NCBI GenBank assembly: GCA_017383485.1
Contig: JAFNXM010000036.1
Location: 1-64,000, forward strand
Origin: Bacteroidaceae bacterium
GTDB lineage: Bacteria > Bacteroidota > Bacteroidia > Bacteroidales > Bacteroidaceae
Reading direction: 5' to 3'
DNA length: 64,000 nucleotides
The first letter of the stretch is position 1. Every line of letters starts with the position of its first letter. A program made the translations under genes and the position numbers. This document shows positions 1 to 64,000 of this stretch, one piece after another. The notes under the pieces were generated by a model, which saw only the letters and a program-made list of their open reading frames with translations, made no database searches and was not told where the DNA came from.

Positions 1-300
1 AGAATATGCAAACAGCACGACACTCCGCACTGTCCTGCGCCCTGAAAGGGCAACACCTCCCAGCCCAGGGCCAGCGACCATAGGGAGCGACACCCTGGGT
101 AAAGCAATCCGGATTGTATTTGCGCCCTGAAAGGGCAAAAGCATTTTCTATACTGTATGCTATTCATGCCTTGTTATAAGGCTTTTGCCCTTTCAGGGCG
201 CTGATAAATAAAAACACAACATACCCAGGGTGTCGCTCCCTGCGGTCGCTTGCCCTGGGCTAAGGGACGCTGCCCTTTCAGGGCGGACAATATGAATGAA
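1..300. repeat. REP-like hairpin cluster, left end
   Basis: No gene is visible in the first 408 bases. The stretch holds two kinds of short repeat. Type A is the palindromic GCGCCCTGAAAGGGC. Type B is a hairpin starting CCCAGGG and ending CCCTGGG, with GCGACC and GGGAGCGAC inside. Type B copies lie at 64-99 and, inverted, at 224-259; type A copies lie near 38-52, at 122, ending at 201, and near 280-295. The same units recur around the transposase at 3966-4495, which suggests they are mobilised or maintained by it. Small ORFs over these units are by-products of the repeats. Confidence 0.8.
122..201. mobile_element. non-coding mini-element (REP pair, copy 1)
   Basis: An 80-bp unit with inverted ends: GCGCCCTGAAAGGGCAAAAG at the left and its complement at the right, ending at 201. 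The core of about 35 bp is AT-rich and non-coding. The ends match those that bracket the Y1 transposase at 3966-4495, so it looks like a non-autonomous BIME/MITE-type relative of that element. Confidence 0.65.
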
Positions 301-408
301 CAACAATAAATGAGGCTCATAGAACAATAACCTCCCCCTCCGGTCCCCCTGTTAGTAGGGAGAATGCAGATAGATAATCCAAATTCAAAATCTCAACCAT
401 ACTTCATT

Positions 409-3243
409 ATGAAACGAATACAGCATATATTCCTATACATCATCACCCTCATGGCGATTCTGTCGTGTGCAGATTTCCTCGAGGGCGAATATGGCGCCAA
501 CGACGGCAAGATGACCACATCCATCTCTGTGCAGTTGCCACAGTTGCCCGACGCTTATCCTCGTACCCGAGCCATGGCGATAAATCCTGATGTTCAGACG
601 CTCCATTTGGCTGTATTCGACCAAAATGGATACTTGCTGGAGTATGTCAAGGCCGCTCCTGCGAATGCAACAGAGAATGACACGCTGTATAACTACACCG
701 TCAAATTGACGCCTACCGATCAGCCCACCAGCATCCACTTCATCGGCAATGGACCAGAACAGATCGAATGGGGTACCGAGGCTGAAGCGATAGGCCGACT
801 CTACACCGAGGGTGGCAACGAGGCGTATTGGGAAAAATTGGAATTTCCAAATGGTTTGAGAAAGGATGGTGCCAATTTTCACTCATCAGTACTCGAGTCT
901 CTGGCAAAAGTCCGCCTGGCACGCAATTTCGCCTGGATCAAGTTGGAAAAAGGCAATGCTGTCACTAATTTTACTATAGATAGTTACTGTGTGGTCAACA
1001 CGCAAAGCCGTGGTTCCATAGCCCCCTACAACACAAATACGGGCATATTCGAAGAATTCACACACGAACAGACCTATACGGACTTGGTCAACACCCACAA
1101 CTATCATGGTTTCGTGCCTGCTGGTTCTACCCTGCAGACCGAACTGCCAGCCGAGAACACATGGTTCAAAACTGCTGGAGTAGGTGCAGACAATTACGCC
1201 TACTTTGTATACGAACGCGAAAAGCCAACCTCCAACCCCACATTCATCATCATGAAGGGGACTTATACGCCGGCTGGAGGTACGCCGATGGCCAACAGAT
1301 ACTACAAGGTCGACTTGCGCGACATGAATGGCGAGTATTTCCCCATCCTGCGCAATTTTCGATACAATCTGCAGCTCACCAGCATCTTGCACGAAGGCCA
1401 TGCCAGTGCGGCAGCGGCCCTGGCTGGTGCTGGTAGTGGAGACGTGTCTACATCTCTCGAGACACAGAGCTACACCAATATCTCCAACAACATGGCGCGT
1501 ATCTTTGTCAGCTTCACCGACACGACACTGGTCAACCAGACGGACGAGTTGAAGCTGCGCTACAAATTTATGGCGTTTGAAATCAAGGATGCCAATGGCA
1601 CTACTTTGCAGAAAGAGCAAGTGCTCAATGGCGATGCCAATGTTACGATCACGCAAAGCACGCCCACAGCAGGTGGCGCAGTGATTCATACACTGACCAA
1701 AGCCGGTTCGGACAATAGCGACGGCTGGCGCGAATTGACCATAGCAACTACTTCGCTCCAAGATTTCCGCAAGAGCCAGGATATCATCATCCAGGGCAAG
1801 GTAACCATTGGCGAGCATACCTATAATCTGCAACGCAAGGTCACCTTGAACCTTCGCCCCAAATACACCATGCAATTGGTGTGCGACCCCACAGAGGTGC
1901 AGAAAATCGCAGGTCAGCCCTTTGATGTCATCATCAAGGTGCCTGGTGGTTTGGGTCAGGCGATGTTCCCCCTCGAGTTCGAACTCGAAGCCGCCGCGCA
2001 AAGTATGACGCCCAACCTGGGCGACGACCTGCCCGTAGTGACAGGCAAGAGTATTATACCAGGCAAATCGGCACAGACCACTATCGGCTTTATCAAATCT
2101 CTGGCATGGGAAGACTATGACGCTCTGCCCAACGTTGGCGGTTACAAGTCTGTGCCATGTCATTTCAAGACGACCAAGGCAGAGAGCGCTACAGCCATCT
2201 ATGCGGACAACAAGTACTTCAACCAGGCTTCCACTACGCTGGCTAACTACACGCCTGCGACATTCAGCAACCTGACTTTCGATCCTGATAAGCTCCCATC
2301 GATGGTGGATCAACCTGTCAGCTTCAAGTTCACAATGTCCAGATTGCCGAGCCAGGGTGGTGTGACAGTGATTCTGGACCATTTGGCACCGGCCGAGGGT
2401 GAGACCAGACTTGCCTACCAGGGTCTCGTGGATGGAAAGGCTGCATACCTATTCGCCAATCCAACCGAAACCACCGAAACGCTGAAGCTTAAGAATACAG
2501 CAACGGGTGTAGCGGCCAGCGTCACACTCCAGGCTTATCATTTTACGGATGCATCAAAGTCAATGCCATACACGGCTAATGCATTCCAAGACTTGGCATT
2601 CAATCCTACTACACTGATTGCCATGACAACAGGTAAGCCCGTGGCATTCTCATTCAAGATGACGAATATGCCTTCTGGTCCAGTCACTGTGGTACTCACC
2701 AATTTGAAACCAGCGACAGGTGAATCACGCCTCACTCAAATTGTGGACAAAGCGAATACCTATACCTTCACACCTACGGGATTGAATAATACTCTCCAAC
2801 TTCAAAATACCGCTACGAATACAACAGGTAGAGTGCAACTCTCTGCAACAAACTTCGATAATGCAGACAAGACGCTGACGATTAAGAGTAGCTATACTAT
2901 TCCTGCTGGTAAGATGAATGTGGGTTCTGGATATGATAGTTCTATTTCAAATTCGAATCCAGGTACGACATTTAGTGTTTATACCCGCAATCCTGGTACA
3001 TCTAATAGTACGGAATACAGAATCACAACCTTTACGGTTAGACGTAATCGTACAACTCCAGAGTTTGAATTAACGGGAGACCAATATAATGATGCTATGA
3101 ACAATGGTGATGGAAATATATATGTGAGATATACATATACAAGTAGGGGGTGGACTTATTATTGTATAGCAACGGTTAGTCTGGAAAGTCTGTTAGATGG
3201 CACAAATACAGTAATAGATCTTTCGTATAGCCGTCAATATTAA
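409..3243 (+). CDS. fimbrillin-like (DUF4906-type) cell-surface lipoprotein
   Basis: A 944-residue exported lipoprotein, probably anchored on the outer membrane. I chose the ATG at 409 over 364 because it begins a clean lipoprotein signal (basic MKR, hydrophobic stretch, then LMAILSC with the acceptor Cys near residue 21). An early segment (TSISVQLPQ, LHLAVFDQNGYL) and the middle block containing PILRNFRYNLQLTSI resemble the Bacteroidales FimA/Mfa1/DUF4906 fimbrillin superfamily. Two tandem domains of about 90 residues lie in the second half, each with F(S/Q)(N/D)L(T/A)F(D/N)P, then SFK(F/M)T, then LKNTAT or LQNTAT. No fimbrial assembly or usher-like genes are adjacent. The assignment rests on remembered family patterns; the exact Pfam family is uncertain. 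A strong terminator follows at 3250. Confidence 0.7.
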   Translation: MKRIQHIFLYIITLMAILSCADFLEGEYGANDGKMTTSISVQLPQLPDAYPRTRAMAINPDVQTLHLAVFDQNGYLLEYVKAAPANATENDTLYNYTVKLTPTDQPTSIHFIGNGPEQIEWGTEAEAIGRLYTEGGNEAYWEKLEFPNGLRKDGANFHSSVLESLAKVRLARNFAWIKLEKGNAVTNFTIDSYCVVNTQSRGSIAPYNTNTGIFEEFTHEQTYTDLVNTHNYHGFVPAGSTLQTELPAENTWFKTAGVGADNYAYFVYEREKPTSNPTFIIMKGTYTPAGGTPMANRYYKVDLRDMNGEYFPILRNFRYNLQLTSILHEGHASAAAALAGAGSGDVSTSLETQSYTNISNNMARIFVSFTDTTLVNQTDELKLRYKFMAFEIKDANGTTLQKEQVLNGDANVTITQSTPTAGGAVIHTLTKAGSDNSDGWRELTIATTSLQDFRKSQDIIIQGKVTIGEHTYNLQRKVTLNLRPKYTMQLVCDPTEVQKIAGQPFDVIIKVPGGLGQAMFPLEFELEAAAQSMTPNLGDDLPVVTGKSIIPGKSAQTTIGFIKSLAWEDYDALPNVGGYKSVPCHFKTTKAESATAIYADNKYFNQASTTLANYTPATFSNLTFDPDKLPSMVDQPVSFKFTMSRLPSQGGVTVILDHLAPAEGETRLAYQGLVDGKAAYLFANPTETTETLKLKNTATGVAASVTLQAYHFTDASKSMPYTANAFQDLAFNPTTLIAMTTGKPVAFSFKMTNMPSGPVTVVLTNLKPATGESRLTQIVDKANTYTFTPTGLNNTLQLQNTATNTTGRVQLSATNFDNADKTLTIKSSYTIPAGKMNVGSGYDSSISNSNPGTTFSVYTRNPGTSNSTEYRITTFTVRRNRTTPEFELTGDQYNDAMNNGDGNIYVRYTYTSRGWTYYCIATVSLESLLDGTNTVIDLSYSRQY

Positions 3244-3249
3244 TTTACT

Positions 3250-3290
3250 AATCCAGCTCATTCCAATGTGAATGAGTTGGATTTTTATTT
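3250..3290 (+). terminator. Rho-independent terminator of the fimbrillin-like gene
   Basis: A 14-bp stem with one mismatch (AATCCAGCTCATTC with GAATGAGTTGGATT), six-base loop and a T-rich tail, seven bases after the stop codon. Confidence 0.9.
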
Positions 3291-3322
3291 GTATCCGATC
3301 CTATTACATTTGTACAAAAAGT

Positions 3323-3502
3323 CAAAGAGCACCGTTGCTGGCACACAGCGCGCAGAGGGCATACAATATATAAATAATGTACCCGTGCGCATACGTATGC
3401 TGGCAACGGTGCAAAGATACAACATCGTACAAGCCGCCTTCATCTTTAGCGTAGATAAGGGGGGATACAACACAGGGGATAGCCGTTTCTATCCCCTGTG
3501 TT
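3323..3502. other. gene-free stretch with inverted repeats and a strong hairpin
   Basis: GCACCGTTGC (3329-3338) is repeated inverted as GCAACGGTGC (3403-3412). On the minus strand TATCTTTGC (3411-3419) matches the -7 promoter element and points through this inverted repeat. A perfect 14-bp hairpin with a six-base loop follows at 3469-3502 (AACACAGGGGATAG and complement), without a clear T-run on either strand. The short ORFs here have no recognisable content. A small leftward transcript is possible but unproven. Confidence 0.45.
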
Positions 3503-3574
3503 TATCGGTGAAGTAAATGATGTAAAAAATATTTTTTTGGGGGGAGGATGTGATATTAAAATTTAGGGGTAAAT

Positions 3575-3965
3575 CGGCCTGAAGGGCCATAAGCACATAG
3601 CCCAGGGCAAGCGACCTCAGGGAGCGACACCCTGGGTATAATGTACACATATGTCCCCCAAGCGCCCTGAAAGGGCAAAAGCCTTATAACAATGCGGGGG
3701 TGTAATAATCCCCCACACGCAATAGATAAAAAATGCTTTTGCCCTTTCAGGGCGCTAATATAATACGGCCTGCTTTACCCAGGGTGTCGTCTCACGTTGT
3801 TCGCCTTGCCCTGGGCTATGTGCTTTTGGCCCTTCAGGCCGTAAAGGAAACGGGTATAATGTGTCCCCGCATCCAGCGAGCGCCCTGAAAGGGCAGCACC
3901 ACTTAGCCCAGGGCAAGCGACCGCAGGGAGCGACACCCTGGGTATAATGTACACACATCCCCCAG
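3575..3965. repeat. REP-like hairpin cluster, left of the transposase
   Basis: Type B hairpins (CCCAGGG...CCCTGGG) lie at 3601-3636, 3778-3815 (variant with CTCACGTTGTTCGCC inside) and 3907-3942. Type A copies lie near 3662, near 3740-3755 and near 3880-3895, and a related GGCCTGAAGGGCC unit near 3577-3590. The copies alternate in orientation, as in bacterial interspersed mosaic elements. No gene is supported; the 135-residue minus-strand frame over 3755-4162 consists largely of repeat sequence. Confidence 0.8.
3662..3755. mobile_element. non-coding mini-element (REP pair, copy 2)
   Basis: A 94-bp unit with the same inverted ends as the mini-element at 122-201 and the transposase unit at 3966-4495. 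Its core holds a small hairpin with GGGGG and CCCCC arms. It looks like a non-autonomous relative of the RAYT element. Confidence 0.65.
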
Positions 3966-4495
3966 GCGCCCTGAAAGGGCAAAAGCATTAATCTGAAAGA
4001 ACGTAACGTTCGTCGTAATCTATTTGGTATAATTTTAGGAAATTCAAATATTCTTCCTGAAATGTTGTCTTCTGATGATGCTGTTTTTGGTGTGACACAT
4101 ATTCTATCGTCTTGTCTACGACCGATTGGCTGACGGAGAACGCGGCATACCCTGCTTGCCAAGCAAAACTATTATACCGTTCGTCCAATGATTTCAACCA
4201 TCTGCTACTGTTGCGTTTTATTTCCTCAATGAGATGTGATACCGTGGTGTCGCGGGATAAAAGGCAAATGATATGTATGTGGTCCGAGACACCTCCAACA
4301 CGAATGACCCTACATCCGGTAGTGTTGACCAATTGCCCTATATAACTGTGTAGGCGTTCCCAATGTATTTCGTCTATCTTTGGACTTGTCGTTTTGATAT
4401 GGAAGACAAGATGTAGGTATATTTTACATAAAGATTGTGCCATCTATTCAATTGTTATTGTTTATATATATAATGCTTTTGCCCCTTCAGGGCGC
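3966..4495 (-). mobile_element. RAYT unit: Y1 transposase gene bracketed by inverted REP-like repeats
   Basis: Terminal inverted repeats of 24 bp with one mismatch (3966-3989 and 4472-4495; outer part GCGCCCTGAA, inner part GGGCAAAAGCATT) enclose exactly one gene. The stop codon of that gene begins inside the left repeat. In known RAYT systems the tyrosine transposase sits between inverted REPs of the family it serves, and many REP copies are scattered elsewhere. This unit has that architecture. Confidence 0.75.
3988..4443 (-). CDS. IS200/IS605-type (Y1, HUH) transposase, RAYT-like
   Basis: A 151-residue protein of the Transposase_17/Y1 family, which cuts and joins single-stranded DNA at hairpins through a tyrosine. 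Visible features are the N-terminal strand CKIYLHLVFHIKT, the HUH metal motif in DHIHII near residues 54-59, and the helix FAWQAGYAAFSVSQS followed by VVDKTIEYVSHQKQHH, which carries the catalytic-tyrosine region (Tyr in IEYVSHQ) and typical downstream residues. It is full length for the family and shows no frameshift. The flanking inverted repeats and repeat clusters fit a RAYT rather than a free IS200, which lacks such REP surroundings; no TnpB accessory gene is present. Confidence 0.85.
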   Translation of the reverse strand: MAQSLCKIYLHLVFHIKTTSPKIDEIHWERLHSYIGQLVNTTGCRVIRVGGVSDHIHIICLLSRDTTVSHLIEEIKRNSSRWLKSLDERYNSFAWQAGYAAFSVSQSVVDKTIEYVSHQKQHHQKTTFQEEYLNFLKLYQIDYDERYVLSD

Positions 4496-4800
4496 AATGT
4501 GGGGTGATCATCTTACCCCAGGGTGTCGTCTCACATGGTTCGCCTTGCCCTGGGCTGTGCGCTTTTGGCCTTTCAGGCCGTATTTTTTTCATTTATATCG
4601 AATCTTAGCCGGGTATGCTTTTGCCCCTTCAGGGCGCAATGTGTGGCGATTATCCTACCCAGGGTGTCGTCTCACGTAGTTCGCCTTGCCCTGGGCTATG
4701 TGCTTTTGGCCTTTCAGGCCGTTCCTACCCAGGGTGTCGTCTCACGTTGTTCGCCTTACCCTGGGCTGTGCGCTTTTGGCCTTTCAGGCCGTACCCTCCC
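4496..4800. repeat. REP-like hairpin cluster, right of the transposase
   Basis: Three type B hairpins in the same orientation lie at 4517-4554, 4658-4695 and 4728-4765. Each is the variant with CTCAC and GTTCGCC inside, and each is followed by GGCCTTTCAGGCC. The unit is repeated almost tandemly, unlike the alternating left cluster. No gene is supported. Confidence 0.8.
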
Positions 4801-5463
4801 CTACTTTCCAAATCGGTAGGACAACGATATCAGCCCTGACACATTGCGGCCCGTTGCATTAAACTTTGTCAGACCGAAGTCGGCCTCTATCCCCAGCGTT
4901 AGGCTCGAGGGAAACTGGTAGCCGATCATTGCCTGCAGGCCTGCGTCGAAGCGGTGTACGTCGGGTTGGTCGAAGGTGGGCGATTCGTAGTACATCTTCT
5001 CGCTACCTTCGCGCGAGGTGTCGCCTTTGGTCTCCACCTTGCCCGCCACGCCATACGCCACGTAGGGACCGGCAGAGAAGACCACGTATTGGCTCTCGGC
5101 GGTGCGCAGGTAGTAGGACAGCATCAGGGGCAATTGTACGTAGGCAGCTGTGGTCTGACGGCTCATCAGCCCTGTGCGCATATTGCCGTTCTCGTCGTAT
5201 TCCAGGTTGCCGTTGGGGTCGTAGAAGGGCACTACCACGTCGGGCGACTTCATCCCCTTTGCGATATAGTTCAGGCTCGGTGTGAGCGTCCAGCGCTGGT
5301 TGAACTCCCATTCGTAGCCCACACCACCCTTGTAGGCACCCACCACGTGCGTACCCTTATAGTGTGCGGCCAGACCGCCGCCAATTTGCAATTTCAGTCC
5401 CTGTCCGAGCATCGGCAGAGCGATAATGAGCAGGGCGATTAGGGAAAGGATCTTCTTGTGCAT
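4801..5463 (-). CDS. outer-membrane beta-barrel protein (PorT/OMP_b-brl_2-like)
   Basis: A 220-residue predicted outer-membrane protein. The ATG at 5463 gives a standard signal peptide (MHKKILSLIALLIIALPMLGQG), so the upstream methionine at 5490 is not needed. The mature part alternates amphipathic strands typical of the small Bacteroidota barrel families: LKLQIGGGLAAHY, GGVGYEWEF, WTLTPSLNYIAKG, AAYVQLPLMLSYYL, VFSAGPYVAYGV, RFDAGLQAMIGYQF, LTLGIEADFG. It ends in an aromatic beta-signal-like SLSYRF. The specific role is not visible. It could be a general barrel or a PorT-like protein. A long inverted repeat lies directly upstream, between it and the helicase. Confidence 0.75.
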   Translation of the reverse strand: MHKKILSLIALLIIALPMLGQGLKLQIGGGLAAHYKGTHVVGAYKGGVGYEWEFNQRWTLTPSLNYIAKGMKSPDVVVPFYDPNGNLEYDENGNMRTGLMSRQTTAAYVQLPLMLSYYLRTAESQYVVFSAGPYVAYGVAGKVETKGDTSREGSEKMYYESPTFDQPDVHRFDAGLQAMIGYQFPSSLTLGIEADFGLTKFNATGRNVSGLISLSYRFGK

Positions 5464-5470
5464 AGTTCTC

Positions 5471-5556
5471 AAAAAAAGAATCTCACGCAAATCTTGGAAA
5501 TCTTTCGGATTTTATTCAAAAAATAATTTTTAGATTTTATAGATTTGCGTGAGATT
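5471..5556 (-). terminator. long inverted repeat, probable helicase terminator or leader element
   Basis: AATCTCACGCAAATCT (5479-5494) pairs perfectly with 5541-5556 across an AT-rich spacer of 46 bases that can itself fold. Read leftward, the second arm is followed by C and seven Ts, so it can end the helicase transcript. It lies only 8 bp upstream of the barrel-protein start codon, so it could also act on that gene's leader. Confidence 0.6.
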
Positions 5557-5565
5557 TTATATTAT

Positions 5566-7452
5566 TTAATCCTTGAAAAATTGCTTCCAGTCCTCCTTCT
5601 TGTATTTAGGTTTTTCGAACAGATCAGCATCTTCGTATCTGCCGCCACGGCGTCCCTTTTTGCCACCCTTAGTTGGTGCTTCTTTGGGAGCACGTGCTGC
5701 TTTGCGGTCGGCCTTTTTGTCTGCACGGCGGTCGCTATGCTTATCAGCTTTTTCCACACGGCGTTCACGCTTGTTGCCGCCTTCTTCACGCTTGCCACCC
5801 TCTTCACGTTCAGCATGGTCCACTACTACTTTGCGGTCGCCGATCATTGCCTTTGCCATCTTGCGCAACACGATAGGTGCGTCGGCTTCGGGCACTTCGA
5901 AGAATGAGCAATTCGCTGTCAGGTCGATGCGGCCGATTTCGATCTTGCCCTTGACGTAGCGATTCACCAGATTGATGATTTCGCGAGCGTAGAAATTGTC
6001 GCGCTTGCCCAGGTTGATGAATAGACGCTTGTAGCCTGCCTCGGCCTGTCGTGGTCCGCCCTTTTCGCCCTTGGGTCGTGGTGCGCGGCGGCTGCCTTCT
6101 GCCTCGGCATCCTTGCCCTTAGCCGAGGGTTGCTCGATCTCGGGCGCATTGGCGTAGTATTGCAGGAAGCGGCCGAATTCCAGGGTCACGACGCGCTTGA
6201 TCAGGTCCTCCTTGGACAGCCATTCCAGTTTGCGGAATACCTCGGGCAGGAAGGGCGCGATTTGTGCTTCGTCCACCTCGGTATGTTCCAGTTCGTCGAT
6301 CACGCGATAGAGTTGCTTGGTGCATATTTCTTTGGGCTCGGGCAGGGTGCCAGCTTCAAACTTCTTGCCTATCACCTTCTCGATCACGCGCACTTTGTGC
6401 TTCTCGCGCAGGTGGATGATCGAGATGCTTGTGCCGCGCTTTCCGGCACGACCTGTGCGGCCCGAGCGGTGGGTATAGTTTTCGACATCGTCGGGCAATC
6501 CGTAGTTGATCACGTGTGTCAGTTCGTCCACGTCCAGTCCGCGTGCCGCCACGTCGGTCGCTACGAGCAACTGAGTGCGGTGTTGGCGGAACTTTTGCAT
6601 CGTCAGGTCGCGTTGGGCTTGCGACAGATCCCCGTGCAGGGCTTCGGCATTGTAGCCGTCGCGGATGAGCAAATCGGCCACCTCTTGCGTCTCCATACGC
6701 GTGCGGCAGAACACGATGCCGTAGATGCGTGGATAGTAGTCAACGACGCGTTTCAGCGCCAAGTATTTGTCGCGTGCGTGCACCAGGTAGTAGATATGAT
6801 TTACGTTTTCTGCGCCCTCGTTGCGCGAGCCTACGACGATTTCCTTGTGGTCGTGCAGATAGTTCAATGCGATGCGTTCGATCTCCTTGCCCATAGTGGC
6901 AGAGAAGAGCAGTGTATTGCGCTCCTCGGGTACACCAGCCAGGATCTCGTCGATGCTATCGGTGAAGCCCATGTTGAGCATTTCGTCCGCCTCGTCCAGC
7001 ACCACATTTTCCACGGCATCCAGTCGTGCTACGCCGCGGTGCATCAGGTCGATCAGGCGGCCCGGTGTAGCCACGATCACCTGTGCGCCTTTCTTCAGGG
7101 CACGGATTTGGCTCTCGATGCTCGATCCGCCATACACAGCCTGGACGTGCAGGCCGTCGATGTATCGTGAGTAGTCCTTCAGGTCGTCGGCGATCTGCAA
7201 GCAAAGTTCGCGTGTCGGGCTCAGAATGATGGCCTGTGTAGCACGACTCTTTGTGTTGATCTTTTGCAGGACGGGCAAGCCAAAAGCCGCCGTCTTGCCC
7301 GTACCCGTTTGGGCCAAAGCGATCACATCGTTACCTACGCCCAAAAGATAGGGGATAACCTCTTCCTGTACTGGCATGGGCGATACATAGCCCATCTCCT
7401 CGATGGCGCGGCGAATCTCCTCGCACACACCCAATTCTTCAAATGTTTTCAA
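5566..7452 (-). CDS. deaD: DEAD-box RNA helicase (DeaD/CsdA type) with DbpA-like RNA-binding domain
   Basis: A 628-residue ATP-dependent RNA helicase for ribosome assembly or mRNA remodelling. I place the start at TTG 7452 (LKTFEELGV): the -7 element TAACTTTGC at 7482-7490 lies between it and the upstream in-frame start at 7536, which would be outside the transcript. Visible in order are the Q motif (MPVQEE), Walker A AQTGTGKT (about 47-54), the PTRELC motif, DEAD box (VLDEADEML, about 150), SAT (LLFSATM), and the helicase C motif HRSGRTGRAGKRG. Then come a DbpA-type domain (RLFINLGKRDNFYAREI) and a Lys/Arg-rich tail. A TTG start is rare here and may lower translation. Confidence 0.92.
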   Translation of the reverse strand: MKTFEELGVCEEIRRAIEEMGYVSPMPVQEEVIPYLLGVGNDVIALAQTGTGKTAAFGLPVLQKINTKSRATQAIILSPTRELCLQIADDLKDYSRYIDGLHVQAVYGGSSIESQIRALKKGAQVIVATPGRLIDLMHRGVARLDAVENVVLDEADEMLNMGFTDSIDEILAGVPEERNTLLFSATMGKEIERIALNYLHDHKEIVVGSRNEGAENVNHIYYLVHARDKYLALKRVVDYYPRIYGIVFCRTRMETQEVADLLIRDGYNAEALHGDLSQAQRDLTMQKFRQHRTQLLVATDVAARGLDVDELTHVINYGLPDDVENYTHRSGRTGRAGKRGTSISIIHLREKHKVRVIEKVIGKKFEAGTLPEPKEICTKQLYRVIDELEHTEVDEAQIAPFLPEVFRKLEWLSKEDLIKRVVTLEFGRFLQYYANAPEIEQPSAKGKDAEAEGSRRAPRPKGEKGGPRQAEAGYKRLFINLGKRDNFYAREIINLVNRYVKGKIEIGRIDLTANCSFFEVPEADAPIVLRKMAKAMIGDRKVVVDHAEREEGGKREEGGNKRERRVEKADKHSDRRADKKADRKAARAPKEAPTKGGKKGRRGGRYEDADLFEKPKYKKEDWKQFFKD

Positions 7453-7481
7453 AACTATAAGGGTTGTAATGATTATATGGT

Positions 7482-7490
7482 GCAAAGTTA
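7482..7490 (-). promoter_or_regulatory. -7 promoter element of the helicase gene
   Basis: TAACTTTGC on the minus strand, about 30 bp upstream of the TTG start. It decides the start, because the longer reading frame would begin upstream of the promoter. Confidence 0.7.
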
Positions 7491-7628
7491 GGGTTTTCCG
7501 AGGGATTTTTCCTCTTTTCCCTCTCTCAAACGGCACTTTGCTTACTATTCTCTGGTCTACTCACTAAGGTTGCGAGCGGATATCACTGCGGCGGCGGTGC
7601 TACATGTCCCGTGGTCGCCAGGGCGTGC

Positions 7629-8264
7629 TCACAATTGTCCGCTCTCCACCATACGCACTACGCGCTCGGTGAAGTAGTCGTCGCCCTCTGGGTCATACTT
7701 TTTCGTCAGACTTTGCCCAAAGAGCCACGCCAGCGCCTGGTAGGCATTAGCCTTGAACGAACCGATGAAAGCCTTGGCAATGTCGTAGCCCGTCTGGTTG
7801 CACTCGCGGTCGATCAGTTTGACAAACAGCCTGCCCTGCGAGCGCGTCATCTTCTTGAGCGTCGGTGTGTAGGTCTTGGTCAGTTCCTTTTCCATCAGAT
7901 CCAGGTGTGCAGCGCGAGCCTCCTTGGTGGGCAGTGTCTCGATGTATTCATAGGTCTCGATGACCGTGAGTTTTGCCATTTTTGCCAGTGGCAGCAGTTT
8001 CTTCACGTTCTTCACCAGGCGGTTGTATTGTTGTCTTTCCTTCTCGTTCTTGAACGTCAGTTCGGGATACTTATAGAACGTCGGCATCACCACGTGTGGG
8101 ATGTTTTCCCCCTCGTACTCGATGCGTCCCACCTGCACCTCGAGTGCTGTCGCCGCCACCTCCTTGTCCTGCACCTCGGGCAGGGCACCGACACCCTGCG
8201 CCTGGATCTGTGTGCAGCAGGTCAAGGCGAAAATCAGGCAGAGTATGTGGTAAATTCTTTTCAT
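7629..8264 (-). CDS. DUF4294 domain protein, exported
   Basis: A 211-residue protein of the Bacteroidota DUF4294 family; its biochemical role is unknown to me. The ATG at 8264 starts a signal peptide (MKRIYHILCLIFALTCCTQIQAQ). The conserved core runs from RIEYEGENIPHVVMPTFY through RLVKNVKKLLPLAK, the ETLPT segment and KLIDRECNQTGYDIAK to FIGSFKANAYQALAWLFG. Longer upstream reading frames lack coding character. It is divergent from rnr across 210 bp, in which I see no clear promoter. Confidence 0.8.
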   Translation of the reverse strand: MKRIYHILCLIFALTCCTQIQAQGVGALPEVQDKEVAATALEVQVGRIEYEGENIPHVVMPTFYKYPELTFKNEKERQQYNRLVKNVKKLLPLAKMAKLTVIETYEYIETLPTKEARAAHLDLMEKELTKTYTPTLKKMTRSQGRLFVKLIDRECNQTGYDIAKAFIGSFKANAYQALAWLFGQSLTKKYDPEGDDYFTERVVRMVESGQL

Positions 8265-8474
8265 TTCGGAGCGAATGTACAAATAAAAAGCGATTCTTGC
8301 ACACAATTTGCACCGAGAAATGCTTGGATTAAAAAAAAATAACTTCCTTTGTGAACATAATCGCCCCTGCACGCCCAAACTCGGCATGCTCTATGGAAAT
8401 TTGGGGAAGCAGAGGAGGGCAGAAAACTCCCCCACCCCACAAGACGTATAACAAAGACAAAAAACGAAAAAACT

Positions 8475-10802
8475 ATGGCAAAAAGTAAAAAAATGAAGAC
8501 CCCGCGTCTCACCAAAAAGGATATCCGCGGATTGCTGCTCGATCTGTTTAGCGAATCAATGGGCAGAAAGATAAATGTCAAGGACATCTTCCACTACCTA
8601 CGCGCCGTGAATCATCCCGCCAAGATGCTCATCCTCGATGTGCTCAAGGAATTGGTATTGGACGACTATCTGGCCACCGACGGTCAGGGTATGTATCAGA
8701 CAGCCGACCGCTCGCAGGTGATGGAAGGCACCTTCGTGCGCAAACGCAACGGCCGCAACTCGTTCGTGCCCGACGACGGCGGACAACCCATCTTGGTGTG
8801 CGAACGCAATAGTCACCACGCCCTCGACGGCGACCGCGTCAGCGTGACTATGCTGGCCCGACGCGGCGGACATACCCGCGAGGCGGAAGTCATCGAGATC
8901 CTGAAGCGCGCCAAGGATACCTTTGTGGGCGAACTGCAGGTGGAAAAGGGATTTGGCTTCCTGATCACCGAAGACCGCGCACTGGCGACAGATATATTTA
9001 TACCTAAAGACAAACTGAAGGGCGGCAAGTCGGGCGATAAAGCCGTGGTGCAGATCACAGAATGGCCCGAGAATAGCAAGAGTCCCATCGGACGAGTACT
9101 GGATATATTGGGCAAGAAGGGGGACAACGATGCCGAAATGCATGCTATACTGGCGGAATTTGGACTGCCCTATAAATATCCCGCACATGTGGAGGAAGCG
9201 GCCGAAAAACTCTCGGCAGACATCACACCCGAGGAGTTGGCACGACGCGAGGACTTCCGCGCGGTCACTACCTTCACCATCGACCCACATGATGCCAAGG
9301 ACTTCGACGATGCCATATCTATTCGCCCACTCAGCGACTCCCTGTGGGAAGTGGGTGTGCATATCGCCGATGTGTCGCACTATGTGACCGAAGGCAGTGT
9401 GATCGACCGCGAAGCCGAAAAGCGCGCCACCAGCGTATACCTGGTGGACCGCACCATACCGATGTTGCCCGAACGCCTGTGCAACTTCATCTGTTCGCTG
9501 CGTCCCAACGAGGAGAAACTGGCCTACTCCTGCATCTTCCAGATCGACCTGCAGGGCAACGTGCGCCACTGGCACCTGGCACCCACAGTGATCTGTTCGG
9601 ACCGCCGCTTCACCTACGAGGAGGTACAGTACATCTTCGAGCGCAATGGCGACGCCTCGGAGTCCGACCTCGCACTGCCTGGCGAACATCCCACAGCGCT
9701 GCCAAAAGGGGCTAAACCCGAGGGCGAATATGCCGACGAACTTCTCACACTGAACCACATCGCCAAGGCGCTGCGTGCTAAGCGCTTCAAGGCAGGTGCC
9801 ATCGGTTTCGACCGCCCCGAGGTGCGCTTCGAAATAGACGAGACAGGCCACCCCATCTCTACCTATATCAAGGTAGCGAAGGATGCGAATAAGTTGGTCG
9901 AAGAGTTCATGCTCCTGGCCAACCGTAGCGTGGCAGAAATGATCGGCAAGGTGCCTCGCGGCAAAAAGGCGAAAGTCCTGCCCTATCGCGTGCACGATGT
10001 GCCCGATGTGGAGAAAATGGAAAAACTCAGCGCCTTCGTGGCACGATTCGGTTATAAAGTGCGCACCGACGGCACTAAGACCGAAGTGTCCAAGAGCCTG
10101 AATCGCCTGCTCGAGGATGTGAAGGGCAAGCGCGAGGAAGGCGTGGTCGAACTGGTCGCTCTGCGCGCCATGCAAAAGGCCTATTACAGCGTACACAATA
10201 TAGGCCACTACGGCTTGATGTTCCAGCACTATACACACTTCACCTCGCCCATCCGTCGCTACCCCGACACGATGGTGCACCGCTTGCTGAAGCGCTATGC
10301 CGAGGGCGGCCGTTCGGCTAATGCCAACAAATACGAAGACCTGTGCGAACACTCGTCAAACATGGAGCAATTGGCGACAAATGCCGAGCGCGCCAGCATC
10401 AAATACAAGCAGGTGGAATTCATGGCCGACCGCATGGGACAAGAGTTCGACGGCACCATCTCGGGCGTGACCGAGTTCGGCCTCTACGTACAGGTGGACG
10501 AGAATGGTTGCGAGGGTATGATCCCCCTGCGCTCACTGCTCGATGACTACTATGAATTCGACGAGCGCAACTACTGCCTGGTGGGTCGCCGTTTCCACCG
10601 CCGCTACGAATTGGGCGAGAAGGTGCGCATCCGCGTGGAGCGTGCCAACCTGGACCGCAAACTCCTGGACTTCGCCCTGGCCGACGACGAGCACGCACAG
10701 AACATCCAGGCGCGCAAGGACAAAGCCTCGGCGCATACCAGCAACGCCTTTGACCGTGGTGGTAAGGCAAAGGGCAAGAAATCGCGCCGCCGTGGCCGCT
10801 GA
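8475..10802 (+). CDS. rnr: ribonuclease R (3'-5' exoribonuclease, RNB family)
   Basis: A 775-residue cytoplasmic exoribonuclease that degrades structured RNA. Visible are an N-terminal winged-helix region (about 15-75), a cold-shock/OB segment (GTFVRKRNGRNSFV; VEKGFGFLITEDRA), and the RNB catalytic motif IDPHDAKDFDDAISI with its metal-binding aspartates at about 270-284. It is followed by HIADVSHYV, the central RNB blocks (FTSPIRRYPDTMVHRLL) and a C-terminal S1 domain (GTISGVTEFGLYVQV). The tail is Lys/Arg-rich. Length and order are those of RNase R/VacB. An array of 21-bp repeats follows about 120 bp downstream. Confidence 0.95.
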   Translation: MAKSKKMKTPRLTKKDIRGLLLDLFSESMGRKINVKDIFHYLRAVNHPAKMLILDVLKELVLDDYLATDGQGMYQTADRSQVMEGTFVRKRNGRNSFVPDDGGQPILVCERNSHHALDGDRVSVTMLARRGGHTREAEVIEILKRAKDTFVGELQVEKGFGFLITEDRALATDIFIPKDKLKGGKSGDKAVVQITEWPENSKSPIGRVLDILGKKGDNDAEMHAILAEFGLPYKYPAHVEEAAEKLSADITPEELARREDFRAVTTFTIDPHDAKDFDDAISIRPLSDSLWEVGVHIADVSHYVTEGSVIDREAEKRATSVYLVDRTIPMLPERLCNFICSLRPNEEKLAYSCIFQIDLQGNVRHWHLAPTVICSDRRFTYEEVQYIFERNGDASESDLALPGEHPTALPKGAKPEGEYADELLTLNHIAKALRAKRFKAGAIGFDRPEVRFEIDETGHPISTYIKVAKDANKLVEEFMLLANRSVAEMIGKVPRGKKAKVLPYRVHDVPDVEKMEKLSAFVARFGYKVRTDGTKTEVSKSLNRLLEDVKGKREEGVVELVALRAMQKAYYSVHNIGHYGLMFQHYTHFTSPIRRYPDTMVHRLLKRYAEGGRSANANKYEDLCEHSSNMEQLATNAERASIKYKQVEFMADRMGQEFDGTISGVTEFGLYVQVDENGCEGMIPLRSLLDDYYEFDERNYCLVGRRFHRRYELGEKVRIRVERANLDRKLLDFALADDEHAQNIQARKDKASAHTSNAFDRGGKAKGKKSRRRGR

Positions 10803-10924
10803 TAGAGCAGCAGCCTGTCGTACAAGGTGGGGTGGCTTTTGCCGATGAATATATCACCACAGATCTTTTCGCCCCAGAGTAGTCCTTGCTACAAGCGTTG
10901 TCAAATTCAGGCAAAATCTTCTCG

Positions 10925-11008
10925 AAAAAAATCAAGGGCTCGTGAAAATTTTGCGACGGCTCGTTGAAAAAAGCCTAGACCTTTTTTGAACAAGGCCTAG
11001 GCTTTTTT
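10925..11008. repeat. 21-bp phased array, cluster 1
   Basis: Four consecutive 21-bp periods between rnr and rbfA: two with GGCTCGT (one degenerate, one TTGCGACGGCTCGTT) and two of the A/T-tract type (CCTAGACCTTTTTT, CCTAGGCTTTTTT). It is the most diverged of the nine clusters. The remaining 10803-10924 and 11009-11110 show no gene. Confidence 0.75.
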
Positions 11009-11118
11009 ATATCCTGATTTTTGGCGGTTGGTGAGTATGGCGGTTATGGTGAAAATGCCATATTCTCAGAAATGTGAAGTCACTGTGTGGTGAAAAATGG
11101 GTATTCCGACGGAAAAAA

Positions 11119-11149
11119 TTGGGTAGTATGCGAAAAATGTCTACTTTTG
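11119..11149 (+). promoter_or_regulatory. promoter of rbfA
   Basis: -33 TTG (11119-11121) and -7 TACTTTTG (11142-11149) with a 20-bp spacer, about 92 bp upstream of the rbfA start. Confidence 0.65.
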
Positions 11150-11241
11150 CATTGTAATATGGAGTAGTGGGCTCTGGCGCGGCAGGACTCTGATGGAAGA
11201 AGCGGCTTGGGCGGACTACTCGAAGCACTGATACAATATAC

Positions 11242-11577
11242 ATGGATAGTACAAGACAACAAAAAATCTCAAGACTCATTCAAAAGGAATTGAGTGACAT
11301 TTTTCAAAAACAAACCAAGGGTATGCACGGTGTGCTGGTCTCTGTGAGCGCTGTGCGTATCAGTCCTGACCTGAGCGTATGTCGCGGCTACCTGAGTGTA
11401 TTCCCCTCGGAACGCTCGGCGGAAATCTTGGCCAATATCAACAACAATGTGCGCGAATTGCGCTATGAATTGGGCGGACGTCTGCGCCACCAATTGCGCA
11501 TCATCCCCGAGTTGAAATTCTTCGTAGACGACTCGCTCGACTATATCGATCACATCGATTCGCTCTTGGCACAATAA
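11242..11577 (+). CDS. rbfA: ribosome-binding factor A
   Basis: A 111-residue 30S assembly factor that binds the 16S rRNA 5' region during late maturation. The family pattern is clear: RQQKISRLIQKELSDIFQK at the N terminus, VSAVRISPDLSVCRGYLSVF in the KH-like core, then LRYELGGRLRHQLRIIPELKF and FVDDSLDYIDHIDSLL at the end. Its length is normal. It is followed after 42 bp by the permease gene and probably co-transcribed with it. Confidence 0.93.
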   Translation: MDSTRQQKISRLIQKELSDIFQKQTKGMHGVLVSVSAVRISPDLSVCRGYLSVFPSERSAEILANINNNVRELRYELGGRLRHQLRIIPELKFFVDDSLDYIDHIDSLLAQ

Positions 11578-11619
11578 TTCGAACGCGACGACTACGACGC
11601 ACAGCGATTGGTCTCAGGT

Positions 11620-12870
11620 ATGGCATTCCCCTTCTTCATCGCACGGCGCTACCTCTTTTCGAAAAAGAGTCACAACGCTATCAATATCATCTCGGGCATT
11701 TCGGCCGCGGGGGTAGCCTTTGCTGCCGCTGCACTGCTGTGTGTGCTCGGCGTGTTCAATGGTTTTCGCGATTTGATAGGAGGACTTTATACCAACTTCG
11801 ACCCGCAATTGGAAGTGCGCCCCGTCGAGGGAAAATTTGCCGACGCACAGGATCCCATCCTGACCGAAATCTGTAAACAAAAGGAGGTGCAGGCGGCATC
11901 ATACGGCTTGGACGAACTGGCGATGGTACCCTTTCAGGGACGACCCGTGATGGTGCATGTGAAAGGTGTGGACGAGAATTTCCGCCACTGCTCCAATATC
12001 GACAGCATCCTGTACTATGGTGCTAATCCCTATGCCGAATTTGTGCTGCAAGCCGCTGGCGTGGAATATGCCGTGCCCAGCATCGGACTGACTCAGCAGT
12101 TTGGCGGCATAGACTTTCAACCCCTGCCCATCTGTGCGCCGCAGAGTGGCGAGCGCATCAATCTGGCTAATCCGCAGGAGAGTTTTAATATCGAGGAAAT
12201 ACATGCGTCGGGCCTCTTCTTCTACGTGCATCAGAAAACCTACGACGACAATTACCTCATCACTTCGCTGGACTTTGCACAGCGTCTCTTTGACAAGCCT
12301 GGACAAGTCTCCTCTGTCGCCCTGCAACTGCGTCCCGATGCCAATGTCGACGCTGTGAAGGACAGGATGCGCACCGTGGCGAAAGGGAAGTACACCGTGA
12401 ACGATCGATACGAGCAACACCGCGAACTGTTCAACGTGATGCAGATCGAGAAAGTGATGGCGTACCTTTTTCTGACCTTCATCGTACTCGTGGCAAGCTT
12501 TAATATTATTGGTTCGGTAGCGATGCTCATCATCGACAAGCGCAACGATATCGAAACCCTACGCCATCTGGGCGCTTCACCCAGAGATATTGTCCGCATT
12601 TTCTTGCACGAGAGCCGCTTGATTACTCTGCTCGGTGCTGTGATAGGCGTGGCGGTGGGACTGTTGCTCTGCTGGGTGCAAATAGAGTACGGCTTGATCC
12701 GTTTTGGCGGCGCCGAGGGCTCATTTATCATCGATGCGTATCCCGTCAGCGTGCAGTGGACAGACGTTGTCCTGGTCTTCGTCACCGTGATCATAGTGGG
12801 CTTCCTGACGGCATGGTTGCCCGTGAGCTATTTGACCCGCAAAGTGATCGGACAGCGAGACAGCGAATAA
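11620..12870 (+). CDS. LolC/LolE-type ABC transporter permease (FtsX family)
   Basis: A 416-residue inner-membrane protein that probably helps release lipoproteins for transport to the outer membrane. I chose ATG 11620 (MAFPFFIARRYLFSKKSHNA, the usual family N terminus) over a TTG four codons upstream. Topology is one membrane segment at about 20-45, a periplasmic domain of about 210 residues, then three C-terminal segments (AYLFLTFIVLVASFNIIGSVA; LITLLGAVIGVAVGLLLCW; VVLVFVTVIIVGFLTAWL) with the FtsX signature around DIETLRHLGASPRDI. No LolD ATPase is adjacent, which is common in this phylum. Confidence 0.85.
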   Translation: MAFPFFIARRYLFSKKSHNAINIISGISAAGVAFAAAALLCVLGVFNGFRDLIGGLYTNFDPQLEVRPVEGKFADAQDPILTEICKQKEVQAASYGLDELAMVPFQGRPVMVHVKGVDENFRHCSNIDSILYYGANPYAEFVLQAAGVEYAVPSIGLTQQFGGIDFQPLPICAPQSGERINLANPQESFNIEEIHASGLFFYVHQKTYDDNYLITSLDFAQRLFDKPGQVSSVALQLRPDANVDAVKDRMRTVAKGKYTVNDRYEQHRELFNVMQIEKVMAYLFLTFIVLVASFNIIGSVAMLIIDKRNDIETLRHLGASPRDIVRIFLHESRLITLLGAVIGVAVGLLLCWVQIEYGLIRFGGAEGSFIIDAYPVSVQWTDVVLVFVTVIIVGFLTAWLPVSYLTRKVIGQRDSE

Positions 12871-12944
12871 ACTATCCTTTGCCTCTCGCAAAAAAAGTGT
12901 GCAAAAATTCAGCGCAAATATATTCTACTATATAGGAAGTTTTG

Positions 12945-12952
12945 TAACTTTG
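12945..12952 (+). promoter_or_regulatory. -7 promoter element of mdh
   Basis: TAACTTTG about 110 bp upstream of the mdh start. The resulting leader of about 100 nt begins with a minimal ORF of eight codons (12961-12987, MDLRHQRP), whose relevance is unknown. Confidence 0.7.
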
Positions 12953-13060
12953 CAAAAAGAATGGACCTACGGCATCAACGCCCTTGATTCGCAGGTATTA
13001 TTTAATAGAAAAAGACAAGAAAAACAATAGTATAAACCTTTTTATAAAACAAGAAAAATT

Positions 13061-14056
13061 ATGGCTTTTTTGACAGACGAAAAACTCGTGATCGTTGGTG
13101 CCGCTGGTATGATTGGCTCTAACATGGTACAGTCTGCCCTGATGATGGGATTGACTAGCAACATCTGCCTCTTCGACGTATTCTCACCCGAAGGTGTTGC
13201 AGAAGAAATGCGTCAAAGCGGTTTTGATGATGTAAACATCACTGCTACTACCGACGTGAAGGAAGCTTTCACTGGCGCTAAGTATATCATCTCTTCAGGT
13301 GGTGCTCCACGTAAGGAAGGTATGACTCGCGAAGACCTCCTCGCTGGTAACTGCAAAATCGCTGAAGAACTCGGTAAGAATATCAAGGCTTATTGCCCTG
13401 ACGTGAAGCACGTAGTGATTATCTTCAACCCTGCTGACTTGACAGGTCTCGTGACTTTGCTCTACTCTGGTTTGAAGCCAGGCCAAGTGACTACTCTCGC
13501 TGGTCTCGACACTACTCGTCTCCAAAGCGCATTGGCTAAGAAGTTCGGCGTAATGCAAAACGAAATCACTGGCTGTGCTACATACGGTGGCCACGGTGAA
13601 CAAATGGCTGTATTCGGTAGCGCTGTGAAGGTAGCAGGCAAGCCTTTGAACGACCTCATCGGTACTGCAGAATTCCCAGCTGAAGAATGGGAACAAATGA
13701 AGAAGGACGTGACTCAGGGTGGTGCTGCTATCATCAAACTCCGCGGTCGCTCTTCATTCCAAAGCCCATCTTACCTCTCAGTAGAAATGATTCGCTCGGT
13801 AATGGGTGGCGCTCCTTTCCGCTTCCCTGCTGGTACATACGTTTGCAACGAGAAGTACAACCACATCATGATGGCTATGGACACAGTGCTCGACCAAAAC
13901 GGTTGCACATACAAGATGCCTGTGGGTACAGAAGAAGAATTGGCTAAGCTCGACGCTTCTTACGAACACCTCTGCAAGATGCGCGACGAACTCGTGACTT
14001 TGAACATCGTTCCAGCTATCGAAAAGTGGGGCGAAATCAACCCAAACTTGGCTTAA
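13061..14056 (+). CDS. mdh: malate dehydrogenase (NAD-dependent)
   Basis: A 331-residue cytoplasmic enzyme that interconverts malate and oxaloacetate, in Bacteroidales usually within the reductive branch leading to fumarate and succinate. Visible are the dinucleotide-binding glycine motif (VIVGAAGMIGSNM), the mobile-loop region with GGAPRKEGMTREDLL, FNPADL, the substrate-binding LDTTRLQSALA, and the catalytic His in TYGGHGEQM (His178). The sequence follows the LDH/MDH superfamily throughout. Codon use is strongly biased (GGT, AAC, AAG, CTC), as in other probably highly expressed genes of this window. It is monocistronic, with its own promoter and a strong terminator. Confidence 0.94.
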   Translation: MAFLTDEKLVIVGAAGMIGSNMVQSALMMGLTSNICLFDVFSPEGVAEEMRQSGFDDVNITATTDVKEAFTGAKYIISSGGAPRKEGMTREDLLAGNCKIAEELGKNIKAYCPDVKHVVIIFNPADLTGLVTLLYSGLKPGQVTTLAGLDTTRLQSALAKKFGVMQNEITGCATYGGHGEQMAVFGSAVKVAGKPLNDLIGTAEFPAEEWEQMKKDVTQGGAAIIKLRGRSSFQSPSYLSVEMIRSVMGGAPFRFPAGTYVCNEKYNHIMMAMDTVLDQNGCTYKMPVGTEEELAKLDASYEHLCKMRDELVTLNIVPAIEKWGEINPNLA

Positions 14057-14068
14057 TATAAGGTCAAA

Positions 14069-14112
14069 ATAAAAGAAGTGGACACATCGCATGGTGTGTC
14101 CACTTCTTTTAT
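14069..14112. terminator. bidirectional Rho-independent terminator after mdh
   Basis: A perfect 18-bp stem (starting ATAAAAGAAGTGGACACA) with an 8-base loop. The A-rich 5' arm and T-rich 3' arm let it work on both strands. Confidence 0.92.
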
Positions 14113-14122
14113 GTGTATATCC

Positions 14123-14264
14123 GAGGTGCCTTTAAGATGAGGTAAGGTTTCTGTAGGACGAGGTGAGATGTCTATAAGATAAGGTAAAGCATCTTTTCGG
14201 CGAGGCGAGGTGTCTACAATTCGAGGCAAGGGGGCTGCAAGTCGAACCAAGGCGTCTATAACGC
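14123..14264. repeat. degenerate 21-bp tandem array after the mdh terminator
   Basis: Six successive 21-bp units at 14139, 14160, 14181, 14202, 14223 and 14244, preceded by a shortened unit at 14123. Each follows the pattern GAGGYRAGGTGTCTRTAAG with substitutions. On the minus strand the frame stays open and reads as heptapeptides such as LAAPLPR, IVDTSPR, LIDISPR, but there is no gene-like start or conserved product. The period and placement (directly after a terminator) match the other 21-bp arrays of this window. Confidence 0.8.
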
Positions 14265-14332
14265 GCCGCAAAACCTTTTTGGAAAAGATAGAGGTGTCGT
14301 TGTGACGAGTCGGGAGAACGGGCGCAGAGGGT

Positions 14333-14737
14333 TTATTCTGCAGCCTTCGCCGCTTCGGCTTGTTCCCAGGCTTCCCACTCCTTCATCACCGCTTGCCAGT
14401 CGGTTTGTTCATTTTGTTCGATAGCTTCTGCCTGGCGTGCTTCTTCCTCGGCCGCACGTGCTGCTTCGTCGCGTGCTTTGTCTCGTGCACGCTTTTCCTT
14501 CATTGCTGCGATGGTCGCTTCGTCCAGGATTTTTATGGCGCCGCGACGGATAGCCGCTTCAAGGTCTTCGGGTCCGAATGCTTTGCCCTGTACGTTGTAG
14601 TCCGAGATGTTGAATTCGAAGTTCACGCGGAGTTTGTGGCGCACTTGTTTCTGCTGAAAGCGCGTGCCGGCGTTCTTCAATCGGAGGAGTTTGCTGATGA
14701 TTTCGATTTCTCTTTGCGAGAATTTATTTCTTCCCAT
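14333..14737 (-). CDS. conserved small Bacteroidales protein of unknown function
   Basis: A 134-residue cytoplasmic protein. The ATG at 14737 gives MGRNKFSQREIEIISKLLR, which I recall as a conserved N terminus in Bacteroidales hypotheticals; the longer frame starts upstream of the promoter at 14767-14775. The first 75 residues look like a folded domain (RHKLRVNFEFNISDYNVQGK, FGPEDLEAAIRRGAIKILD). The rest is an Ala/Glu/Arg-rich probable coiled-coil tail. No function can be assigned. It lies downstream of the Sel1-repeat gene on the same strand but has its own promoter. Confidence 0.7.
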   Translation of the reverse strand: MGRNKFSQREIEIISKLLRLKNAGTRFQQKQVRHKLRVNFEFNISDYNVQGKAFGPEDLEAAIRRGAIKILDEATIAAMKEKRARDKARDEAARAAEEEARQAEAIEQNEQTDWQAVMKEWEAWEQAEAAKAAE

Positions 14738-14766
14738 ATACTTTTTGCTTTCTATCAATTGCGGGT

Positions 14767-14775
14767 GCAAAGGTA
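14767..14775 (-). promoter_or_regulatory. -7 promoter element of the small conserved gene
   Basis: TACCTTTGC on the minus strand, 30 bp upstream of the chosen start. It supports initiation at 14737 rather than at 14797. Confidence 0.6.
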
Positions 14776-14801
14776 CGAATTTCTGTACAAACGGCAAGGC
14801 G

Positions 14802-15794
14802 TCAGTCCGTCATACCCGTAGCCTCTTGTGCTTCGACGTGGCCCATCTCTGCTGCTTCCTTCAGTAGTGAGTCGGCCTGTGCCTTATCCTTGTCCACGCC
14901 CAATCCGCGGCTGTAGCACAGGGCCAGGCGGTATTGCGCTTCGGGGTAACCTAGTGCTGCGGCTTGCTTGTACCATTCGATGGCGATCGAGTCATTTTTC
15001 TCCACACCAAATCCATCTTCGTGATACACGCCCAGATTGTATAGTGCTCGGGCATCTCCTTGTGCTGCGGCCTTTTTGTACCACTCGATGGCCTTGGCTG
15101 GATCCTGTGCCACGCCTAGTCCCAGTTCGTAGCACACGGCCAGATTGTATTGTGCCAGTCCGTTGCCCTGCTGAGCCGCTTTTTCGTACCATAAGAAGGC
15201 TTGTTCGTAGTCGTGATCAAAGCCTTCGCCCTGGGAATAGCACACGGCCAGATTGTATTGTGCCAGTTCGTTGCCCTGCAGTGCTGCCTTGGCATACCAT
15301 GCCGCCGCCATCACGCTGCTTTGCTCCACGCCGTTGCCACGCTCGTAGCACAGGGCTAGGGTAAACTGCGCCTCGGGCAAACCGGCTTCTGCTGCCTTCG
15401 TATAGAGTGCGACGGCCTGTGTGTAATCCTTGGGAATACCCTCGCCGTAGTAGTAGCAATTGCCCAGAGCCAGTGCCCCCTGAGTGTTGCCTTGCTCTGC
15501 AGATTTTCTGAACCATTTGACTGCCTCAGTTTGGTTCTGTTTTATGCCTTTCCCTTCAAACAATAGCATGCCCCATGCGTGTTGTGCTGCGGCATTGCCC
15601 ATGCGTGCGGCCTTTTTATAGGCGTCTGCAGCCTCGGCGATTTGTCCTTTTTTCTCCAGCTTTTGAGCTTTTTTGAAAAGCTCTTCTCCTGCTACAGACG
15701 AGGTCCCGTAACTCATCAGATAGAATACAGCGCCGAGTAGCGCTATCAGGGCTAAGCTGATGATAGTAGCCCATTTCTTTGAAGGACGTTTCAT
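14802..15794 (-). CDS. Sel1-like (TPR-type) repeat protein with N-terminal membrane anchor
   Basis: A 330-residue protein with one N-terminal transmembrane segment (WATIISLALIALLGAVFYLM) after a basic MKRPSKK, then seven full and one partial Sel1-like repeats of 36 residues. Each repeat carries the A..WY.KAA..G...AQY.L...Y..G.GV pattern. Sel1 repeats form an alpha solenoid for protein-protein contacts, so this is probably a periplasm-facing scaffold; partners are unknown. The DNA repeats are similar enough to open long antisense frames, which are not genes. A -7 element TACTTTTG lies at 15818-15825 on the minus strand. Confidence 0.85.
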   Translation of the reverse strand: MKRPSKKWATIISLALIALLGAVFYLMSYGTSSVAGEELFKKAQKLEKKGQIAEAADAYKKAARMGNAAAQHAWGMLLFEGKGIKQNQTEAVKWFRKSAEQGNTQGALALGNCYYYGEGIPKDYTQAVALYTKAAEAGLPEAQFTLALCYERGNGVEQSSVMAAAWYAKAALQGNELAQYNLAVCYSQGEGFDHDYEQAFLWYEKAAQQGNGLAQYNLAVCYELGLGVAQDPAKAIEWYKKAAAQGDARALYNLGVYHEDGFGVEKNDSIAIEWYKQAAALGYPEAQYRLALCYSRGLGVDKDKAQADSLLKEAAEMGHVEAQEATGMTD

Positions 15795-15817
15795 AGTAAA
15801 CGGATTTAATGTTCCCC

Positions 15818-15825
15818 CAAAAGTA
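15818..15825 (-). promoter_or_regulatory. -7 promoter element of the Sel1-repeat gene
   Basis: TACTTTTG on the minus strand, 24 bp upstream of the start codon at 15794. Confidence 0.55.
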
Positions 15826-15900
15826 GGTAGAAAATCCGAGTGTGCCAAGCATTTTGCTTATTTTAATATAAGTGTGCGGCTGGTGGCAGCTTGTCACAAC

Positions 15901-15933
15901 AAAAAAGTCCCGCAAACCTTTCGATTTGCAGGA
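15901..15933 (-). terminator. terminator of tRNA-Asn
   Basis: On the minus strand CCTGCAAA pairs with TTTGCGGG (one G-T pair) around an 8-base loop, followed by A, C and six Ts. It begins 16 bp after the tRNA. Confidence 0.85.
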
Positions 15934-15948
15934 CTCATGCCTTTTTGG

Positions 15949-16022
15949 CGCTTCAGGATGGGCTTGAACCAACGACCCCCTGATTAACAGTCAGGTGCTC
16001 TAACCAACTGAGCTACTGAAGC
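15949..16022 (-). tRNA. tRNA-Asn (anticodon GTT)
   Basis: A 74-base cloverleaf. The acceptor stem GCTTCAG/CTGAAGC is perfect and the discriminator base is G. The D arm is AGCTCAGTTGGTTAGAGC, the anticodon loop is CTGTTAA with anticodon GTT, and the T arm contains GGTTCAAGCC. CCA is not encoded. Confidence 0.95.
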
Positions 16023-16063
16023 AAGTTTGGGAAAATTCCCGTGCATTTCTCAGAATTGCTGTG

Positions 16064-16094
16064 CAAAAGTAATGGTTATTTTTGAAATACACAA
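16064..16094 (-). promoter_or_regulatory. promoter of tRNA-Asn
   Basis: On the minus strand, -33 TTGT (16091-16094) and -7 TACTTTTG (16064-16071) with a 19-bp spacer, about 42 bp upstream of the tRNA. Confidence 0.7.
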
Positions 16095-16234
16095 TACATT
16101 TGGCAGAAAAATGATAAAAAAATGATATTCTGCCCCGATTTTTTCACTACAGCCTCTGCGATTTGTCCCAGAACAGGTCTTTTGTGTGATAGAAAAGCGC
16201 TGCTCTCGCCCCTGTTTTTTTGTTGTTGAAACGA

Positions 16235-16316
16235 ACCAAGACCTTTTTCAAAAAACATTAGACCTTTTTTTAACGAGGCGTCGCGAAATTTAAAAAAGGT
16301 CTTGACTTTTTTCAAA
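16235..16316. repeat. 21-bp phased array, cluster 2
   Basis: Inverted orientation: two A/T-tract units, one AACGAGGCGTCGCGAAATTT unit, then another tract unit (AAAAAAGGTCTTGACTTTTTT). It lies between the divergent tRNA-Asn and purD. A minus-strand frame of 84 codons over it reads as heptads (KFRDASL, KKGLMFF, EKGLGSF) but is a by-product of the 21-bp period. Confidence 0.85.
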
Positions 16317-16344
16317 GGGTTTTCCTTCATAGAAAAATTGCTCT

Positions 16345-16600
16345 CTTGATTCGCTTTCGCTCACCCAAGATAGGCTGCGGTTAATCCCTCTACGAGGGCT
16401 TTTCCTCCTTCGCACCTCGGCAAAATTAAGTGAACTTATTTTGCTCTCGGTTTGTCGTCGGTTCGGAAATACTCAAATAAATTTGGCATTTCGCTCGCCT
16501 TGCACTACTTTGCTTGCGCCAAGATAGGCTGCGGCTCGGGATAAAAAGTGAAATTCTTCGATTTTCCCTTTGTTCTCCGCTCGCCTTGCACTATCTTTGC
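16345..16600 (+). promoter_or_regulatory. purD leader with repeated promoter-like modules
   Basis: Three related modules precede purD. The first (16348-16380) holds TCGCTTTCGCTCACCC then AAGATAGGCTGCGG. The second (16489-16534) holds TCGCTCGCCTTGCACTACTT, then TGCGCC and again AAGATAGGCTGCGG. The third (16579-16600) holds CGCTCGCCTTGCACTATC and continues into the promoter, -33 TTTG (16569-16572) and -7 TATCTTTG (16592-16599) spaced 19 bp. Only the third is a good promoter. The rest look like duplicated promoter relics or regulatory copies. No gene is present. Confidence 0.6.
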
Positions 16601-16625
16601 TCCTAAATTCTAAAAAATAAGAAAT

Positions 16626-17891
16626 ATGAAACTTTTACTCCTTGGAAGTGGCGGACGCGAACATGCGTTGGCTTGGAAGATTGCTCAAAGTCCTAAAGTG
16701 GAAAAACTCTATATCGCACCAGGTAATGCCGGTACATCGGAAGTGGGCGAAAATGTGGCGATGAAGGCGGACGATTTCGACGCTATCGCTGCTTTCGTGC
16801 TCGACAAACAAGTGGATATCGTGGTCGTAGGCCCCGAGGATCCATTGGTCAAGGGTATCGTGGACTACTTCAAGGCCAACGAGGCTGTGCGCCATATCCC
16901 CGTCGTGGGACCTTCGCAAGAGGGGGCACAACTGGAGGGTTCGAAGGACTTTGCCAAGGCTTTCATGAAGCGCCATAACATCCCTACTGCTGCCTATGCT
17001 ACATTCGACGGCACACAGGTAGAGGAGGGTTGCCAATTCCTGGAAACGCTGCAAGCACCCTACGTGCTCAAGGCCGACGGTCTGTGTGCGGGCAAGGGTG
17101 TACTGATCCTGCCCACACTGGAAGAAGCCAAGGCGGAATTGCGCAATATGCTCGGCGGTAAGTTTGGCAACGCTTCTTCGCGTGTAGTGATCGAGGAGTT
17201 CCTGGACGGTATCGAGTGCTCGGTGTTCGTATTGACCGATGGTAAGCACTACCAGATTCTGCCCGAAGCTAAGGACTACAAGCGTATCGGCGAGGGCGAC
17301 ACTGGCCTGAACACCGGCGGTATGGGTAGCGTGACTCCCGTGCCTTTCGCTACTGAGGCATGGATGAAAAAGGTCGAAGACGAAATCATCCGCCCCACTG
17401 TCGAAGGTCTCGATCAAGAGGGTATCGACTACAAGGGCTTCATCTTCTTCGGTCTGATCAACTGCGACGGCCAACCCAAGGTGATCGAATACAACTGTCG
17501 TATGGGCGACCCCGAGACAGAGACTGTGATGCTGCGCTTGAAGAGCGACCTGGTAGACCTGTTCGAAGGTGTAGCAGTAGGCGACCTGGACCAACGCACC
17601 GTAGAGTTTGACCCCCGCGCCGCAGTCTGTGTGATGTGTGTATCGGGCGGTTATCCCGGTGACTACGAAAAGGGTTTCCCTATGAGCAATCTGCACCCCG
17701 AGGGCTGCATCGTCTTCCACGCTGGTACGGTGGAACAGGATGGTCAGGTGTTGACCTCGGGCGGTCGCGTCATTGCTTCATGTGCTTACGGTCAGGACAA
17801 GGCCGAGGCGCTGGCTACCGCAATGCGTGGCGCACAGGAAATACAGTTTGAAAAGAAATACTTCCGTCGCGACATCGGACAGGATTTGTAA
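16626..17891 (+). CDS. purD: phosphoribosylamine--glycine ligase
   Basis: A 421-residue cytoplasmic enzyme for step 2 of purine synthesis (phosphoribosylamine + glycine + ATP to GAR). The N-terminal GARS domain starts [19 protein letters not shown], followed by IAPGNAGTS and VVGPEDPL. The ATP-grasp core is seen in [48 protein letters not shown] and [18 protein letters not shown]. The C-terminal domain has [12 protein letters not shown]. Length is normal. It is apparently monocistronic, far from other pur genes in this window, with an elaborate leader and its own terminator. Confidence 0.95.
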
Positions 17892-17941
17892 TTGACAGTC
17901 CGTCGCACCGAGAACGACGTCGCACAGGCGTAGATGATAAA

Positions 17942-17992
17942 TAACGTAGGGCAGATCGAGCGGAATGAGTTTCTGCCGACGCCCTATGTTTT
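17942..17992 (+). terminator. terminator of purD
   Basis: ACGTAGGGC pairs with GCCCTATGT (one G-T), with an inner GGCAGA/TCTGCC stem, followed by a T-rich tail. It lies about 50 bp after the stop codon. Confidence 0.75.
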
Positions 17993-18166
17993 CTTGTTTT
18001 TACAGGGTCTTTGTCATTGCGCGTCTAAGCATGGAGGCATTCGCCCTCCCCTACTCCGCTTTGTTCAGTTTGTGCTCGGCGCTTCGTGTCCTTTACTTAC
18101 ACGACAAAATAGCAGCGCAACGCATTTATCAATATAACATAGAAATTCCACACTATCCTATCTATT

Positions 18167-19117
18167 ATGGCACGTCCCAACCTTCGTTCGCGCATCGTGA
18201 CGGGTACTTTCACCCTGCCGGCAGTGGCTGCATTTGTAGCCTTGCTGTGGTTGGTGCATGGCGTGCTTGATGGAAAGTTTTGGGCGGGTCTTGGCGCCAC
18301 AGCGGTGATCACTTACCTTTTGGTCGAACTCAACAACCGCAATGCCTTGCTGCGCATTCGCTCGCGTATGATGGGTTGTACTTTCCTCGTGCTTTATTCC
18401 GCTTTGCCCTTTCTGCACGACTGGGATGTGGGATATATTGTTGCGGGCAGTTTGCTGATGTCATATTTCACCCTGTTTGCTTCCTATGGCGAGTCGCGTA
18501 ATAGTGGCAGAATCTTTTATGCTTTCGCCTTTGTGGGATTATCCAGCCTGTTCTATCCACCCTATGCGCTCGTGGCGTTGGCTTTTTTTGTCAGCATGCT
18601 GTTTCAATTGCGCATACTCACGGTTCGCAACTTTTGGGCGTCGCTATTTGGTTACGTGCTGCCTTATTGGTTGGTTGGCGCTTGGCATCTGTGGCAAGGC
18701 GACTTTATGGTGTGGGTAGCATCCTTGTTGCAGAGTTGGCACTTCGCCCTGCCTCACCTCGCAGAACTACCTGCACATGTATTGGGTGCTTTTGTCGTGG
18801 TAGCAGGTCTGACCTTTATCGCCATGATACACTACAAGAATACGGCGTACAACGACAAGATCAAAGTACGTATGTTCTTCTACACCATTATTACGGTCGA
18901 GGTGCTCCTCCTCCTGGGTTGTGTATTTCTGTCGTCAGACCACGATATTTTGCTACGCCTGCTTGCGCTCAACAGTGCGCCGCTCCTGGCTCATCATCTC
19001 TCGTTGGCGCGTGGCAGAGGTTCAGATATTTGGTTTTACACCAGCCTGTGTATCATCATTGCCCTGGGCATATTTAATTACTTCGGACTATGGAGCAATT
19101 TGTTCAACTTCTCATAG
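18167..19117 (+). CDS. multi-pass inner-membrane protein of unknown function
   Basis: A 316-residue hydrophobic protein with roughly eight to ten membrane segments, for example LPAVAAFVALLWLVHGVL, FWAGLGATAVITYLLVEL and YALVALAFFVSMLFQLRIL. A basic N terminus (MARPNLRSRIV) and loops such as RNALLRIRSR fit a cytoplasmic start. I recognise no catalytic motif and cannot assign a family with confidence. Its last 28 bases overlap the downstream YqaA-like gene, which points to translational coupling and a shared membrane role. The region 17993-18166 upstream shows no clear promoter or gene. Confidence 0.75.
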   Translation: MARPNLRSRIVTGTFTLPAVAAFVALLWLVHGVLDGKFWAGLGATAVITYLLVELNNRNALLRIRSRMMGCTFLVLYSALPFLHDWDVGYIVAGSLLMSYFTLFASYGESRNSGRIFYAFAFVGLSSLFYPPYALVALAFFVSMLFQLRILTVRNFWASLFGYVLPYWLVGAWHLWQGDFMVWVASLLQSWHFALPHLAELPAHVLGAFVVVAGLTFIAMIHYKNTAYNDKIKVRMFFYTIITVEVLLLLGCVFLSSDHDILLRLLALNSAPLLAHHLSLARGRGSDIWFYTSLCIIIALGIFNYFGLWSNLFNFS

Positions 19118-19539
19118 AATGGGGCCCACTGGGAATGTTCATAGCAGCATTTCTGGCGGGAAGTGTAGTACCATTCAGTTCCGAATTAGTAATGCTCGGA
19201 TTATTGGCGACAGGTGTGTCACCGACAGCCCTACTGGTCTGTGCAACTTTGGGTAACTTCCTGGGCGGTATGTTCAACTATTTCGTAGCTTCGTTTGGCA
19301 AGGAAGAATGGATCACCCGCTTTATTAAAATAGAACCAGAGAAATTAGAGCGAGGGTTAGGCCAAGTGCGACGATATGGTGCTTGGATGGGATTGCTCAG
19401 TTGGGTGCCTGTGCTCGGAGAAGTAGTCTGCGTGGCGCTGGGCTTCATGCACGTCAATATATGGAAGTCTATGGCGACGATAGCCCTTGGCAAATACGTG
19501 CGCTATCAGATCCTGCTCTCAGCCTATCTCATGGTATAA
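19090..19539 (+). CDS. YqaA/DedA-like (VTT domain) membrane protein
   Basis: A 149-residue inner-membrane protein of the SNARE-associated/VTT family, some members of which scramble or transport phospholipid carriers. Conserved features are GPLGMFIAAFLAGSVVPFSSE, where E. coli YqaA and DedA relatives have the same proline/glutamate, then TLGNFLGGMFNYFVASFGK, and near the end a WVPVLGEVVCVALG re-entrant-like segment and KYVRYQILL. It starts inside the previous gene (28-bp overlap). The downstream zinc-binding lipoprotein begins 62 bp later. Confidence 0.85.
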   Translation: MEQFVQLLIEWGPLGMFIAAFLAGSVVPFSSELVMLGLLATGVSPTALLVCATLGNFLGGMFNYFVASFGKEEWITRFIKIEPEKLERGLGQVRRYGAWMGLLSWVPVLGEVVCVALGFMHVNIWKSMATIALGKYVRYQILLSAYLMV

Positions 19540-19601
19540 ACGATAATAAAAGACTTCTTGCAAATAGAGAAGATATAGATCACAATAAATCAGATTTAGT
19601 T

Positions 19602-20507
19602 ATGAAAAAGTCTATGATGCAAAACACAATATCACGCTCCCTGCGTATCCTGTCAAGGGTTTGTTTCATCCTGCCGTTGGCAATGCTCCTCGTGACGTCG
19701 TGTGGTCCGAAGAAGAAGGTGGAAAATAATACCATCTTGGTCAGTATTGAACCCTTGCGCTATGTTACGGAATATTTGGTGGGAGGTAATTTCAACGTGG
19801 AGTCGATCACACCACGCGAAGCTACGCCTGAAACCTACGCCCCAACGGTGCAGCAGATCAAGGCTATTGATGAATGTCTCGCTTTCGTACGTGTGGGTTC
19901 TTTGGGCTTTGAAAATACACAAATTCGCAAGGTGACAGACAATTCTCCGCACCTTTATATCATCAATGCGGCGGCAAATACAAAAAAACTGCCGATGTGT
20001 GACCACGATCACGGAGATGGACACCACGGGGGTGAGGATCCCCATATCTGGATGTCTCCTCGTAATATGAAAATCATTGCGCTGAACGTCTACAAGCAGC
20101 TTTGTTATCTCGATCAAAAGAATGCGGAGTCTTATAAAGAACGTTTGTTGAAATTTTCAAATGAAATGAACGAATTAGATAGCTTGACGCACGAAAAACT
20201 GGATACCTGCAAGAACAAAGCCTTCCTCATCAATCACCCAGCTTTGGGACATTATGCTTGTCAGTACAACTTGATACAAATCAGTATGGAGCATGATGGC
20301 AAAGAGCCTTCTCCAAAACAACTGGAAGCTGTTCTGGAAAGATGCAGGACACATGGCGTGAAAAAAATCTTTGCGCAAGAACAACATAGCGATAAGGGCG
20401 TGAAGCGTGTAGCAGAGGAATTGGGTGTAGAAGTACACTATATCAATCCGCTGTCTTATAATTGGAAGGAAGAGGTCGAACGTATTACGCAAATCCTGAT
20501 AGAATGA
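19602..20507 (+). CDS. metal ABC transporter substrate-binding lipoprotein (ZnuA/TroA family)
   Basis: A 301-residue periplasmic lipoprotein that probably captures zinc or manganese. ATG 19602 gives a signal with lipobox-like LLVTSC; the longer frame runs back through the yqaA-like gene and is rejected. Family marks are ILVSIEPLRYVTEYLVGG, TPETYAPTVQQIKAI (where ZnuA often has a metal-binding His, here Tyr), the His-rich loop CDHDHGDGHHGGEDPHIWMSP, NHPALGHYACQYNL, and EQHSDKGVKRVAEELG. The ATG of the ATPase gene overlaps its TGA. No permease (ZnuB) gene is adjacent, which is odd for this class. Confidence 0.85.
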   Translation: MKKSMMQNTISRSLRILSRVCFILPLAMLLVTSCGPKKKVENNTILVSIEPLRYVTEYLVGGNFNVESITPREATPETYAPTVQQIKAIDECLAFVRVGSLGFENTQIRKVTDNSPHLYIINAAANTKKLPMCDHDHGDGHHGGEDPHIWMSPRNMKIIALNVYKQLCYLDQKNAESYKERLLKFSNEMNELDSLTHEKLDTCKNKAFLINHPALGHYACQYNLIQISMEHDGKEPSPKQLEAVLERCRTHGVKKIFAQEQHSDKGVKRVAEELGVEVHYINPLSYNWKEEVERITQILIE

Positions 20508-21145
20508 CAGCACCACTGCTACGTCTGGAAAATATCACGGCTGGCTATGATCAAAAGATAGTACTGCGCGATGTCACACTGTCCGTTCTGCCCACAGATG
20601 TATTTCATATTTGTGGGGCAAATGGAGGGGGAAAAAGTACGTTGCTACGCATCATGACTGGTTTGATGAAACCTCTGTCGGGTCAGGTCTATCGTGCGAA
20701 AAACTGTACCTTGGGTTATCTGCCGCAATACAGACAAATCGACCGCCAATTCCCTATCTCTGTGCGCGAGACTATACTGTCGGGGCTAAATAGCAAGAAG
20801 TCCTTTTGGCAAGGTTTTTCTGCTGAGATGCAAGAGCAGGCCGCCGAGATCATGCAACGCTTTGGCATCGCAGCACAAGCCGACCGCCCCATCAGTGACC
20901 TGAGCGGCGGACAATGGCAGCGCACCCTGATCGCCCGCGCCCTGGTCTCCAATCCCGATGTATTGATCCTGGACGAACCAGATACTCATCTGGATAGAGA
21001 GGGTAAAGCTTTCCTGCAAAAAGTCCTTGAAGCCGAGGCCGAACGCCGTGCCATAGTGATAGTGAGCCACGACCACGATTTCCTGCCCCAGACGGCAAAT
21101 TTACGACTCCTTTCTGTGCGCGATGGTGGTCTGCATGCGCATTAG
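20504..21145 (+). CDS. ABC transporter ATPase, ZnuC-like
   Basis: A 213-residue cytoplasmic nucleotide-binding subunit. The start overlaps the upstream stop codon (ATGA), so the two genes are translationally coupled. Visible are Walker A GANGGGKST, the Q loop (LGYLPQY), signature LSGGQWQR, Walker B VLILDEPDTHLD and the switch SHDHDF. Sequence and neighbour support a zinc/manganese importer. It needs a membrane partner, which is not encoded before the next gene (tRNA-Gln). The permease must lie elsewhere or be replaced by another transporter. Confidence 0.85.
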   Translation: MTAPLLRLENITAGYDQKIVLRDVTLSVLPTDVFHICGANGGGKSTLLRIMTGLMKPLSGQVYRAKNCTLGYLPQYRQIDRQFPISVRETILSGLNSKKSFWQGFSAEMQEQAAEIMQRFGIAAQADRPISDLSGGQWQRTLIARALVSNPDVLILDEPDTHLDREGKAFLQKVLEAEAERRAIVIVSHDHDFLPQTANLRLLSVRDGGLHAH

Positions 21146-21288
21146 CAATCCTATTTGGTGTGTGGATTAAGGTATAGATAAAAATGGTGAAAACAGATTT
21201 TTTCTGTCAAAATAGAGGCACTGTGAGATAGAAATAGGACCATTTTGATACGAAATTACATAGAAAATGCATTTTTTTTATGTTTTTT

Positions 21289-21319
21289 TTTGCGGGAATA
21301 AAAAAAGTTAGTACTTTTG
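21289..21319 (+). promoter_or_regulatory. promoter of tRNA-Gln
   Basis: -33 TTTG (21289-21292) and -7 TACTTTTG (21312-21319) with a 19-bp spacer, 32 bp before the tRNA. The stretch 21146-21288 is AT-rich with no gene. Confidence 0.75.
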
Positions 21320-21351
21320 CATCGTCTTCTAACGAGGACACCTATTAAGTT

Positions 21352-21423
21352 TGGTCCATGGTGTAATGGTAGTCACAACAGGTTTTGGTTCTGTTAGTCT
21401 AGGTTCGATCCCTGGTGGACCAA
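21352..21423 (+). tRNA. tRNA-Gln (anticodon TTG)
   Basis: A 72-base tRNA with perfect acceptor TGGTCCA/TGGACCA and discriminator A. The anticodon loop contains TTTTGGT, giving anticodon TTG, and the T arm contains GGTTCGATCC. CCA is not fully encoded. Confidence 0.94.
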
Positions 21424-21435
21424 CAAAAGATTTAG

Positions 21436-21477
21436 CGAGTTTCGAGTTCTGATGAGCGCGAAGCTCGTTTTTCTTTT
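21436..21477 (+). terminator. terminator of tRNA-Gln
   Basis: CGAGTTTCG pairs with CGAAGCTCG (one G-T) and is followed by TTTTTCTTTT, 12 bp after the tRNA. Confidence 0.8.
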
Positions 21478-21556
21478 ATGCAGTTGAAGGCAATAATTTA
21501 ATCGTATCAGTAGCCTGCTGCGCCTTTGCAATATCCTGAAATCAAATTCCCCAACC

Positions 21557-22081
21557 ATGCAATTACGCCTCTCTCACGAATTTCGCATAGACACTGCGCT
21601 GCTGCAATTGCAGTTTGAGCGTGGTGTGGCCGATGTGGGACAATTGCGCCGCCAGGGCAGTCGTATCACCGTGATACTGCCGCGCGATTTCGATTTTGCC
21701 AATCCTGTGGCGCACCAGTGGGCATATCGTGTGCTCTGTGGCGTACTGCGCGCCGAAGCCAAGCGCATCTTGCCCGCCAAGGTCAGCACCTTCGCCCGAC
21801 AATACGACTTGCGCTACAATCGCGTAGTGATCAAGGACGTTTCGACACGCTGGGGCAGTTGTTCGTCGCTGGGCAATATCAACCTTTCGCTTTGGCTGCT
21901 GCTCGCGCCCGAAGACTTGGTCGACTACGTGGTCAAGCACGAATTGGCGCACCTCAACGAGATGAATCACGGTCCAAGATTTTGGGCAGAAGTCGACCGT
22001 ATGACGGGCGGCCCGGGTACGGGCAAGGCCCTCGAGCGCAGGATGAAGGCTTTTGCGCGGACTTTGTCACGAGTGCGATAG
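21557..22081 (+). CDS. YgjP-like metal-dependent protease/hydrolase (DUF45)
   Basis: A 174-residue cytoplasmic protein of the YgjP/DUF45 family, related to SprT and M48-type zinc peptidases. The C-terminal half has the full family signature: STRWGSCSSLGNINLSLWL, then the zinc site KHELAHLNEMNHGPRFW (HELAH at about 128-132). The third ligand His lies in NHG. The N-terminal half is shorter than in many homologs but contiguous. The physiological substrate is unknown. It appears monocistronic, followed by a 21-bp repeat array. Confidence 0.85.
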   Translation: MQLRLSHEFRIDTALLQLQFERGVADVGQLRRQGSRITVILPRDFDFANPVAHQWAYRVLCGVLRAEAKRILPAKVSTFARQYDLRYNRVVIKDVSTRWGSCSSLGNINLSLWLLLAPEDLVDYVVKHELAHLNEMNHGPRFWAEVDRMTGGPGTGKALERRMKAFARTLSRVR

Positions 22082-22144
22082 GCTTTGAAAAAGCCTTGGC
22101 TAAATCAATTGTTCGCACGGCACGTATTGCCCTCAAAAAAAGTA

Positions 22145-22255
22145 AAGACCTTGTTGAAAAAAGCCTTAACCTTTTTCAAAAAACATTAGACCTTTTTTTA
22201 ACGAGGCGTCGCGAATTTTCAACGAGGCGTCGCGAAATTTTTTGCAAGGTCTTGG
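22145..22255. repeat. 21-bp phased array, cluster 3
   Basis: Inverted orientation: three A/T-tract units (AAGACCTTGTTGAAAAAAG, CCTTAACCTTTTTC, CATTAGACCTTTTTTT), two AACGAGGCGTCGCGAATTTT units, then a partial tract unit. It fills most of the gap between the YgjP-like and MG2-like genes. Confidence 0.85.
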
Positions 22256-22319
22256 GAGGTTTTCAGGAGATTTTTCTTAACTTGCGCAGGATTTTTCTTT
22301 TGCTAAATATCACTATAAT

Positions 22320-25043
22320 ATGAGGTTTCAGATATTCCCTTCTTTTCTCGTAATAAAGCGCTGGGGCATGGCTGCCTTGCTATTGTGCGTGGCAATGCTC
22401 GTGTGTGTGCCGCAAGGTCTGCGTGCACAAGTGCCGAGCGCCGAGGTCACGTCATTGGTGCAAATGATGCGCAATGCCGCCGCCTTCGACCACAACTTTC
22501 CCCGCGAGAAGGTGTATCTGCATCTGGACAACAATGCCTACTACGAGGACGAGACGATATGGTTCAAGGCCTACGTCGTGCGTGCCGCTGCCCATACTGC
22601 AGCGCCAGTGAGCCGCGTGCTCTATGTCGACCTGCTGGACGCAGGAGGTCGCTTGGTGGAGCAAGCCGTGCTCAAGGTCGATTCGATGGGCAGAGCCGAG
22701 GGGAAGTTTGCACTGGAATTGCCCGTAAAGCAAGGTTTTCACGAAATCCGGGCCTACACCCGAGAGATGGTCAACTGGGGTGCAGAGGCCTGCTATAGCC
22801 GCGTGATCCCCGTATTCGAGCGCCCGGTGGCACGACGTAAGAAGATGCACGTCGACGACCTGCTCTCGGCACCACTCACCCTGGACTATCCCGCCGACAA
22901 CGACGAACCCACGCAAATGCATCCCCGCCGCATCAGCGCAGATACGGCTGCTGCACCACAAGTGCAGTTCTATCCCGAAGGCGGCGAACGTGTCGAGGGA
23001 CTGCCCCAGCGTGTGGCGTTTCAGATTGAGGGAACGGCAAAACAATGCGCCGAAGCGGTGCTCAAGATATACACCCACGACGGACAGGAGTTGACCACCT
23101 GCACCGCCCTGCACGACGGGATGGGCACCTTCCTGATGACGGCTCAAGCTGACGGCGGTTATGCTATGCTGGATGGTAAACGCTACGAACTGCCCGAACC
23201 CTCGGCTGTAGCAGATGCGGTGCTGTCTCTGCAAGCCCAGGGCACAGGCGCCGCCTATCAGGTGCAGATGCGCCCCGATCAGGTCAGTGCCGACCGCACC
23301 CTGGGGGTGATGGTGATGCACGGCGGTCGCGTGTGCTATGCCGACACCCTGCGCACAATGGGTGGCATGGCCGAGGGTGAAATCGACGCCACAGCACTGC
23401 GCCACGGCGTGCATACGCTCTACCTCTTTGACGCCTCGGGCCGATGTCTGGCACAGCGTCTATTTTGGCAGGATGCCGACCTGCCGCGTGCCCAAGTCAA
23501 GGTGCGACAAAGCGCCCGCCAGTACGACCCCTACGCCCCTATCGCCCTCGAATTTGAAGTGACCGACCAGCAGGGCGCTCCGCTCCAGACAGACTTCTCG
23601 CTCTCTGTACGCAGCGAGGCTGGCGAGATGGTGCAAGGCACAGATATTGGCGCCAGTGTATCGCTGTTGCTCGCCTCTGAAGTGCGCGGTTATATTCACC
23701 GTCCCCACGACTATTTCTCCCCCACCCTGCCCCACCGCCGCGCTGCCCTGGACGCACTACTGATGGTGCAGGGATGGCAGAGCAATACCTTCGAGGAAGT
23801 GGCTCATCCCGACGTTTTCCTGCCCCACCAGCCCATCGAAGAAGGTCTGACCCTGAATGGCCGCCTGCTACATGATAATGAAAAGATGACCCCCCTGGCA
23901 GATACGCCGCTACGCCTGAAAATGTATTCGCCCAACGGTATGGCGCTGGAAGCAGAGGCCAAGAGCGATGCAGAAGGGCGATTTGCGCTGGTCAGTAATG
24001 TCGACTACACGGGCGATATGATGGCACAATTCACCGCTACCAATGCGGCGGGCAAGCCCTTGCACTATCGCTTGATGCTGGACCGCTGGTTTGCCCCTGC
24101 GCCGCGAGATTTTCACGCCTCCTCGCTCCGCATCCATCCCCCCTTGCCCATTGCGACAGGGGTGACGGAAATATTGCCCTCGGCCGTCGAATTGTTTGAA
24201 TGGACCGACACCATTCCGCAAGAGGTAGGCCGTGTGTTGGGCGAAGCCGTAGTGAAGGGTAAAAAGAAGTACCGCGGCTTGCAAGGCAATCGCTACTCCT
24301 ATGGCGGAGGCGAGAAGGCGGGGATGCGACAGGGCGACTTCTTCATCAACCTGAACCGCGAGTACGAACGCTACAAGGATATGGGTGGCGGCGCAGAGTT
24401 TATCCTGGATTTCCTCGCCCTGCTCGATAGCCGTGCCGAGACCCGCTGGACCGCCGAGAGTGATGCTGCGGCAGCGATGGCACAGATCACACCAGGGATG
24501 AATTATGGCGAATCCACGACGTCGGGCGAAGGCACTGGCGGTGTGACGGAAAGTGCGGACGAGAACCTGCAAAAGGGGCTGAAATGGCGTGGGCGTACCA
24601 CCGAGATTATGGTGAACAACGACCAAGTGAAATATGATTTGGCCACAGCTCCGGTGGAGTGGTTTCAATCCGTAGCCGTGGCTCCTGGACACAAGGCGGG
24701 CCGCTTCCGCGATCTCAATCCCGGCGAACAAACTCCCGACTATCTTATCCTGCTCTACGAGAATCCTGAATCCTATCGCATAGCGACAAAAAAGGGCGTA
24801 GAGAAACGCCGCATCAAGGGATACACGCCCGCGACAAAGTTCTATCATCCCGACTATCGCCGTCGCGATATGCCCGAAGATACAGATGTGCGTCGCACGC
24901 TGTGCTGGATGCCTTCTGTCAAGACAGATGCCAACGGCCGCGCATCAGTCATCCTATATAATAATGGTATGCCCGATCAGCAGATCCGTATCGTCGTGCG
25001 TGGTATATCTCCCCAGGGATATTTTATAGAATTTGGGGAATAG
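22320..25043 (+). CDS. large exported protein with MG2-like domain (outer-membrane/surface)
   Basis: A 907-residue protein with a signal peptide (hydrophobic segment MAALLLCVAMLVCVPQGLRAQ). Residues about 55-165 (FPREKVYLHLDNNAYYEDET, IWFKAYVVRA, FALELPVKQGFHEIRAYTR) match the macroglobulin MG2-like module frequent in Bacteroidota exported proteins. Several further beta-sandwich regions follow. A late segment (GEAVVKGKKKYRG; TEIMVNNDQVKYDLATAPVE, then WFQSVAVAPG) resembles the TonB plug-like domain found in the same family. It ends at IRIVVRGISPQGYFIEFGE. There are no thioester or protease motifs. Function is unknown; a role in assembly or display at the outer membrane is only a guess. Confidence 0.7.
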   Translation: MRFQIFPSFLVIKRWGMAALLLCVAMLVCVPQGLRAQVPSAEVTSLVQMMRNAAAFDHNFPREKVYLHLDNNAYYEDETIWFKAYVVRAAAHTAAPVSRVLYVDLLDAGGRLVEQAVLKVDSMGRAEGKFALELPVKQGFHEIRAYTREMVNWGAEACYSRVIPVFERPVARRKKMHVDDLLSAPLTLDYPADNDEPTQMHPRRISADTAAAPQVQFYPEGGERVEGLPQRVAFQIEGTAKQCAEAVLKIYTHDGQELTTCTALHDGMGTFLMTAQADGGYAMLDGKRYELPEPSAVADAVLSLQAQGTGAAYQVQMRPDQVSADRTLGVMVMHGGRVCYADTLRTMGGMAEGEIDATALRHGVHTLYLFDASGRCLAQRLFWQDADLPRAQVKVRQSARQYDPYAPIALEFEVTDQQGAPLQTDFSLSVRSEAGEMVQGTDIGASVSLLLASEVRGYIHRPHDYFSPTLPHRRAALDALLMVQGWQSNTFEEVAHPDVFLPHQPIEEGLTLNGRLLHDNEKMTPLADTPLRLKMYSPNGMALEAEAKSDAEGRFALVSNVDYTGDMMAQFTATNAAGKPLHYRLMLDRWFAPAPRDFHASSLRIHPPLPIATGVTEILPSAVELFEWTDTIPQEVGRVLGEAVVKGKKKYRGLQGNRYSYGGGEKAGMRQGDFFINLNREYERYKDMGGGAEFILDFLALLDSRAETRWTAESDAAAAMAQITPGMNYGESTTSGEGTGGVTESADENLQKGLKWRGRTTEIMVNNDQVKYDLATAPVEWFQSVAVAPGHKAGRFRDLNPGEQTPDYLILLYENPESYRIATKKGVEKRRIKGYTPATKFYHPDYRRRDMPEDTDVRRTLCWMPSVKTDANGRASVILYNNGMPDQQIRIVVRGISPQGYFIEFGE

Positions 25044-25178
25044 AGGCGCCTTATCATCAGTTCTATTATTCCCTTTATCACGTAAAATACAGGAAAAATC
25101 CTTTTCACAACATCCCTTTCTGTGAAAAAAAAGAAAACAGAAAATGCCGCAGAGGTTTTTTTACCGAAAAGAAAAACG

Positions 25179-25186
25179 TAACTTTG
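25179..25186 (+). promoter_or_regulatory. -7 promoter element of the DUF2851 gene
   Basis: TAACTTTG, 24 bp upstream of ATG 25211. It overlaps the longer TTG start at 25184, which is therefore rejected. Confidence 0.65.
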
Positions 25187-25210
25187 TCCAAATTTAATAA
25201 GGCCAAATTT

Positions 25211-26503
25211 ATGGAAAAACTCCTGCACTATGTGTGGAAGCACAGACTCTTTCCACCACACCAACTCTATGCTGCAGATGGTCGCCCCGTCGAGGTGCTG
25301 GATCCTGGTTTGCACAATCAACACCAGGGGCCGGATTTCTTCAACGCTAAGGTGAAAATCGCAGATACGGTGTGGGTAGGAAATGTCGAACTCCACATCA
25401 AATCTTCCGACTGGTACAAGCACGGACATGAGGCAGACGAGCGCTACAACAACGTCGTCCTGCATGTGGCACAGACCTTGGACGAAGAGGTATATACGCA
25501 GAGTGGACAACCCCTGCCGCAGCTCCAACTGGATGTGCCCGAACACGTGCGACAGAACTACCAGGAATTGCTCGAAGAGGAGACCTATCCCCCTTGCTAC
25601 CGCGTCATTCCACACGTGTCCGAGATGATTGCACATAGCTGGATGAGCGCGCTGATGGTGGAACGTCTTGAAGAAAAAACACGACGTATCGAGCAGATTT
25701 TACACGACTGTACAGGCAATTGGGAACGTGCTTTTTTCCGCACGCTGGCACGCAATTTTGGCTTTGGAACGAATGCTGAAGCCTTCGACCTTTGGGCGCA
25801 ACACATCCCGCCGCAGACGATCGAAAAGCACAGGGACAATCTGCTCCAGGTCGAGGCTATGTTTCTCGGACAAGCCGGACTTTTGAGCGACGATCTCGTG
25901 CCCGAAGAAAAGCGCGACGACTATTTCATGCAACTTCAGCGCGAGTACAAATTTCTAGCCCACAAGTTCTCGCTCACACCTATGGATGTGCGTCAGTGGC
26001 GCTTCTTGAGGATGCGTCCGCAGAACTTCCCGCACATTCGCCTTTCACAATTAGCGATGCTCTATCACCGCCAGCAATGCAACCTTTCGATGCTGCTCGA
26101 GGTCCGTTCGCGCGAAGATATTCACCGTCTCTTTTCAGCCTCTGTCACGCCGTATTGGGAGGCGCATTACACCTTTGGCGAGGAGAGCACGGCGCATGCT
26201 AAACGCCTGCAAACGGCTTCTCTTGACCTGGTCTTGATCAATACTGCCGCTCCCCTGCTCTTTGCTTACGGCAGGAGTCATTTTGCCGAGGATAAGTGCG
26301 AATTGGCCTTCGAACTATTGGAGTCTACGCCACCCGAGCACAACTTTATCACACGCTCCTGGGCCAAGGCGGGCATCCGTGCCGAGAATGCTGGCGACAG
26401 CCAATCCTTGATCCAATTGCGCCGTAATTATTGCGACAGGAAGGACTGCCTGCGCTGTCGATTCGGTTGCGAATATCTGAAACATCACGGCGAGGGGAAA
26501 TAG
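25211..26503 (+). CDS. DUF2851 family protein
   Basis: A 430-residue cytoplasmic protein of the DUF2851 family, widespread in Bacteroidota; its function is not known to me. The N terminus MEKLLHYVWKHRLFP and the block HNQHQGPDFFNAKVKI, then WVGNVELHIKSSDWYKHGH, are diagnostic and contain several Asp/Glu/His/Lys residues reminiscent of nuclease-like active sites. The C-terminal end has a cysteine cluster, CDRKDCLRCRFGCEYLK, that could bind metal. It is followed by a thioesterase gene and dprA on the same strand. Confidence 0.88.
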   Translation: MEKLLHYVWKHRLFPPHQLYAADGRPVEVLDPGLHNQHQGPDFFNAKVKIADTVWVGNVELHIKSSDWYKHGHEADERYNNVVLHVAQTLDEEVYTQSGQPLPQLQLDVPEHVRQNYQELLEEETYPPCYRVIPHVSEMIAHSWMSALMVERLEEKTRRIEQILHDCTGNWERAFFRTLARNFGFGTNAEAFDLWAQHIPPQTIEKHRDNLLQVEAMFLGQAGLLSDDLVPEEKRDDYFMQLQREYKFLAHKFSLTPMDVRQWRFLRMRPQNFPHIRLSQLAMLYHRQQCNLSMLLEVRSREDIHRLFSASVTPYWEAHYTFGEESTAHAKRLQTASLDLVLINTAAPLLFAYGRSHFAEDKCELAFELLESTPPEHNFITRSWAKAGIRAENAGDSQSLIQLRRNYCDRKDCLRCRFGCEYLKHHGEGK

Positions 26504-26598
26504 CTCTTGACGTTTGATAAAATCCGCCTTTTCTCTTCTTAAACAGAAGTGATCTCGTGGCTGTTTTCTCTTAATAATTACTATAAAAATCTGCTCAA

Positions 26599-27009
26599 AT
26601 GGACTATATATTTGACCTCAAAATGAAGGTGCGTGACTACGAATGCGACCTGCAAGGCATCGTCAATAATGCCAATTATCAACATTATTTAGAGCATGCT
26701 CGCCACGAATTTCTGCTTTCAGAAAATGTGAGTTTCGCAGACCTCCACGCCCGTGGAATAGATGCTGTAGTGGCGCGAATTACGATGGCTTTCAAGACAC
26801 CGTTGCGCAGTGGCGACGAGTTCCTATCGCGTATGAATGTGCGTAAGGATGGCATCAAATATGTCTTCACTCAGGATATCTTTCGCTTACCTGACAACAA
26901 GTGGGTGCTGCATGCCGAAGTCGACACCGTATGTATGGTAAACGGCAAGTTGGCCAAAACCTGCGAACTCGACGATTTGTTGGAAAAATATCTGGCGCGC
27001 GAGTCCTGA
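26599..27009 (+). CDS. acyl-CoA thioesterase, YbgC/FadM (hot-dog) family
   Basis: A 136-residue cytoplasmic thioesterase that hydrolyses acyl-CoA or acyl-ACP thioesters. It begins DLKMKVRDYECDLQGIVNNA with the catalytic-type Asp in YECDLQGIVNNANY, then YLEHARHEFL, and a hot-dog core up to VCMVNGKLAKTCELDDLL. Typical 4HBT length. It is 57 bp upstream of dprA; I recall this gene order in other Bacteroidales. Confidence 0.88.
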   Translation: MDYIFDLKMKVRDYECDLQGIVNNANYQHYLEHARHEFLLSENVSFADLHARGIDAVVARITMAFKTPLRSGDEFLSRMNVRKDGIKYVFTQDIFRLPDNKWVLHAEVDTVCMVNGKLAKTCELDDLLEKYLARES

Positions 27010-27066
27010 TCCCTGTTCTACCCTGTCCCCTCCCTGAAATTTTGAAATCAAAGCATCTTCTTAGTC

Positions 27067-28158
27067 ATGTCACAAGAAACCCTTTCAGCACTCACCCTGG
27101 TCTGCTTGCGCGGACTCAGTGCCTCGATGGCGATGTGTCTTTACAAAAAGTACGAATCGGCCACACTCGCTCTCGAACATCTGGACGAGGTGCCAGCGCG
27201 TTTTCGCAAAAAGGTGCTCGAGTCTTTGCCCGAGGCACAGGAGCGTGCAAAAGTTGAAATGGAATTTTGTAAACAGAAAAACATCCAAGTCTTGATTTTT
27301 TCCGACGAGGGGTATCCGGCACGATTGCGCGAGTGCGAAGACGCACCTTTGGTACTTTTTTACCGAGGTGTGGCAAATTTGAACGAAAAACGCATAATTT
27401 CTGTCGTAGGTACCCGAAAAATCTCTGAAAGGGGTAAGTCGATTTGTCAAAATTTCTGCAAAGAATTAGCTACTCTTGTTTCTGATTGCGTGGTAGTTAG
27501 CGGTCTTGCATACGGCGTAGATATTCACTCACACCGCGCTTGTTTAGAAAATTCTTTGCCTACGGTCGCTGTACTCGCGCATGGACTCGATAGAATTTAC
27601 CCTTCTTTGCACCGTTCGACAGCAATTGAGATGTTAAATCAGGGTGGACTCCTCACCGAGTTCCTTTCGGGCACAAATCCGGACAAAGGGAATTTCGTGC
27701 GTCGCAATCGTATCGTGGCGGGAATGTCTGATGCTACGATCGTCGTCGAGAGTGCCTCGCATGGCGGCGCTATGATCACGGCACGCCTGGCGCAAGGTTA
27801 TGGTCGCGACGTCTTTGCCTTTCCCGGACGTGTCACAGATCAGATGTCCGAGGGTTGTTTGAAACTGATCAAGACCAACGTGGCGGGACTTGTTACCAGC
27901 GCTGCAGATGTACTTGAAGCGATGAATTGGACGTCTGTAAAGCCCCATTCAGCGCCTATTCAGCGAGAATTATTCCCCGCACTTACGCCGCAGCAAGAAC
28001 GTCTCTGTGACCTGCTCCGGGGTGCTGAAGGCCTGACAATAAATCAAATGGTTGTTGCTTCGGATATGCCTTTCAGCGACGTAGCAACCGAGCTTTTCAA
28101 TCTTGAAATGGATGGCGTTGTGCAACTCCTTGCCGGCGGAATTTATCGCCTTTTATAA
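27067..28158 (+). CDS. dprA: DNA processing protein DprA
   Basis: A 363-residue protein that loads RecA on incoming single-stranded DNA in natural transformation. It has an N-terminal SAM-like region, the Rossmann core (VVGTRKISERGKSICQNF; VVSGLAYGVDIHSHRACL; TVAVLAHGLDRIYP; GNFVRRNRIVAGMSDATIVV; ESASHGGAMITARLAQGYGR; VFAFPG) and a C-terminal winged helix (LTINQMVVASDMPFSDVATEL). All family motifs are present. No other competence genes are in the window. A terminator and a 21-bp array follow. Confidence 0.94.
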   Translation: MSQETLSALTLVCLRGLSASMAMCLYKKYESATLALEHLDEVPARFRKKVLESLPEAQERAKVEMEFCKQKNIQVLIFSDEGYPARLRECEDAPLVLFYRGVANLNEKRIISVVGTRKISERGKSICQNFCKELATLVSDCVVVSGLAYGVDIHSHRACLENSLPTVAVLAHGLDRIYPSLHRSTAIEMLNQGGLLTEFLSGTNPDKGNFVRRNRIVAGMSDATIVVESASHGGAMITARLAQGYGRDVFAFPGRVTDQMSEGCLKLIKTNVAGLVTSAADVLEAMNWTSVKPHSAPIQRELFPALTPQQERLCDLLRGAEGLTINQMVVASDMPFSDVATELFNLEMDGVVQLLAGGIYRLL

Positions 28159-28186
28159 GTCTTTTTGATGTAATACTTAATAACAG

Positions 28187-28225
28187 AGGAACCTGTTGAT
28201 ATTCAGTGGGTTCCTTTTCTTTTTT
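28187..28225 (+). terminator. terminator of dprA
   Basis: AGGAACC pairs with GGTTCCT over a 15-base loop and is followed by TTTCTTTTTT. Confidence 0.75.
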
Positions 28226-28245
28226 CAAAGACTCAGAAACGCCTT

Positions 28246-28332
28246 GGAAATTTCGCGACGCCTCGTAAAAATTTCGCGACGCCTCGTTTAAAAAAGGTCT
28301 AGGCTTTTTTTCACAATGTCTTGACTTTTTTC
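28246..28332. repeat. 21-bp phased array, cluster 4
   Basis: Forward orientation: two AAATTTCGCGACGCCTCGT units 21 bp apart, then AAAAAAGGTCTAGGCTTTTTT-type and TGTCTTGACTTTTTT units. It lies between the dprA terminator and the mnmG promoter. The long minus-strand frame across it (28097-29107) is not a gene. Confidence 0.87.
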
Positions 28333-28404
28333 TCTCTTTTCGGGGTGAGGGAAACTTCTCAACGAAACCCGTCTCAAAATGCCCTTTTTCGCAAAAAAAA
28401 TGTG

Positions 28405-28412
28405 TACTTTTG
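28405..28412 (+). promoter_or_regulatory. -7 promoter element of mnmG
   Basis: TACTTTTG, 20 bp before the mnmG start codon. It may drive the downstream run of genes as well. Confidence 0.7.
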
Positions 28413-28432
28413 CACCATAAAATCAAACTATT

Positions 28433-30310
28433 ATGTCGACTACATTTCAATATGATGTGATTGTGGTAGGTGCAGGGCACGCAGGATGCGAGGCTGCTGT
28501 TGCGGCGGCTCGTATGGGTGCGCGTACCTGTATCATCACCATGGATATGAACAAGATCGCGCAGATGAGCTGTAACCCCGCTATAGGTGGGATTGCCAAA
28601 GGGCAAATTGTGCGCGAGATCGATGCGCTGGGCGGATATACGGGAGTTGTGACAGATGCTTCTGCGATACAATTCCGTATGCTCAATCGCTCGAAGGGAC
28701 CTGCGATGTGGAGCCCCCGTGCACAGTGTGACAGAATGCGCTTCATTCAGGAATGGAGAAAGGTGCTCGAGAATACAGAAAACCTCCATATTTGGCAGGA
28801 TGAAGTGGCTGAAATCATCGTTGAAAACGGCAGAATTGTGGGTATAGATACCGTTTGGGGCGCACGCTTTATGGCAGGTTCGGTAGTTATTACAGCGGGT
28901 ACTTTCCTCAGAGGATTGATGCACGTGGGTAAGAAACAGGTGTCTGGCGGTAGATGTTCGGAGCCTGCAGCGTCGTTTTTGACCGAATCCATCACGAAAT
29001 ATGGCATTCGTAGTGCACGTATGAAGACGGGAACTCCTGTCAGAATTGACGCACGTTCCGTACATTTCGACGAAATGGAGGTGCAACCCGGAGAAAACGA
29101 TTTTCACCGTTTTTCTTACGTGAGCGAATCGCGCCCATTACCTCAATTGCCTTGTTGGACCTGTGCTACGAATGCAGAAGTTCACCGCATTTTGCAACAA
29201 GGTTTGCCCGATTCACCGCTATATAATGGCCAAATTCAAAGTATAGGTCCACGCTATTGCCCAAGTATTGAGACAAAGATTGTCACCTTCCCCGATCGCG
29301 ACACACATCCTCTCTTTTTGGAACCAGAGGGGCTCGATACAAACGAACTCTACTTAAATGGTTTTTCGTCCTCTTTACCGATGGAAATCCAACTCGAGGC
29401 GTTGAAAAAAATGCCTTGTTTCCGCGATATTGTCGTATATCGCCCTGGTTATGCTATCGAGTACGACTTCTTTGATCCCACTCAATTAAAGCATAGTCTT
29501 GAGTCCAAAATAGTCGAAGGTTTGTTCTTTGCCGGACAAGTTAACGGTACCACCGGGTACGAGGAGGCGGCTGGGCAAGGTATTATTGCGGGTATAAATG
29601 CTGCCTTGAAATGCAGCGGTAGCGATACCTTTACACTCGGTCGTGACGAGGCGTATATCGGCGTATTGATCGACGATTTGGTAACAAAAGGCGTGGATGA
29701 ACCCTATCGTATGTTTACTTCGCGTGCAGAATACCGCATACTTCTTCGCCAAGACAATGCAGATATGCGCTTAACCCCATATGCGGAAAAGTTAGGAATT
29801 GCGGATGAAAATCGTAAGCAAAAATTCCATGCTAAAAAAGAAAACGTCGATAAAATCATTGATTTTTGTAAAAACTTCTCGATAAAAGCGCATAAAATTA
29901 ATCCCTTTATTGAGAGTGTAGGTAGTACGCCTTTGCGCAATGGATGTAAATTGTACGACCTCATAAATCGTCCACAAGTTACCCTTGATAACATTTCAAC
30001 GCAAATACCAGCCTTCCGCGAACTACTTAATAATATTCCGCTCGACGCCGAAGAAACGATAGAAGCAGCCGAAATCGAGATGAAATATCATGGTTATATT
30101 TCGCGCGAACGTGACCTTGCTGACAAGATGCAACGCCTCGAATCTATCAAAATACATGGGCGATTTAATTACGAAGAGTTGACTCAGCTTTCAACCGAGG
30201 CGCGACAAAAACTCACTGCTATCAATCCCGAGACATTGGCTCAAGCCAGCCGTATCCCTGGTGTTTCGCCCAGTGATATTAGCGTACTGCTCGTGCTCCT
30301 TGGTAGATAA
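28433..30310 (+). CDS. mnmG: tRNA uridine-5-carboxymethylaminomethyl modification enzyme MnmG (GidA)
   Basis: A 625-residue FAD protein that, with MnmE, modifies the wobble uridine of several tRNAs. Visible are the FAD-binding VVGAGHAGCEAAVAAARMGA (about 10-29), CNPAIGGIAKGQIVREIDAL, MLNRSKGPAMWSPRAQCDR, ITAGTFLRGLMHVGKKQVSG, KTGTPVRID and GLFFAGQVNGTTGYEEAAGQ (then GIIAGINAAL), and the C-terminal helical MnmE/tRNA-binding domain ending with LAQASRIPGVSPSDISVLLV. Full length. A consensus parS site lies just after its stop; gidA is often close to the replication origin in bacteria. Confidence 0.96.
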   Translation: MSTTFQYDVIVVGAGHAGCEAAVAAARMGARTCIITMDMNKIAQMSCNPAIGGIAKGQIVREIDALGGYTGVVTDASAIQFRMLNRSKGPAMWSPRAQCDRMRFIQEWRKVLENTENLHIWQDEVAEIIVENGRIVGIDTVWGARFMAGSVVITAGTFLRGLMHVGKKQVSGGRCSEPAASFLTESITKYGIRSARMKTGTPVRIDARSVHFDEMEVQPGENDFHRFSYVSESRPLPQLPCWTCATNAEVHRILQQGLPDSPLYNGQIQSIGPRYCPSIETKIVTFPDRDTHPLFLEPEGLDTNELYLNGFSSSLPMEIQLEALKKMPCFRDIVVYRPGYAIEYDFFDPTQLKHSLESKIVEGLFFAGQVNGTTGYEEAAGQGIIAGINAALKCSGSDTFTLGRDEAYIGVLIDDLVTKGVDEPYRMFTSRAEYRILLRQDNADMRLTPYAEKLGIADENRKQKFHAKKENVDKIIDFCKNFSIKAHKINPFIESVGSTPLRNGCKLYDLINRPQVTLDNISTQIPAFRELLNNIPLDAEETIEAAEIEMKYHGYISRERDLADKMQRLESIKIHGRFNYEELTQLSTEARQKLTAINPETLAQASRIPGVSPSDISVLLVLLGR

Positions 30311-30318
30311 TGAAAAAA

Positions 30319-30334
30319 TGTTCCACGTGAAACA
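30319..30334. promoter_or_regulatory. parS-like ParB binding site
   Basis: TGTTCCACGTGAAACA is a 16-of-16 match to the general bacterial parS consensus TGTTNCACGTGAAACA, palindromic except at one central-arm pair. It lies 9 bp after mnmG and 34 bp before apt. Known parS sites cluster near oriC and load ParB for chromosome segregation. No second copy and no parAB genes are seen in the window. Confidence 0.85.
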
Positions 30335-30367
30335 ATTGTGTTTGACAAAATTAAAATTCAATAAGTT

Positions 30368-30904
30368 ATGAATGAGAAACTGTTGTTGGAAAACTTGAGA
30401 AACATTCCTGATTTTCCAAAACCCGGTATTCAATTTAAGGATGTAAGTACTCTTTTTAAGAATCCTGCTTGCAACGAAGAAATGCTCAATGAGCTGGTGC
30501 GTCTATATCAAGACAAAGGTATCACAAAGGTGGTCGGCATTGAATCGCGCGGCTTTATAATGGGTGCCATGTTAGCTGCAAAATTAGGTGCCGGTTTTGT
30601 GCTTTGTCGCAAGCCTGGCAAATTGCCTGGCACAACTATTAAGGCATCTTATGCGAAAGAGTATGGTTTGGATTCTATCGAGATTCATTCCGACGCGATT
30701 ACTTCTGACGACGTCGTACTGATACACGATGATTTGTTGGCAACGGGAGGTTCGATGAATGCCGCTTATGATTTGGTACAACTATTTCATCCGAAAGATG
30801 TTTTCATTAACTTTATCATCGAACTTCGTATTGAAGGGTTGAAAGGGCGTGAGGCGCTTGGTGAAGACAAAAAGGTTACTTCGCTGCTCACTATTACAGA
30901 ATAA
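30368..30904 (+). CDS. apt: adenine phosphoribosyltransferase
   Basis: A 178-residue cytoplasmic purine-salvage enzyme (adenine + PRPP to AMP). Motifs include NIPDFPKPGIQFKDVSTLF at the N terminus, VVGIESRGFIMGAMLA, FVLCRKPGKLPG and the PRPP loop VVLIHDDLLATGGSMNAA. Length is normal for APT. It follows mnmG by 57 bp, with the parS sequence in between, and ends with its own terminator. Confidence 0.95.
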   Translation: MNEKLLLENLRNIPDFPKPGIQFKDVSTLFKNPACNEEMLNELVRLYQDKGITKVVGIESRGFIMGAMLAAKLGAGFVLCRKPGKLPGTTIKASYAKEYGLDSIEIHSDAITSDDVVLIHDDLLATGGSMNAAYDLVQLFHPKDVFINFIIELRIEGLKGREALGEDKKVTSLLTITE

Positions 30905-30946
30905 AAATTTGGCACGACTCCTTGCTTTGGGGTGGTGCCAATTTTG
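30904..30946 (+). terminator. terminator of apt
   Basis: AAAATTTGGCAC pairs with GTGCCAATTTT (one bulge), followed by GTTTTG. It overlaps the last base of the stop codon. Confidence 0.75.
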
Positions 30947-30947
30947 T

Positions 30948-30979
30948 TTTGCTCTATTCTAAAAAATATATTACCTTTG
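30948..30979 (+). promoter_or_regulatory. promoter of uvrC
   Basis: -33 TTTG (30948-30951) and -7 TACCTTTG (30972-30979) with a 20-bp spacer, 47 bp before uvrC. Confidence 0.7.
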
Positions 30980-31025
30980 CGAGTGCATTCTGTGTGGGAT
31001 GCTGTTTGAAAAATAAGAAGGAAAA

Positions 31026-32861
31026 ATGTCATCTGCTGAACTGAAAAAATATTTGTCCGGGATTGTGAATAATTTGCCCGAGACCCCTGGTTGCTATCAA
31101 TACTTGGATGGCGACGGGCAGGTGATATATGTCGGAAAAGCTAAGAACTTGAAGCGCCGAGTTGCTTCCTATTTTAACAAAGAACAGGTGAGCCGCAAAA
31201 CAGCCCTGCTTGTGTCGAAAATATGCGACATCAAATACGTCGTAGTCAAGACGGAGCAGGACGCGCTCCTGCTGGAAAATAATCTAATCAAACGCTACAA
31301 GCCACGATACAACGTCTTGTTGAAAGATGATAAGACCTACCCTTCGATAGCCGTTACCAACGAATATTTGCCTCGTATCTTCAAGACAAGGCAACGAGAC
31401 CGTCGTGGTGCGACGTACTATGGTCCATTTTCGCACCTTCCGACTATGTATGCGCTCCTTGATCTCTGTAAAACATTGTATCACCCACGGCCTTGTCATC
31501 AAACGATGACTAAAGAGGGGGTGCTTTGTGGTAAATACGAGGTCTGTCTGGACTATCATATACATAATTGTGGTGGCCCCTGTGTAGGACGTCAGTCGCA
31601 CGAGGAGTACATGAAAAATATCGAAGCCTGCAAGCAAATCCTACGGGGTAACACCTCTGAAATAGCGGCTCAGATGAAAGCGCAAATGCTCGCCTTGGCG
31701 GAGGAATTGCGCTTTGAAGAAGCACAAGTTATCAAGGAGAAATTGCAACTTATTCAGAATTTTCAATCAAAAAGCGAAGTGGTGTCGAACACCCTCCACA
31801 ATATCGATGTATTCCATATTGAGAGCGAGGAAAAAGTCGCCTACATTAATTATCTGCATATCACCAACGGTTGCATCAATCAAGCCTTCACCTTCGAATA
31901 TAAGAAGCGCTTGGAAGAAACCGACGCGGAATTGCTCGCCCTCGGGATTGTCGAGATGCGAGAGCGCTATAAGAGTACGTCGCGTGAGATCATTGTGCCA
32001 CTACCTGTAGATTTGCCTGAAGGATACGCCGTGCAGACGATACCGCAAAGGGGCGACAAGAAAGCCCTGCTTGACCTGTCGCGACTGAATGTGAAGCAGT
32101 ATCGTTTTGATCGTTTGAAGCAGGCAGAAAAGCTCAATCCAGAGCAAAAAAGTGTGCGTCTGATGAAAGAAATCCAGACCGATTTGGGATTGGAAAAGTT
32201 GCCCATGCGCATAGAGCTTTTCGACAATTCAAATATATCGGGCGAGGATGCAGTAGCCGCTTGCGTAGTCTTCGAAAAGTTGAAACCCAAGAAATCTGAT
32301 TACAGAAAATATCACATCCGCGAAGTCTGTGGCCCCGACGACTACGCTTCGATGCGCGAGGTCGTTCGTCGCCGTTATACACGTTTGATGGAGGAGGGCG
32401 CTCCCCTACCCGACTTGATAATAGCCGACGGCGGCAAGGGGCAGATGGCAGTGATTCGCGAAGTCGTCCTGGGTGAATTGGGACTGTCTATACCCATCGC
32501 CGGACTAGCCAAGGATGGGCGTCACCGCACCCGTGAGATGTTGTTCGGCGAGCCTATCTGCAGCGTCGGTGTTAAGCCCGGCGGCGAATTGTTCCATTTG
32601 TTGACACGCATGCAGGACGAGGTGCATCGCTTTGCAATAACCTTCCACCGTCAGCAGCGTAGCAAGCGACAAACGGCGTCTGAACTGGATGCTATTCCTG
32701 GAGTTGGAGAAAAGACTAAGTCTTTGCTAATCAAACACTTCGGTAGTGTAAAGCGTGTGAAATCGGCGCAAAAAACTGATTTGCAGGTGCTTCTGGGAAA
32801 GGTGAAGGGGGAGAAACTCTACGAAAACTTGCATCCTGGCGATGCTCAAATAGATAATTAA
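31026..32861 (+). CDS. uvrC: excinuclease ABC subunit C
   Basis: A 611-residue nucleotide-excision-repair endonuclease that makes both incisions around a UvrB-marked lesion. Visible are the GIY-YIG domain ([20 protein letters not shown], about 18-37), a Cys-bearing segment ([20 protein letters not shown]), the UVR helix ([19 protein letters not shown]), and the RNase H-like 5' nuclease ([31 protein letters not shown]). The helix-hairpin-helix end is [20 protein letters not shown]. Length is typical. dtd starts 20 bp after its stop. Confidence 0.96.
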
Positions 32862-32881
32862 ACGTATATTTGCAGAAAAAC

Positions 32882-33334
32882 ATGAGAACCGTCATACAAC
32901 GCGTACGCCACGCCTCGGTCACAATAGAGGGTCGGGTGAAATCTAAAATCGGTCAAGGCCTCTTGATTTTGGTCGGCGTAGAGGATAGCGACACCCAGGA
33001 AGATGTCGATTGGTTAGCACAGAAAATTGCTGCCCTCCGTATCTTCGACGATGCCAACGGCGTGATGAATTTGAGCCTGTCTGACATTGCTGGTGAAGCC
33101 TTAGTCGTAAGTCAATTTACCCTTTGGGCATCCTACAAGAAAGGTAATCGTCCGTCCTACATTCGCGCATCTCGTCCCGAAAAGGCAATACCTATGTACG
33201 AAGCCTTCTGTGCACGTTTGTCCGAAGTCTTGGGTCGTCCCGTCGGCACAGGCGAATTTGGCGCCGATATGAAGGTAGAATTGCTCAACGACGGACCTGT
33301 GACGATCTGCATGGATACGCATAACAAAGAATAG
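32882..33334 (+). CDS. dtd: D-aminoacyl-tRNA deacylase
   Basis: A 150-residue enzyme that removes D-amino acids (and glycine from tRNA-Ala) from mischarged tRNAs. ATG 32882 gives the canonical [19 protein letters not shown]; four codons upstream is an alternative that I reject. Family marks are [17 protein letters not shown] (catalytic SQxxL) and the Gly-Pro hairpin region [14 protein letters not shown] at the C terminus. It is tightly spaced after uvrC and before the MazG-like gene, so the three are probably one transcript. Confidence 0.95.
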
Positions 33335-33453
33335 AGGTAGAGATTGTGCGATAGAATGCCCGAAAAGCACTTTTTAAGCCTTTTTGGCGCGAAAATAAGG
33401 CTTTGGTGATAAAATCCCCGTCCAAAAGAAAATAAACCGAAATTTCAAAGCAT

Positions 33454-33777
33454 ATGACCCTGGATGAAGCACAACAAGCCGTAGATACGTGGATCAAAAC
33501 CTACGGCGTGAGATATTTCAGCGAATTGACAAATATGGCCTGTCTGACCGAGGAGGTGGGCGAGTTGGCACGCATTATCGCACGTCAATACGGCGATCAA
33601 TCCTTCAAGGCGGGCGAAAAAGCTGACCTTTCCGAGGAGATGGCAGACGTGCTGTGGGTGCTCATTTGCCTGGCCAATCAGACAGGTGTCAACCTGACCG
33701 AAGCCTTAGAAAAGAGTCTGGAGAAAAAGACTAAGCGCGACGCAACACGCCACTTGGAGAACGAGAAACTGAGGTAA
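33454..33777 (+). CDS. MazG-like nucleotide pyrophosphohydrolase
   Basis: A 107-residue all-alpha NTP pyrophosphatase. The metal-binding acidic motifs are present: LTEEVGELARII (EExxE) near residues 31-42 and DLSEEMADVLWVLICLA (ExxD) near 60-76. Size fits the single-domain MazG/YpjD-like type rather than the two-domain E. coli protein. It probably cleans non-canonical nucleotides. Between it and deoC lie 164 bp without a recognisable gene. Confidence 0.88.
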   Translation: MTLDEAQQAVDTWIKTYGVRYFSELTNMACLTEEVGELARIIARQYGDQSFKAGEKADLSEEMADVLWVLICLANQTGVNLTEALEKSLEKKTKRDATRHLENEKLR

Positions 33778-33941
33778 ATCTCGGGGCGATGCTGGTAGGA
33801 TTTCTGCATATTTAGTAAGAGAGTATTATGCGCTAAAGGACGTTTCTATCTCCTGCAAAGGGCTTGAAATCATCACTGCCCTACCCTACTTTGAAAACAT
33901 TCAAAACAGTAAAAATATTCAACAAATAAACGATAAAAATT

Positions 33942-34853
33942 ATGGAAACAAATTGCCACGAACATGGTGCTTGCGATCGCTACAGCAAGCTGTTCAGCGA
34001 GTACAACGTACATCTGAATGACGAAAAGGTGAGTGCTGAAGTAGCCCACCTGATCGAAAAGAATCGCGATAAGTACGACACGCCCGAAGTGCTCAACACT
34101 TTGCTCGGCACAGTAGAGTTGACTACACTCCAAGTGACCGATTCGCAAGAAAGCGTATTGAAATTTGTCGAAAAGGTGAACAAATTCGCCGATGCGCACC
34201 CCGAATTGCCACATTTGGCTACGGTTTGTGTATACCCCAACTTTGCAAAGATCGTGAGCGAAAGCCTCGAGGCAGACAAGGTTGAGATTGCTTGCGTCAG
34301 CGGTGGTTTTCCCTCGTCACAGACCTTCCTGGAAATCAAAACTACCGAGACCGCGCTCGCTATCCACGACGGCGCTACGGAAATTGATATGGTGCTGAGC
34401 GTAGGTACCTTCCTGAGCGGCGACTACGAGACTTGTGCCGACGAAATCGCTGAATTGAAGGCTGTCTGCGGCGAACGCGCGCTGAAGGTGATCCTGGAAA
34501 CCGGTGCTTTGCAAAGCGCAGAGTTGATCAAGAAAGCATCACTGCTCTCGATCTACGCCGGCGCAGATTTCATCAAGACTTCTACGGGCAAAATCAGTAT
34601 CGCTGCGACACCAGAAGCCGCTTACGTGATGTGTCAAACAATCAAGGAATACCACGCCAAGACCGGCACGTGGATCGGTTTCAAGGCAGCGGGCGGCATT
34701 TCTACGGTGAAGGACGCTGTGGACTACTACACCATCGTGTGCGAACTGCTGGGCGAAGAATACATCAAGGCGGGCCTCTTCCGCATCGGTACAAGCCGCT
34801 TGGCCAACCTTTTGGTGCAAGCCATTACCGGCACAGACGAAAAGCCATTCTAA
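33942..34853 (+). CDS. deoC: deoxyribose-phosphate aldolase
   Basis: A 303-residue enzyme that splits 2-deoxyribose 5-phosphate into acetaldehyde and glyceraldehyde 3-phosphate. It belongs to the longer DeoC type. Visible are TVCVYPNFAKIV, CVSGGFPSSQTFLEIK, AIHDGATEIDMVLSVG, KVILETGAL and the Schiff-base lysine in DFIKTSTGK (Lys212), then GFKAAGGIST and FRIGTSRL. The N-terminal extension of about 30 residues holds a small His/Cys cluster (CHEHGAC). It ends the mnmG-to-deoC run and has its own terminator. Confidence 0.94.
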   Translation: METNCHEHGACDRYSKLFSEYNVHLNDEKVSAEVAHLIEKNRDKYDTPEVLNTLLGTVELTTLQVTDSQESVLKFVEKVNKFADAHPELPHLATVCVYPNFAKIVSESLEADKVEIACVSGGFPSSQTFLEIKTTETALAIHDGATEIDMVLSVGTFLSGDYETCADEIAELKAVCGERALKVILETGALQSAELIKKASLLSIYAGADFIKTSTGKISIAATPEAAYVMCQTIKEYHAKTGTWIGFKAAGGISTVKDAVDYYTIVCELLGEEYIKAGLFRIGTSRLANLLVQAITGTDEKPF

Positions 34854-34882
34854 GGGCCGAAAATAGCCTTTCTGATAAAACG

Positions 34883-34923
34883 AAAATCGCATCCGCTATG
34901 CTGTGTAGTGGATGCGATTTTTT
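34883..34923. terminator. terminator of deoC, possibly bidirectional
   Basis: A perfect 11-bp stem (AAATCGCATCC and complement) with A-rich and T-rich flanks, between the convergent deoC and ispB. Confidence 0.85.
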
Positions 34924-34965
34924 ATGCTGTAAATTAGACTTGATTTTGCCTTGAAAAAGCGGTCG

Positions 34966-35055
34966 AAAAATTTCGCGACGGCTCGTTAAAAAAAGGTCTA
35001 ATGTTTTTTGAAAAAGGTTAAGGCTTTTTTCAACGAGGTCTAACCTTTTTTCGCA
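34966..35055. repeat. 21-bp phased array, cluster 5
   Basis: Four successive units in exact 21-bp register: one AATTTCGCGACGGCTCGTT unit, then three tract units containing GGTCTAATG, GGTTAAGGC and GGTCTAACC between A-runs and T-runs. It lies between the convergent deoC and ispB genes and shows most clearly that both unit types share one period. Confidence 0.88.
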
Positions 35056-35090
35056 GAAGTTTTTTACTTTTTCGCAATATGAATTGTTGG

Positions 35091-36065
35091 TCAAAAATCT
35101 CGACCGATCACGTAGTTCAAATACCCTTTCAGTGCTTCGCTCACCTCTGCGTTTTTGAACGCTGCAAGACATGCTTCTGCTCGCTTGCGATATTCCTCCA
35201 TCACGGTTTGAGCGTATTCGATGCCGCCGCCTGCGATGGCGATTTGCACCATGCGTCGGATGTCCTCGGTCGACGCTTTGCCCGCTTTGATGTCGGCAGC
35301 CAGTTGCAGGATCTCGGCGTCTTGCGTATTTCTGAGTACATATAGCACCGGCAAGGTCAACTTTCCCTCCGCCATATCATTGCCTGTGGGTTTGCCGATT
35401 TTGGGGTCGTCGTAGTAGTCGAAGATATCGTCACGGATCTGGAAGCAGATGCCGATATATTTACCAAAATCGCGCGCCATCTGGATGAAATCCTCGTCGG
35501 CGCCTGCGGTGCGCGCTCCCAGTTCGGCACAAGCCATAAAGAGTGCTGCCGTCTTGTGCTCGATCACCTTGAAATACGCCTCTTCCGAAGCCTCCTCTCT
35601 GCGAATATTCGCCAACTGGAATACTTCACCCTCCGACAGCGTAGCGCCCAGGCGTGCAATGATTTCTACGCATTCCAACGACCCTGTCTTGGCGGCTTGT
35701 TGCAGCGCCAGCGACAGGATATAATCGCCCACCAGCACGGCTACTTCGTTGCCAAATATTTGGTTGGCCGACGCCTGACCGCGGCGTTCGTCGCTATCGT
35801 CCACCACATCGTCGTGCACCAGGCTGGCTGTGTGCAGCAATTCCAGTGTGATCGCCGCGCGCAGAGTCTCTGGCTTGATAGCGCCCAGTTCGCGCGCCAC
35901 CAGCAGGGTGAGCAGCGGGCGCATCATCTTGCCTTTGCGGGTACGAATGTGTCCGAGCACCTGTCCCAGATAGTCATCATCGTGGGTCAGAGCTTCGGCA
36001 AACAATGCTTGATATTGTTGCAATTCCGCGGCTACGGGTTGGCGTAGAATGTCGAGTTTATTCAT
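35091..36065 (-). CDS. ispB: polyprenyl diphosphate synthase (IspB type)
   Basis: A 324-residue trans-prenyltransferase that builds the long isoprenoid chain of menaquinone. ATG 36065 gives MNKLDILRQPVAAELQQYQA; the longer frame reaches into the polA leader and is rejected. Visible are KMMRPLLTLLVARELG, the first aspartate-rich motif LVHDDVVDDSDERRGQ, IEHKTAALFMACAELGA, and the second aspartate-rich motif QIRDDIFDYY with KPTGNDMAEGKLTLPVLY. It is divergent from polA across 91 bp. Confidence 0.92.
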   Translation of the reverse strand: MNKLDILRQPVAAELQQYQALFAEALTHDDDYLGQVLGHIRTRKGKMMRPLLTLLVARELGAIKPETLRAAITLELLHTASLVHDDVVDDSDERRGQASANQIFGNEVAVLVGDYILSLALQQAAKTGSLECVEIIARLGATLSEGEVFQLANIRREEASEEAYFKVIEHKTAALFMACAELGARTAGADEDFIQMARDFGKYIGICFQIRDDIFDYYDDPKIGKPTGNDMAEGKLTLPVLYVLRNTQDAEILQLAADIKAGKASTEDIRRMVQIAIAGGGIEYAQTVMEEYRKRAEACLAAFKNAEVSEALKGYLNYVIGRDF

Positions 36066-36156
36066 CGGAGTTAACATTTTAAGCGACAAAAATACGAAAA
36101 TATCAGCAGAGTTTGGAAACTTTTGCGTATTTTTACAGATGTTTCTGAAAAATCGT

Positions 36157-38988
36157 ATGGAAAAATTATATTTACTCGACGCCTACGCACTGATTTATCG
36201 TGCTTATTATGCCCTGATTCGTACCCCACGAATTAATTCGAAAGGGATGAATACTTCGGCAGTATTTGGATTTGTCAACACCCTCGAGGAACTGTTGAAA
36301 AAGGAAAATCCCGACTACATCGCAGTAGCCTTTGACCCCGCCGGACCTACCTTCCGCCACGACGCCTACCCCGAATATAAGGCGCAGCGTGAGGCTACGC
36401 CCGAGGATATCAAACTGAGTGTGCCCATCATCAAGGACGTGCTGGCAGCATACAACATCCCCATCGTCGAACAACCCGGATTCGAGGCAGACGATGTGAT
36501 CGGTACGCTCGCTAAACAGGCTGCGGCGCAAGGACTCCAGGTCTCGATGATCACACCAGACAAGGACTATGCACAACTCGTCGGTAATGGTATCCGAATG
36601 TGCCGCCCCGGACATGGTAGTCAGGGGATGGAAATCCTAGGACCAGACGAAGTGTGTGCGAAGTACGGCATCGATTCGCCGACGCAAGTAATCGACCTGC
36701 TCGCCCTGATGGGAGATGCAGCCGACAATATACCTGGTTGCCCCGGTGTGGGAGAAAAGACCGCTGTCAAACTGATTTCGGAGTTTGGTAGTGTGGAGAA
36801 TTTGACTGCCAACGTGGATCAGTTGAAAGGCGCTCTGAAGAAAAAAGTAGAGGAAAACGTCGAAAAGATACATTTCTCTAAATTCCTGACCACGATCAAG
36901 ACCGACGTGCCCATTACCCTCGACCTGGAAAAAATGAAACGTCGCCCCATCGACGAGGCGGCTTTGCGAAAAATTTTCGACGAATTGGAATTTCGCAATT
37001 TGGCGCAACGTATTTTTGGCGCATCGGCGTCTAGTTCGCAAAATGCCCTCGGCGGAGCGACCCAGGCTTCGTCTGCTGGTGCGAAAACCACGTCTCGCAA
37101 AAATTCTGTGCCCGAAGGTCCCTCTCTTTTCGGAGATTTTTTTGCCGAGGAGTCGACAGAAGTTTTTCAAACCAATCTCGCGACATTAAAAGATACGCCT
37201 CATGAATACCATCTCGTTGAGAAAGAAGAGGAAAGAGCGGAATTACTTGCATTTTTAGTGACAAAATCAGAAGTGGCTTTTGACACAGAGACCACTTCGA
37301 CAGATGCTTTGGACGCAAAATTGGTTGGAATGAGCTTTGCCGTAGAGGGTGGACGCGCTTGGTACGTCGCCGTGCCACAAGATTTTGAGCAAGCGCGTAG
37401 GATTGTAGACCAATTCCGTCCGATCCTTGAAAGCGATACGATTTTGCTGGTCGGACAGAATTTGAAGTACGACCTCAACGTGCTGGTGAAGTACGGTGTG
37501 GAACTCAGAGCTCCGTTGTTCGACACGATGTTAGCCCATTATGTCATTCAGCCCGAACTGCGTCACAACTTGGACTACTTGGCAGAAATATATCTGAAAT
37601 ACCAAACTATTTCCATCGAGGAACTGATCGGCGCCAAGGGACGAAAGCAGAAGAATATGGCGGACCTTTTGCCACAGGATGTTTGCGACTATGCCTGCGA
37701 GGACGCCGACGTGGCAATGCGTCTGAAACCCCTACTCGAAAAGGATATGCAGGAGAACGGACAAGAGACCTTGTTCCGCGAAACCGAGATGCCCTTGATG
37801 CCCGTCCTGGCCAAAATGGAACGCCACGGCGTACGTCTGGACACAGAGGCTTTGGCAGAAAGTAGCAGGATACTCAACGAGCGCCTGCTGCGTATCGAAG
37901 AAGAAATTTATGCACATGCTGGACACCCCTTCACTATATCTTCGCCTCGCCAAGTGGGAGAAGTGCTCTACGGCGAATTGAAGTTGGTCGAAAAGGTCAA
38001 GAAGACCAAGAGCGGACAATACTCTACCGACGAAGCCACCCTGGATGCGATGCGCAGCAAGCACCCCATCGTGGGCAGCATCCTGGAGTATCGTGGACTG
38101 CGCAAGTTGATCAGTACCTACGTCGAAGCACTACCGCAAATGTTGAGCCCAGTGGATGGCAATTTGCACTCGTCTTTCAACCAAAGTGTCACGGCTACGG
38201 GACGCTTGTCGTCGAGCAATCCAAACTTGCAGAATATCCCTGTGCGCGGAGAGGACGGCCGCGAAATGCGCCGCGCTTTTGTGCCCGACGAGGGTAGCGT
38301 GTTCTTGTCGGCAGACTACTCGCAAATCGAACTCCGTCTGATGGCGCACCTCAGTGGCGACGAGAACTTGATACGCGACTTTGTCGAGGGAAAAGATATC
38401 CACGCTGCCACCGCCGCACGTATCTTCAAAAAGCCGCTGGAAGAAGTGGATCGCGACGAGCGTCGTAAGGCGAAGACAGCCAACTTCGGCATTATCTACG
38501 GCATCTCCGCCTTCGGGCTGGCAGAGCGAATGGAAGTGAGCCGAAGCGAAGCAAAATCGCTTATCGATAACTATTTCGCCACCTATCCCAGAGTGCGCGA
38601 GTACATCGACGAATGCATCGAAAAAGCACGTCAGACGGGCTACATCGAAACCCTGCTGGGTCGTCGCCGATACCTGGCAGATATCAATTCGCGCAACGCC
38701 GTGGTGCGTGGATACGCCGAGCGCAACGCCGTCAATGCACCTATTCAGGGCACAGCCGCCGATATCATCAAAATTGCTATGATCCGCATCGATCAGCGCT
38801 TGGTGGCCGAGGGACTACGTGCTAAGATGATCCTGCAAGTGCACGACGAATTGAACTTCTCCGTACCCCGCGAGGAACTGGAACAAGTGCGTCAAATCGT
38901 TGTCCAAGAGATGGAAAATGCCTGCGCCTTGTCCGTGCCACTGGTGGCCGAATGTGGTGTGGGAGACAACTGGCTCGAGGCGCATTGA
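36157..38988 (+). CDS. polA: DNA polymerase I
   Basis: A 943-residue polymerase for Okazaki-fragment processing and repair. ATG 36157 (MEKLYLLDAYALIYRAYYAL) is the family start; the longer frame runs through the ispB leader. All three domains are present. The 5' nuclease has ITPDKDYAQL and LMGDAADNIPGCPGVGEKTA. The 3'-5' exonuclease is intact, with FDTETTSTD, NLKYDLNVL and YACEDAD. The polymerase has motif A LSADYSQIELRLMAHLSG, motif B RRKAKTANFGIIYG and motif C LQVHDELNF. Residues about 285-330 form a low-complexity Ala/Ser linker. No obvious -7 element was found in the 91-bp intergenic gap. Confidence 0.96.
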   Translation: MEKLYLLDAYALIYRAYYALIRTPRINSKGMNTSAVFGFVNTLEELLKKENPDYIAVAFDPAGPTFRHDAYPEYKAQREATPEDIKLSVPIIKDVLAAYNIPIVEQPGFEADDVIGTLAKQAAAQGLQVSMITPDKDYAQLVGNGIRMCRPGHGSQGMEILGPDEVCAKYGIDSPTQVIDLLALMGDAADNIPGCPGVGEKTAVKLISEFGSVENLTANVDQLKGALKKKVEENVEKIHFSKFLTTIKTDVPITLDLEKMKRRPIDEAALRKIFDELEFRNLAQRIFGASASSSQNALGGATQASSAGAKTTSRKNSVPEGPSLFGDFFAEESTEVFQTNLATLKDTPHEYHLVEKEEERAELLAFLVTKSEVAFDTETTSTDALDAKLVGMSFAVEGGRAWYVAVPQDFEQARRIVDQFRPILESDTILLVGQNLKYDLNVLVKYGVELRAPLFDTMLAHYVIQPELRHNLDYLAEIYLKYQTISIEELIGAKGRKQKNMADLLPQDVCDYACEDADVAMRLKPLLEKDMQENGQETLFRETEMPLMPVLAKMERHGVRLDTEALAESSRILNERLLRIEEEIYAHAGHPFTISSPRQVGEVLYGELKLVEKVKKTKSGQYSTDEATLDAMRSKHPIVGSILEYRGLRKLISTYVEALPQMLSPVDGNLHSSFNQSVTATGRLSSSNPNLQNIPVRGEDGREMRRAFVPDEGSVFLSADYSQIELRLMAHLSGDENLIRDFVEGKDIHAATAARIFKKPLEEVDRDERRKAKTANFGIIYGISAFGLAERMEVSRSEAKSLIDNYFATYPRVREYIDECIEKARQTGYIETLLGRRRYLADINSRNAVVRGYAERNAVNAPIQGTAADIIKIAMIRIDQRLVAEGLRAKMILQVHDELNFSVPREELEQVRQIVVQEMENACALSVPLVAECGVGDNWLEAH

Positions 38989-39060
38989 TAGCCCCAGTCG
39001 TGTCGGTATGAGACTTGAAACAAAGGAGTAGAATTAGTCTGAAAACAAGGTAAGATTTCC

Positions 39061-39981
39061 ATGGAATATATGCACATCGTGAGCCGCATGCTGATGATAT
39101 TCGGCGTCGTGCTGGTAGGTTATTTTTCGGCCAAGCGTGGTATTTGGGCACACGAGTTAAACAAAGCGATGTCGGTGTTTGTGCTCAATGTCACAGCCCC
39201 CTTGCTCATCCTCTCTTCGGTCATGGGCGAGGGCCCCGGCTTCACACCTGCTGAGGTGGGGCAGTTGGTTTGGGTGTCGCTGCTCAACTATGCCATTCTG
39301 CTGGGCGGAGCTTATGCCGTTTCGGCGATTTGGAAATTGGATACGTATAGACGCGGTTTGCTGCGCTTCATGCTTTCTTTCGGCAATGTCACGTTTATCG
39401 GCTTCCCCGTGCTGATGTCTTTGTTTGGCGACCGAGCCGTGTTCTACGGCGCCGTACTGACCATCCCCTTCAACGTACTGATCTTCACCATAGGCGACGA
39501 ATTCATCTCCGGCACAGGCAGTTTGCGTCGCGCTTTCCGCCCTAAACTGATGCTGTCCCCTTGTGTCGTAGCCTCGCTCCTGGCCATCGTGTTTGTACTG
39601 TTTGACATCCCCACCCCACCCGTTATGGGCGAGTGGTGTCACCTGATTGGCGATATGACCATCCCTTGCGCCCTGCTCATCATCGGTTCGAGCCTGAGCC
39701 GCATCCCCCTGCGCGCCATGGTGGGCAATCGCTTCGTCTTCACCGTAGCAGCCCTACGTCTGTTGCTTGTACCGATGCTGGTTCTGACCGTACTGCGCCT
39801 GTTGCCGATCGACCCCCTCGTAGCCAATGCAGCAACCATCCTGACCGGTATGCCTGTGGCCGCCAACGGCATCATGTTTTGCTATCGTTATGGCAAGGAC
39901 GAACGCCTCATGGCGCAAGGCATCTTCATCACTACCCTACTCTCCATTTTCACCATCCCATTGCTCACGCTTTTGTTGTAG
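39061..39981 (+). CDS. AEC-family transporter (auxin efflux carrier-like permease)
   Basis: A 306-residue inner-membrane transporter with about ten membrane segments. The N half has MLMIFGVVLVGYFSAKRGIW and NKAMSVFVLNVTAPLLILSS, with the conserved unwound-helix Asn/Pro. The C half has LIGDMTIPCALLIIGSSLSR and ATILTGMPVAANGIMFCYRY, ending in TLLSIFTIPLLTLLL. This inverted two-repeat pattern is the AEC/BASS-like fold. Substrates in bacteria are often organic acids such as malate; nothing here identifies one. It starts 72 bp after polA on the same strand. Confidence 0.88.
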   Translation: MEYMHIVSRMLMIFGVVLVGYFSAKRGIWAHELNKAMSVFVLNVTAPLLILSSVMGEGPGFTPAEVGQLVWVSLLNYAILLGGAYAVSAIWKLDTYRRGLLRFMLSFGNVTFIGFPVLMSLFGDRAVFYGAVLTIPFNVLIFTIGDEFISGTGSLRRAFRPKLMLSPCVVASLLAIVFVLFDIPTPPVMGEWCHLIGDMTIPCALLIIGSSLSRIPLRAMVGNRFVFTVAALRLLLVPMLVLTVLRLLPIDPLVANAATILTGMPVAANGIMFCYRYGKDERLMAQGIFITTLLSIFTIPLLTLLL

Positions 39982-40076
39982 TTTCACGGGTAAAATATTG
40001 CCTGTTTTTGTGGGTGGAAAAGTAAGAAACTCCCCCACCCTGTTAAGGTGTGATAAATAACAAACCAAGGTCCTGA

Positions 40077-40228
40077 AAAAAAGTCAAGGCCTTGTGAAAA
40101 TTTCGCGACGCCTCGTTAAAATTTCGCGACGGCTCGTTAAAATTTCGCGACGGCTCGTTAAAAAAAGGTCTAATGTTTTTCAAAAAAGGTTTAGGCTTTT
40201 TCTGACGAGGCGTCGCGAATTTTTTTTG
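40077..40228. repeat. 21-bp phased array, cluster 6 (largest)
   Basis: About seven units: a degenerate leading unit, three AAATTTCGCGACGSCTCGTTA units in exact 21-bp spacing, two A/T-tract units (GGTCTAATG and GGTTTAGGC), and an inverted GACGAGGCGTCGCGAATTTT unit at the end. It occupies most of the gap between the AEC transporter and the TPR/HTH regulator. Confidence 0.9.
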
Positions 40229-40313
40229 CTCCCAATTTACAGGATTTTTTTCCTTACCCATTGCCCTTATGTGGATAGGAGCGACAGATTCTCGGTGCGA
40301 TTTGTATTCAAAG

Positions 40314-40338
40314 TCACACCGTCACACATTTGTCACAC
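40314..40338 (+). promoter_or_regulatory. candidate operator upstream of the TPR/HTH regulator
   Basis: TCACACCGT (40314-40322) directly joined to CACACATTTGTCACAC (starting at 40323). The same 16-bp sequence and TCACACCGT recur upstream of the beta-galactosidase at 41610-41628. A -7 element TAATTTTG lies 42 bp downstream. Confidence 0.6.
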
Positions 40339-40380
40339 TTATTTCACGCATAGTATGTCGTGTGATATGATGAAAAAAAC

Positions 40381-40388
40381 TAATTTTG
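40381..40388 (+). promoter_or_regulatory. -7 promoter element of the TPR/HTH regulator
   Basis: TAATTTTG, 20 bp before the start codon. The element before the beta-galactosidase at 41656 has the same sequence. Confidence 0.6.
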
Positions 40389-40408
40389 CGGTGAAATGAC
40401 CTAAATCT

Positions 40409-41575
40409 ATGAATCCGAAAAATCTACTTATTTTCTTAGTCTGCCTTGCCCCCTTTGCGGCATGCCACGATCTGTCGCGCTCGGACAAGTATTCCCCGGA
40501 AGAAGAGCAATGCCTGGCTCACGATTATCTGCAACAAGCGAATAAAATAAACGATGGCGGCAAGCAATATCTGGAACTGCTGGACAGGGCCAAGTATCAC
40601 TTCGCCAATATCGTCGTGCGCAACGATGCCAACGACACCCTGCGCGTGGATGCACTGTATACTTTGCGCTGGATAGAGGCCTATGTGCACCACGATTACG
40701 AACAGGCGTTGCAATATCTCAACCAGTACCTGACAATCGTAGGTCCAGAGCACGAAAGTTTCCCCACGTGTTTGGCTTACAAGGCAGACGATCTGTGGCA
40801 TTTTGGCGCGCAGGATTCGGCCCTTTATTATGCTCACAAAGCCCTGAATACTCCGCACAAAGCAGATGATGGTGTGGACTATATTTGCCACTTCGTACTA
40901 TGGAATATCTATGAAAATTTGGAGATGACAGACTCGGCGAATTTGCACAAAGCGCAGCACATGAAGGTACGAGACAGTCGCGAGTTTGTGCCAAAGACCC
41001 TGGAAGAATTGAAAAGCGAACTGAAAAGCAATGTCATTGCTTCGCAACAGGAGAACAGATTGCTGCTGAAATGGATCTTGCCTTTGATCATCCTGGTGTG
41101 CACCATTGGTGTGGGCATTTATTTCAAGAAAAACCACATCAGGAGGCAGGACAACGAGAGTGAGGAACTCTTCACGCAAGACCAGTCCGTGGAAAAAAAT
41201 GTTGTCACCGTGGAGACTCTGACTCAAACCTTGTTGGCAGGAAGCGAAGTGTTCAAGTCTACTCCCGTTCACGAGCAATTAGTCGCCATGAAGGTGTGCG
41301 AACGAGATTTGCCCAAACTCACATCAGAGCAGACTCGAGAGATAGAACAAGCACTCTTGCGGGCATTTCACGGGACATGTAGTTTGCTTATCAAAACCTA
41401 TGACCTCAACGACCAGGACTTCGTGTGCATCCTGTGTACTTACCTCGGCTGTTCCAATACCATAATTGCGCACATCGGGCATACTACGACTGCCACAATC
41501 CGTAAGCGCAAAGAGCGCATCCGTAAAAAGATTTCGGCAGACCTGTACAATGTGATACTGAATGAGAAAGCATGA
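40409..41575 (+). CDS. membrane-anchored TPR protein with C-terminal LuxR-like HTH (probable regulator)
   Basis: A 388-residue protein with an N-terminal signal or lipoprotein leader (NLLIFLVCLAPFAAC), about 180 residues of TPR-like helices (RAKYHFANIVV, ALQYLNQYLTIVG, ALYYAHKALNTP), and a transmembrane helix near 220-240 (WILPLIILVCTIGVGIYF). A cytoplasmic part of about 145 residues ends in an HTH-like region: DQDFVCILCTYLGCSNTIIA, then HIGHTTTATIRKRKERIRKK. This layout matches Bacteroidota one-component membrane regulators in which a periplasmic TPR domain senses and the HTH binds DNA. It sits directly upstream of the beta-galactosidase. A shared upstream motif suggests autoregulation and control of that gene (inference). 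Confidence 0.72.
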   Translation: MNPKNLLIFLVCLAPFAACHDLSRSDKYSPEEEQCLAHDYLQQANKINDGGKQYLELLDRAKYHFANIVVRNDANDTLRVDALYTLRWIEAYVHHDYEQALQYLNQYLTIVGPEHESFPTCLAYKADDLWHFGAQDSALYYAHKALNTPHKADDGVDYICHFVLWNIYENLEMTDSANLHKAQHMKVRDSREFVPKTLEELKSELKSNVIASQQENRLLLKWILPLIILVCTIGVGIYFKKNHIRRQDNESEELFTQDQSVEKNVVTVETLTQTLLAGSEVFKSTPVHEQLVAMKVCERDLPKLTSEQTREIEQALLRAFHGTCSLLIKTYDLNDQDFVCILCTYLGCSNTIIAHIGHTTTATIRKRKERIRKKISADLYNVILNEKA

Positions 41576-41609
41576 GAAAACAAGTACTGCTGGACTGTCA
41601 CATATTTGC

Positions 41610-41628
41610 CACACATTTGTCACACCGT
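41610..41628 (+). promoter_or_regulatory. candidate operator upstream of the beta-galactosidase
   Basis: CACACATTTGTCACAC (41610-41625) is identical to 40323-40338 before the regulator, and TCACACCGT (41620-41628) overlaps its right end. A looser copy, TGTCACATATTTGCCACAC, begins at 41597. The -7 element TAATTTTG at 41656 lies 30 bp downstream of the 16-mer. Confidence 0.6.
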
Positions 41629-41655
41629 AATTGTTTTACGTCACAGCAAAGTCTA

Positions 41656-41734
41656 TAATTTTGCCACCAAAACAAAGGAATGCTGAAAACGAAATCAATA
41701 AATCCGCTTTTATGAAAAATTATGTCTATCTTTG
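41656..41734 (+). promoter_or_regulatory. two candidate -7 elements of the beta-galactosidase
   Basis: TAATTTTG (41656-41663) near the candidate operator and TATCTTTG (41727-41734) closer to the gene. Either could start the transcript. The first would give a leader of about 110 nt. Confidence 0.5.
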
Positions 41735-41779
41735 TAGGCTGAAGAATAATTATTTACCTAAATCCATAAAAAATTGATT

Positions 41780-44700
41780 ATGCGCAAATCAACTTTGACG
41801 CTCTTACTCGGCTGTCTGGCATTGCCTATCTCAGCAGACTATGAGCACCCCTTGCAGGGATTTGAGTATGACGCGACGGAGAATCTCGCTCCGCAAGGTC
41901 GCAACGACTGGGAAAACCCCGAGCGCGTTGCCCTCAACAAGCAGCAACCTCACGCATGGTTCTTCAACTTCGAAAACGTGGACCAAGCGCGAAAAGTGTT
42001 GCCCGAAAACAGTAAGTACTGGAAATCGCTCAACGGCGAATGGTACTTTAATTGGGTGGGCAATCCCGAAGAACGCCCTGTGGACTTCTACAAGGTAGAC
42101 TACGACGTGACAGGATGGGACAAAGTGCAAGTGCCTATGAACTGGAACGTGGTGGGCATCCAAAAGGACGGCTCGCAGAAGTATGGCACCCCCGTCTACT
42201 CTAATCAACGCGTGATCTTTGCTCACCAAGTGGCCGTGGGCGACTGGAAAGGCGGCGTCATGCGCGAACCAGCCAAGGATTGGCCTACATACAAGAATCG
42301 TAACGAAGTGGGCTCATACCGCCGCACCTTCACCGTGCCAGCAGACTGGGCAGGACGTCAAGTATTGATCAGCTTTGACGGTGTAGACTCCTTCTTCTAC
42401 CTTTATATCAACGGCAAATACGTAGGTTTCTCAAAGAACTCGCGCAACGTCGCAGAATTTGATATTACCAAGTATCTCGTTGATGGCGAAAACGTATTGG
42501 CTGTCGAAGTATACCGCCACTCAGACGGTTCCTTCCTCGAAAGTCAAGATATGTTCCGCTTGCCAGGTATCTTCCGCACCGTGGCGCTCTCATCTAAGCC
42601 CCAGGTACAAGTGCGCGACTTGCAAGCTATCCCCGACTTTGATGCCAACTTCGTCAACGCTTCGCTCGCTATCGACGCCGAAGTGCTCAACCTCACAGGC
42701 AAGAGCGTGAAGGGATATACTATCGACTATTCACTCTATGCCGTTGAACTCTATGGCGAAAAGACTACCCTGGTGCCAGGCGTCAACGCTTCGGTCAAAG
42801 TAAATGACTTGGCAAAGGGCGATGCCGACCACGCAAAGGTGACAATGAACGTAGGCGCTGGCGTTAAGAAATGGAGCGCAGAAGAACCCTACCGCTACGT
42901 CCTCGTAGGTCAGTTGAAGGACAAAAAGGGCAAGGTGGTCGAAACCTTCTCAGCAAACGTCGGTTTCCGCAAGTGTGAGATCAAAGATACACCTGCTTCT
43001 GAAGACGAATTCGGATTGGCAGGCCGTTACTACTACCTCAACGGAAAACCCATCAAGATGAAGGGTGTGAACCGCCACGAAAATAGCCCTGAACGCGGAC
43101 ATGCGATCACTCGCGAACAGATGGAATATGAAGTGATGCTCATGAAGCGTGGCAACATCAACCACGTGCGCAATTCTCACTACGTGTGCGACCCTTATTG
43201 GTACTACCTCTGCGATAAATACGGTATCTATCTCGAGGACGAATGTAATATCGAAAGTCACCAATACTACTACGGCGACGCTTCACTCTCGCACGTGCCC
43301 GAATTCCGCAATCACCACGTGGCGCGCAATATGGAGATGGTGTACAATAATATCAACCACCCCTCTATCGTAATATGGTCGCTCGGCAACGAAGCCGGTC
43401 CGGGCAAGAACTTTGTAGAAGCCTACAACGCTATCAAGACTGTGGATACTACACGTCCAGTACAGTATGAACGCAACAACGATATCGTAGATATGGGTTC
43501 TAACCAATATCCTTCGATCGCTTGGGTACAAGGTGCTGTCAAGGGTAACTATGGTATCAAATACCCCTATCATATTTCAGAATATGCGCACTCTATGGGT
43601 AACGCCGTGGGTAACTTGATTGACTACTGGGAAGCTATGGAAAGCACCAACTTCTTCATGGGTGGCGCTATCTGGGACTGGGTGGACCAAGCCGTGATCA
43701 ACTACGATCCCAAGACCGGAGAAAAGTACTGGGGATACGGCGGCGACTTCGGCGATAAGCCCAACGATGGTATGTTCTGTATGAACGGTATCATGCGCCC
43801 AGACCTTTCGCCAAAGGGACAATACTTCGAAGTGAAGAAGGTGTACCAAAATGTAGGCGTCAAGGCGGTAGATATCAAGAATGGTGTGATCGAAATCTTC
43901 AACAAGAACTATTTCGTGCCACTCAACGACTACCAAATCGTATGGAGTCTCTACGAAGACGGCGAATGCGTTCTGAAGGATCAATACCTCACCGGCCCAA
44001 GAATGGCAGTCGGTCCACGTCAGAAGCAAAATTATCGCTTCGATCTCTCGGGTGTACAGTTGAACGAAACCAGCGAATATTTCGTGAAAGTACAGTTCAA
44101 GTTGGCTAACAATAAGCCTTGGGCGAAGAAGGGATATGTACAAATGGAAGAACAACTCCTGCTGAAGGAAGCTACCAACGTACCCTCTATCGCAGAAGGT
44201 CAAAGCGGTACTATCGAAACACGTACTGAAAATGGCAGCATCCGTGTCAAAGGTGAAAACTTCACTGCTACATTCAGCACAGAAAAGGGTTGTCTCTCAC
44301 AATTGGCTTACAATGGTTTCAACGTGCTTAAACCTGGTTCTGAAGGCGTCTTGCTCGATGCATATCGTGCGGCGACTGACAACGATATCTGGGTATATCA
44401 ACAATGGACTAATAAGGGTACGCACAACTTGAAGCACAAGGTGCTCAACATGACGCAGACTAATGGAAAGAATGGCGAACTTGTGCTCGCATTCACCGTA
44501 GAAAGTCAAGCGCCCAAGTATGCAAATATCCTCGGCGGTTCATCTGGTCGCTACAGCATCGTAGAAAAGGGTGAACAGCTCGGAGAAAATGATTTCAAGT
44601 TTACGACAAATCAAATTTATACCGTATATCCTGACGGCTCTGTCGAACTTCAGGCTGCCATCACTTCGAATGCGCCAAACTTGATCTTGCCTCGTCTCGG

Positions 44701-45811
44701 CTATCACTTGGAAATGCCTACGCAATACGAATATGCTACCTACTACGGCCGTGGTCCTATCAACAACTACAATGACCGTAAGACAGGCCAGTTCATCGAG
44801 CAACACAGCCACAGCATCTACGACAACATCATGTTGCCAAAACCACAGGACTACACCAACCGTGAAGACGTGCGTTGGATCTCTCTCACCAACAAGGCTG
44901 GTCATGGTGCTGTATTCGTAGCAGGCGGTCAAATGTCTGTATCTGCGCAGCCATGGTCTAACCTCGAGTTGCTCTACGCTCCTCACTTCTACCAATTGCC
45001 TAAGAGCTCGGCGACACACCTCTACCTCGACAGCAAAGTGTCCGGTCTCGGCGGTGCATCTTGCGGTCAGGGCGGTCCTCTGAGCCACGACCGTTGCTTG
45101 GCAAATGCTCACAACTTTAGCTTTATCATTCGCCCCGTGCTCGGCAACAATATGGCTGAACAAGCGAAGGTAACTACAGCGGGTGAAAAGCCTCTCACCA
45201 TCACTCGTAGCAATACTGGTGTCGTGGAAATCTCTTCTGTCGACAAATCTCGCACTATCATGTACAGCCTGAATGGTGCTAAGAAACCTACACAGTATAC
45301 TGGCGCAATCAATCTGCGTAATGGCGGTAAGATCAAAGCTTGGTATGCAGACAACAAGGCTATTGCCGTAGAAATGTCATTTAGCAAGATCGAAAGTGTG
45401 CCTCTCGTCGTGACCTTCTGCTCAAGCCAAGAACCTGGCGAAGGTGCTGATCGTCTCGTAGATGGTGATGTTTCGACAATTTGGCATACTGTATATGGTG
45501 TGACAGTAGCTAAATATCCTCACTGGGTAGACTTCGACGCTAGTGAAGTAAAGAACCTGAAAGGTTTCGTTTATACCCCACGTCAGAATGGACCTAACGG
45601 CCAGGTGAAGGATTATGAAATCTACGTTTCTCAAGACGGCAAGGAATGGGGCGAAGCTGTAATGAAGGGCACATTTGCTCGCGGCTCTGAAGCTAAGCGT
45701 GTGCTGTTCAAGACACCTATCAAGGCACGCTACATCCGTTTCCGCGCACTCTCTGAACAAAATGGTACAGACTTTGCAAGTGGTGCAGAATTTAGCGTAA
45801 TTGCTGACTAA
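41780..45811 (+). CDS. exported GH2 beta-galactosidase with C-terminal CBM32-like domain
   Basis: A 1343-residue glycoside hydrolase family 2 enzyme that removes terminal beta-galactose. ATG 41780 gives the signal peptide MRKSTLTLLLGCLALPISAD; a TTG two codons earlier is rejected. In order are the GH2 sugar-binding domain (about 50-280), the Ig-like domain, and the TIM barrel with acid/base Glu538 in WSLGNEAG and nucleophile Glu601 in ISEYAHSMGN. Then come the DUF4981 and Bgal_small_N domains (LGYHLEMPTQYEYATYYGRG), a chitobiase-C-like module (about 1140-1195), and an F5/8-type CBM32-like domain (SSQEPGEGADRLVDGDVSTI to the end). Codons are strongly biased, suggesting high expression. It probably acts in the periplasm or at the surface. 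Confidence 0.93.
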   Translation: MRKSTLTLLLGCLALPISADYEHPLQGFEYDATENLAPQGRNDWENPERVALNKQQPHAWFFNFENVDQARKVLPENSKYWKSLNGEWYFNWVGNPEERPVDFYKVDYDVTGWDKVQVPMNWNVVGIQKDGSQKYGTPVYSNQRVIFAHQVAVGDWKGGVMREPAKDWPTYKNRNEVGSYRRTFTVPADWAGRQVLISFDGVDSFFYLYINGKYVGFSKNSRNVAEFDITKYLVDGENVLAVEVYRHSDGSFLESQDMFRLPGIFRTVALSSKPQVQVRDLQAIPDFDANFVNASLAIDAEVLNLTGKSVKGYTIDYSLYAVELYGEKTTLVPGVNASVKVNDLAKGDADHAKVTMNVGAGVKKWSAEEPYRYVLVGQLKDKKGKVVETFSANVGFRKCEIKDTPASEDEFGLAGRYYYLNGKPIKMKGVNRHENSPERGHAITREQMEYEVMLMKRGNINHVRNSHYVCDPYWYYLCDKYGIYLEDECNIESHQYYYGDASLSHVPEFRNHHVARNMEMVYNNINHPSIVIWSLGNEAGPGKNFVEAYNAIKTVDTTRPVQYERNNDIVDMGSNQYPSIAWVQGAVKGNYGIKYPYHISEYAHSMGNAVGNLIDYWEAMESTNFFMGGAIWDWVDQAVINYDPKTGEKYWGYGGDFGDKPNDGMFCMNGIMRPDLSPKGQYFEVKKVYQNVGVKAVDIKNGVIEIFNKNYFVPLNDYQIVWSLYEDGECVLKDQYLTGPRMAVGPRQKQNYRFDLSGVQLNETSEYFVKVQFKLANNKPWAKKGYVQMEEQLLLKEATNVPSIAEGQSGTIETRTENGSIRVKGENFTATFSTEKGCLSQLAYNGFNVLKPGSEGVLLDAYRAATDNDIWVYQQWTNKGTHNLKHKVLNMTQTNGKNGELVLAFTVESQAPKYANILGGSSGRYSIVEKGEQLGENDFKFTTNQIYTVYPDGSVELQAAITSNAPNLILPRLGYHLEMPTQYEYATYYGRGPINNYNDRKTGQFIEQHSHSIYDNIMLPKPQDYTNREDVRWISLTNKAGHGAVFVAGGQMSVSAQPWSNLELLYAPHFYQLPKSSATHLYLDSKVSGLGGASCGQGGPLSHDRCLANAHNFSFIIRPVLGNNMAEQAKVTTAGEKPLTITRSNTGVVEISSVDKSRTIMYSLNGAKKPTQYTGAINLRNGGKIKAWYADNKAIAVEMSFSKIESVPLVVTFCSSQEPGEGADRLVDGDVSTIWHTVYGVTVAKYPHWVDFDASEVKNLKGFVYTPRQNGPNGQVKDYEIYVSQDGKEWGEAVMKGTFARGSEAKRVLFKTPIKARYIRFRALSEQNGTDFASGAEFSVIAD

Positions 45812-45843
45812 TCCCCTACTCTACTGAGCAGGAAAAAATAACG

Positions 45844-45886
45844 AACTCCTTTGCGCAAGGCAACTTGTGCAAGGGAGTTTTTTTTT
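45844..45886 (+). terminator. terminator of the beta-galactosidase
   Basis: Stem AACTCCTTTGCGCAAG with CTTGTGCAAGGGAGTT (two mismatches), loop GCAA, then a run of nine or more Ts. The following 45887-46174 contains no gene. Confidence 0.9.
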
Positions 45887-46012
45887 ATTCTTCTTTATGT
45901 AAAGCTATTCCAAGGTGCCTACCTTCTTGTTCTCCTTTGTGGAAAAGCGGACTGGAGGCGTCGAAAGTTTCAAAAAAAGTGCAAAGATAGAGTGCAACAT
46001 AAAATATAATCG

Positions 46013-46020
46013 TATATTTG
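46013..46020 (+). promoter_or_regulatory. -7 promoter element of floA
   Basis: TATATTTG about 155 bp before the floA start. Nothing else in 45887-46174 is recognisable apart from GAGGCGTCGAAAGTTTCAA near 45955, which resembles a worn 21-bp repeat unit. Confidence 0.45.
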
Positions 46021-46174
46021 TAACGACAAACCTCGTCTCGGCGCTGAGCGGCGGCACCTCTGCCCCACCCTGCCCAGTGTGGAATGTCGGCGGATAAACC
46101 TTGGCACAACGGCAACGGACGTGCGGGGTATTCGTCCTAACAGAATTTATTAACTTCAAAAAACAAACGTTATT

Positions 46175-47170
46175 ATGATTGACACAGCAATTTTTCCGGT
46201 GATTCTTGTGGTTGCCGTGGTAGTGATTCTTTCGATTTTCTTCCACTTCGTGCCCTTCTTCCTTTGGCTCTCTGCCAAGGTGTCTGGTGTGAAAATTTCT
46301 TTGATCCAACTTTTCTTGATGCGCATTCGTAATGTGCCGCCCAACATCATTGTGCCCAGTTTGATCGAGGCGCATAAGGCTGGTCTGCATCAAATCACGC
46401 GCGACAATCTCGAAGCGCACTATATGACAGGCGGTCACGTGCAACGCGTGGTGCACGCTCTCGTCTCGGCATCCAAGGCTAATATCGACCTTTCCTTTGA
46501 AAAGGCTACTGCGATCGACCTTGCCGGCCGCGATGTATTTGAAGCTGTGCAAACCAGCGTTAACCCCAAAGTCATCGATACTCCTCCCGTAGCTGCGGTG
46601 GCTAAGAATGGTATCCAGTTGATAGCCAAAGCGCGCGTCACAGTCCGTGCTAATATTCACCAATTGGTGGGTGGTGCAGGCGAAGATACTATCCTGGCTC
46701 GCGTAGGCGAAGGTATTGTGTCGAGCATCGGTTCGGCAGAGACTCACGAACAAGTGTTGGAAAATCCCGACTCTATCTCGAAGCTCGTACTCAGCAAGGG
46801 CCTCGACGCAGGTACTGCCTACGAAATCCTATCTATTGATATCGCTGATATCGACGTGGGTAAGAATATCGGTGCTACGCTGCAAATGGATCAAGCCAAC
46901 GCTGACAAGAATATCGCTCAGGCTAAGGCAGAAGAACGCCGTGCTATGGCGGTAGCGACCGAACAGGAAATGAAAGCTAAGGCTCAGGAAGCACGCGCAG
47001 AAGTTATCTACGCTGAAGCAGAAGTACCCAAGGCTTTGGCACAAGCACTGCGCGACGGCAATATGGGCTTTATGGATTATTACAAGTTAGAGAATTTGAA
47101 GGGCGATACAGCGATGCGCGACAATATCTCTAAGTTGACCAAAGACGATGTCAAGGGTATGCTGAAATAA
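46175..47170 (+). CDS. floA: flotillin-like protein FloA
   Basis: A 331-residue membrane scaffold of the FloA (UPF0365) family that organises membrane microdomains. One N-terminal hydrophobic hairpin ([20 protein letters not shown] and [11 protein letters not shown]) is followed by the conserved [20 protein letters not shown], the PHB-like region ([33 protein letters not shown]-like) and a coiled-coil ([20 protein letters not shown]) rich in Ala/Glu. It ends [18 protein letters not shown]. The match is end to end. It is monocistronic, with promoter and terminator. Confidence 0.95.
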
Positions 47171-47215
47171 TATACCTTGTCACTATACCCGAAAGGGCTG
47201 ACTGAACTTTCTATG

Positions 47216-47242
47216 AAGGTGTCCCTCGTGGGCACCTTTTTT
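47216..47242 (+). terminator. terminator of floA
   Basis: AAGGTGTCCC pairs with GGGCACCTT (one bulge) around TCGT, followed by TTTT. Confidence 0.8.
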
Positions 47243-47330
47243 CGTGTCTGCAGGGTGGGGCACAGGGTGAAGGATCACCTGGCAAAAATCACCAAAATCA
47301 GAGGTCAGGACTTGGGCAAAAGAACTCCCG

Positions 47331-47440
47331 AAAAAAAAGCCTGATGTTTTTTGAAAAAGGTCTAATCTTTTTTTAACGAGGCGTCGCGAAAATTCAACGA
47401 GGCGTCGCGAAATTTTTACGAGCCGTCGCGAAATTTTCAG
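47331..47440. repeat. 21-bp phased array, cluster 7
   Basis: Inverted orientation: two A/T-tract units (GCCTGATG, GGTCTAATC), then three consecutive 21-bp units containing AACGAGGCGTCGCGAAAATT, AACGAGGCGTCGCGAAATTT and TACGAGCCGTCGCGAAATTT. It lies between floA and the SDR gene. The rest of 47171-47715 holds a terminator, a C/T-rich stretch and the SDR promoter, but no gene. Confidence 0.9.
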
Positions 47441-47638
47441 AACTAAAATTGCAATTTTTTTGAAGGGTAGGGTGGGGTGCTTTTTCTCCTTTTCCCCCAT
47501 TCCCACCCCTCCTCCTTTCTTCTCCATCTCTGCTCTATTTCTCCCGAAAAGTCACCTTTGTTGCACAGAAATGATATAAGTGAGCATAAAATTAACTCAT
47601 TTTTGCACAAAATACTTTTCTGTGTGCAGTAAAAACTC

Positions 47639-47646
47639 TATTTTTG
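47639..47646 (+). promoter_or_regulatory. -7 promoter element of the SDR/ALDH operon
   Basis: TATTTTTG, 70 bp before the SDR start codon. Confidence 0.55.
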
Positions 47647-47715
47647 CGCCCAAAATGCAGAAAAGGGGTATTTCATGACCTCAAAAATCCAACACAAAAA
47701 TAGAATATAAAGACG

Positions 47716-48561
47716 ATGTCTACGTTTAAGGGTAAAAAGGTACTGATCACCGGTGGTGCATCGGGTATCGGCAAATTGATGGGCGGTATGGCCCTCGACA
47801 AGGGTGCTGCGGCGCTCGTGATATGGGATATCAATCAGGCCAGTATTGAGCAAGTGGTCAGCGAGCTGGGTCAAGCAGCCAAGGCGCAGGGTAGGGCAGG
47901 GCGCGTGTATGGTATGCGCGTCGATGTGTCCAACCAAGCGATGGTGGCAGACCGCTATGAGCAAACCAAACGCGAGGTGGGCGAGATAGATATTCTGATC
48001 AACTCGGCAGGGATTATCACCAGCAACAAGACCTTTGACCAATGTACGCCCGACGAAATCAATCGCACGATGATGGTCAATGCTATGGCGCCAATGTACG
48101 TGGCGCAACAAGTCCTGCCAGATATGGTGGCGCGCAACAGTGGACACATTTGCAATATCGGTTCGGCTGGTGGTATGATTTCCAACCCCCGTATGAGTAT
48201 CTATGCGGCTAGTAAGTGGGCCACTATTGGTTGGTCCGACTCCGTCAGGATCGAATTGCGCGAAATGCGTAGCCGTGTGCGCATCACAACGATTGCGCCC
48301 TATTATATCACTACGGGCATGTTTGACGGCGTCAGATCGAAGATATTCCCCCTGCTCCGCCCCGAAAATGTAGCCTCCAGAATCCTCCGTGCCATCGAGC
48401 GCGACACAGCCTTCAAGATGTTCATGCCCTGGATCCCCTGTCCGCATCATTTCATCCGCCTATTGCAGGGCATTTTGCCTATCCGCGTCTTCGATTGGCT
48501 CGTAGGCCGTGTGCTGGGTATCTATCATACTATGGACCATTTTACAGGAAGAAAAAAATAA
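47716..48561 (+). CDS. short-chain dehydrogenase/reductase, SDR16C-like
   Basis: A 281-residue NAD(P)-dependent oxidoreductase. The cofactor motif is TGGASGIG, followed by NSAG, and the catalytic Tyr163 and Lys167 lie in IYAASKW, with Ser around 148 in NIGSAGGM. A hydrophobic C-terminal extension (FIRLLQGILPIRVFDWLVGRVL) resembles membrane-associated SDR16C/RDH-type enzymes acting on long-chain or retinoid-like alcohols. Its TAA shares its last base with the ATG of the aldehyde dehydrogenase. A two-step alcohol-aldehyde-acid conversion, or the reverse, is therefore likely; the substrate is unknown. Confidence 0.88.
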   Translation: MSTFKGKKVLITGGASGIGKLMGGMALDKGAAALVIWDINQASIEQVVSELGQAAKAQGRAGRVYGMRVDVSNQAMVADRYEQTKREVGEIDILINSAGIITSNKTFDQCTPDEINRTMMVNAMAPMYVAQQVLPDMVARNSGHICNIGSAGGMISNPRMSIYAASKWATIGWSDSVRIELREMRSRVRITTIAPYYITTGMFDGVRSKIFPLLRPENVASRILRAIERDTAFKMFMPWIPCPHHFIRLLQGILPIRVFDWLVGRVLGIYHTMDHFTGRKK

Positions 48562-49937
48562 TGATTGAGAATACTACACAACAAGAGATCTGCAGCATCG
48601 TCGGTCTGCAGCGCGAATTTTTTGCCAAGGGCGAGACACTCGATATCGCCACTCGCTTGCAAGCCCTCAAAGCCCTGAAGGCAGGCATCCTGAAATACGA
48701 GAAAGCCCTGGCCGAGGCGTTGTGGCAAGACCTGCATAAGAGTTACGAGGAGGCTTATCTGACCGAGATCAGTATAGTCCTGGGCGAAATCAAAAATCAC
48801 ATCAAGCACCTGAAGTGCTGGGCTAGACCTCAACGAGTTTGTACGCCGCTCAAGATGTTCCCATCGCGTAGCAAGGTCATCAGCGAACCTTTGGGCTGCA
48901 CCTTGATCATTGCGCCGTGGAACTACCCCGTGCAACTCCTGCTCACCCCCCTTGTAGGCGCCATCTCGGCTGGTTGTACCGCCATTCTGAAACCTTCGCC
49001 CTACGTGCCACATGTGTCGCGCGTCTTGGAGGAATTGATACGCGAAACCTTTGCCCCCGAGCATGTCGCCCTGGTGCAGGGCAATCGCGAAGTGAATACA
49101 GCGCTACTCGCCGAACGCTTCGACCTCATTTTCTTCACTGGCAGTCCCGCTTTGGGTAAGCACGTGATGCGTGCCGCTTCGCAAAATCTCACACCCGTAG
49201 TCCTGGAACTCGGCGGCAAGAGCCCCTGTATCGTAGACCGAGATGCCGACATCGCTATGGCAGCCCGCCGCATCGCCTGGGGTAAGTGTCTGAACGCCGG
49301 GCAAACGTGCATTGCGCCCGACTACTTGCTGGTGCACCACGAGGTCAAGGAGGCGCTGATTTCTGCCTTGGCAAGCGAATTCAAACACCTGTTGGGCGAA
49401 GATCCACGTGAGGCAGAACACTACGTACGTATAGTCAACGAGCGCGCCTACGACCGCCTGTTGGGCTACTTCGGCGACGGCACGATCGTATTCGGCGGTC
49501 AGCACGAACGCAGCGAGCGCTATATCGCACCAACCATACTGGACGGCGTCAGTCCCGACAGTGCGGTGATGCAGGACGAGATCTTCGGCCCCATCTTCCC
49601 CGTGCAAACGTTCTCAGACACCGACGAGGCAATACAATTCGTTACCCAGCGCGAAAAACCCTTGGCCCTGTATTATTTGGGCAAGAGGGGCGCCAAACGC
49701 GTCCTGCGACACACTTCATCAGGCGGCGCCTGCATCAACGATACCATCATGCATATTGTCAACGAGCACTTGCCATTCGGTGGGGTAGGGATGTCGGGCA
49801 TGTCGTCCTACCACGGCGTGGAATCCTTCAAGGCCTTCTCTCACCGTCGCGCCGTAGTCACGACACCGACCTGGTTGGATTTGCCCTTCCGCTACATGCC
49901 CTACACCTTCTTCCGTTGGGTGAAGCGCATCTTGTAG
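48561..49937 (+). CDS. aldehyde dehydrogenase, class 3-like
   Basis: A 458-residue NAD(P)-dependent aldehyde dehydrogenase. The start is fixed by the TAATG overlap with the SDR gene; a longer frame inside that gene is rejected. Catalytic Cys250 lies in NAGQTCIAPDY and the general base Glu216 in LELGGKSP. Other marks are IAPWNYPVQLLLTPLVGAIS, FTGSPALGKHVM, EIFGPIFPV, and the class-3-like C terminus LPFGGVGMSGMSSYHGVESF followed by a hydrophobic tail (LPFRYMPYTFFRWVKRIL) that may attach it to the membrane. This fits a fatty-aldehyde type of ALDH3, acting with the upstream SDR. Confidence 0.92.
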   Translation: MIENTTQQEICSIVGLQREFFAKGETLDIATRLQALKALKAGILKYEKALAEALWQDLHKSYEEAYLTEISIVLGEIKNHIKHLKCWARPQRVCTPLKMFPSRSKVISEPLGCTLIIAPWNYPVQLLLTPLVGAISAGCTAILKPSPYVPHVSRVLEELIRETFAPEHVALVQGNREVNTALLAERFDLIFFTGSPALGKHVMRAASQNLTPVVLELGGKSPCIVDRDADIAMAARRIAWGKCLNAGQTCIAPDYLLVHHEVKEALISALASEFKHLLGEDPREAEHYVRIVNERAYDRLLGYFGDGTIVFGGQHERSERYIAPTILDGVSPDSAVMQDEIFGPIFPVQTFSDTDEAIQFVTQREKPLALYYLGKRGAKRVLRHTSSGGACINDTIMHIVNEHLPFGGVGMSGMSSYHGVESFKAFSHRRAVVTTPTWLDLPFRYMPYTFFRWVKRIL

Positions 49938-49968
49938 CAGGTCCTTCGATACAAACTAACTATAACAT

Positions 49969-50013
49969 ATAAAGTGTGGCACAAGCGTCAAATCTTGTGC
50001 CACACTTTATTTT
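49969..50013. terminator. terminator of the SDR/ALDH operon
   Basis: A perfect 17-bp stem (ATAAAGTGTGGCACAAG and complement), 8-base loop, then TTTT. Confidence 0.93.
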
Positions 50014-50044
50014 CGTAGAATCGTCAAATATCAAGAATATTGCT

Positions 50045-50052
50045 TAACTTTG
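50045..50052 (+). promoter_or_regulatory. -7 promoter element of the SpoU methyltransferase gene
   Basis: TAACTTTG. It overlaps the start of the longest reading frame (50050), so translation must begin downstream, at 50158. Confidence 0.6.
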
Positions 50053-50157
50053 TACCGAAGTCTGCACTTGTGCGAAATATGTCTGCTGGGCAGCACAGAG
50101 CACGTATTGTGCACAGATTTTACCAGTATCAATATTTACCTATCAAAACCCTGCGAT

Positions 50158-50742
50158 ATGCGCAAGAAGGAAATCGAAGAACTTTGCAGGATGACGGTCG
50201 AAGAATTTCGCGCCGCCGAGAAATTGCCCTTGGTCATCGTGCTCGACAATGTGCGCAGTTTGCACAACGTCGGCAGCGTGTTTCGCACAGCCGATGCCTT
50301 CTGCCTGGAACGTGTATGTTTGTGTGGCATCACCGCCTGCCCGCCGTCAGCAGAAATTCATAAAACGGCACTCGGCGCCGAGGATACCGTAGAATGGAAG
50401 TACTATGCCGATACAATGGACGCCGTGCGTGAATTACACGACGCCGGCTACACCGTGTTGGCTGTGGAACAGGTAGAAGGTAGTCTGAAGTTGGGCGAAT
50501 TCCAGGCAGAACCCGGAGAACGCTACGCCTTGATCCTGGGCAACGAGGTCAAGGGGGTGCGACAAGACGTGGTCGATGCCTGCGATCAAGCCCTGGAGAT
50601 ACCACAATACGGCATGAAGCACTCGCTCAACGTCTCTGTGACCGCAGGTATCGTGATGTGGGAAGTCAGTCAGGCTATGCGCCAAAAAAGTCTGGCAGAA
50701 GAAGTCTTTTCCAAACTCAGCAAGAATCTCTCCTTGAAATAA
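50158..50742 (+). CDS. SpoU/TrmH-family RNA 2'-O-methyltransferase
   Basis: A 194-residue SPOUT methyltransferase. It begins MRKKEIEELCRMTVEEFRAA. The trefoil-knot motifs are LVIVLDNVRSLHNVGSVFRTADAF (motif 1, with N and R conserved), ALILGNEVKGVRQDVVDACD (motif 2) and EIPQYGMKHSLNVSVTAGIV (motif 3). There is no N-terminal substrate-binding domain of RlmB type, so a tRNA or unspecified rRNA target is possible. A weak hairpin (AGAAGT...ACTTCTTTT, 50748-50776) follows the gene. Confidence 0.88.
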   Translation: MRKKEIEELCRMTVEEFRAAEKLPLVIVLDNVRSLHNVGSVFRTADAFCLERVCLCGITACPPSAEIHKTALGAEDTVEWKYYADTMDAVRELHDAGYTVLAVEQVEGSLKLGEFQAEPGERYALILGNEVKGVRQDVVDACDQALEIPQYGMKHSLNVSVTAGIVMWEVSQAMRQKSLAEEVFSKLSKNLSLK

Positions 50743-50855
50743 AATAGAAGTGCTGAACTCAGGAAAAAACTTCTTTTAGCAAAAAGCCAACTTCCCAATA
50801 CCCCGTAGAAAATATAATACCTAAATATTCAATCTTAATTAATTCATTTCCCATT

Positions 50856-53800
50856 ATGAGAAACTTTTATCGCGTTTTATCATTAGCGGTATTCGCTGTG
50901 ACTACTCTCGCAGCATGGGCAGCATCGCCATTCAAGACGACCTCTATCGTCGATGGCAAATTTGCTGCTAATACCACTTGGTACACGATGCAAATTGGTA
51001 CCAGTCAGCACATCATTTCCGACAATGCAGGTGCTAGTAAGATTTCCCTCACCAAGGTTTTGACCGACATGAGTGATGCCGACTTGTGGTGCTTTGTTGG
51101 TGACGACACTAATGGCTACAAAATCTACAACAAGCAGGCTGGTACAAGCAAAATCTTAGCTTCTAGCAAAACGATGAAGGCTTTGGCTGGTTACGGCGGC
51201 ACAGGTGGTAGCACTTATCCCACTATGCAGGACGCAAACAACTTGCCCTCGGGATATGTCGGCACTTGGGACCTTCAGAAGTCAGACAAATTGGCTGGCG
51301 TCGATGGTTATTTCGTGATTCTGCACGGCACAAACTATGCGATGAACAACTTTGGTGGCATCGGCGACTTGGCTTTTTGGGCAGAAGGTATGGATGCTGG
51401 TTCGACAGTGACCTTTGGTTTTGCCGAAGGTACAGTAGAAATCAACGCGGCTAATGGTACTTTCACCGCAAGCAATGCTACTAAGACTTGGCACGCTGTG
51501 TGGGAAAGCAACGAGTTGGCTGGTTTCTCGCTGAATACAGGTCAGAACAATATGACTACAGATGGTGGCTATATCGCAGCACACTCTGGTACTTCAAATA
51601 GTTGTACACACACTTTGACAGCACCTGATGGCATGTGCATCGCAGGTTATAGTTTCGACATGAAGAACCGTAACGGCGACAATAGTTATTCTGAAAACAT
51701 CATCACTGGTAGCAAGACCTACAAGAGTTCTACAACCAGTCAACACGTAGAAGTGACAGGCCTGGAAGACCGCACGGCATCTTTCCAACAGACCGGCTCA
51801 AACAAAGGTGTCATCTTCAGCAATTACTTCGTGACCTTGCGTCGCTCGACCGTTGAGGCAGAACCACAACAAGACTTGTTCATCACAAAAAGTGGTCAGA
51901 CACCTTTCCGTATCCCTGCTATCGCAACTGCGGCAAATGGCGACCTCTTTGCAATCTCAGACTACCGTCCTTGTGGCAGTGATATCGGTTATGGTGAAGT
52001 AGATATCATGTGCCGTATCTCAAAGGATAATGGTGCGACATGGGGCAACCAATTCTGTGTAGCAGATGGTAAGGGTGGCAATTCTAACCACATGACTACA
52101 GGATATGGTGATGCTGCAATTGTAGCAGACTGCGAAGAAAATAAACTACTCGTGATGATGGTTTGCGGTCGCACCGTATGTCACAATGGTCGTTGGGATG
52201 TATCGAAGATAGGCAATGCTTCTGCCGATGCAGTGAACCGTGTGGCTCGTGTCTACTTTACTTACAACGAAGCTACAGGTCAGTGGGAAAAGGGTGAAAT
52301 CACCGAAATGACAGACCATATCTATTCGCTCTTCCTCGACGGACAAACACCTACAGTAACTTCTATGTTTATCGGTTCGGGTAAGATCTGTCAAAGCCGC
52401 CTTATCAAAAAAGACAAATACTATCGTCTCTACTGCTCAATGTGGACTCGCGATGGTGGTAACCGTGTGATCTATTCTGACGACTTTGGTGGCAGTTGGA
52501 ATGTCCTTGGTACAATTCACGATCGTCCAGCTCCCGGCGGTGATGAACCTAAGATCGAAGAATTGCCCGATGGTTCTGTATTGCTGAGCACACGTGCCAG
52601 CGGTGGCCGCATTTTCAACGTGTATACTTATTCAGACCAAATTTCTGCTACAGGTAATTGGGCAGTAAGTGTAAGTTCTGGTGCGAGCAATAATGGTGTG
52701 GTAGCATTGAGCAACTCTACCAACGGTGAAGTGATGTGCTTGCCCGTTACTCGTAAGTCTGACAATAAAGATATGTACCTGCTCCTGCAATCTGTGCCAT
52801 TTGGTTCAGGTCGTGCTAACGTAGGTATTTTCTACAAAGAGTTAGAATCTGTAGAAGATTTCGTAAACCCCACAAACGTAGCAAAAGACTGGGACGGCAG
52901 TCACCAAGCAAGTTATATGGGTTCGGCTTACTCTACGATGAGTTGGCAAGCTGACGACAAGTTGGCATTCCTCTACGAAGAAGAAACCCATGGTGGCAGC
53001 TATACAATCGTTTATAAAAATTATACAATCGAACAGATCACCGATGATGCCTATACCTACAATGCCAATGTAAATCGCTACGCATTTCTGGCAGAAGGTA
53101 TCGAAGCAAAAGCCAATTCGCTGAAATCAGAAAATGCTTATGTCGGCTGCGTAGACCCTGCTGCCGTAGAAAGTTTGAATGAGGCTATCAAGGTGTTCAA
53201 AGCGAATCCTACTAAGGAAGGTTATGATGCGCTCAACAAGATGATTGCTTCTTTGCCTACCATCGAACTTCAAGCCGGCCACTGGTATCGTCTGCGCAAC
53301 GTGGAGCGTTCTAGTGCTACGCTCTACTTGACTCCCGAAGCCAGTCGTTTCACTGCTAAGGTGGCGGATAAGGCTGATGCCGACCAGGTGTTTCAATTTG
53401 TAAACGCTGCAACGGCTGGTCAATACTATCTCTACAATGGCAACTTCGGTCTGTATCTGGGTAAGCTCGGTGCTAACGAGACAGAGCCCGCAGTGCACTC
53501 TACAACAACCGATGCAGGGGTGTGGAGTATTGTACCCTCGACTGATGGTCAGAGCCAGGTGAACTGTGTGAACAAGACCGGATCTAATCCAGGTTTGCAC
53601 TTGGCTGGCGACAACACTCGCCTTGTGCCTTGGACTTCTACGGCACCCGCTTCATTGTGGTTCATCGAACCTGTGACTACATACAACGTGTCGGTGCCTG
53701 AAAGTGGCTATGTGACAGTAAACCTCCCCTTCGCCGTGAAAATGGCTGAGGGCGTGAAGGCCTATGTCGCTACCGGCGTGGATCAAGACAACGCTGCGCT

Positions 53801-54224
53801 CGTGCTGAACGAAGTGGATGCGCAAGAAGGTGTAGTGCCTGCCAAAACTCCCGTAGTGTTGGTGGCAGAAGCCGGCGAATATGCGCTCGAAGTCGTTTAT
53901 CCCACTGCAAACAGTGTGAAGGTGGCAGAAGGCTGGAACGGTACGCTGAAAGCAGCAAACGTGAGCGGCGCAGTATATGTGCTGAAAAATGATAAGATGC
54001 AACGCAACGCTGGCACAAGTCTGGCAGCAAATGTGGCTTACTACTTGGGCCAGGCAGGCGTCAGCAGCTATGCGCTGACTTTCGGCCCCGGCGTTGACAC
54101 AGGTGTGAACGGTGTCGACATGGCAAAGAAGTCGGTGAAATTGTACGACCTGAAGGGCCGCCGCGTAGTGAACCCCGTGAAAGGTATCTACGTGACAGAG
54201 GAAGGCAAGAAGCTGCTCTTCTGA
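50856..54224 (+). CDS. exported GH33 sialidase, paralog 1
   Basis: A 1122-residue sialidase that releases terminal sialic acid. Signal peptide MRNFYRVLSLAVFAVTTLAAWA. Two N-terminal beta-rich, probably carbohydrate-binding regions (about 23-190 and 195-335) precede the catalytic propeller (about 340-700). That domain has the arginine motif FRIP (Arg352), Asp boxes SKDNGATWG and SDDFGGSW, and a probable Tyr nucleophile in MGSAYSTM. A helical FIVAR-like region (about 745-800) and a beta-trefoil-like lectin region (HWYRLRNVERSSATLYL to LWFIEPV) follow. The C terminus (VKLYDLKGRRVV then GIYVTEEGKKLLF) resembles a type IX secretion sorting domain, implying surface location. No clear -7 element precedes it. 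It is a tandem paralog of the gene at 54668. Confidence 0.9.
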   Translation: MRNFYRVLSLAVFAVTTLAAWAASPFKTTSIVDGKFAANTTWYTMQIGTSQHIISDNAGASKISLTKVLTDMSDADLWCFVGDDTNGYKIYNKQAGTSKILASSKTMKALAGYGGTGGSTYPTMQDANNLPSGYVGTWDLQKSDKLAGVDGYFVILHGTNYAMNNFGGIGDLAFWAEGMDAGSTVTFGFAEGTVEINAANGTFTASNATKTWHAVWESNELAGFSLNTGQNNMTTDGGYIAAHSGTSNSCTHTLTAPDGMCIAGYSFDMKNRNGDNSYSENIITGSKTYKSSTTSQHVEVTGLEDRTASFQQTGSNKGVIFSNYFVTLRRSTVEAEPQQDLFITKSGQTPFRIPAIATAANGDLFAISDYRPCGSDIGYGEVDIMCRISKDNGATWGNQFCVADGKGGNSNHMTTGYGDAAIVADCEENKLLVMMVCGRTVCHNGRWDVSKIGNASADAVNRVARVYFTYNEATGQWEKGEITEMTDHIYSLFLDGQTPTVTSMFIGSGKICQSRLIKKDKYYRLYCSMWTRDGGNRVIYSDDFGGSWNVLGTIHDRPAPGGDEPKIEELPDGSVLLSTRASGGRIFNVYTYSDQISATGNWAVSVSSGASNNGVVALSNSTNGEVMCLPVTRKSDNKDMYLLLQSVPFGSGRANVGIFYKELESVEDFVNPTNVAKDWDGSHQASYMGSAYSTMSWQADDKLAFLYEEETHGGSYTIVYKNYTIEQITDDAYTYNANVNRYAFLAEGIEAKANSLKSENAYVGCVDPAAVESLNEAIKVFKANPTKEGYDALNKMIASLPTIELQAGHWYRLRNVERSSATLYLTPEASRFTAKVADKADADQVFQFVNAATAGQYYLYNGNFGLYLGKLGANETEPAVHSTTTDAGVWSIVPSTDGQSQVNCVNKTGSNPGLHLAGDNTRLVPWTSTAPASLWFIEPVTTYNVSVPESGYVTVNLPFAVKMAEGVKAYVATGVDQDNAALVLNEVDAQEGVVPAKTPVVLVAEAGEYALEVVYPTANSVKVAEGWNGTLKAANVSGAVYVLKNDKMQRNAGTSLAANVAYYLGQAGVSSYALTFGPGVDTGVNGVDMAKKSVKLYDLKGRRVVNPVKGIYVTEEGKKLLF

Positions 54225-54252
54225 TCCCCCCTTTGACATAATCAACCATATG

Positions 54253-54290
54253 GATTGTCCGTGCCGTAGAGGCATGGACAATCTTTTTTT
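54253..54290 (+). terminator. terminator of sialidase paralog 1
   Basis: GATTGTCCGTGCC pairs with GGCATGGACAATC (one mismatch) around GTAGA, followed by seven Ts. Confidence 0.9.
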
Positions 54291-54365
54291 GTGTTCTCGT
54301 ATTTCCGCGCAGAGCGAATAAAACAGCCCGAAGGCAAGAAGAAATATCCGAGCAGAAAAACCACC

Positions 54366-54466
54366 TGAAAATTCCGCGACGTCTCGTTGAAAAAAGGTCT
54401 AACCTTTTTGAAATTTCGCGACGCCTCGTAAAAATTTCGCGACGCCTCGTTTAAAAAAGGTCTTGG
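54366..54466. repeat. 21-bp phased array, cluster 8
   Basis: One TTCCGCGACGTCTCGTTG unit, a tract unit with a perfect small hairpin AAAAAGGTCTAACCTTTTT, then two TTTCGCGACGCCTCGT units and a partial tract unit. It separates the two sialidase genes. The rest of 54225-54667 holds a terminator and a promoter, with no gene. Confidence 0.88.
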
Positions 54467-54565
54467 ATCGTTTAATGGCAGCAAGGTGGCACCCTCTTTT
54501 TCTCCAATTCAACCAAACCAGACAGAAACTTTTTCGACATAATATGCTGTATAAAGAATATTATA

Positions 54566-54573
54566 TATCTTTG
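54566..54573 (+). promoter_or_regulatory. -7 promoter element of sialidase paralog 2
   Basis: TATCTTTG about 95 bp before the start codon. The final leader (AATTAATCTATTTCCC before ATG) is nearly the same as that of paralog 1. Confidence 0.5.
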
Positions 54574-54667
54574 TGGCGGAGTATGTCCAAATGTGAGGCA
54601 GCTTTGTCCAATGCGTTTTTAATCGAAACCAAAATAATTTTATCCCTAATTAATCTATTTCCCTTTT

Positions 54668-57600
54668 ATGAGAAACTTTTATCGCATTTTATCATTAGCG
54701 GTATTTGCTGTGGCTACGCTGTCGGCTTGGGCGGCAGTGCCATTCAAGACGACGTCTATCGTCGGTGGCAAATTTGCTGCTAATACCACTTGGTACACAA
54801 TGCAGATTGGTACCAATCAGCACATCATTTCCGACAATGCAGGTGCTAGTAAGATCAGCCTTACCAAGGTGATGACCGATATGAGTGATGCCGACTTGTG
54901 GTGCTTTGTCGGTGACGACACCAACGGCTATAAGATCTACAACAAGCAGGCTGGTACAGGCAAGGTCCTGGCTTCAAGCTCCTCGATGAAAGCTATGGCT
55001 GGTTACGGCGGTACAGGCGGTAGCACTTATCCCACGATGCAGGACGCCAGCAACTTGCCCTCGGGCTATATCGGCACTTGGGACATCCGCAGTTCTGACA
55101 AATTGGCTGGTGTCGATGGCTACTTCGTCATTCTGCACGGCACAAACTATGCGATGAACAACTTCGGTGGCATCGGCGACTTGGCTTTTTGGGCCGAAGG
55201 TATGGATGCTGGTTCGACAGTGAGTTTCGGTTTTGCTGAAGGTCAGATAGAAATCAATGCGGCCAATGGTACTTTCACCGCAAGTAATGCCAATAAGACC
55301 TGGCACGCCGTGTGGGAAAGCAATCAGTTGGCAGGTTTCTCGTTGAGCACAGGCCAGAACAATATGACCACGGATGGTGGCTATATCGCAGCACACTCTG
55401 GTACATCGTATAGTTGTACGCACACCCTGACTGCACCACAGGGCATGTGCATCGCAGGCTATAGCTTCGATATGAAGAATCGTAATGGCGATAATAGTTA
55501 TTCTGAAAACATCGTCATCGGCAGCAAGACCTACAAGAGCTCTGCAAGCAGTCAACACGTAGAAGTGACAGGGCTGGAAGACCGTACCGCTTCTTTCCAA
55601 CAGACTGGTGCTAACAAGGGTGTAATCTTCAGCAATTACTATGTGACCTTGCGTCGCTCGACTGTAGTGCCAGAAGCGCAATACGAAGTCTTCACTACGA
55701 CATCTACATCCGTGCCCTATCGTATCCCAGCCATTGCAAAGGCAAAGAATGGCAACCTGATCGCTGTGGCAGACTATCGCCATAGTGGAGCAGATATTGG
55801 TATGGCAACAAACGGCCGCATCGACATCCACGGTCGTATCTCGACGGATAATGGTAAGACCTGGGGCAACATCTTCCCCATCATCGAAGGTCAAGGTGCA
55901 GCTGCTGCTCAAAACAATTCGATGTACGTAGCATTCGGCGACCCCTGTCTCGTAGCAGATAGCGAAAGCGAAACTGTGATGATGTTTACTTGCTCGGGCA
56001 ACGTAAGCTTCCCTAATGGTCAGCGCAACAATCACCAAGGTATCGCACGCTTCTATTCGTACGACAATGGTGTGACTTGGGGCAAGCCAGTGGATATCTC
56101 GGAAAGTATCTATTCGCAATTCGACAAGCGTGCAGACGGCGGCATCCGCTGTATGTTTATCGGATCGGGTAAGATCTCTCAAAGTAAGACGCTGAAGGTA
56201 GGTAGTCACTATCGCCTGTACTGTGCACCACTGGTGAAGTTGGCTAATGGCAGCAATGTGAACTTTGTGCTCTACTCCGACGACTTTGGTGGCACATGGA
56301 AGGTGCTCGGTGGTGTAGAAAACAGTCCTATCCCAAGCGGCGGCGATGAACCCAAGGCAGACGAATTGCCAGATGGTAGCGTGTTGGTTAGCTCGCGTAC
56401 AAGCGGCGGACGTATATATAATATATATAGATATACAGATGCTGCGAAGGGAGAAGGTAGCTGGGGCAACGCTGCTTGGTCTAACTCAAGCAATAATGGT
56501 ACAACCGCAGTGAGCAACAGTACCAACGGCGAAATCATGTTCGTACCCGTACGTCGTCTGGAAGATGACAAGAAGATGTATATGATGTTGCAGTCAGTGC
56601 CCCTCGGTAGCGGACGTGCGAATGTAGGTATTTACTATAAGGCACTGGAGAGCCTGGCAGACTTCTCTTCTCCCGAAAATATTGCCAAGGATTGGGACGG
56701 CCGTCATCAAGCAAGTTACCTCGGATCTGCTTACTCGACTATGTGCTGGCAGGCAGACAACACCATAGCTTTCCTCTTCGAAGAAGAAACACACTGCAAC
56801 ACTTCACGCGGTGGATACACTATCGTATACAAGAACTACTCGATCGAAGATATCACCGATGGTGCATATACATACGATGCGACCTCGTTGGCAAGCGACG
56901 TGGTGATCAATGGTATCGATGCGCGCAAGGTGGAAGCAGGCTCCTACGTGGGCGGCTATTTGCCCGAAGCCGTAGAAGCCGTCAATCAGGCTATCGAAGA
57001 CTACAAGGCAAATCCTTCACGCGCTGCTTACGAAGCCATCAACAAGATGCTCACCACTGTGCCAACGATCCAGGTAGAACCAGGTCACTGGTACCGCCTG
57101 CGCAATACTGAACGTGCTAGCGCTACACTCTACATGACACCCGAAGCAACCCGCTTCACTGCAAAGGTGGCCGACAATGCCGACGCAGACCAAATGTTCC
57201 AATTTGCCGCTACTGGCACCGCTGGACAATACTATCTGTACAACGGCAACTTCGGCTTGTATTTGGGCAAACTCGGCGCCAACGAGACACAACCCTCGTT
57301 GCACGTTGCACCAACCGACGCTGGTGTGTGGAGCATCGTGACCTCGGGTGACGGCAAGTGCCAAGTGAACTGTGTGAACAAGACAGGATCAAATCCAGGT
57401 CTGCACCTGGCAGGCGACAATACACGTCTCGTGCCCTGGGCATCAAATGCTCCGGCTTCGTTGTGGTATATCGAACCCGTGACCACTTACCCCGTGACCG
57501 TAGGCGAAAGCGGTTATGCTACACTCAACCTCCCATTCGCAGTACAAGTGGTGGACGGCGTGAAAGCATACGTTCCCGCACAAGCTACCGAAGTGAATGG

Positions 57601-58033
57601 TGTAGCTGCACTCCTGCTCGAAGAAGTAGAGACAGGTCTTGTTCCCGCAAATACACCTGTAGTCTTGACTGCAGAAGCTGGTCAATATGCGCTCGAAGTC
57701 GTTTATCCTGCAAACTCGGCAGCACTCGACGTGATCGAGGGTTGGAAGGGTACGCTCAAGTTTGACAACGTCAGCGACAACGTGTTCGTGCAAGATGGCG
57801 ACAAGATGGTGAAGAACACTGGCACCAGCATCTGGGCGAACTCGGCTTACTACGTAGGCGATGCAAGCGTGGATAGCTACGCGTTGAGCTTTGAAGGCAG
57901 CATCGAAACCAGTATCAATGGTGTAGAAACAGTGAAGAAGAACGTGAAGCTGTACGACCTGAACGGACGTCGCGTAGTGAAACCTGGCAAGGGTATCTAT
58001 GTGACAGAGGAAGGCAAGAAGGTGCTGTTTTAA
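54668..58033 (+). CDS. exported GH33 sialidase, paralog 2
   Basis: A 1121-residue tandem paralog of the gene at 50856, with the same domain order and a signal peptide (MRNFYRILSLAVFAVATLSA). Residues 1 to about 340 and the lectin-like region after about 790 are nearly identical to paralog 1. The catalytic domain differs much more: the arginine motif is YRIP (Arg352), three Asp boxes are clear (STDNGKTWG, SYDNGVTWG, SDDFGGTW), and the loop with GDPCLVADSESE differs. The nucleophile region is LGSAYSTMCW. The C terminus again looks like a type IX sorting domain (VKLYDLNGRRVV). The two enzymes probably differ in linkage or substrate preference (inference). Confidence 0.9.
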   Translation: MRNFYRILSLAVFAVATLSAWAAVPFKTTSIVGGKFAANTTWYTMQIGTNQHIISDNAGASKISLTKVMTDMSDADLWCFVGDDTNGYKIYNKQAGTGKVLASSSSMKAMAGYGGTGGSTYPTMQDASNLPSGYIGTWDIRSSDKLAGVDGYFVILHGTNYAMNNFGGIGDLAFWAEGMDAGSTVSFGFAEGQIEINAANGTFTASNANKTWHAVWESNQLAGFSLSTGQNNMTTDGGYIAAHSGTSYSCTHTLTAPQGMCIAGYSFDMKNRNGDNSYSENIVIGSKTYKSSASSQHVEVTGLEDRTASFQQTGANKGVIFSNYYVTLRRSTVVPEAQYEVFTTTSTSVPYRIPAIAKAKNGNLIAVADYRHSGADIGMATNGRIDIHGRISTDNGKTWGNIFPIIEGQGAAAAQNNSMYVAFGDPCLVADSESETVMMFTCSGNVSFPNGQRNNHQGIARFYSYDNGVTWGKPVDISESIYSQFDKRADGGIRCMFIGSGKISQSKTLKVGSHYRLYCAPLVKLANGSNVNFVLYSDDFGGTWKVLGGVENSPIPSGGDEPKADELPDGSVLVSSRTSGGRIYNIYRYTDAAKGEGSWGNAAWSNSSNNGTTAVSNSTNGEIMFVPVRRLEDDKKMYMMLQSVPLGSGRANVGIYYKALESLADFSSPENIAKDWDGRHQASYLGSAYSTMCWQADNTIAFLFEEETHCNTSRGGYTIVYKNYSIEDITDGAYTYDATSLASDVVINGIDARKVEAGSYVGGYLPEAVEAVNQAIEDYKANPSRAAYEAINKMLTTVPTIQVEPGHWYRLRNTERASATLYMTPEATRFTAKVADNADADQMFQFAATGTAGQYYLYNGNFGLYLGKLGANETQPSLHVAPTDAGVWSIVTSGDGKCQVNCVNKTGSNPGLHLAGDNTRLVPWASNAPASLWYIEPVTTYPVTVGESGYATLNLPFAVQVVDGVKAYVPAQATEVNGVAALLLEEVETGLVPANTPVVLTAEAGQYALEVVYPANSAALDVIEGWKGTLKFDNVSDNVFVQDGDKMVKNTGTSIWANSAYYVGDASVDSYALSFEGSIETSINGVETVKKNVKLYDLNGRRVVKPGKGIYVTEEGKKVLF

Positions 58034-58063
58034 TATTCCAAGGAAATACAAATGAATAATATC

Positions 58064-58097
58064 AACCGCTCGTGTCTCTGTGACGCGGGCGGTTTTT
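58064..58097 (+). terminator. terminator of sialidase paralog 2
   Basis: AACCGCTCGTGTC pairs with GACGCGGGCGGTT (mismatches in the middle), followed by TTT. About 30 bp after the stop codon. Confidence 0.75.
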
Positions 58098-58163
58098 GGT
58101 TTCTTGTACTGCCTACCGCCAAACAGTTAGACACGAAACAGTATATCCTCTCTCAAAAAAGAT

Positions 58164-58260
58164 AAGACCTTGTGAAAATTTCGCGACGTCTCGTTGAAAT
58201 TTCGCGACGTCTCGTTGAAAAAAGGTCTAGGTTTTTTTAACAAGGTCTAACCTTTTTTCG
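58164..58260. repeat. 21-bp phased array, cluster 9
   Basis: A leading tract unit, two AAATTTCGCGACGTCTCGTT units 21 bp apart, then tract units GGTCTAGG and GGTCTAACC with A/T arms. It lies between sialidase 2 and the susC promoter. The remaining 58261-58429 shows nothing recognisable. Confidence 0.88.
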
Positions 58261-58429
58261 CCACCACTTTCTTCAGTCCCCAAAATACCCATTTCACGAG
58301 TGCCGAAAGATGTGACAGGCTACTGGCGTGAAAATGAAGATAAGTGCACCCAATACAGAAAAAAAGGACAAATCCACACAATCAGGTAAAAAGTGTGCAA
58401 ACAGCATATAATTTTTTGTATAAAAATGC

Positions 58430-58459
58430 TTGGTGAGTACAATGTATTTCGTATTTTTG
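58430..58459 (+). promoter_or_regulatory. promoter of the susC/susD-like operon
   Basis: -33 TTG (58430-58432) and -7 TATTTTTG (58452-58459) with a 19-bp spacer, 26 bp before the start codon. It overlaps the longer reading frame from 58393, which is rejected. Confidence 0.7.
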
Positions 58460-58485
58460 CACAGACATCCTTAAATCATAAATTT

Positions 58486-61400
58486 ATGAAGCAAATAAAA
58501 ACTGTAGGATTTTCTTTACTGACTGCTTCACTTTTGGGAGTGCCATTGTCAATGGTGCCCTCTAATGCGTGGGCAGAAACAAGCATCGTCCAACAAGCAG
58601 GCGTGCTGAAAGGTGTAGTTAAATCTACCGATGGCGAACCCTTGATGGGTGCCGTAGTATTCGTTGTAGGTGGTAAGTCTACTACAACTACTGATGAGAA
58701 TGGTGCTTTCACCCTGAAAGGAGTGAATGCTGGTGCAACCGTACGTGTATCTTTGATCGGATACAAGCGCCAAGATCTGAAGTGGACTGGTGGTACAATG
58801 ACTTTCGCTCTCGAAGAAGAAGGTAATGTACTCAACGAAGCTGTGGTTACAGCTATGGGTATCGTGAGAAAAGAAAAATCGCTCACATACGCTACACAAC
58901 AAATCAAGGCAGACGAACTGATGAAGGTTCAAGATGCCAACCTTGTTAACTCAATCGAAGGTAAAATCTCGGGTGTAACTATTACTCCATCTGCGGGTGG
59001 TGCCGGTGGTGCATCTAAGATTGTCCTCCGTGGTAACAAATCTATCTTGGGTAACAACCAACCTCTGATCGTAGTGGACGGTATTCCTATGACCAACAGC
59101 ACTCGTGGTCAGATCGGCGACGTGGCAGCATTGGTGAATACATCTACTGCGGAAGGTTCTGACCCCTTGTCAATGATCAACCCTGACGACATCGAATCAA
59201 TGAACGTGTTGAAGGGTGCGAACGCTGCTGCACTTTACGGTTCGGCTGCTGCCAACGGTGTTGTGATGATTACAACTAAGAAGGGTAAGGAAGGTAAAAT
59301 TGGTGTGACTGTTAACTCTAACGTGACATTCGATGCACCACTCCTCACTCCTGAATTGCAAAACACTTACGGTGGTGCACGCACTAATGCATTGGGCAAC
59401 CTCGTATTCGGTTCTGACAGCTGGGGTAATAAATTGTCTGGCAACGGCACTTACATACTCGACGTGTTGAGCTCTGACCAACAATATAAGGCTGGTTCAG
59501 TGAATCAACTTCACCTGCGCAACTATGCTGAAGATGACGTAGCAAACTTCTTCAGAACTGGTGTAAACTCAAATAACTCAGTTTCTGTATCGGGTGGTAC
59601 TGAAAAGGTACAATCATACGTATCTTTCTCTAACTCACACTCACTCGGTATGATCGAGTCAAACCGCTACAACCGTAACACATTCGCATTCCGTCAAAGC
59701 TACAAGTTGTGGGATCGCGTACACATTGACGTGAGCGCAGACTACTTGCAAGCTAAGACCAACAACCGTGTGTCGGGTGGTACTTGCGGTAACCCTATCT
59801 ACGACCTCTATACTATGCCTCGTGACGTAGAATTGGGCTATTACAAGAACAACTATGCTCTCCCTAATGGAACATGGATGTCAAGTGGCTACACCAACAT
59901 CTTGGATGAATGGGGAGATGTTATCGGACAACAAGGTGGCGACCGCTACTATGCAGTAAACCCATTGACTGGTCAATATGAAATGGTATATGGCCGTGCA
60001 GAACTCAATGGCGTAATGCAAAACTGGGTGTACCAAGACGCAATGCGTAACAACCCATACTGGTTGGCAAATCAAAACGGTAGTGCACAACGCGAAGACC
60101 GCTTCTCTGGTAAGTTCCAAGGCCGTATCGATATCTATGACGGTTTGAGCTTCCAGGCACGTGTTTCTATCGACCATACTCGTTTCAACGAAGAAAGCCG
60201 TCGCTACGCTACTACTTGGGGTCCATCAGATATGTATCGCTATGGTACATACAGCTTGGGCAACAGCCGTACCAACGAAATCTATACCGACTACTTGTTG
60301 AGCTATAACAAGACTTTCAATGACTGGAGCGTATCTGCAACAGCTGGTTATGTTGGTCACGTACTCAAGGGTCAGTCTCACAGCACTTACCTCGGTAGCG
60401 CTACTATTCCTATCTGGCAAAACGGCATCCAAACTGGTATCTCTACACAAGTGAACCACTTCTATCCTAATGGTGGTGGCAATGGTGTGACCAGCAAGGG
60501 TAAGAGCAGTAACTGGGACCAAGCAGCCCTCTTTACAGCACAAATCGGTTGGAAGGATATGGTATACGTAGACGGATCATACCGTCGTGACTGGTACCGC
60601 GCATTCAAGCAATTCGAATACCTCGGTATCAACGACAACTATGGTTACTTCGGTTTCGGTGCTAACGCTATCCTTTCTTCTTTGATTGAACCATTGAACG
60701 ACGTATGCTACTTGAAGTATCGTTTGAGCTACTCAGAAGTAGGTAACTCTATTCCTAACGCAGTCTTCAACGCTGTAAGCGAAAACTACGTGACTGGTTC
60801 TACTACTACAAGTTCTTACAACTCATTTATTCCTGTTCCTGAAAAGACTAAGTCTTTCGAAACTGGTATCGAGTCACAATTCTTCCACAATGCGTTGAAC
60901 TTGGACGTGACTTACTACAACTCTGCAATGCACAACTCTTACCTCAATATTGCAGGTTTGAATGGTAAGACTCAACCTGTGAACTCAGGTGTTATCCGCA
61001 ACCAAGGTGTGGAATTGTCTGTAGGTTACAACTGGACTATCAACCGCGACTGGGGTTGGAAGACTGGTGTGAATTTCTCTTACAACCACAACAAGATCGA
61101 AAAGACTTATACTGACAAGTATGGTCAAAGCAAGGAAATGGTACAAAGTATCGCAAGTGGTAAGGTACAAGTACGCTACAACGAAGGCGACGCTTACGGT
61201 GATATCTACGTGACAGACTTCGCTCGTTGGAAAGAAGACTGTACAGATGCAAATGGTAATTTCCACAAGGCTGGTGATATCTACATCGCAGAAGGTACAG
61301 GTAAGCCCGCTATCAACGGCAACTTGATGTACATCACTCAAGCTGGTAAGGTGAAGGCTGAAAAGGGTAAGAAGTTCGGCAAATATGCTGGTAACTTGAA

Positions 61401-61926
61401 CTCAAAGGTTCAACTCTCTTGGTCAAATAACTTCCGCTACAAAGACTTCAACCTCTATGTATTGATCAATGGTCGTATCGGTGGTAAGGTGATCTCTTTG
61501 ACAGAAGCATATCTCGATCGTTTCGGTGTATCTAAGCGTACTGGCGAAGCTCGTGAAGCTGCTGAAGCTAACAACCTCTATACTGCAGACGGTCGTCATG
61601 CAATGTATATCAACGATGGTCGCGACCTCGTATCTGTAGAAGACTACTACTCTACAGTAGGTAGCAGCGATGCTTCTAACTACATCTACGATGGTACAAA
61701 CTTCCGTTTGCGCGAACTCTCTTTGGGTTACACATTCCGCAACCTCCTCGGCGAAGGCAAGAACCTCAGCATTTCTGCTATCGGACGTAACCTCTTCTTC
61801 ATCTACAAGAAGGCTCCAGTTGACCCAGATATCTCTGTATCTACAGCAAATGGTTTGGGCGGTATCGACATGTTCAACATGCCATCAACTCGTTCCTTCG
61901 GTGTTAACCTCAAACTTAATTTCTAA
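58486..61926 (+). CDS. SusC-family TonB-dependent outer-membrane transporter
   Basis: A 1146-residue transporter that imports oligosaccharides or other nutrients with its SusD partner. Signal peptide MKQIKTVGFSLLTASLLGVP up to SNAWA. The carboxypeptidase-like N-terminal extension (GVLKGVVKSTDGEPLMGAVV) is followed by a TonB-box-like stretch (NEAVVTAMGI), the plug domain (SIEGKISGVTI; IVLRGNKSILGNNQPLIVVD; NVLKGANAAALYGSAAANGV) and a 22-strand-type barrel ending in NLKLNF. Codon use is extremely biased towards a few codons, like mdh, indicating high expression. No anti-sigma/ECF or hybrid sensor gene is adjacent. Association with the sialidases is by position only. Confidence 0.93.
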   Translation: MKQIKTVGFSLLTASLLGVPLSMVPSNAWAETSIVQQAGVLKGVVKSTDGEPLMGAVVFVVGGKSTTTTDENGAFTLKGVNAGATVRVSLIGYKRQDLKWTGGTMTFALEEEGNVLNEAVVTAMGIVRKEKSLTYATQQIKADELMKVQDANLVNSIEGKISGVTITPSAGGAGGASKIVLRGNKSILGNNQPLIVVDGIPMTNSTRGQIGDVAALVNTSTAEGSDPLSMINPDDIESMNVLKGANAAALYGSAAANGVVMITTKKGKEGKIGVTVNSNVTFDAPLLTPELQNTYGGARTNALGNLVFGSDSWGNKLSGNGTYILDVLSSDQQYKAGSVNQLHLRNYAEDDVANFFRTGVNSNNSVSVSGGTEKVQSYVSFSNSHSLGMIESNRYNRNTFAFRQSYKLWDRVHIDVSADYLQAKTNNRVSGGTCGNPIYDLYTMPRDVELGYYKNNYALPNGTWMSSGYTNILDEWGDVIGQQGGDRYYAVNPLTGQYEMVYGRAELNGVMQNWVYQDAMRNNPYWLANQNGSAQREDRFSGKFQGRIDIYDGLSFQARVSIDHTRFNEESRRYATTWGPSDMYRYGTYSLGNSRTNEIYTDYLLSYNKTFNDWSVSATAGYVGHVLKGQSHSTYLGSATIPIWQNGIQTGISTQVNHFYPNGGGNGVTSKGKSSNWDQAALFTAQIGWKDMVYVDGSYRRDWYRAFKQFEYLGINDNYGYFGFGANAILSSLIEPLNDVCYLKYRLSYSEVGNSIPNAVFNAVSENYVTGSTTTSSYNSFIPVPEKTKSFETGIESQFFHNALNLDVTYYNSAMHNSYLNIAGLNGKTQPVNSGVIRNQGVELSVGYNWTINRDWGWKTGVNFSYNHNKIEKTYTDKYGQSKEMVQSIASGKVQVRYNEGDAYGDIYVTDFARWKEDCTDANGNFHKAGDIYIAEGTGKPAINGNLMYITQAGKVKAEKGKKFGKYAGNLNSKVQLSWSNNFRYKDFNLYVLINGRIGGKVISLTEAYLDRFGVSKRTGEAREAAEANNLYTADGRHAMYINDGRDLVSVEDYYSTVGSSDASNYIYDGTNFRLRELSLGYTFRNLLGEGKNLSISAIGRNLFFIYKKAPVDPDISVSTANGLGGIDMFNMPSTRSFGVNLKLNF

Positions 61927-61952
61927 AGCAGATTTTAGTAAAACATCATAGC

Positions 61953-61992
61953 AAGTGGCGAGCGGCGAAAATCCTCGTTCTCTCGCACACTT
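61953..61992 (+). promoter_or_regulatory. intercistronic hairpin between susC-like and susD-like genes
   Basis: AAGTGGCGAG pairs with CTCGCACACTT (one bulge), without a T-run. It could stabilise or process the joint mRNA. Confidence 0.5.
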
Positions 61993-62030
61993 GTCAGGAT
62001 GAATCACTAAATACCTAAAACAAGATGATT

Positions 62031-63821
62031 ATGAAAAAATTCTTATTTGCAGGTATGATGGCTGTGACCGCTTTGGGCGTACAATCTTGTTTGGATTTTG
62101 ATGATCCAGGAGCAGAATTGGGCGCAGGTCAGACAACCGTCGATGCAACCGTTTATCACGGCAACGTAGACTCAATAGACTACCTTCGTGACATCCCAGT
62201 GACAGAATTGAAGCACGCTATTGATACACTCAACAAGATGAAAATGTTGGGTAACAGTCTTACTGGTCAATACTGCTTGCGCGGTGCTAAGAATGGCGAC
62301 GTGCCAGGCGCACACGCTTACCAACGTCAGTTCAGCCTCGGCCCCGACGCTTACGCACAATACATGGTCGTTCACCACAAGGACTTCATGTATGGTACTT
62401 TGACTTCTGCTTACAACGTATCTGAAGAATTCAACGGCGACCCCCTTGGTTCATACACAATGGTGAAGAATGCGTTGATGCCATTGCTCAACCACCCTAT
62501 CATCGACACTATTCCTGAATTCAAGGCGATCAACCTTCTTTACTACTGCGTATCTGCTCAAGAACGTGCCGACCTCTCTGGTCCATACACTTACTTGGAA
62601 GATAAGTTGAACTCAGAAGAACCTGTTGAATACAACGACCTCAAGACTATCTATTATGGTGTAAAGGAAAACCTCGACACTATCGTAGCATGTCTGAAGC
62701 ACTACGAAGCAAATCGTTCTAAGGAATACAAGAAAGAAATCCAAAAGGTGATGACTCGCTATTGTACTACCAGCCGTGCTATGTTTACTGGCGACTGGTC
62801 AATGGATAGCTACATCCGTTTGGCAAACTCTTTGAAGCTCCGTATGGCTATGCACATGGTGAAGATCGAACCCGAAACTGCTAAGCAATGGGCTGAAGAA
62901 GCTGTTGCATCTGGTGTTATCGAAACAGTAGATCAACAACACGCTCTCTATCCTATGGTTTCTGGTTTCACTCACCCATATGTTGAAATCTGTAACTCTT
63001 GGAGTGACCTCCGCCTCTGCGCTTCTTTCGAAAGCTTGTTGATGTCGTTGAAGCACCCATACACTAAATATGTATTTGCTAACAACTCACAACCTATCAT
63101 CAACGAAGCTACAGGTGAAGAACTCCCCGCACATAGCAAGATCGTAGGTCTCCGCGCAGGTCGTTTGATGCCCGATGGTCAAAACTATCCTTTGAACCCA
63201 TTGGCTGCATTCTCTAGCATTAACTCAAGCGCATTCGCTATGGCTCCTCTCTACCTCGTGAAGTTGGCTGAAGTTAACTTCCTCCGTGCAGAAGGTGCGC
63301 TCCGTGGCTGGAACATGGGTGGCACAGCTGAATACTTCTACGAAGAAGGTATCAAGAATGCTTACCTTGACGAACCAATGATGGGTGCAATGGAATACAA
63401 TGCTGCTTTGGCAGACTACATGGCACTCGAAACTCCCGTTGACTACAAACAAGTTGAAGTATCAGGCGACGGCGAAGATTGGCCTAGCGTGACAAAGATC
63501 GGCGTGAAGTGGAACGATGGTGACGATCAAGAAACAAAACTCGAAAAGATCATCACTCAAAAGTACATCGCTCTCTTCCCACTCTCTACTGAAGCATGGA
63601 CAGAAATGCGTCGTACTGGATATCCTAAGGTATTCCCAGTGCTCAACGCTGACGACGGTGACGGTTCTATCGAACAAGGTGAAATGATCCGCCGTATTCC
63701 TTGGAATGCAAGTGACCCTATCGTTCAGCAATTGATCGAAGCTTCTGGTCTTGCTACTCTCGGTGGTCCAGACCTCCAGGCTACTCGCCTCTGGTGGGAC
63801 GTAGATGCTCCTAACTTCTAA
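62031..63821 (+). CDS. SusD/RagB-family nutrient-binding lipoprotein
   Basis: A 596-residue outer-membrane lipoprotein that caps the SusC-like channel. The signal MKKFLFAGMMAVTALGVQSC gives the lipid-modified Cys at residue 20; an ATG two codons upstream (62025) is an alternative start. TPR-like helices are seen around LANSLKLRMAMHMVKIEPET. Conserved SusD marks near the C terminus are LVKLAEVNFLRAEGALRGWN, KIITQKYIALFPLSTEAWTE and RRIPW. It is 104 bp after the susC-like gene, shares its biased codon use, and is followed by a terminator. Confidence 0.92.
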   Translation: MKKFLFAGMMAVTALGVQSCLDFDDPGAELGAGQTTVDATVYHGNVDSIDYLRDIPVTELKHAIDTLNKMKMLGNSLTGQYCLRGAKNGDVPGAHAYQRQFSLGPDAYAQYMVVHHKDFMYGTLTSAYNVSEEFNGDPLGSYTMVKNALMPLLNHPIIDTIPEFKAINLLYYCVSAQERADLSGPYTYLEDKLNSEEPVEYNDLKTIYYGVKENLDTIVACLKHYEANRSKEYKKEIQKVMTRYCTTSRAMFTGDWSMDSYIRLANSLKLRMAMHMVKIEPETAKQWAEEAVASGVIETVDQQHALYPMVSGFTHPYVEICNSWSDLRLCASFESLLMSLKHPYTKYVFANNSQPIINEATGEELPAHSKIVGLRAGRLMPDGQNYPLNPLAAFSSINSSAFAMAPLYLVKLAEVNFLRAEGALRGWNMGGTAEYFYEEGIKNAYLDEPMMGAMEYNAALADYMALETPVDYKQVEVSGDGEDWPSVTKIGVKWNDGDDQETKLEKIITQKYIALFPLSTEAWTEMRRTGYPKVFPVLNADDGDGSIEQGEMIRRIPWNASDPIVQQLIEASGLATLGGPDLQATRLWWDVDAPNF

Positions 63822-63843
63822 TGGATGAAGTTGTGATATAAAT

Positions 63844-63899
63844 AGGAAGTTGTCAAGGTGTTCTTATATATAATATATAGGAGCCTTGCAGCTTCCTTT
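63844..63899 (+). terminator. terminator of the susC/susD-like operon
   Basis: A long imperfect stem: AGGAAGTTGTCAAGG with CCTTGCAGCTTCCT and an inner TATATA/TATATA hairpin, followed by TTT. The window ends 101 bp later in AT-rich sequence containing two copies of AAGGAATTTCTTC; no gene begins before 64000. Confidence 0.8.
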
Positions 63900-64000
63900 A
63901 TCTCATTAAAAAGGAATTTCTTCATAGCAATAAGGAATTTCTTCGTATAAAAAGAAAAAAACTTTATTTCAACCATATTATTAACCTTAATCAAAAAAGT

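Follow-up and report, generated by a model that had tools for sequence, protein, structure and literature searches.

Dispersed repeats in bacteria are usually defined by their sequence. The nine arrays that lie in a 64,000-nucleotide stretch of a Bacteroidaceae genome (the window) represent a kind of repeat in which the letters change and the period stays constant across much of one genus. Such arrays pose the question of what fixes a length without fixing the letters, for which a protein lattice, a copying machine and inheritance are the candidate answers. The species specificity of the sequence, as against the sharing of the period by the genus, is not visible from the window alone, and the arrays are followed here through the source genome, a sister species and the wider genus.

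Anatomy of the arrays and their register

A sequence-only reading of the window had described nine clusters built from two unit types, R and K, and all nine are present at the positions it gave (Table 1). Its estimate of about 19 R copies agrees with the count obtained when up to 3 mismatches are allowed, 19 in the window where 0.13 would be expected; none of 100 dinucleotide shuffles reaches that number. Both orientations occur, as it had claimed, even within one array (40101-40159 on the plus strand and 40204-40220 on the minus strand). TRF reports a tandem array with a period of 20-22 at all but one of the nine clusters; the one it leaves out, 16235-16316, has a single R. A typical array runs in the order L-R-K, with one to four R units and one to three K units; L, with which many arrays open, is an inverted relative of K. 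As an example, the L unit AAAGTCAAGACCTTTTTT stands ahead of R and a GGTCTTGAC unit behind it. ORFs of the window include those with DNA polymerase I, UvrC, FloA, GidA/MnmG and PurD domains, and the contigs therefore look like ordinary chromosome. Several window ORFs of at least 80 aa overlap arrays and are presumed to be spurious.

Table 1. Positions, orientation, make-up and surroundings of the nine arrays of the window (G001, sister species)
Array	Position	Strand	Units	Surroundings and G001 slot
1	10925..11008	+	L-like unit, single R (10949-10965, 2 mismatches), two K-type units	
2	16235..16316	-	L, R (16272-16288), K, K	upstream of ORF 16626-17891 (phosphoribosylglycinamide synthetase domains, PurD); G001 slot also array-bearing
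3	22145..22255	-	R, R, K, K, K	
4	28246..28332	+	R, R, K, K	upstream of ORF 28433-30310 (GidA/MnmG domains); separate terminator-like hairpin 28185-28217 precedes array
5	34966..35055	+	R, K, K, K	
6	40077..40228	+	L, R, R, R, K, K and inverted R (40204-40220, -)	
7	47331..47440	-	R, R, R, K, K	downstream of ORF 46175-47170 (FloA); array present there in G001 as well
8	54366..54466	+	R, K, R, R, K	fewer recognisable R and K units in G001 slot
9	58164..58260	+	L, R, R, K, K	second R position (58200) is a K-like unit in G001

The sequence-only reading also implied further copies in the genome, spaced by multiples of 21 bp, and both expectations are borne out. With up to 2 mismatches allowed, R matches the source assembly (1.68 Mb in 39 contigs, 63.55% complete) 221 times, compared with 1 for a reversed-pattern control. 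A 464-kb sample, consisting of the window and 20 stretches of 20 kb from contigs already showing R, contains 76 R/K clusters, of which the 66 measuring at least 35 bp were kept and the 10 shorter ones left out; detection used R/K-like units only, and clusters less than 60 bp apart were merged. Neighbouring R units in this sample (up to 3 mismatches, same-strand pairs only) lie 21 bp apart in 48 cases, 42 bp in four and 22 bp in one. The common register proposed for R and K is evident in the R-to-K offsets, 171 of 180 being 0 mod 21. K-to-K offsets follow the same rule in 55 of 67 cases, and the remaining 12 are one base off.

Variation among 122 R units from 67 arrays falls chiefly at positions 4, 11, 17 and 18, with C the commonest letter at position 11 in the source genome (77/122); positions 4 and 17 show no stem-like covariation in a search for base-pair covariation inside R. 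Two R units differ on average by 1.73 letters within an array and by 2.44 between arrays, so that units from distant loci are almost as similar as neighbours. The left and right halves of the K core share inverted vocabularies (cosine 0.63; controls 0.00), an overlap due in part to the presence of the same unit in both orientations. Strict palindromy of all units was considered and is not general, with p<0.05 in 6 of 25 typed units. An apparent deficit of perfect K palindromes (1/86 versus 11.8) was set aside, as it hinged on defining half-sites by 4 letters. Relative to GC skew, R orientation divides into 74 against 48 units, a weak and non-independent bias.

Turnover of units in the sister species and the genus

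Unit R was found in the source species and in its sister G001, which carries 55 copies when up to 1 mismatch is allowed, 29 of them with T at position 11. The same search returned none in 35 other genomes of the genus and none in 24 genomes of other families. A wider contig scan gave, among the matches listed, single R matches in unrelated genomes, which are probably due to chance.

Both flanks of 21 source clusters are represented in the G001 sample; with one paralogous locus and one chance site in coding DNA set aside, 19 are usable, and all 19 carry R or K in G001 as judged by permissive pattern matching (up to 3 mismatches) with a visual check for part of the loci. A seeming empty site, L098:5592, proved to be a paralogous locus. 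In the reverse direction, 13 of 13 G001 arrays (of 46) are matched by a source array, largely at the same loci. Alignment gaps of at least 5 bp at six cleanly aligned loci measure 21 bp (four) or 42 bp (two), with one further gap of 20 bp beside an array; all 21 alignments, poor ones included, contain many further gap sizes. Between source and sister, slots are thus kept, and whole units are gained, lost or exchanged. Substitutions amount to 0.103 in arrays and 0.200 in adjoining DNA, the arrays being lower at 17 of 19 loci; at nine hand-picked, cleanly aligned loci the values are 0.038 and 0.095, with arrays lower at eight. This low divergence could reflect gene conversion instead of selection, or in part the low complexity of A/T-rich units.

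The period extends well beyond this pair of species. Intergenic autocorrelation peaks at lag 21 in 8 and at lag 22 in 3 of 18 other genomes of the genus, and at neither lag in any of 12 genomes from other families. A stricter count, scoring gaps in which at least 16 of 21 letters are repeated at a given lag, makes lag 21 or 22 the sole top lag in 13 and a joint top lag in 5 of 24 other genus genomes (1.28 Mb). Among 409 gaps, 68 score at lag 21, 18 at lag 22, 29 at lag 42 and 13 at lag 44, compared with 0 to 11 at any lag outside 20-23 and 42-44. The small other-family control (12 genomes, 192 kb, 62 gaps) gives one gap at lag 21, none at lag 22 and two, from a single genome, at lag 23. Samples ranged from 5 to 100 kb per genome, and several genus genomes owe their result to one or two gaps. 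G018, with top lag 42, and G013, with top lag 44, are consistent with the lattice; no convincing lattice was found in the sampled gaps of G004, G005, G034 and G035, and the signals of G017, G012 and G034 resemble heptamer repeats.

The units that occupy this lattice differ from species to species. In G016, half-sites (ACAAGT, CTATCG and CTGGGA among them) flank a central TAG, and A/T linkers are present; the unit occurs 216 times in G016 (up to 1 mismatch), and of 37 other genomes of the genus 5 have one match each, its reversed control giving single matches in 2 genomes. The G011 unit, AACTTAGTCTGAGTAAGTT, is found 397 times in its own genome at up to 2 mismatches and once in one of 37 others. 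In G033, searched on its own, the unit CTCCSACGTTTTT has 160 exact copies against 2 for the control. G020 and G008 carry GCAAGCACTGC and AAACGCCTTGC units, G027 carries AATTGCATAATGC-like units, and G007 has 22-bp units centred on CCCTAGGG. Spacing among the matches listed is regular throughout: 21 bp in 11 of 11 same-strand neighbours of G016, multiples of 21 in 19 of 19 cases on both strands of G011, and multiples of 21 in 39 of 39 clustered sites of G033. Opposite-strand neighbours listed for G016 lie 43 bp apart in 15 of 17 cases, with one at 22 and one at 65; the 43-bp inverted pair represents the same L-centre-K order as in the source genome and G020.

Each species thus has its own short-unit vocabulary, and the 21-bp (or 22-bp) lattice is present in most species sampled. 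Between species, the unit sequence is almost wholly replaced. The description of the arrays is firm for the source genome and its sister, and a lattice of other units across much of the genus is well supported. Conservation of individual slots over longer distances is unconvincing from the three genes examined. Upstream of mnmG, 28 listed entries include a TRF array of 21-22 bp in G000, G001, G030, G008 and G020, and among 17 entries listed downstream of floA an array is present in G000 and G001 only. A TRF array upstream of mnmG in G007 appears coding. Array units can serve as species-specific sequence markers, and the series of species is suited to tracing the concerted evolution of dispersed bacterial DNA.

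Placement among genes and candidate explanations

The sequence-only reading placed every array outside genes. With a crude caller and ORFs of at least 450 bp, this is true of most arrays, and 2 of 66 fall mostly inside an ORF, with 4 left unassigned; the number inside ORFs rises to 8 of 66 when ORFs from 300 bp are admitted. The interpretation of the open frames as heptapeptides, which the same reading had raised, gains no support from this placement. The 464 kb contain 145 gaps no shorter than 120 bp, and 60 of these hold an array, one each and never two, where random placement weighted by gap length yields a mean of 11.6 gaps with at least two arrays and a minimum of 5 in 5000 trials. The result is similar for ORFs from 300 bp (55/142 gaps, none double; simulated 10.1) and from 600 bp (2 arrays in ORFs; 59/137 gaps, none double), and an array-aware caller that drops ORFs below 1000 bp over arrays gives 62 of 144 gaps occupied. 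For the R/K detection used, the source species has at most one array per gap.

Arrays show no clear preference for gene orientation: occupancy is 35/93 in codirectional, 12/27 in convergent and 13/25 in divergent gaps. With the array-aware caller, orientation relative to transcription in codirectional gaps is 18:17, and median distances to the upstream and the next gene are 96 and 162 bp. Because convergent, codirectional and divergent gaps all carry arrays, the arrays are not terminators, and an intrinsic terminator array positioned after genes and along transcription is rejected on the 18:17 orientation and the 13 of 25 divergent gaps.

The explanation given most weight, held tentatively and at somewhat less than even confidence, is that the arrays form a class of dispersed intergenic repeats, present in much of one genus, that act as a two-turn protein-binding lattice and spread in the manner of REPs. 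The arrays would act as DNA, with related sites recurring on the same helix face every two turns, often as inverted pairs. A candidate dimeric chromosome-organising or boundary protein could bind these sites cooperatively; a protein-binding or insulator array, suggested already by the sequence-only reading, is the mechanism favoured here and a possible one, its protein being putative. REP-like spread and homogenisation between loci, by copying or gene conversion, would make the unit sequence diverge between species, and the lattice would be retained because binding needs in-phase sites. A fixed period can also be inherited from an ancestral tandem array, however, and helical phasing is therefore not proven.

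That inheritance is central to a credible, if somewhat doubtful, alternative, in which the arrays are selfish or neutral REP/MITE-like minisatellites, copied by a putative transposase or by gene conversion, enlarged by slippage and devoid of host function, with a period carried over from their ancestor. The hundreds of dispersed, near-identical units and the unit-sized indels relative to G001 are consistent with such an origin, as is the precedent of BrickBuilt (PMC4596501). So too is the inclusion of 10 of the 76 clusters in two families of multi-copy elements about 360 bp long, family A with 6 copies and family B with 4; their ends are sharp, and in family A there are direct repeats at both ends. 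Against this reading, no inverted ends (by eye) or target duplications were recognised, all 19 orthologous slots are filled, with no empty site seen, and no gap holds two arrays where about 12 such gaps were expected. Array-rich G016 and G011 are without Y1 transposase matches, both genomes being incomplete.

A more specific version of the protein-binding lattice, considered unlikely, is that the DNA specificity of a chromosome-organising protein has been re-targeted from one species to another, hundreds of intergenic sites changing in concert with the two-turn spacing fixed. If true, such a re-targeted lattice would be a bacterial counterpart of fast-evolving satellite or hotspot systems.

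Action at the RNA level, as tandem hairpins that end transcription or shield mRNA ends, is improbable. K does resemble an A-run, hairpin and T-run, and on each strand the mean fold z is strongly negative in G020 (5 arrays), G011 (3), G013 (2), G007 (1) and G008 (1); the G016 array L300:8270-8380 is a nearly perfect single long hairpin with z -12.9. Mean z is moderate in G003 (5 arrays); in G006 (3), G010 (1), G017 (1) and G004 (1) it is either close to zero or positive, and the arrays of G006, G010 and G017 fold no better than shuffles. The source arrays fold mildly, at mean z -2.14 and -2.06 on the two strands (51 arrays) compared with -0.86 (sd 1.75, n=80) in control stretches, and three window arrays folded as DNA give -1.62, 0.04 and -1.15. 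The even orientation with respect to transcription and the occupancy of divergent gaps, at least as high as elsewhere, do not fit RNA elements, nor do the separate terminator-like hairpins (partly identified by eye) that precede some window arrays. A terminator scan of 10000-29900 found 19 sites, compared with 22.8 in shuffles.

The phased curvature raised by the sequence-only reading, with A and T runs returning every 21 bp, is very improbable, as predicted curvature is ordinary (13.1 versus 12.4 degrees per turn in shuffles, with 41 of 66 arrays above their own shuffle mean, in a wedge model) and the A/T content of units varies widely among species.

Relation to known repeat families

No described family matching the arrays was found in searches of open-access literature, which yielded analogues only. 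Comparison of one array with plasmids and phages and of the R pattern with viral contigs gave no relative, and the window has no Rfam match at gathering thresholds; the sequence-only reading, which knew of no such family, is upheld within these collections. The nearest known kinds are REP/BIME repeats and BrickBuilt, and most of the REP hallmarks that were tested are lacking.

REPs measure 20-40 bp, mostly end in GTAG or CGTC tags, rarely or never form head-to-tail dimers in most genomes, and lie mainly between convergent or codirectional genes; RAYT genes have REPs or other terminal repeats on either side (PMC2817692, PMC3733652). The arrays resemble REP/BIME elements in their more than 100 copies, intergenic location, species specificity, regular spacing and inverted pairs, and in the quasi-palindromic nature of some units. 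They differ in that head-to-tail runs at 21 bp are common (the 48 same-strand R neighbours), that divergent gaps are used as often, and that R, by inspection, has CGTC within the 21-bp unit instead of at its end, where CGTC REPs carry it unpaired. Unlike RAYT-linked (GTAG) REPs, they also lack a RAYT-like gene with two inverted cognate units at its flanks: the sole such gene found, the Y1_Tnp ORF 3988-4443, is flanked by GC-rich repeats of about 70 bp and no R site. Y1_Tnp matches occur in 12 of 23 genus genomes and in none of G016, G011, G001 and G003, an absence that is no proof, as these four genomes are 74-90% complete. A RAYT-driven REP origin is unsupported by the Y1_Tnp distribution and flanks.

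The other close analogue comes from Porphyromonas gingivalis, which belongs to the Bacteroidales, as does the source organism. BrickBuilt is a minisatellite-MITE with 23-nt tandem units, 19 copies and IS5-like inverted ends, in which unit number differs between strains and one copy sits after an intact terminator (PMC4596501). An 8-mer, AAAGGTCT, is common to K and the BrickBuilt ends and may be a chance match. The arrays share with BrickBuilt tandem units of similar length, intergenic location, species restriction, imperfect repetition and, sometimes, inclusion in a leader-tail element: families A and B, with their 10 of 76 clusters, resemble the BrickBuilt leader and tail, whereas the other clusters have no such element that could be seen. 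Terminal inverted repeats and target duplications, by contrast, were not recognised in the arrays. Here unit copies run to the hundreds, some 40% of the longer gaps hold an array, and several unit types share one register, with an inverted L-K order. The arrays also depart from BrickBuilt in that their sequence is replaced across a genus at a nearly constant period.

Elements enclosing 21-bp arrays

Six elements of ~360 bp (family A), each with a 21-bp array, are bounded by direct rather than inverted repeats, and four elements of ~365–390 bp (family B) also each enclose an array. Judged by eye, family B is a distant relative of family A. Tandem arrays with a 23-bp period and a ACAAGCTTGT-like centre occur in G054, a genome from another family of the same order, in which the unit is present in only seven copies, at two loci.

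Locations of array-bearing elements (window's own genome) and 23-bp arrays (G054)
Feature	Location
Family A	L098:9928-10287
Family A	L098:16322-16687
Family A	L099:5997-6356
Family A	L101:4772-5140
Family A	L111:17685-18045
Family A	L116:16138-16505
Family B	L113:11298-11684
Family B	L113:19294-19681
Family B	L114:5891-6259
Family B	L115:3693-4057
23-bp array	L184:8231-8298
23-bp array	L184:9647-9736

Unit orientation and neighboring sequence

Across the window and its genome's stretches L098–L117, 74 R units (one of the two array unit types) follow the sign of local GC skew versus 48 against it, counts in which units are not independent of one another; a weak replication-strand bias in R orientation is possible. 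Near two arrays, the sister species' genome (G001) carries additional insertions of ~100 bp and ~340 bp, devoid of array units, at window positions of about 54583-54603 and 16310-16380 (compared with stretches L119 and L041). Separately, TRF identifies an imperfect 108-bp tandem duplication (15072-15279) within a minus-strand ORF (14802-15848).

A RAYT-like locus

The window also contains a RAYT-like Y1 transposase (3988-4443, minus strand), flanked by several GC-rich palindromic repeats of ~70 bp each (3570-4800) that contain the sequences CCCAGGGTGTCGTCTCAC...CCCTGGGC and GCCCTTTCAGGGC. Transposase and repeats apparently constitute a REP/BIME system, distinct from the 21-bp arrays with which it shares the window.
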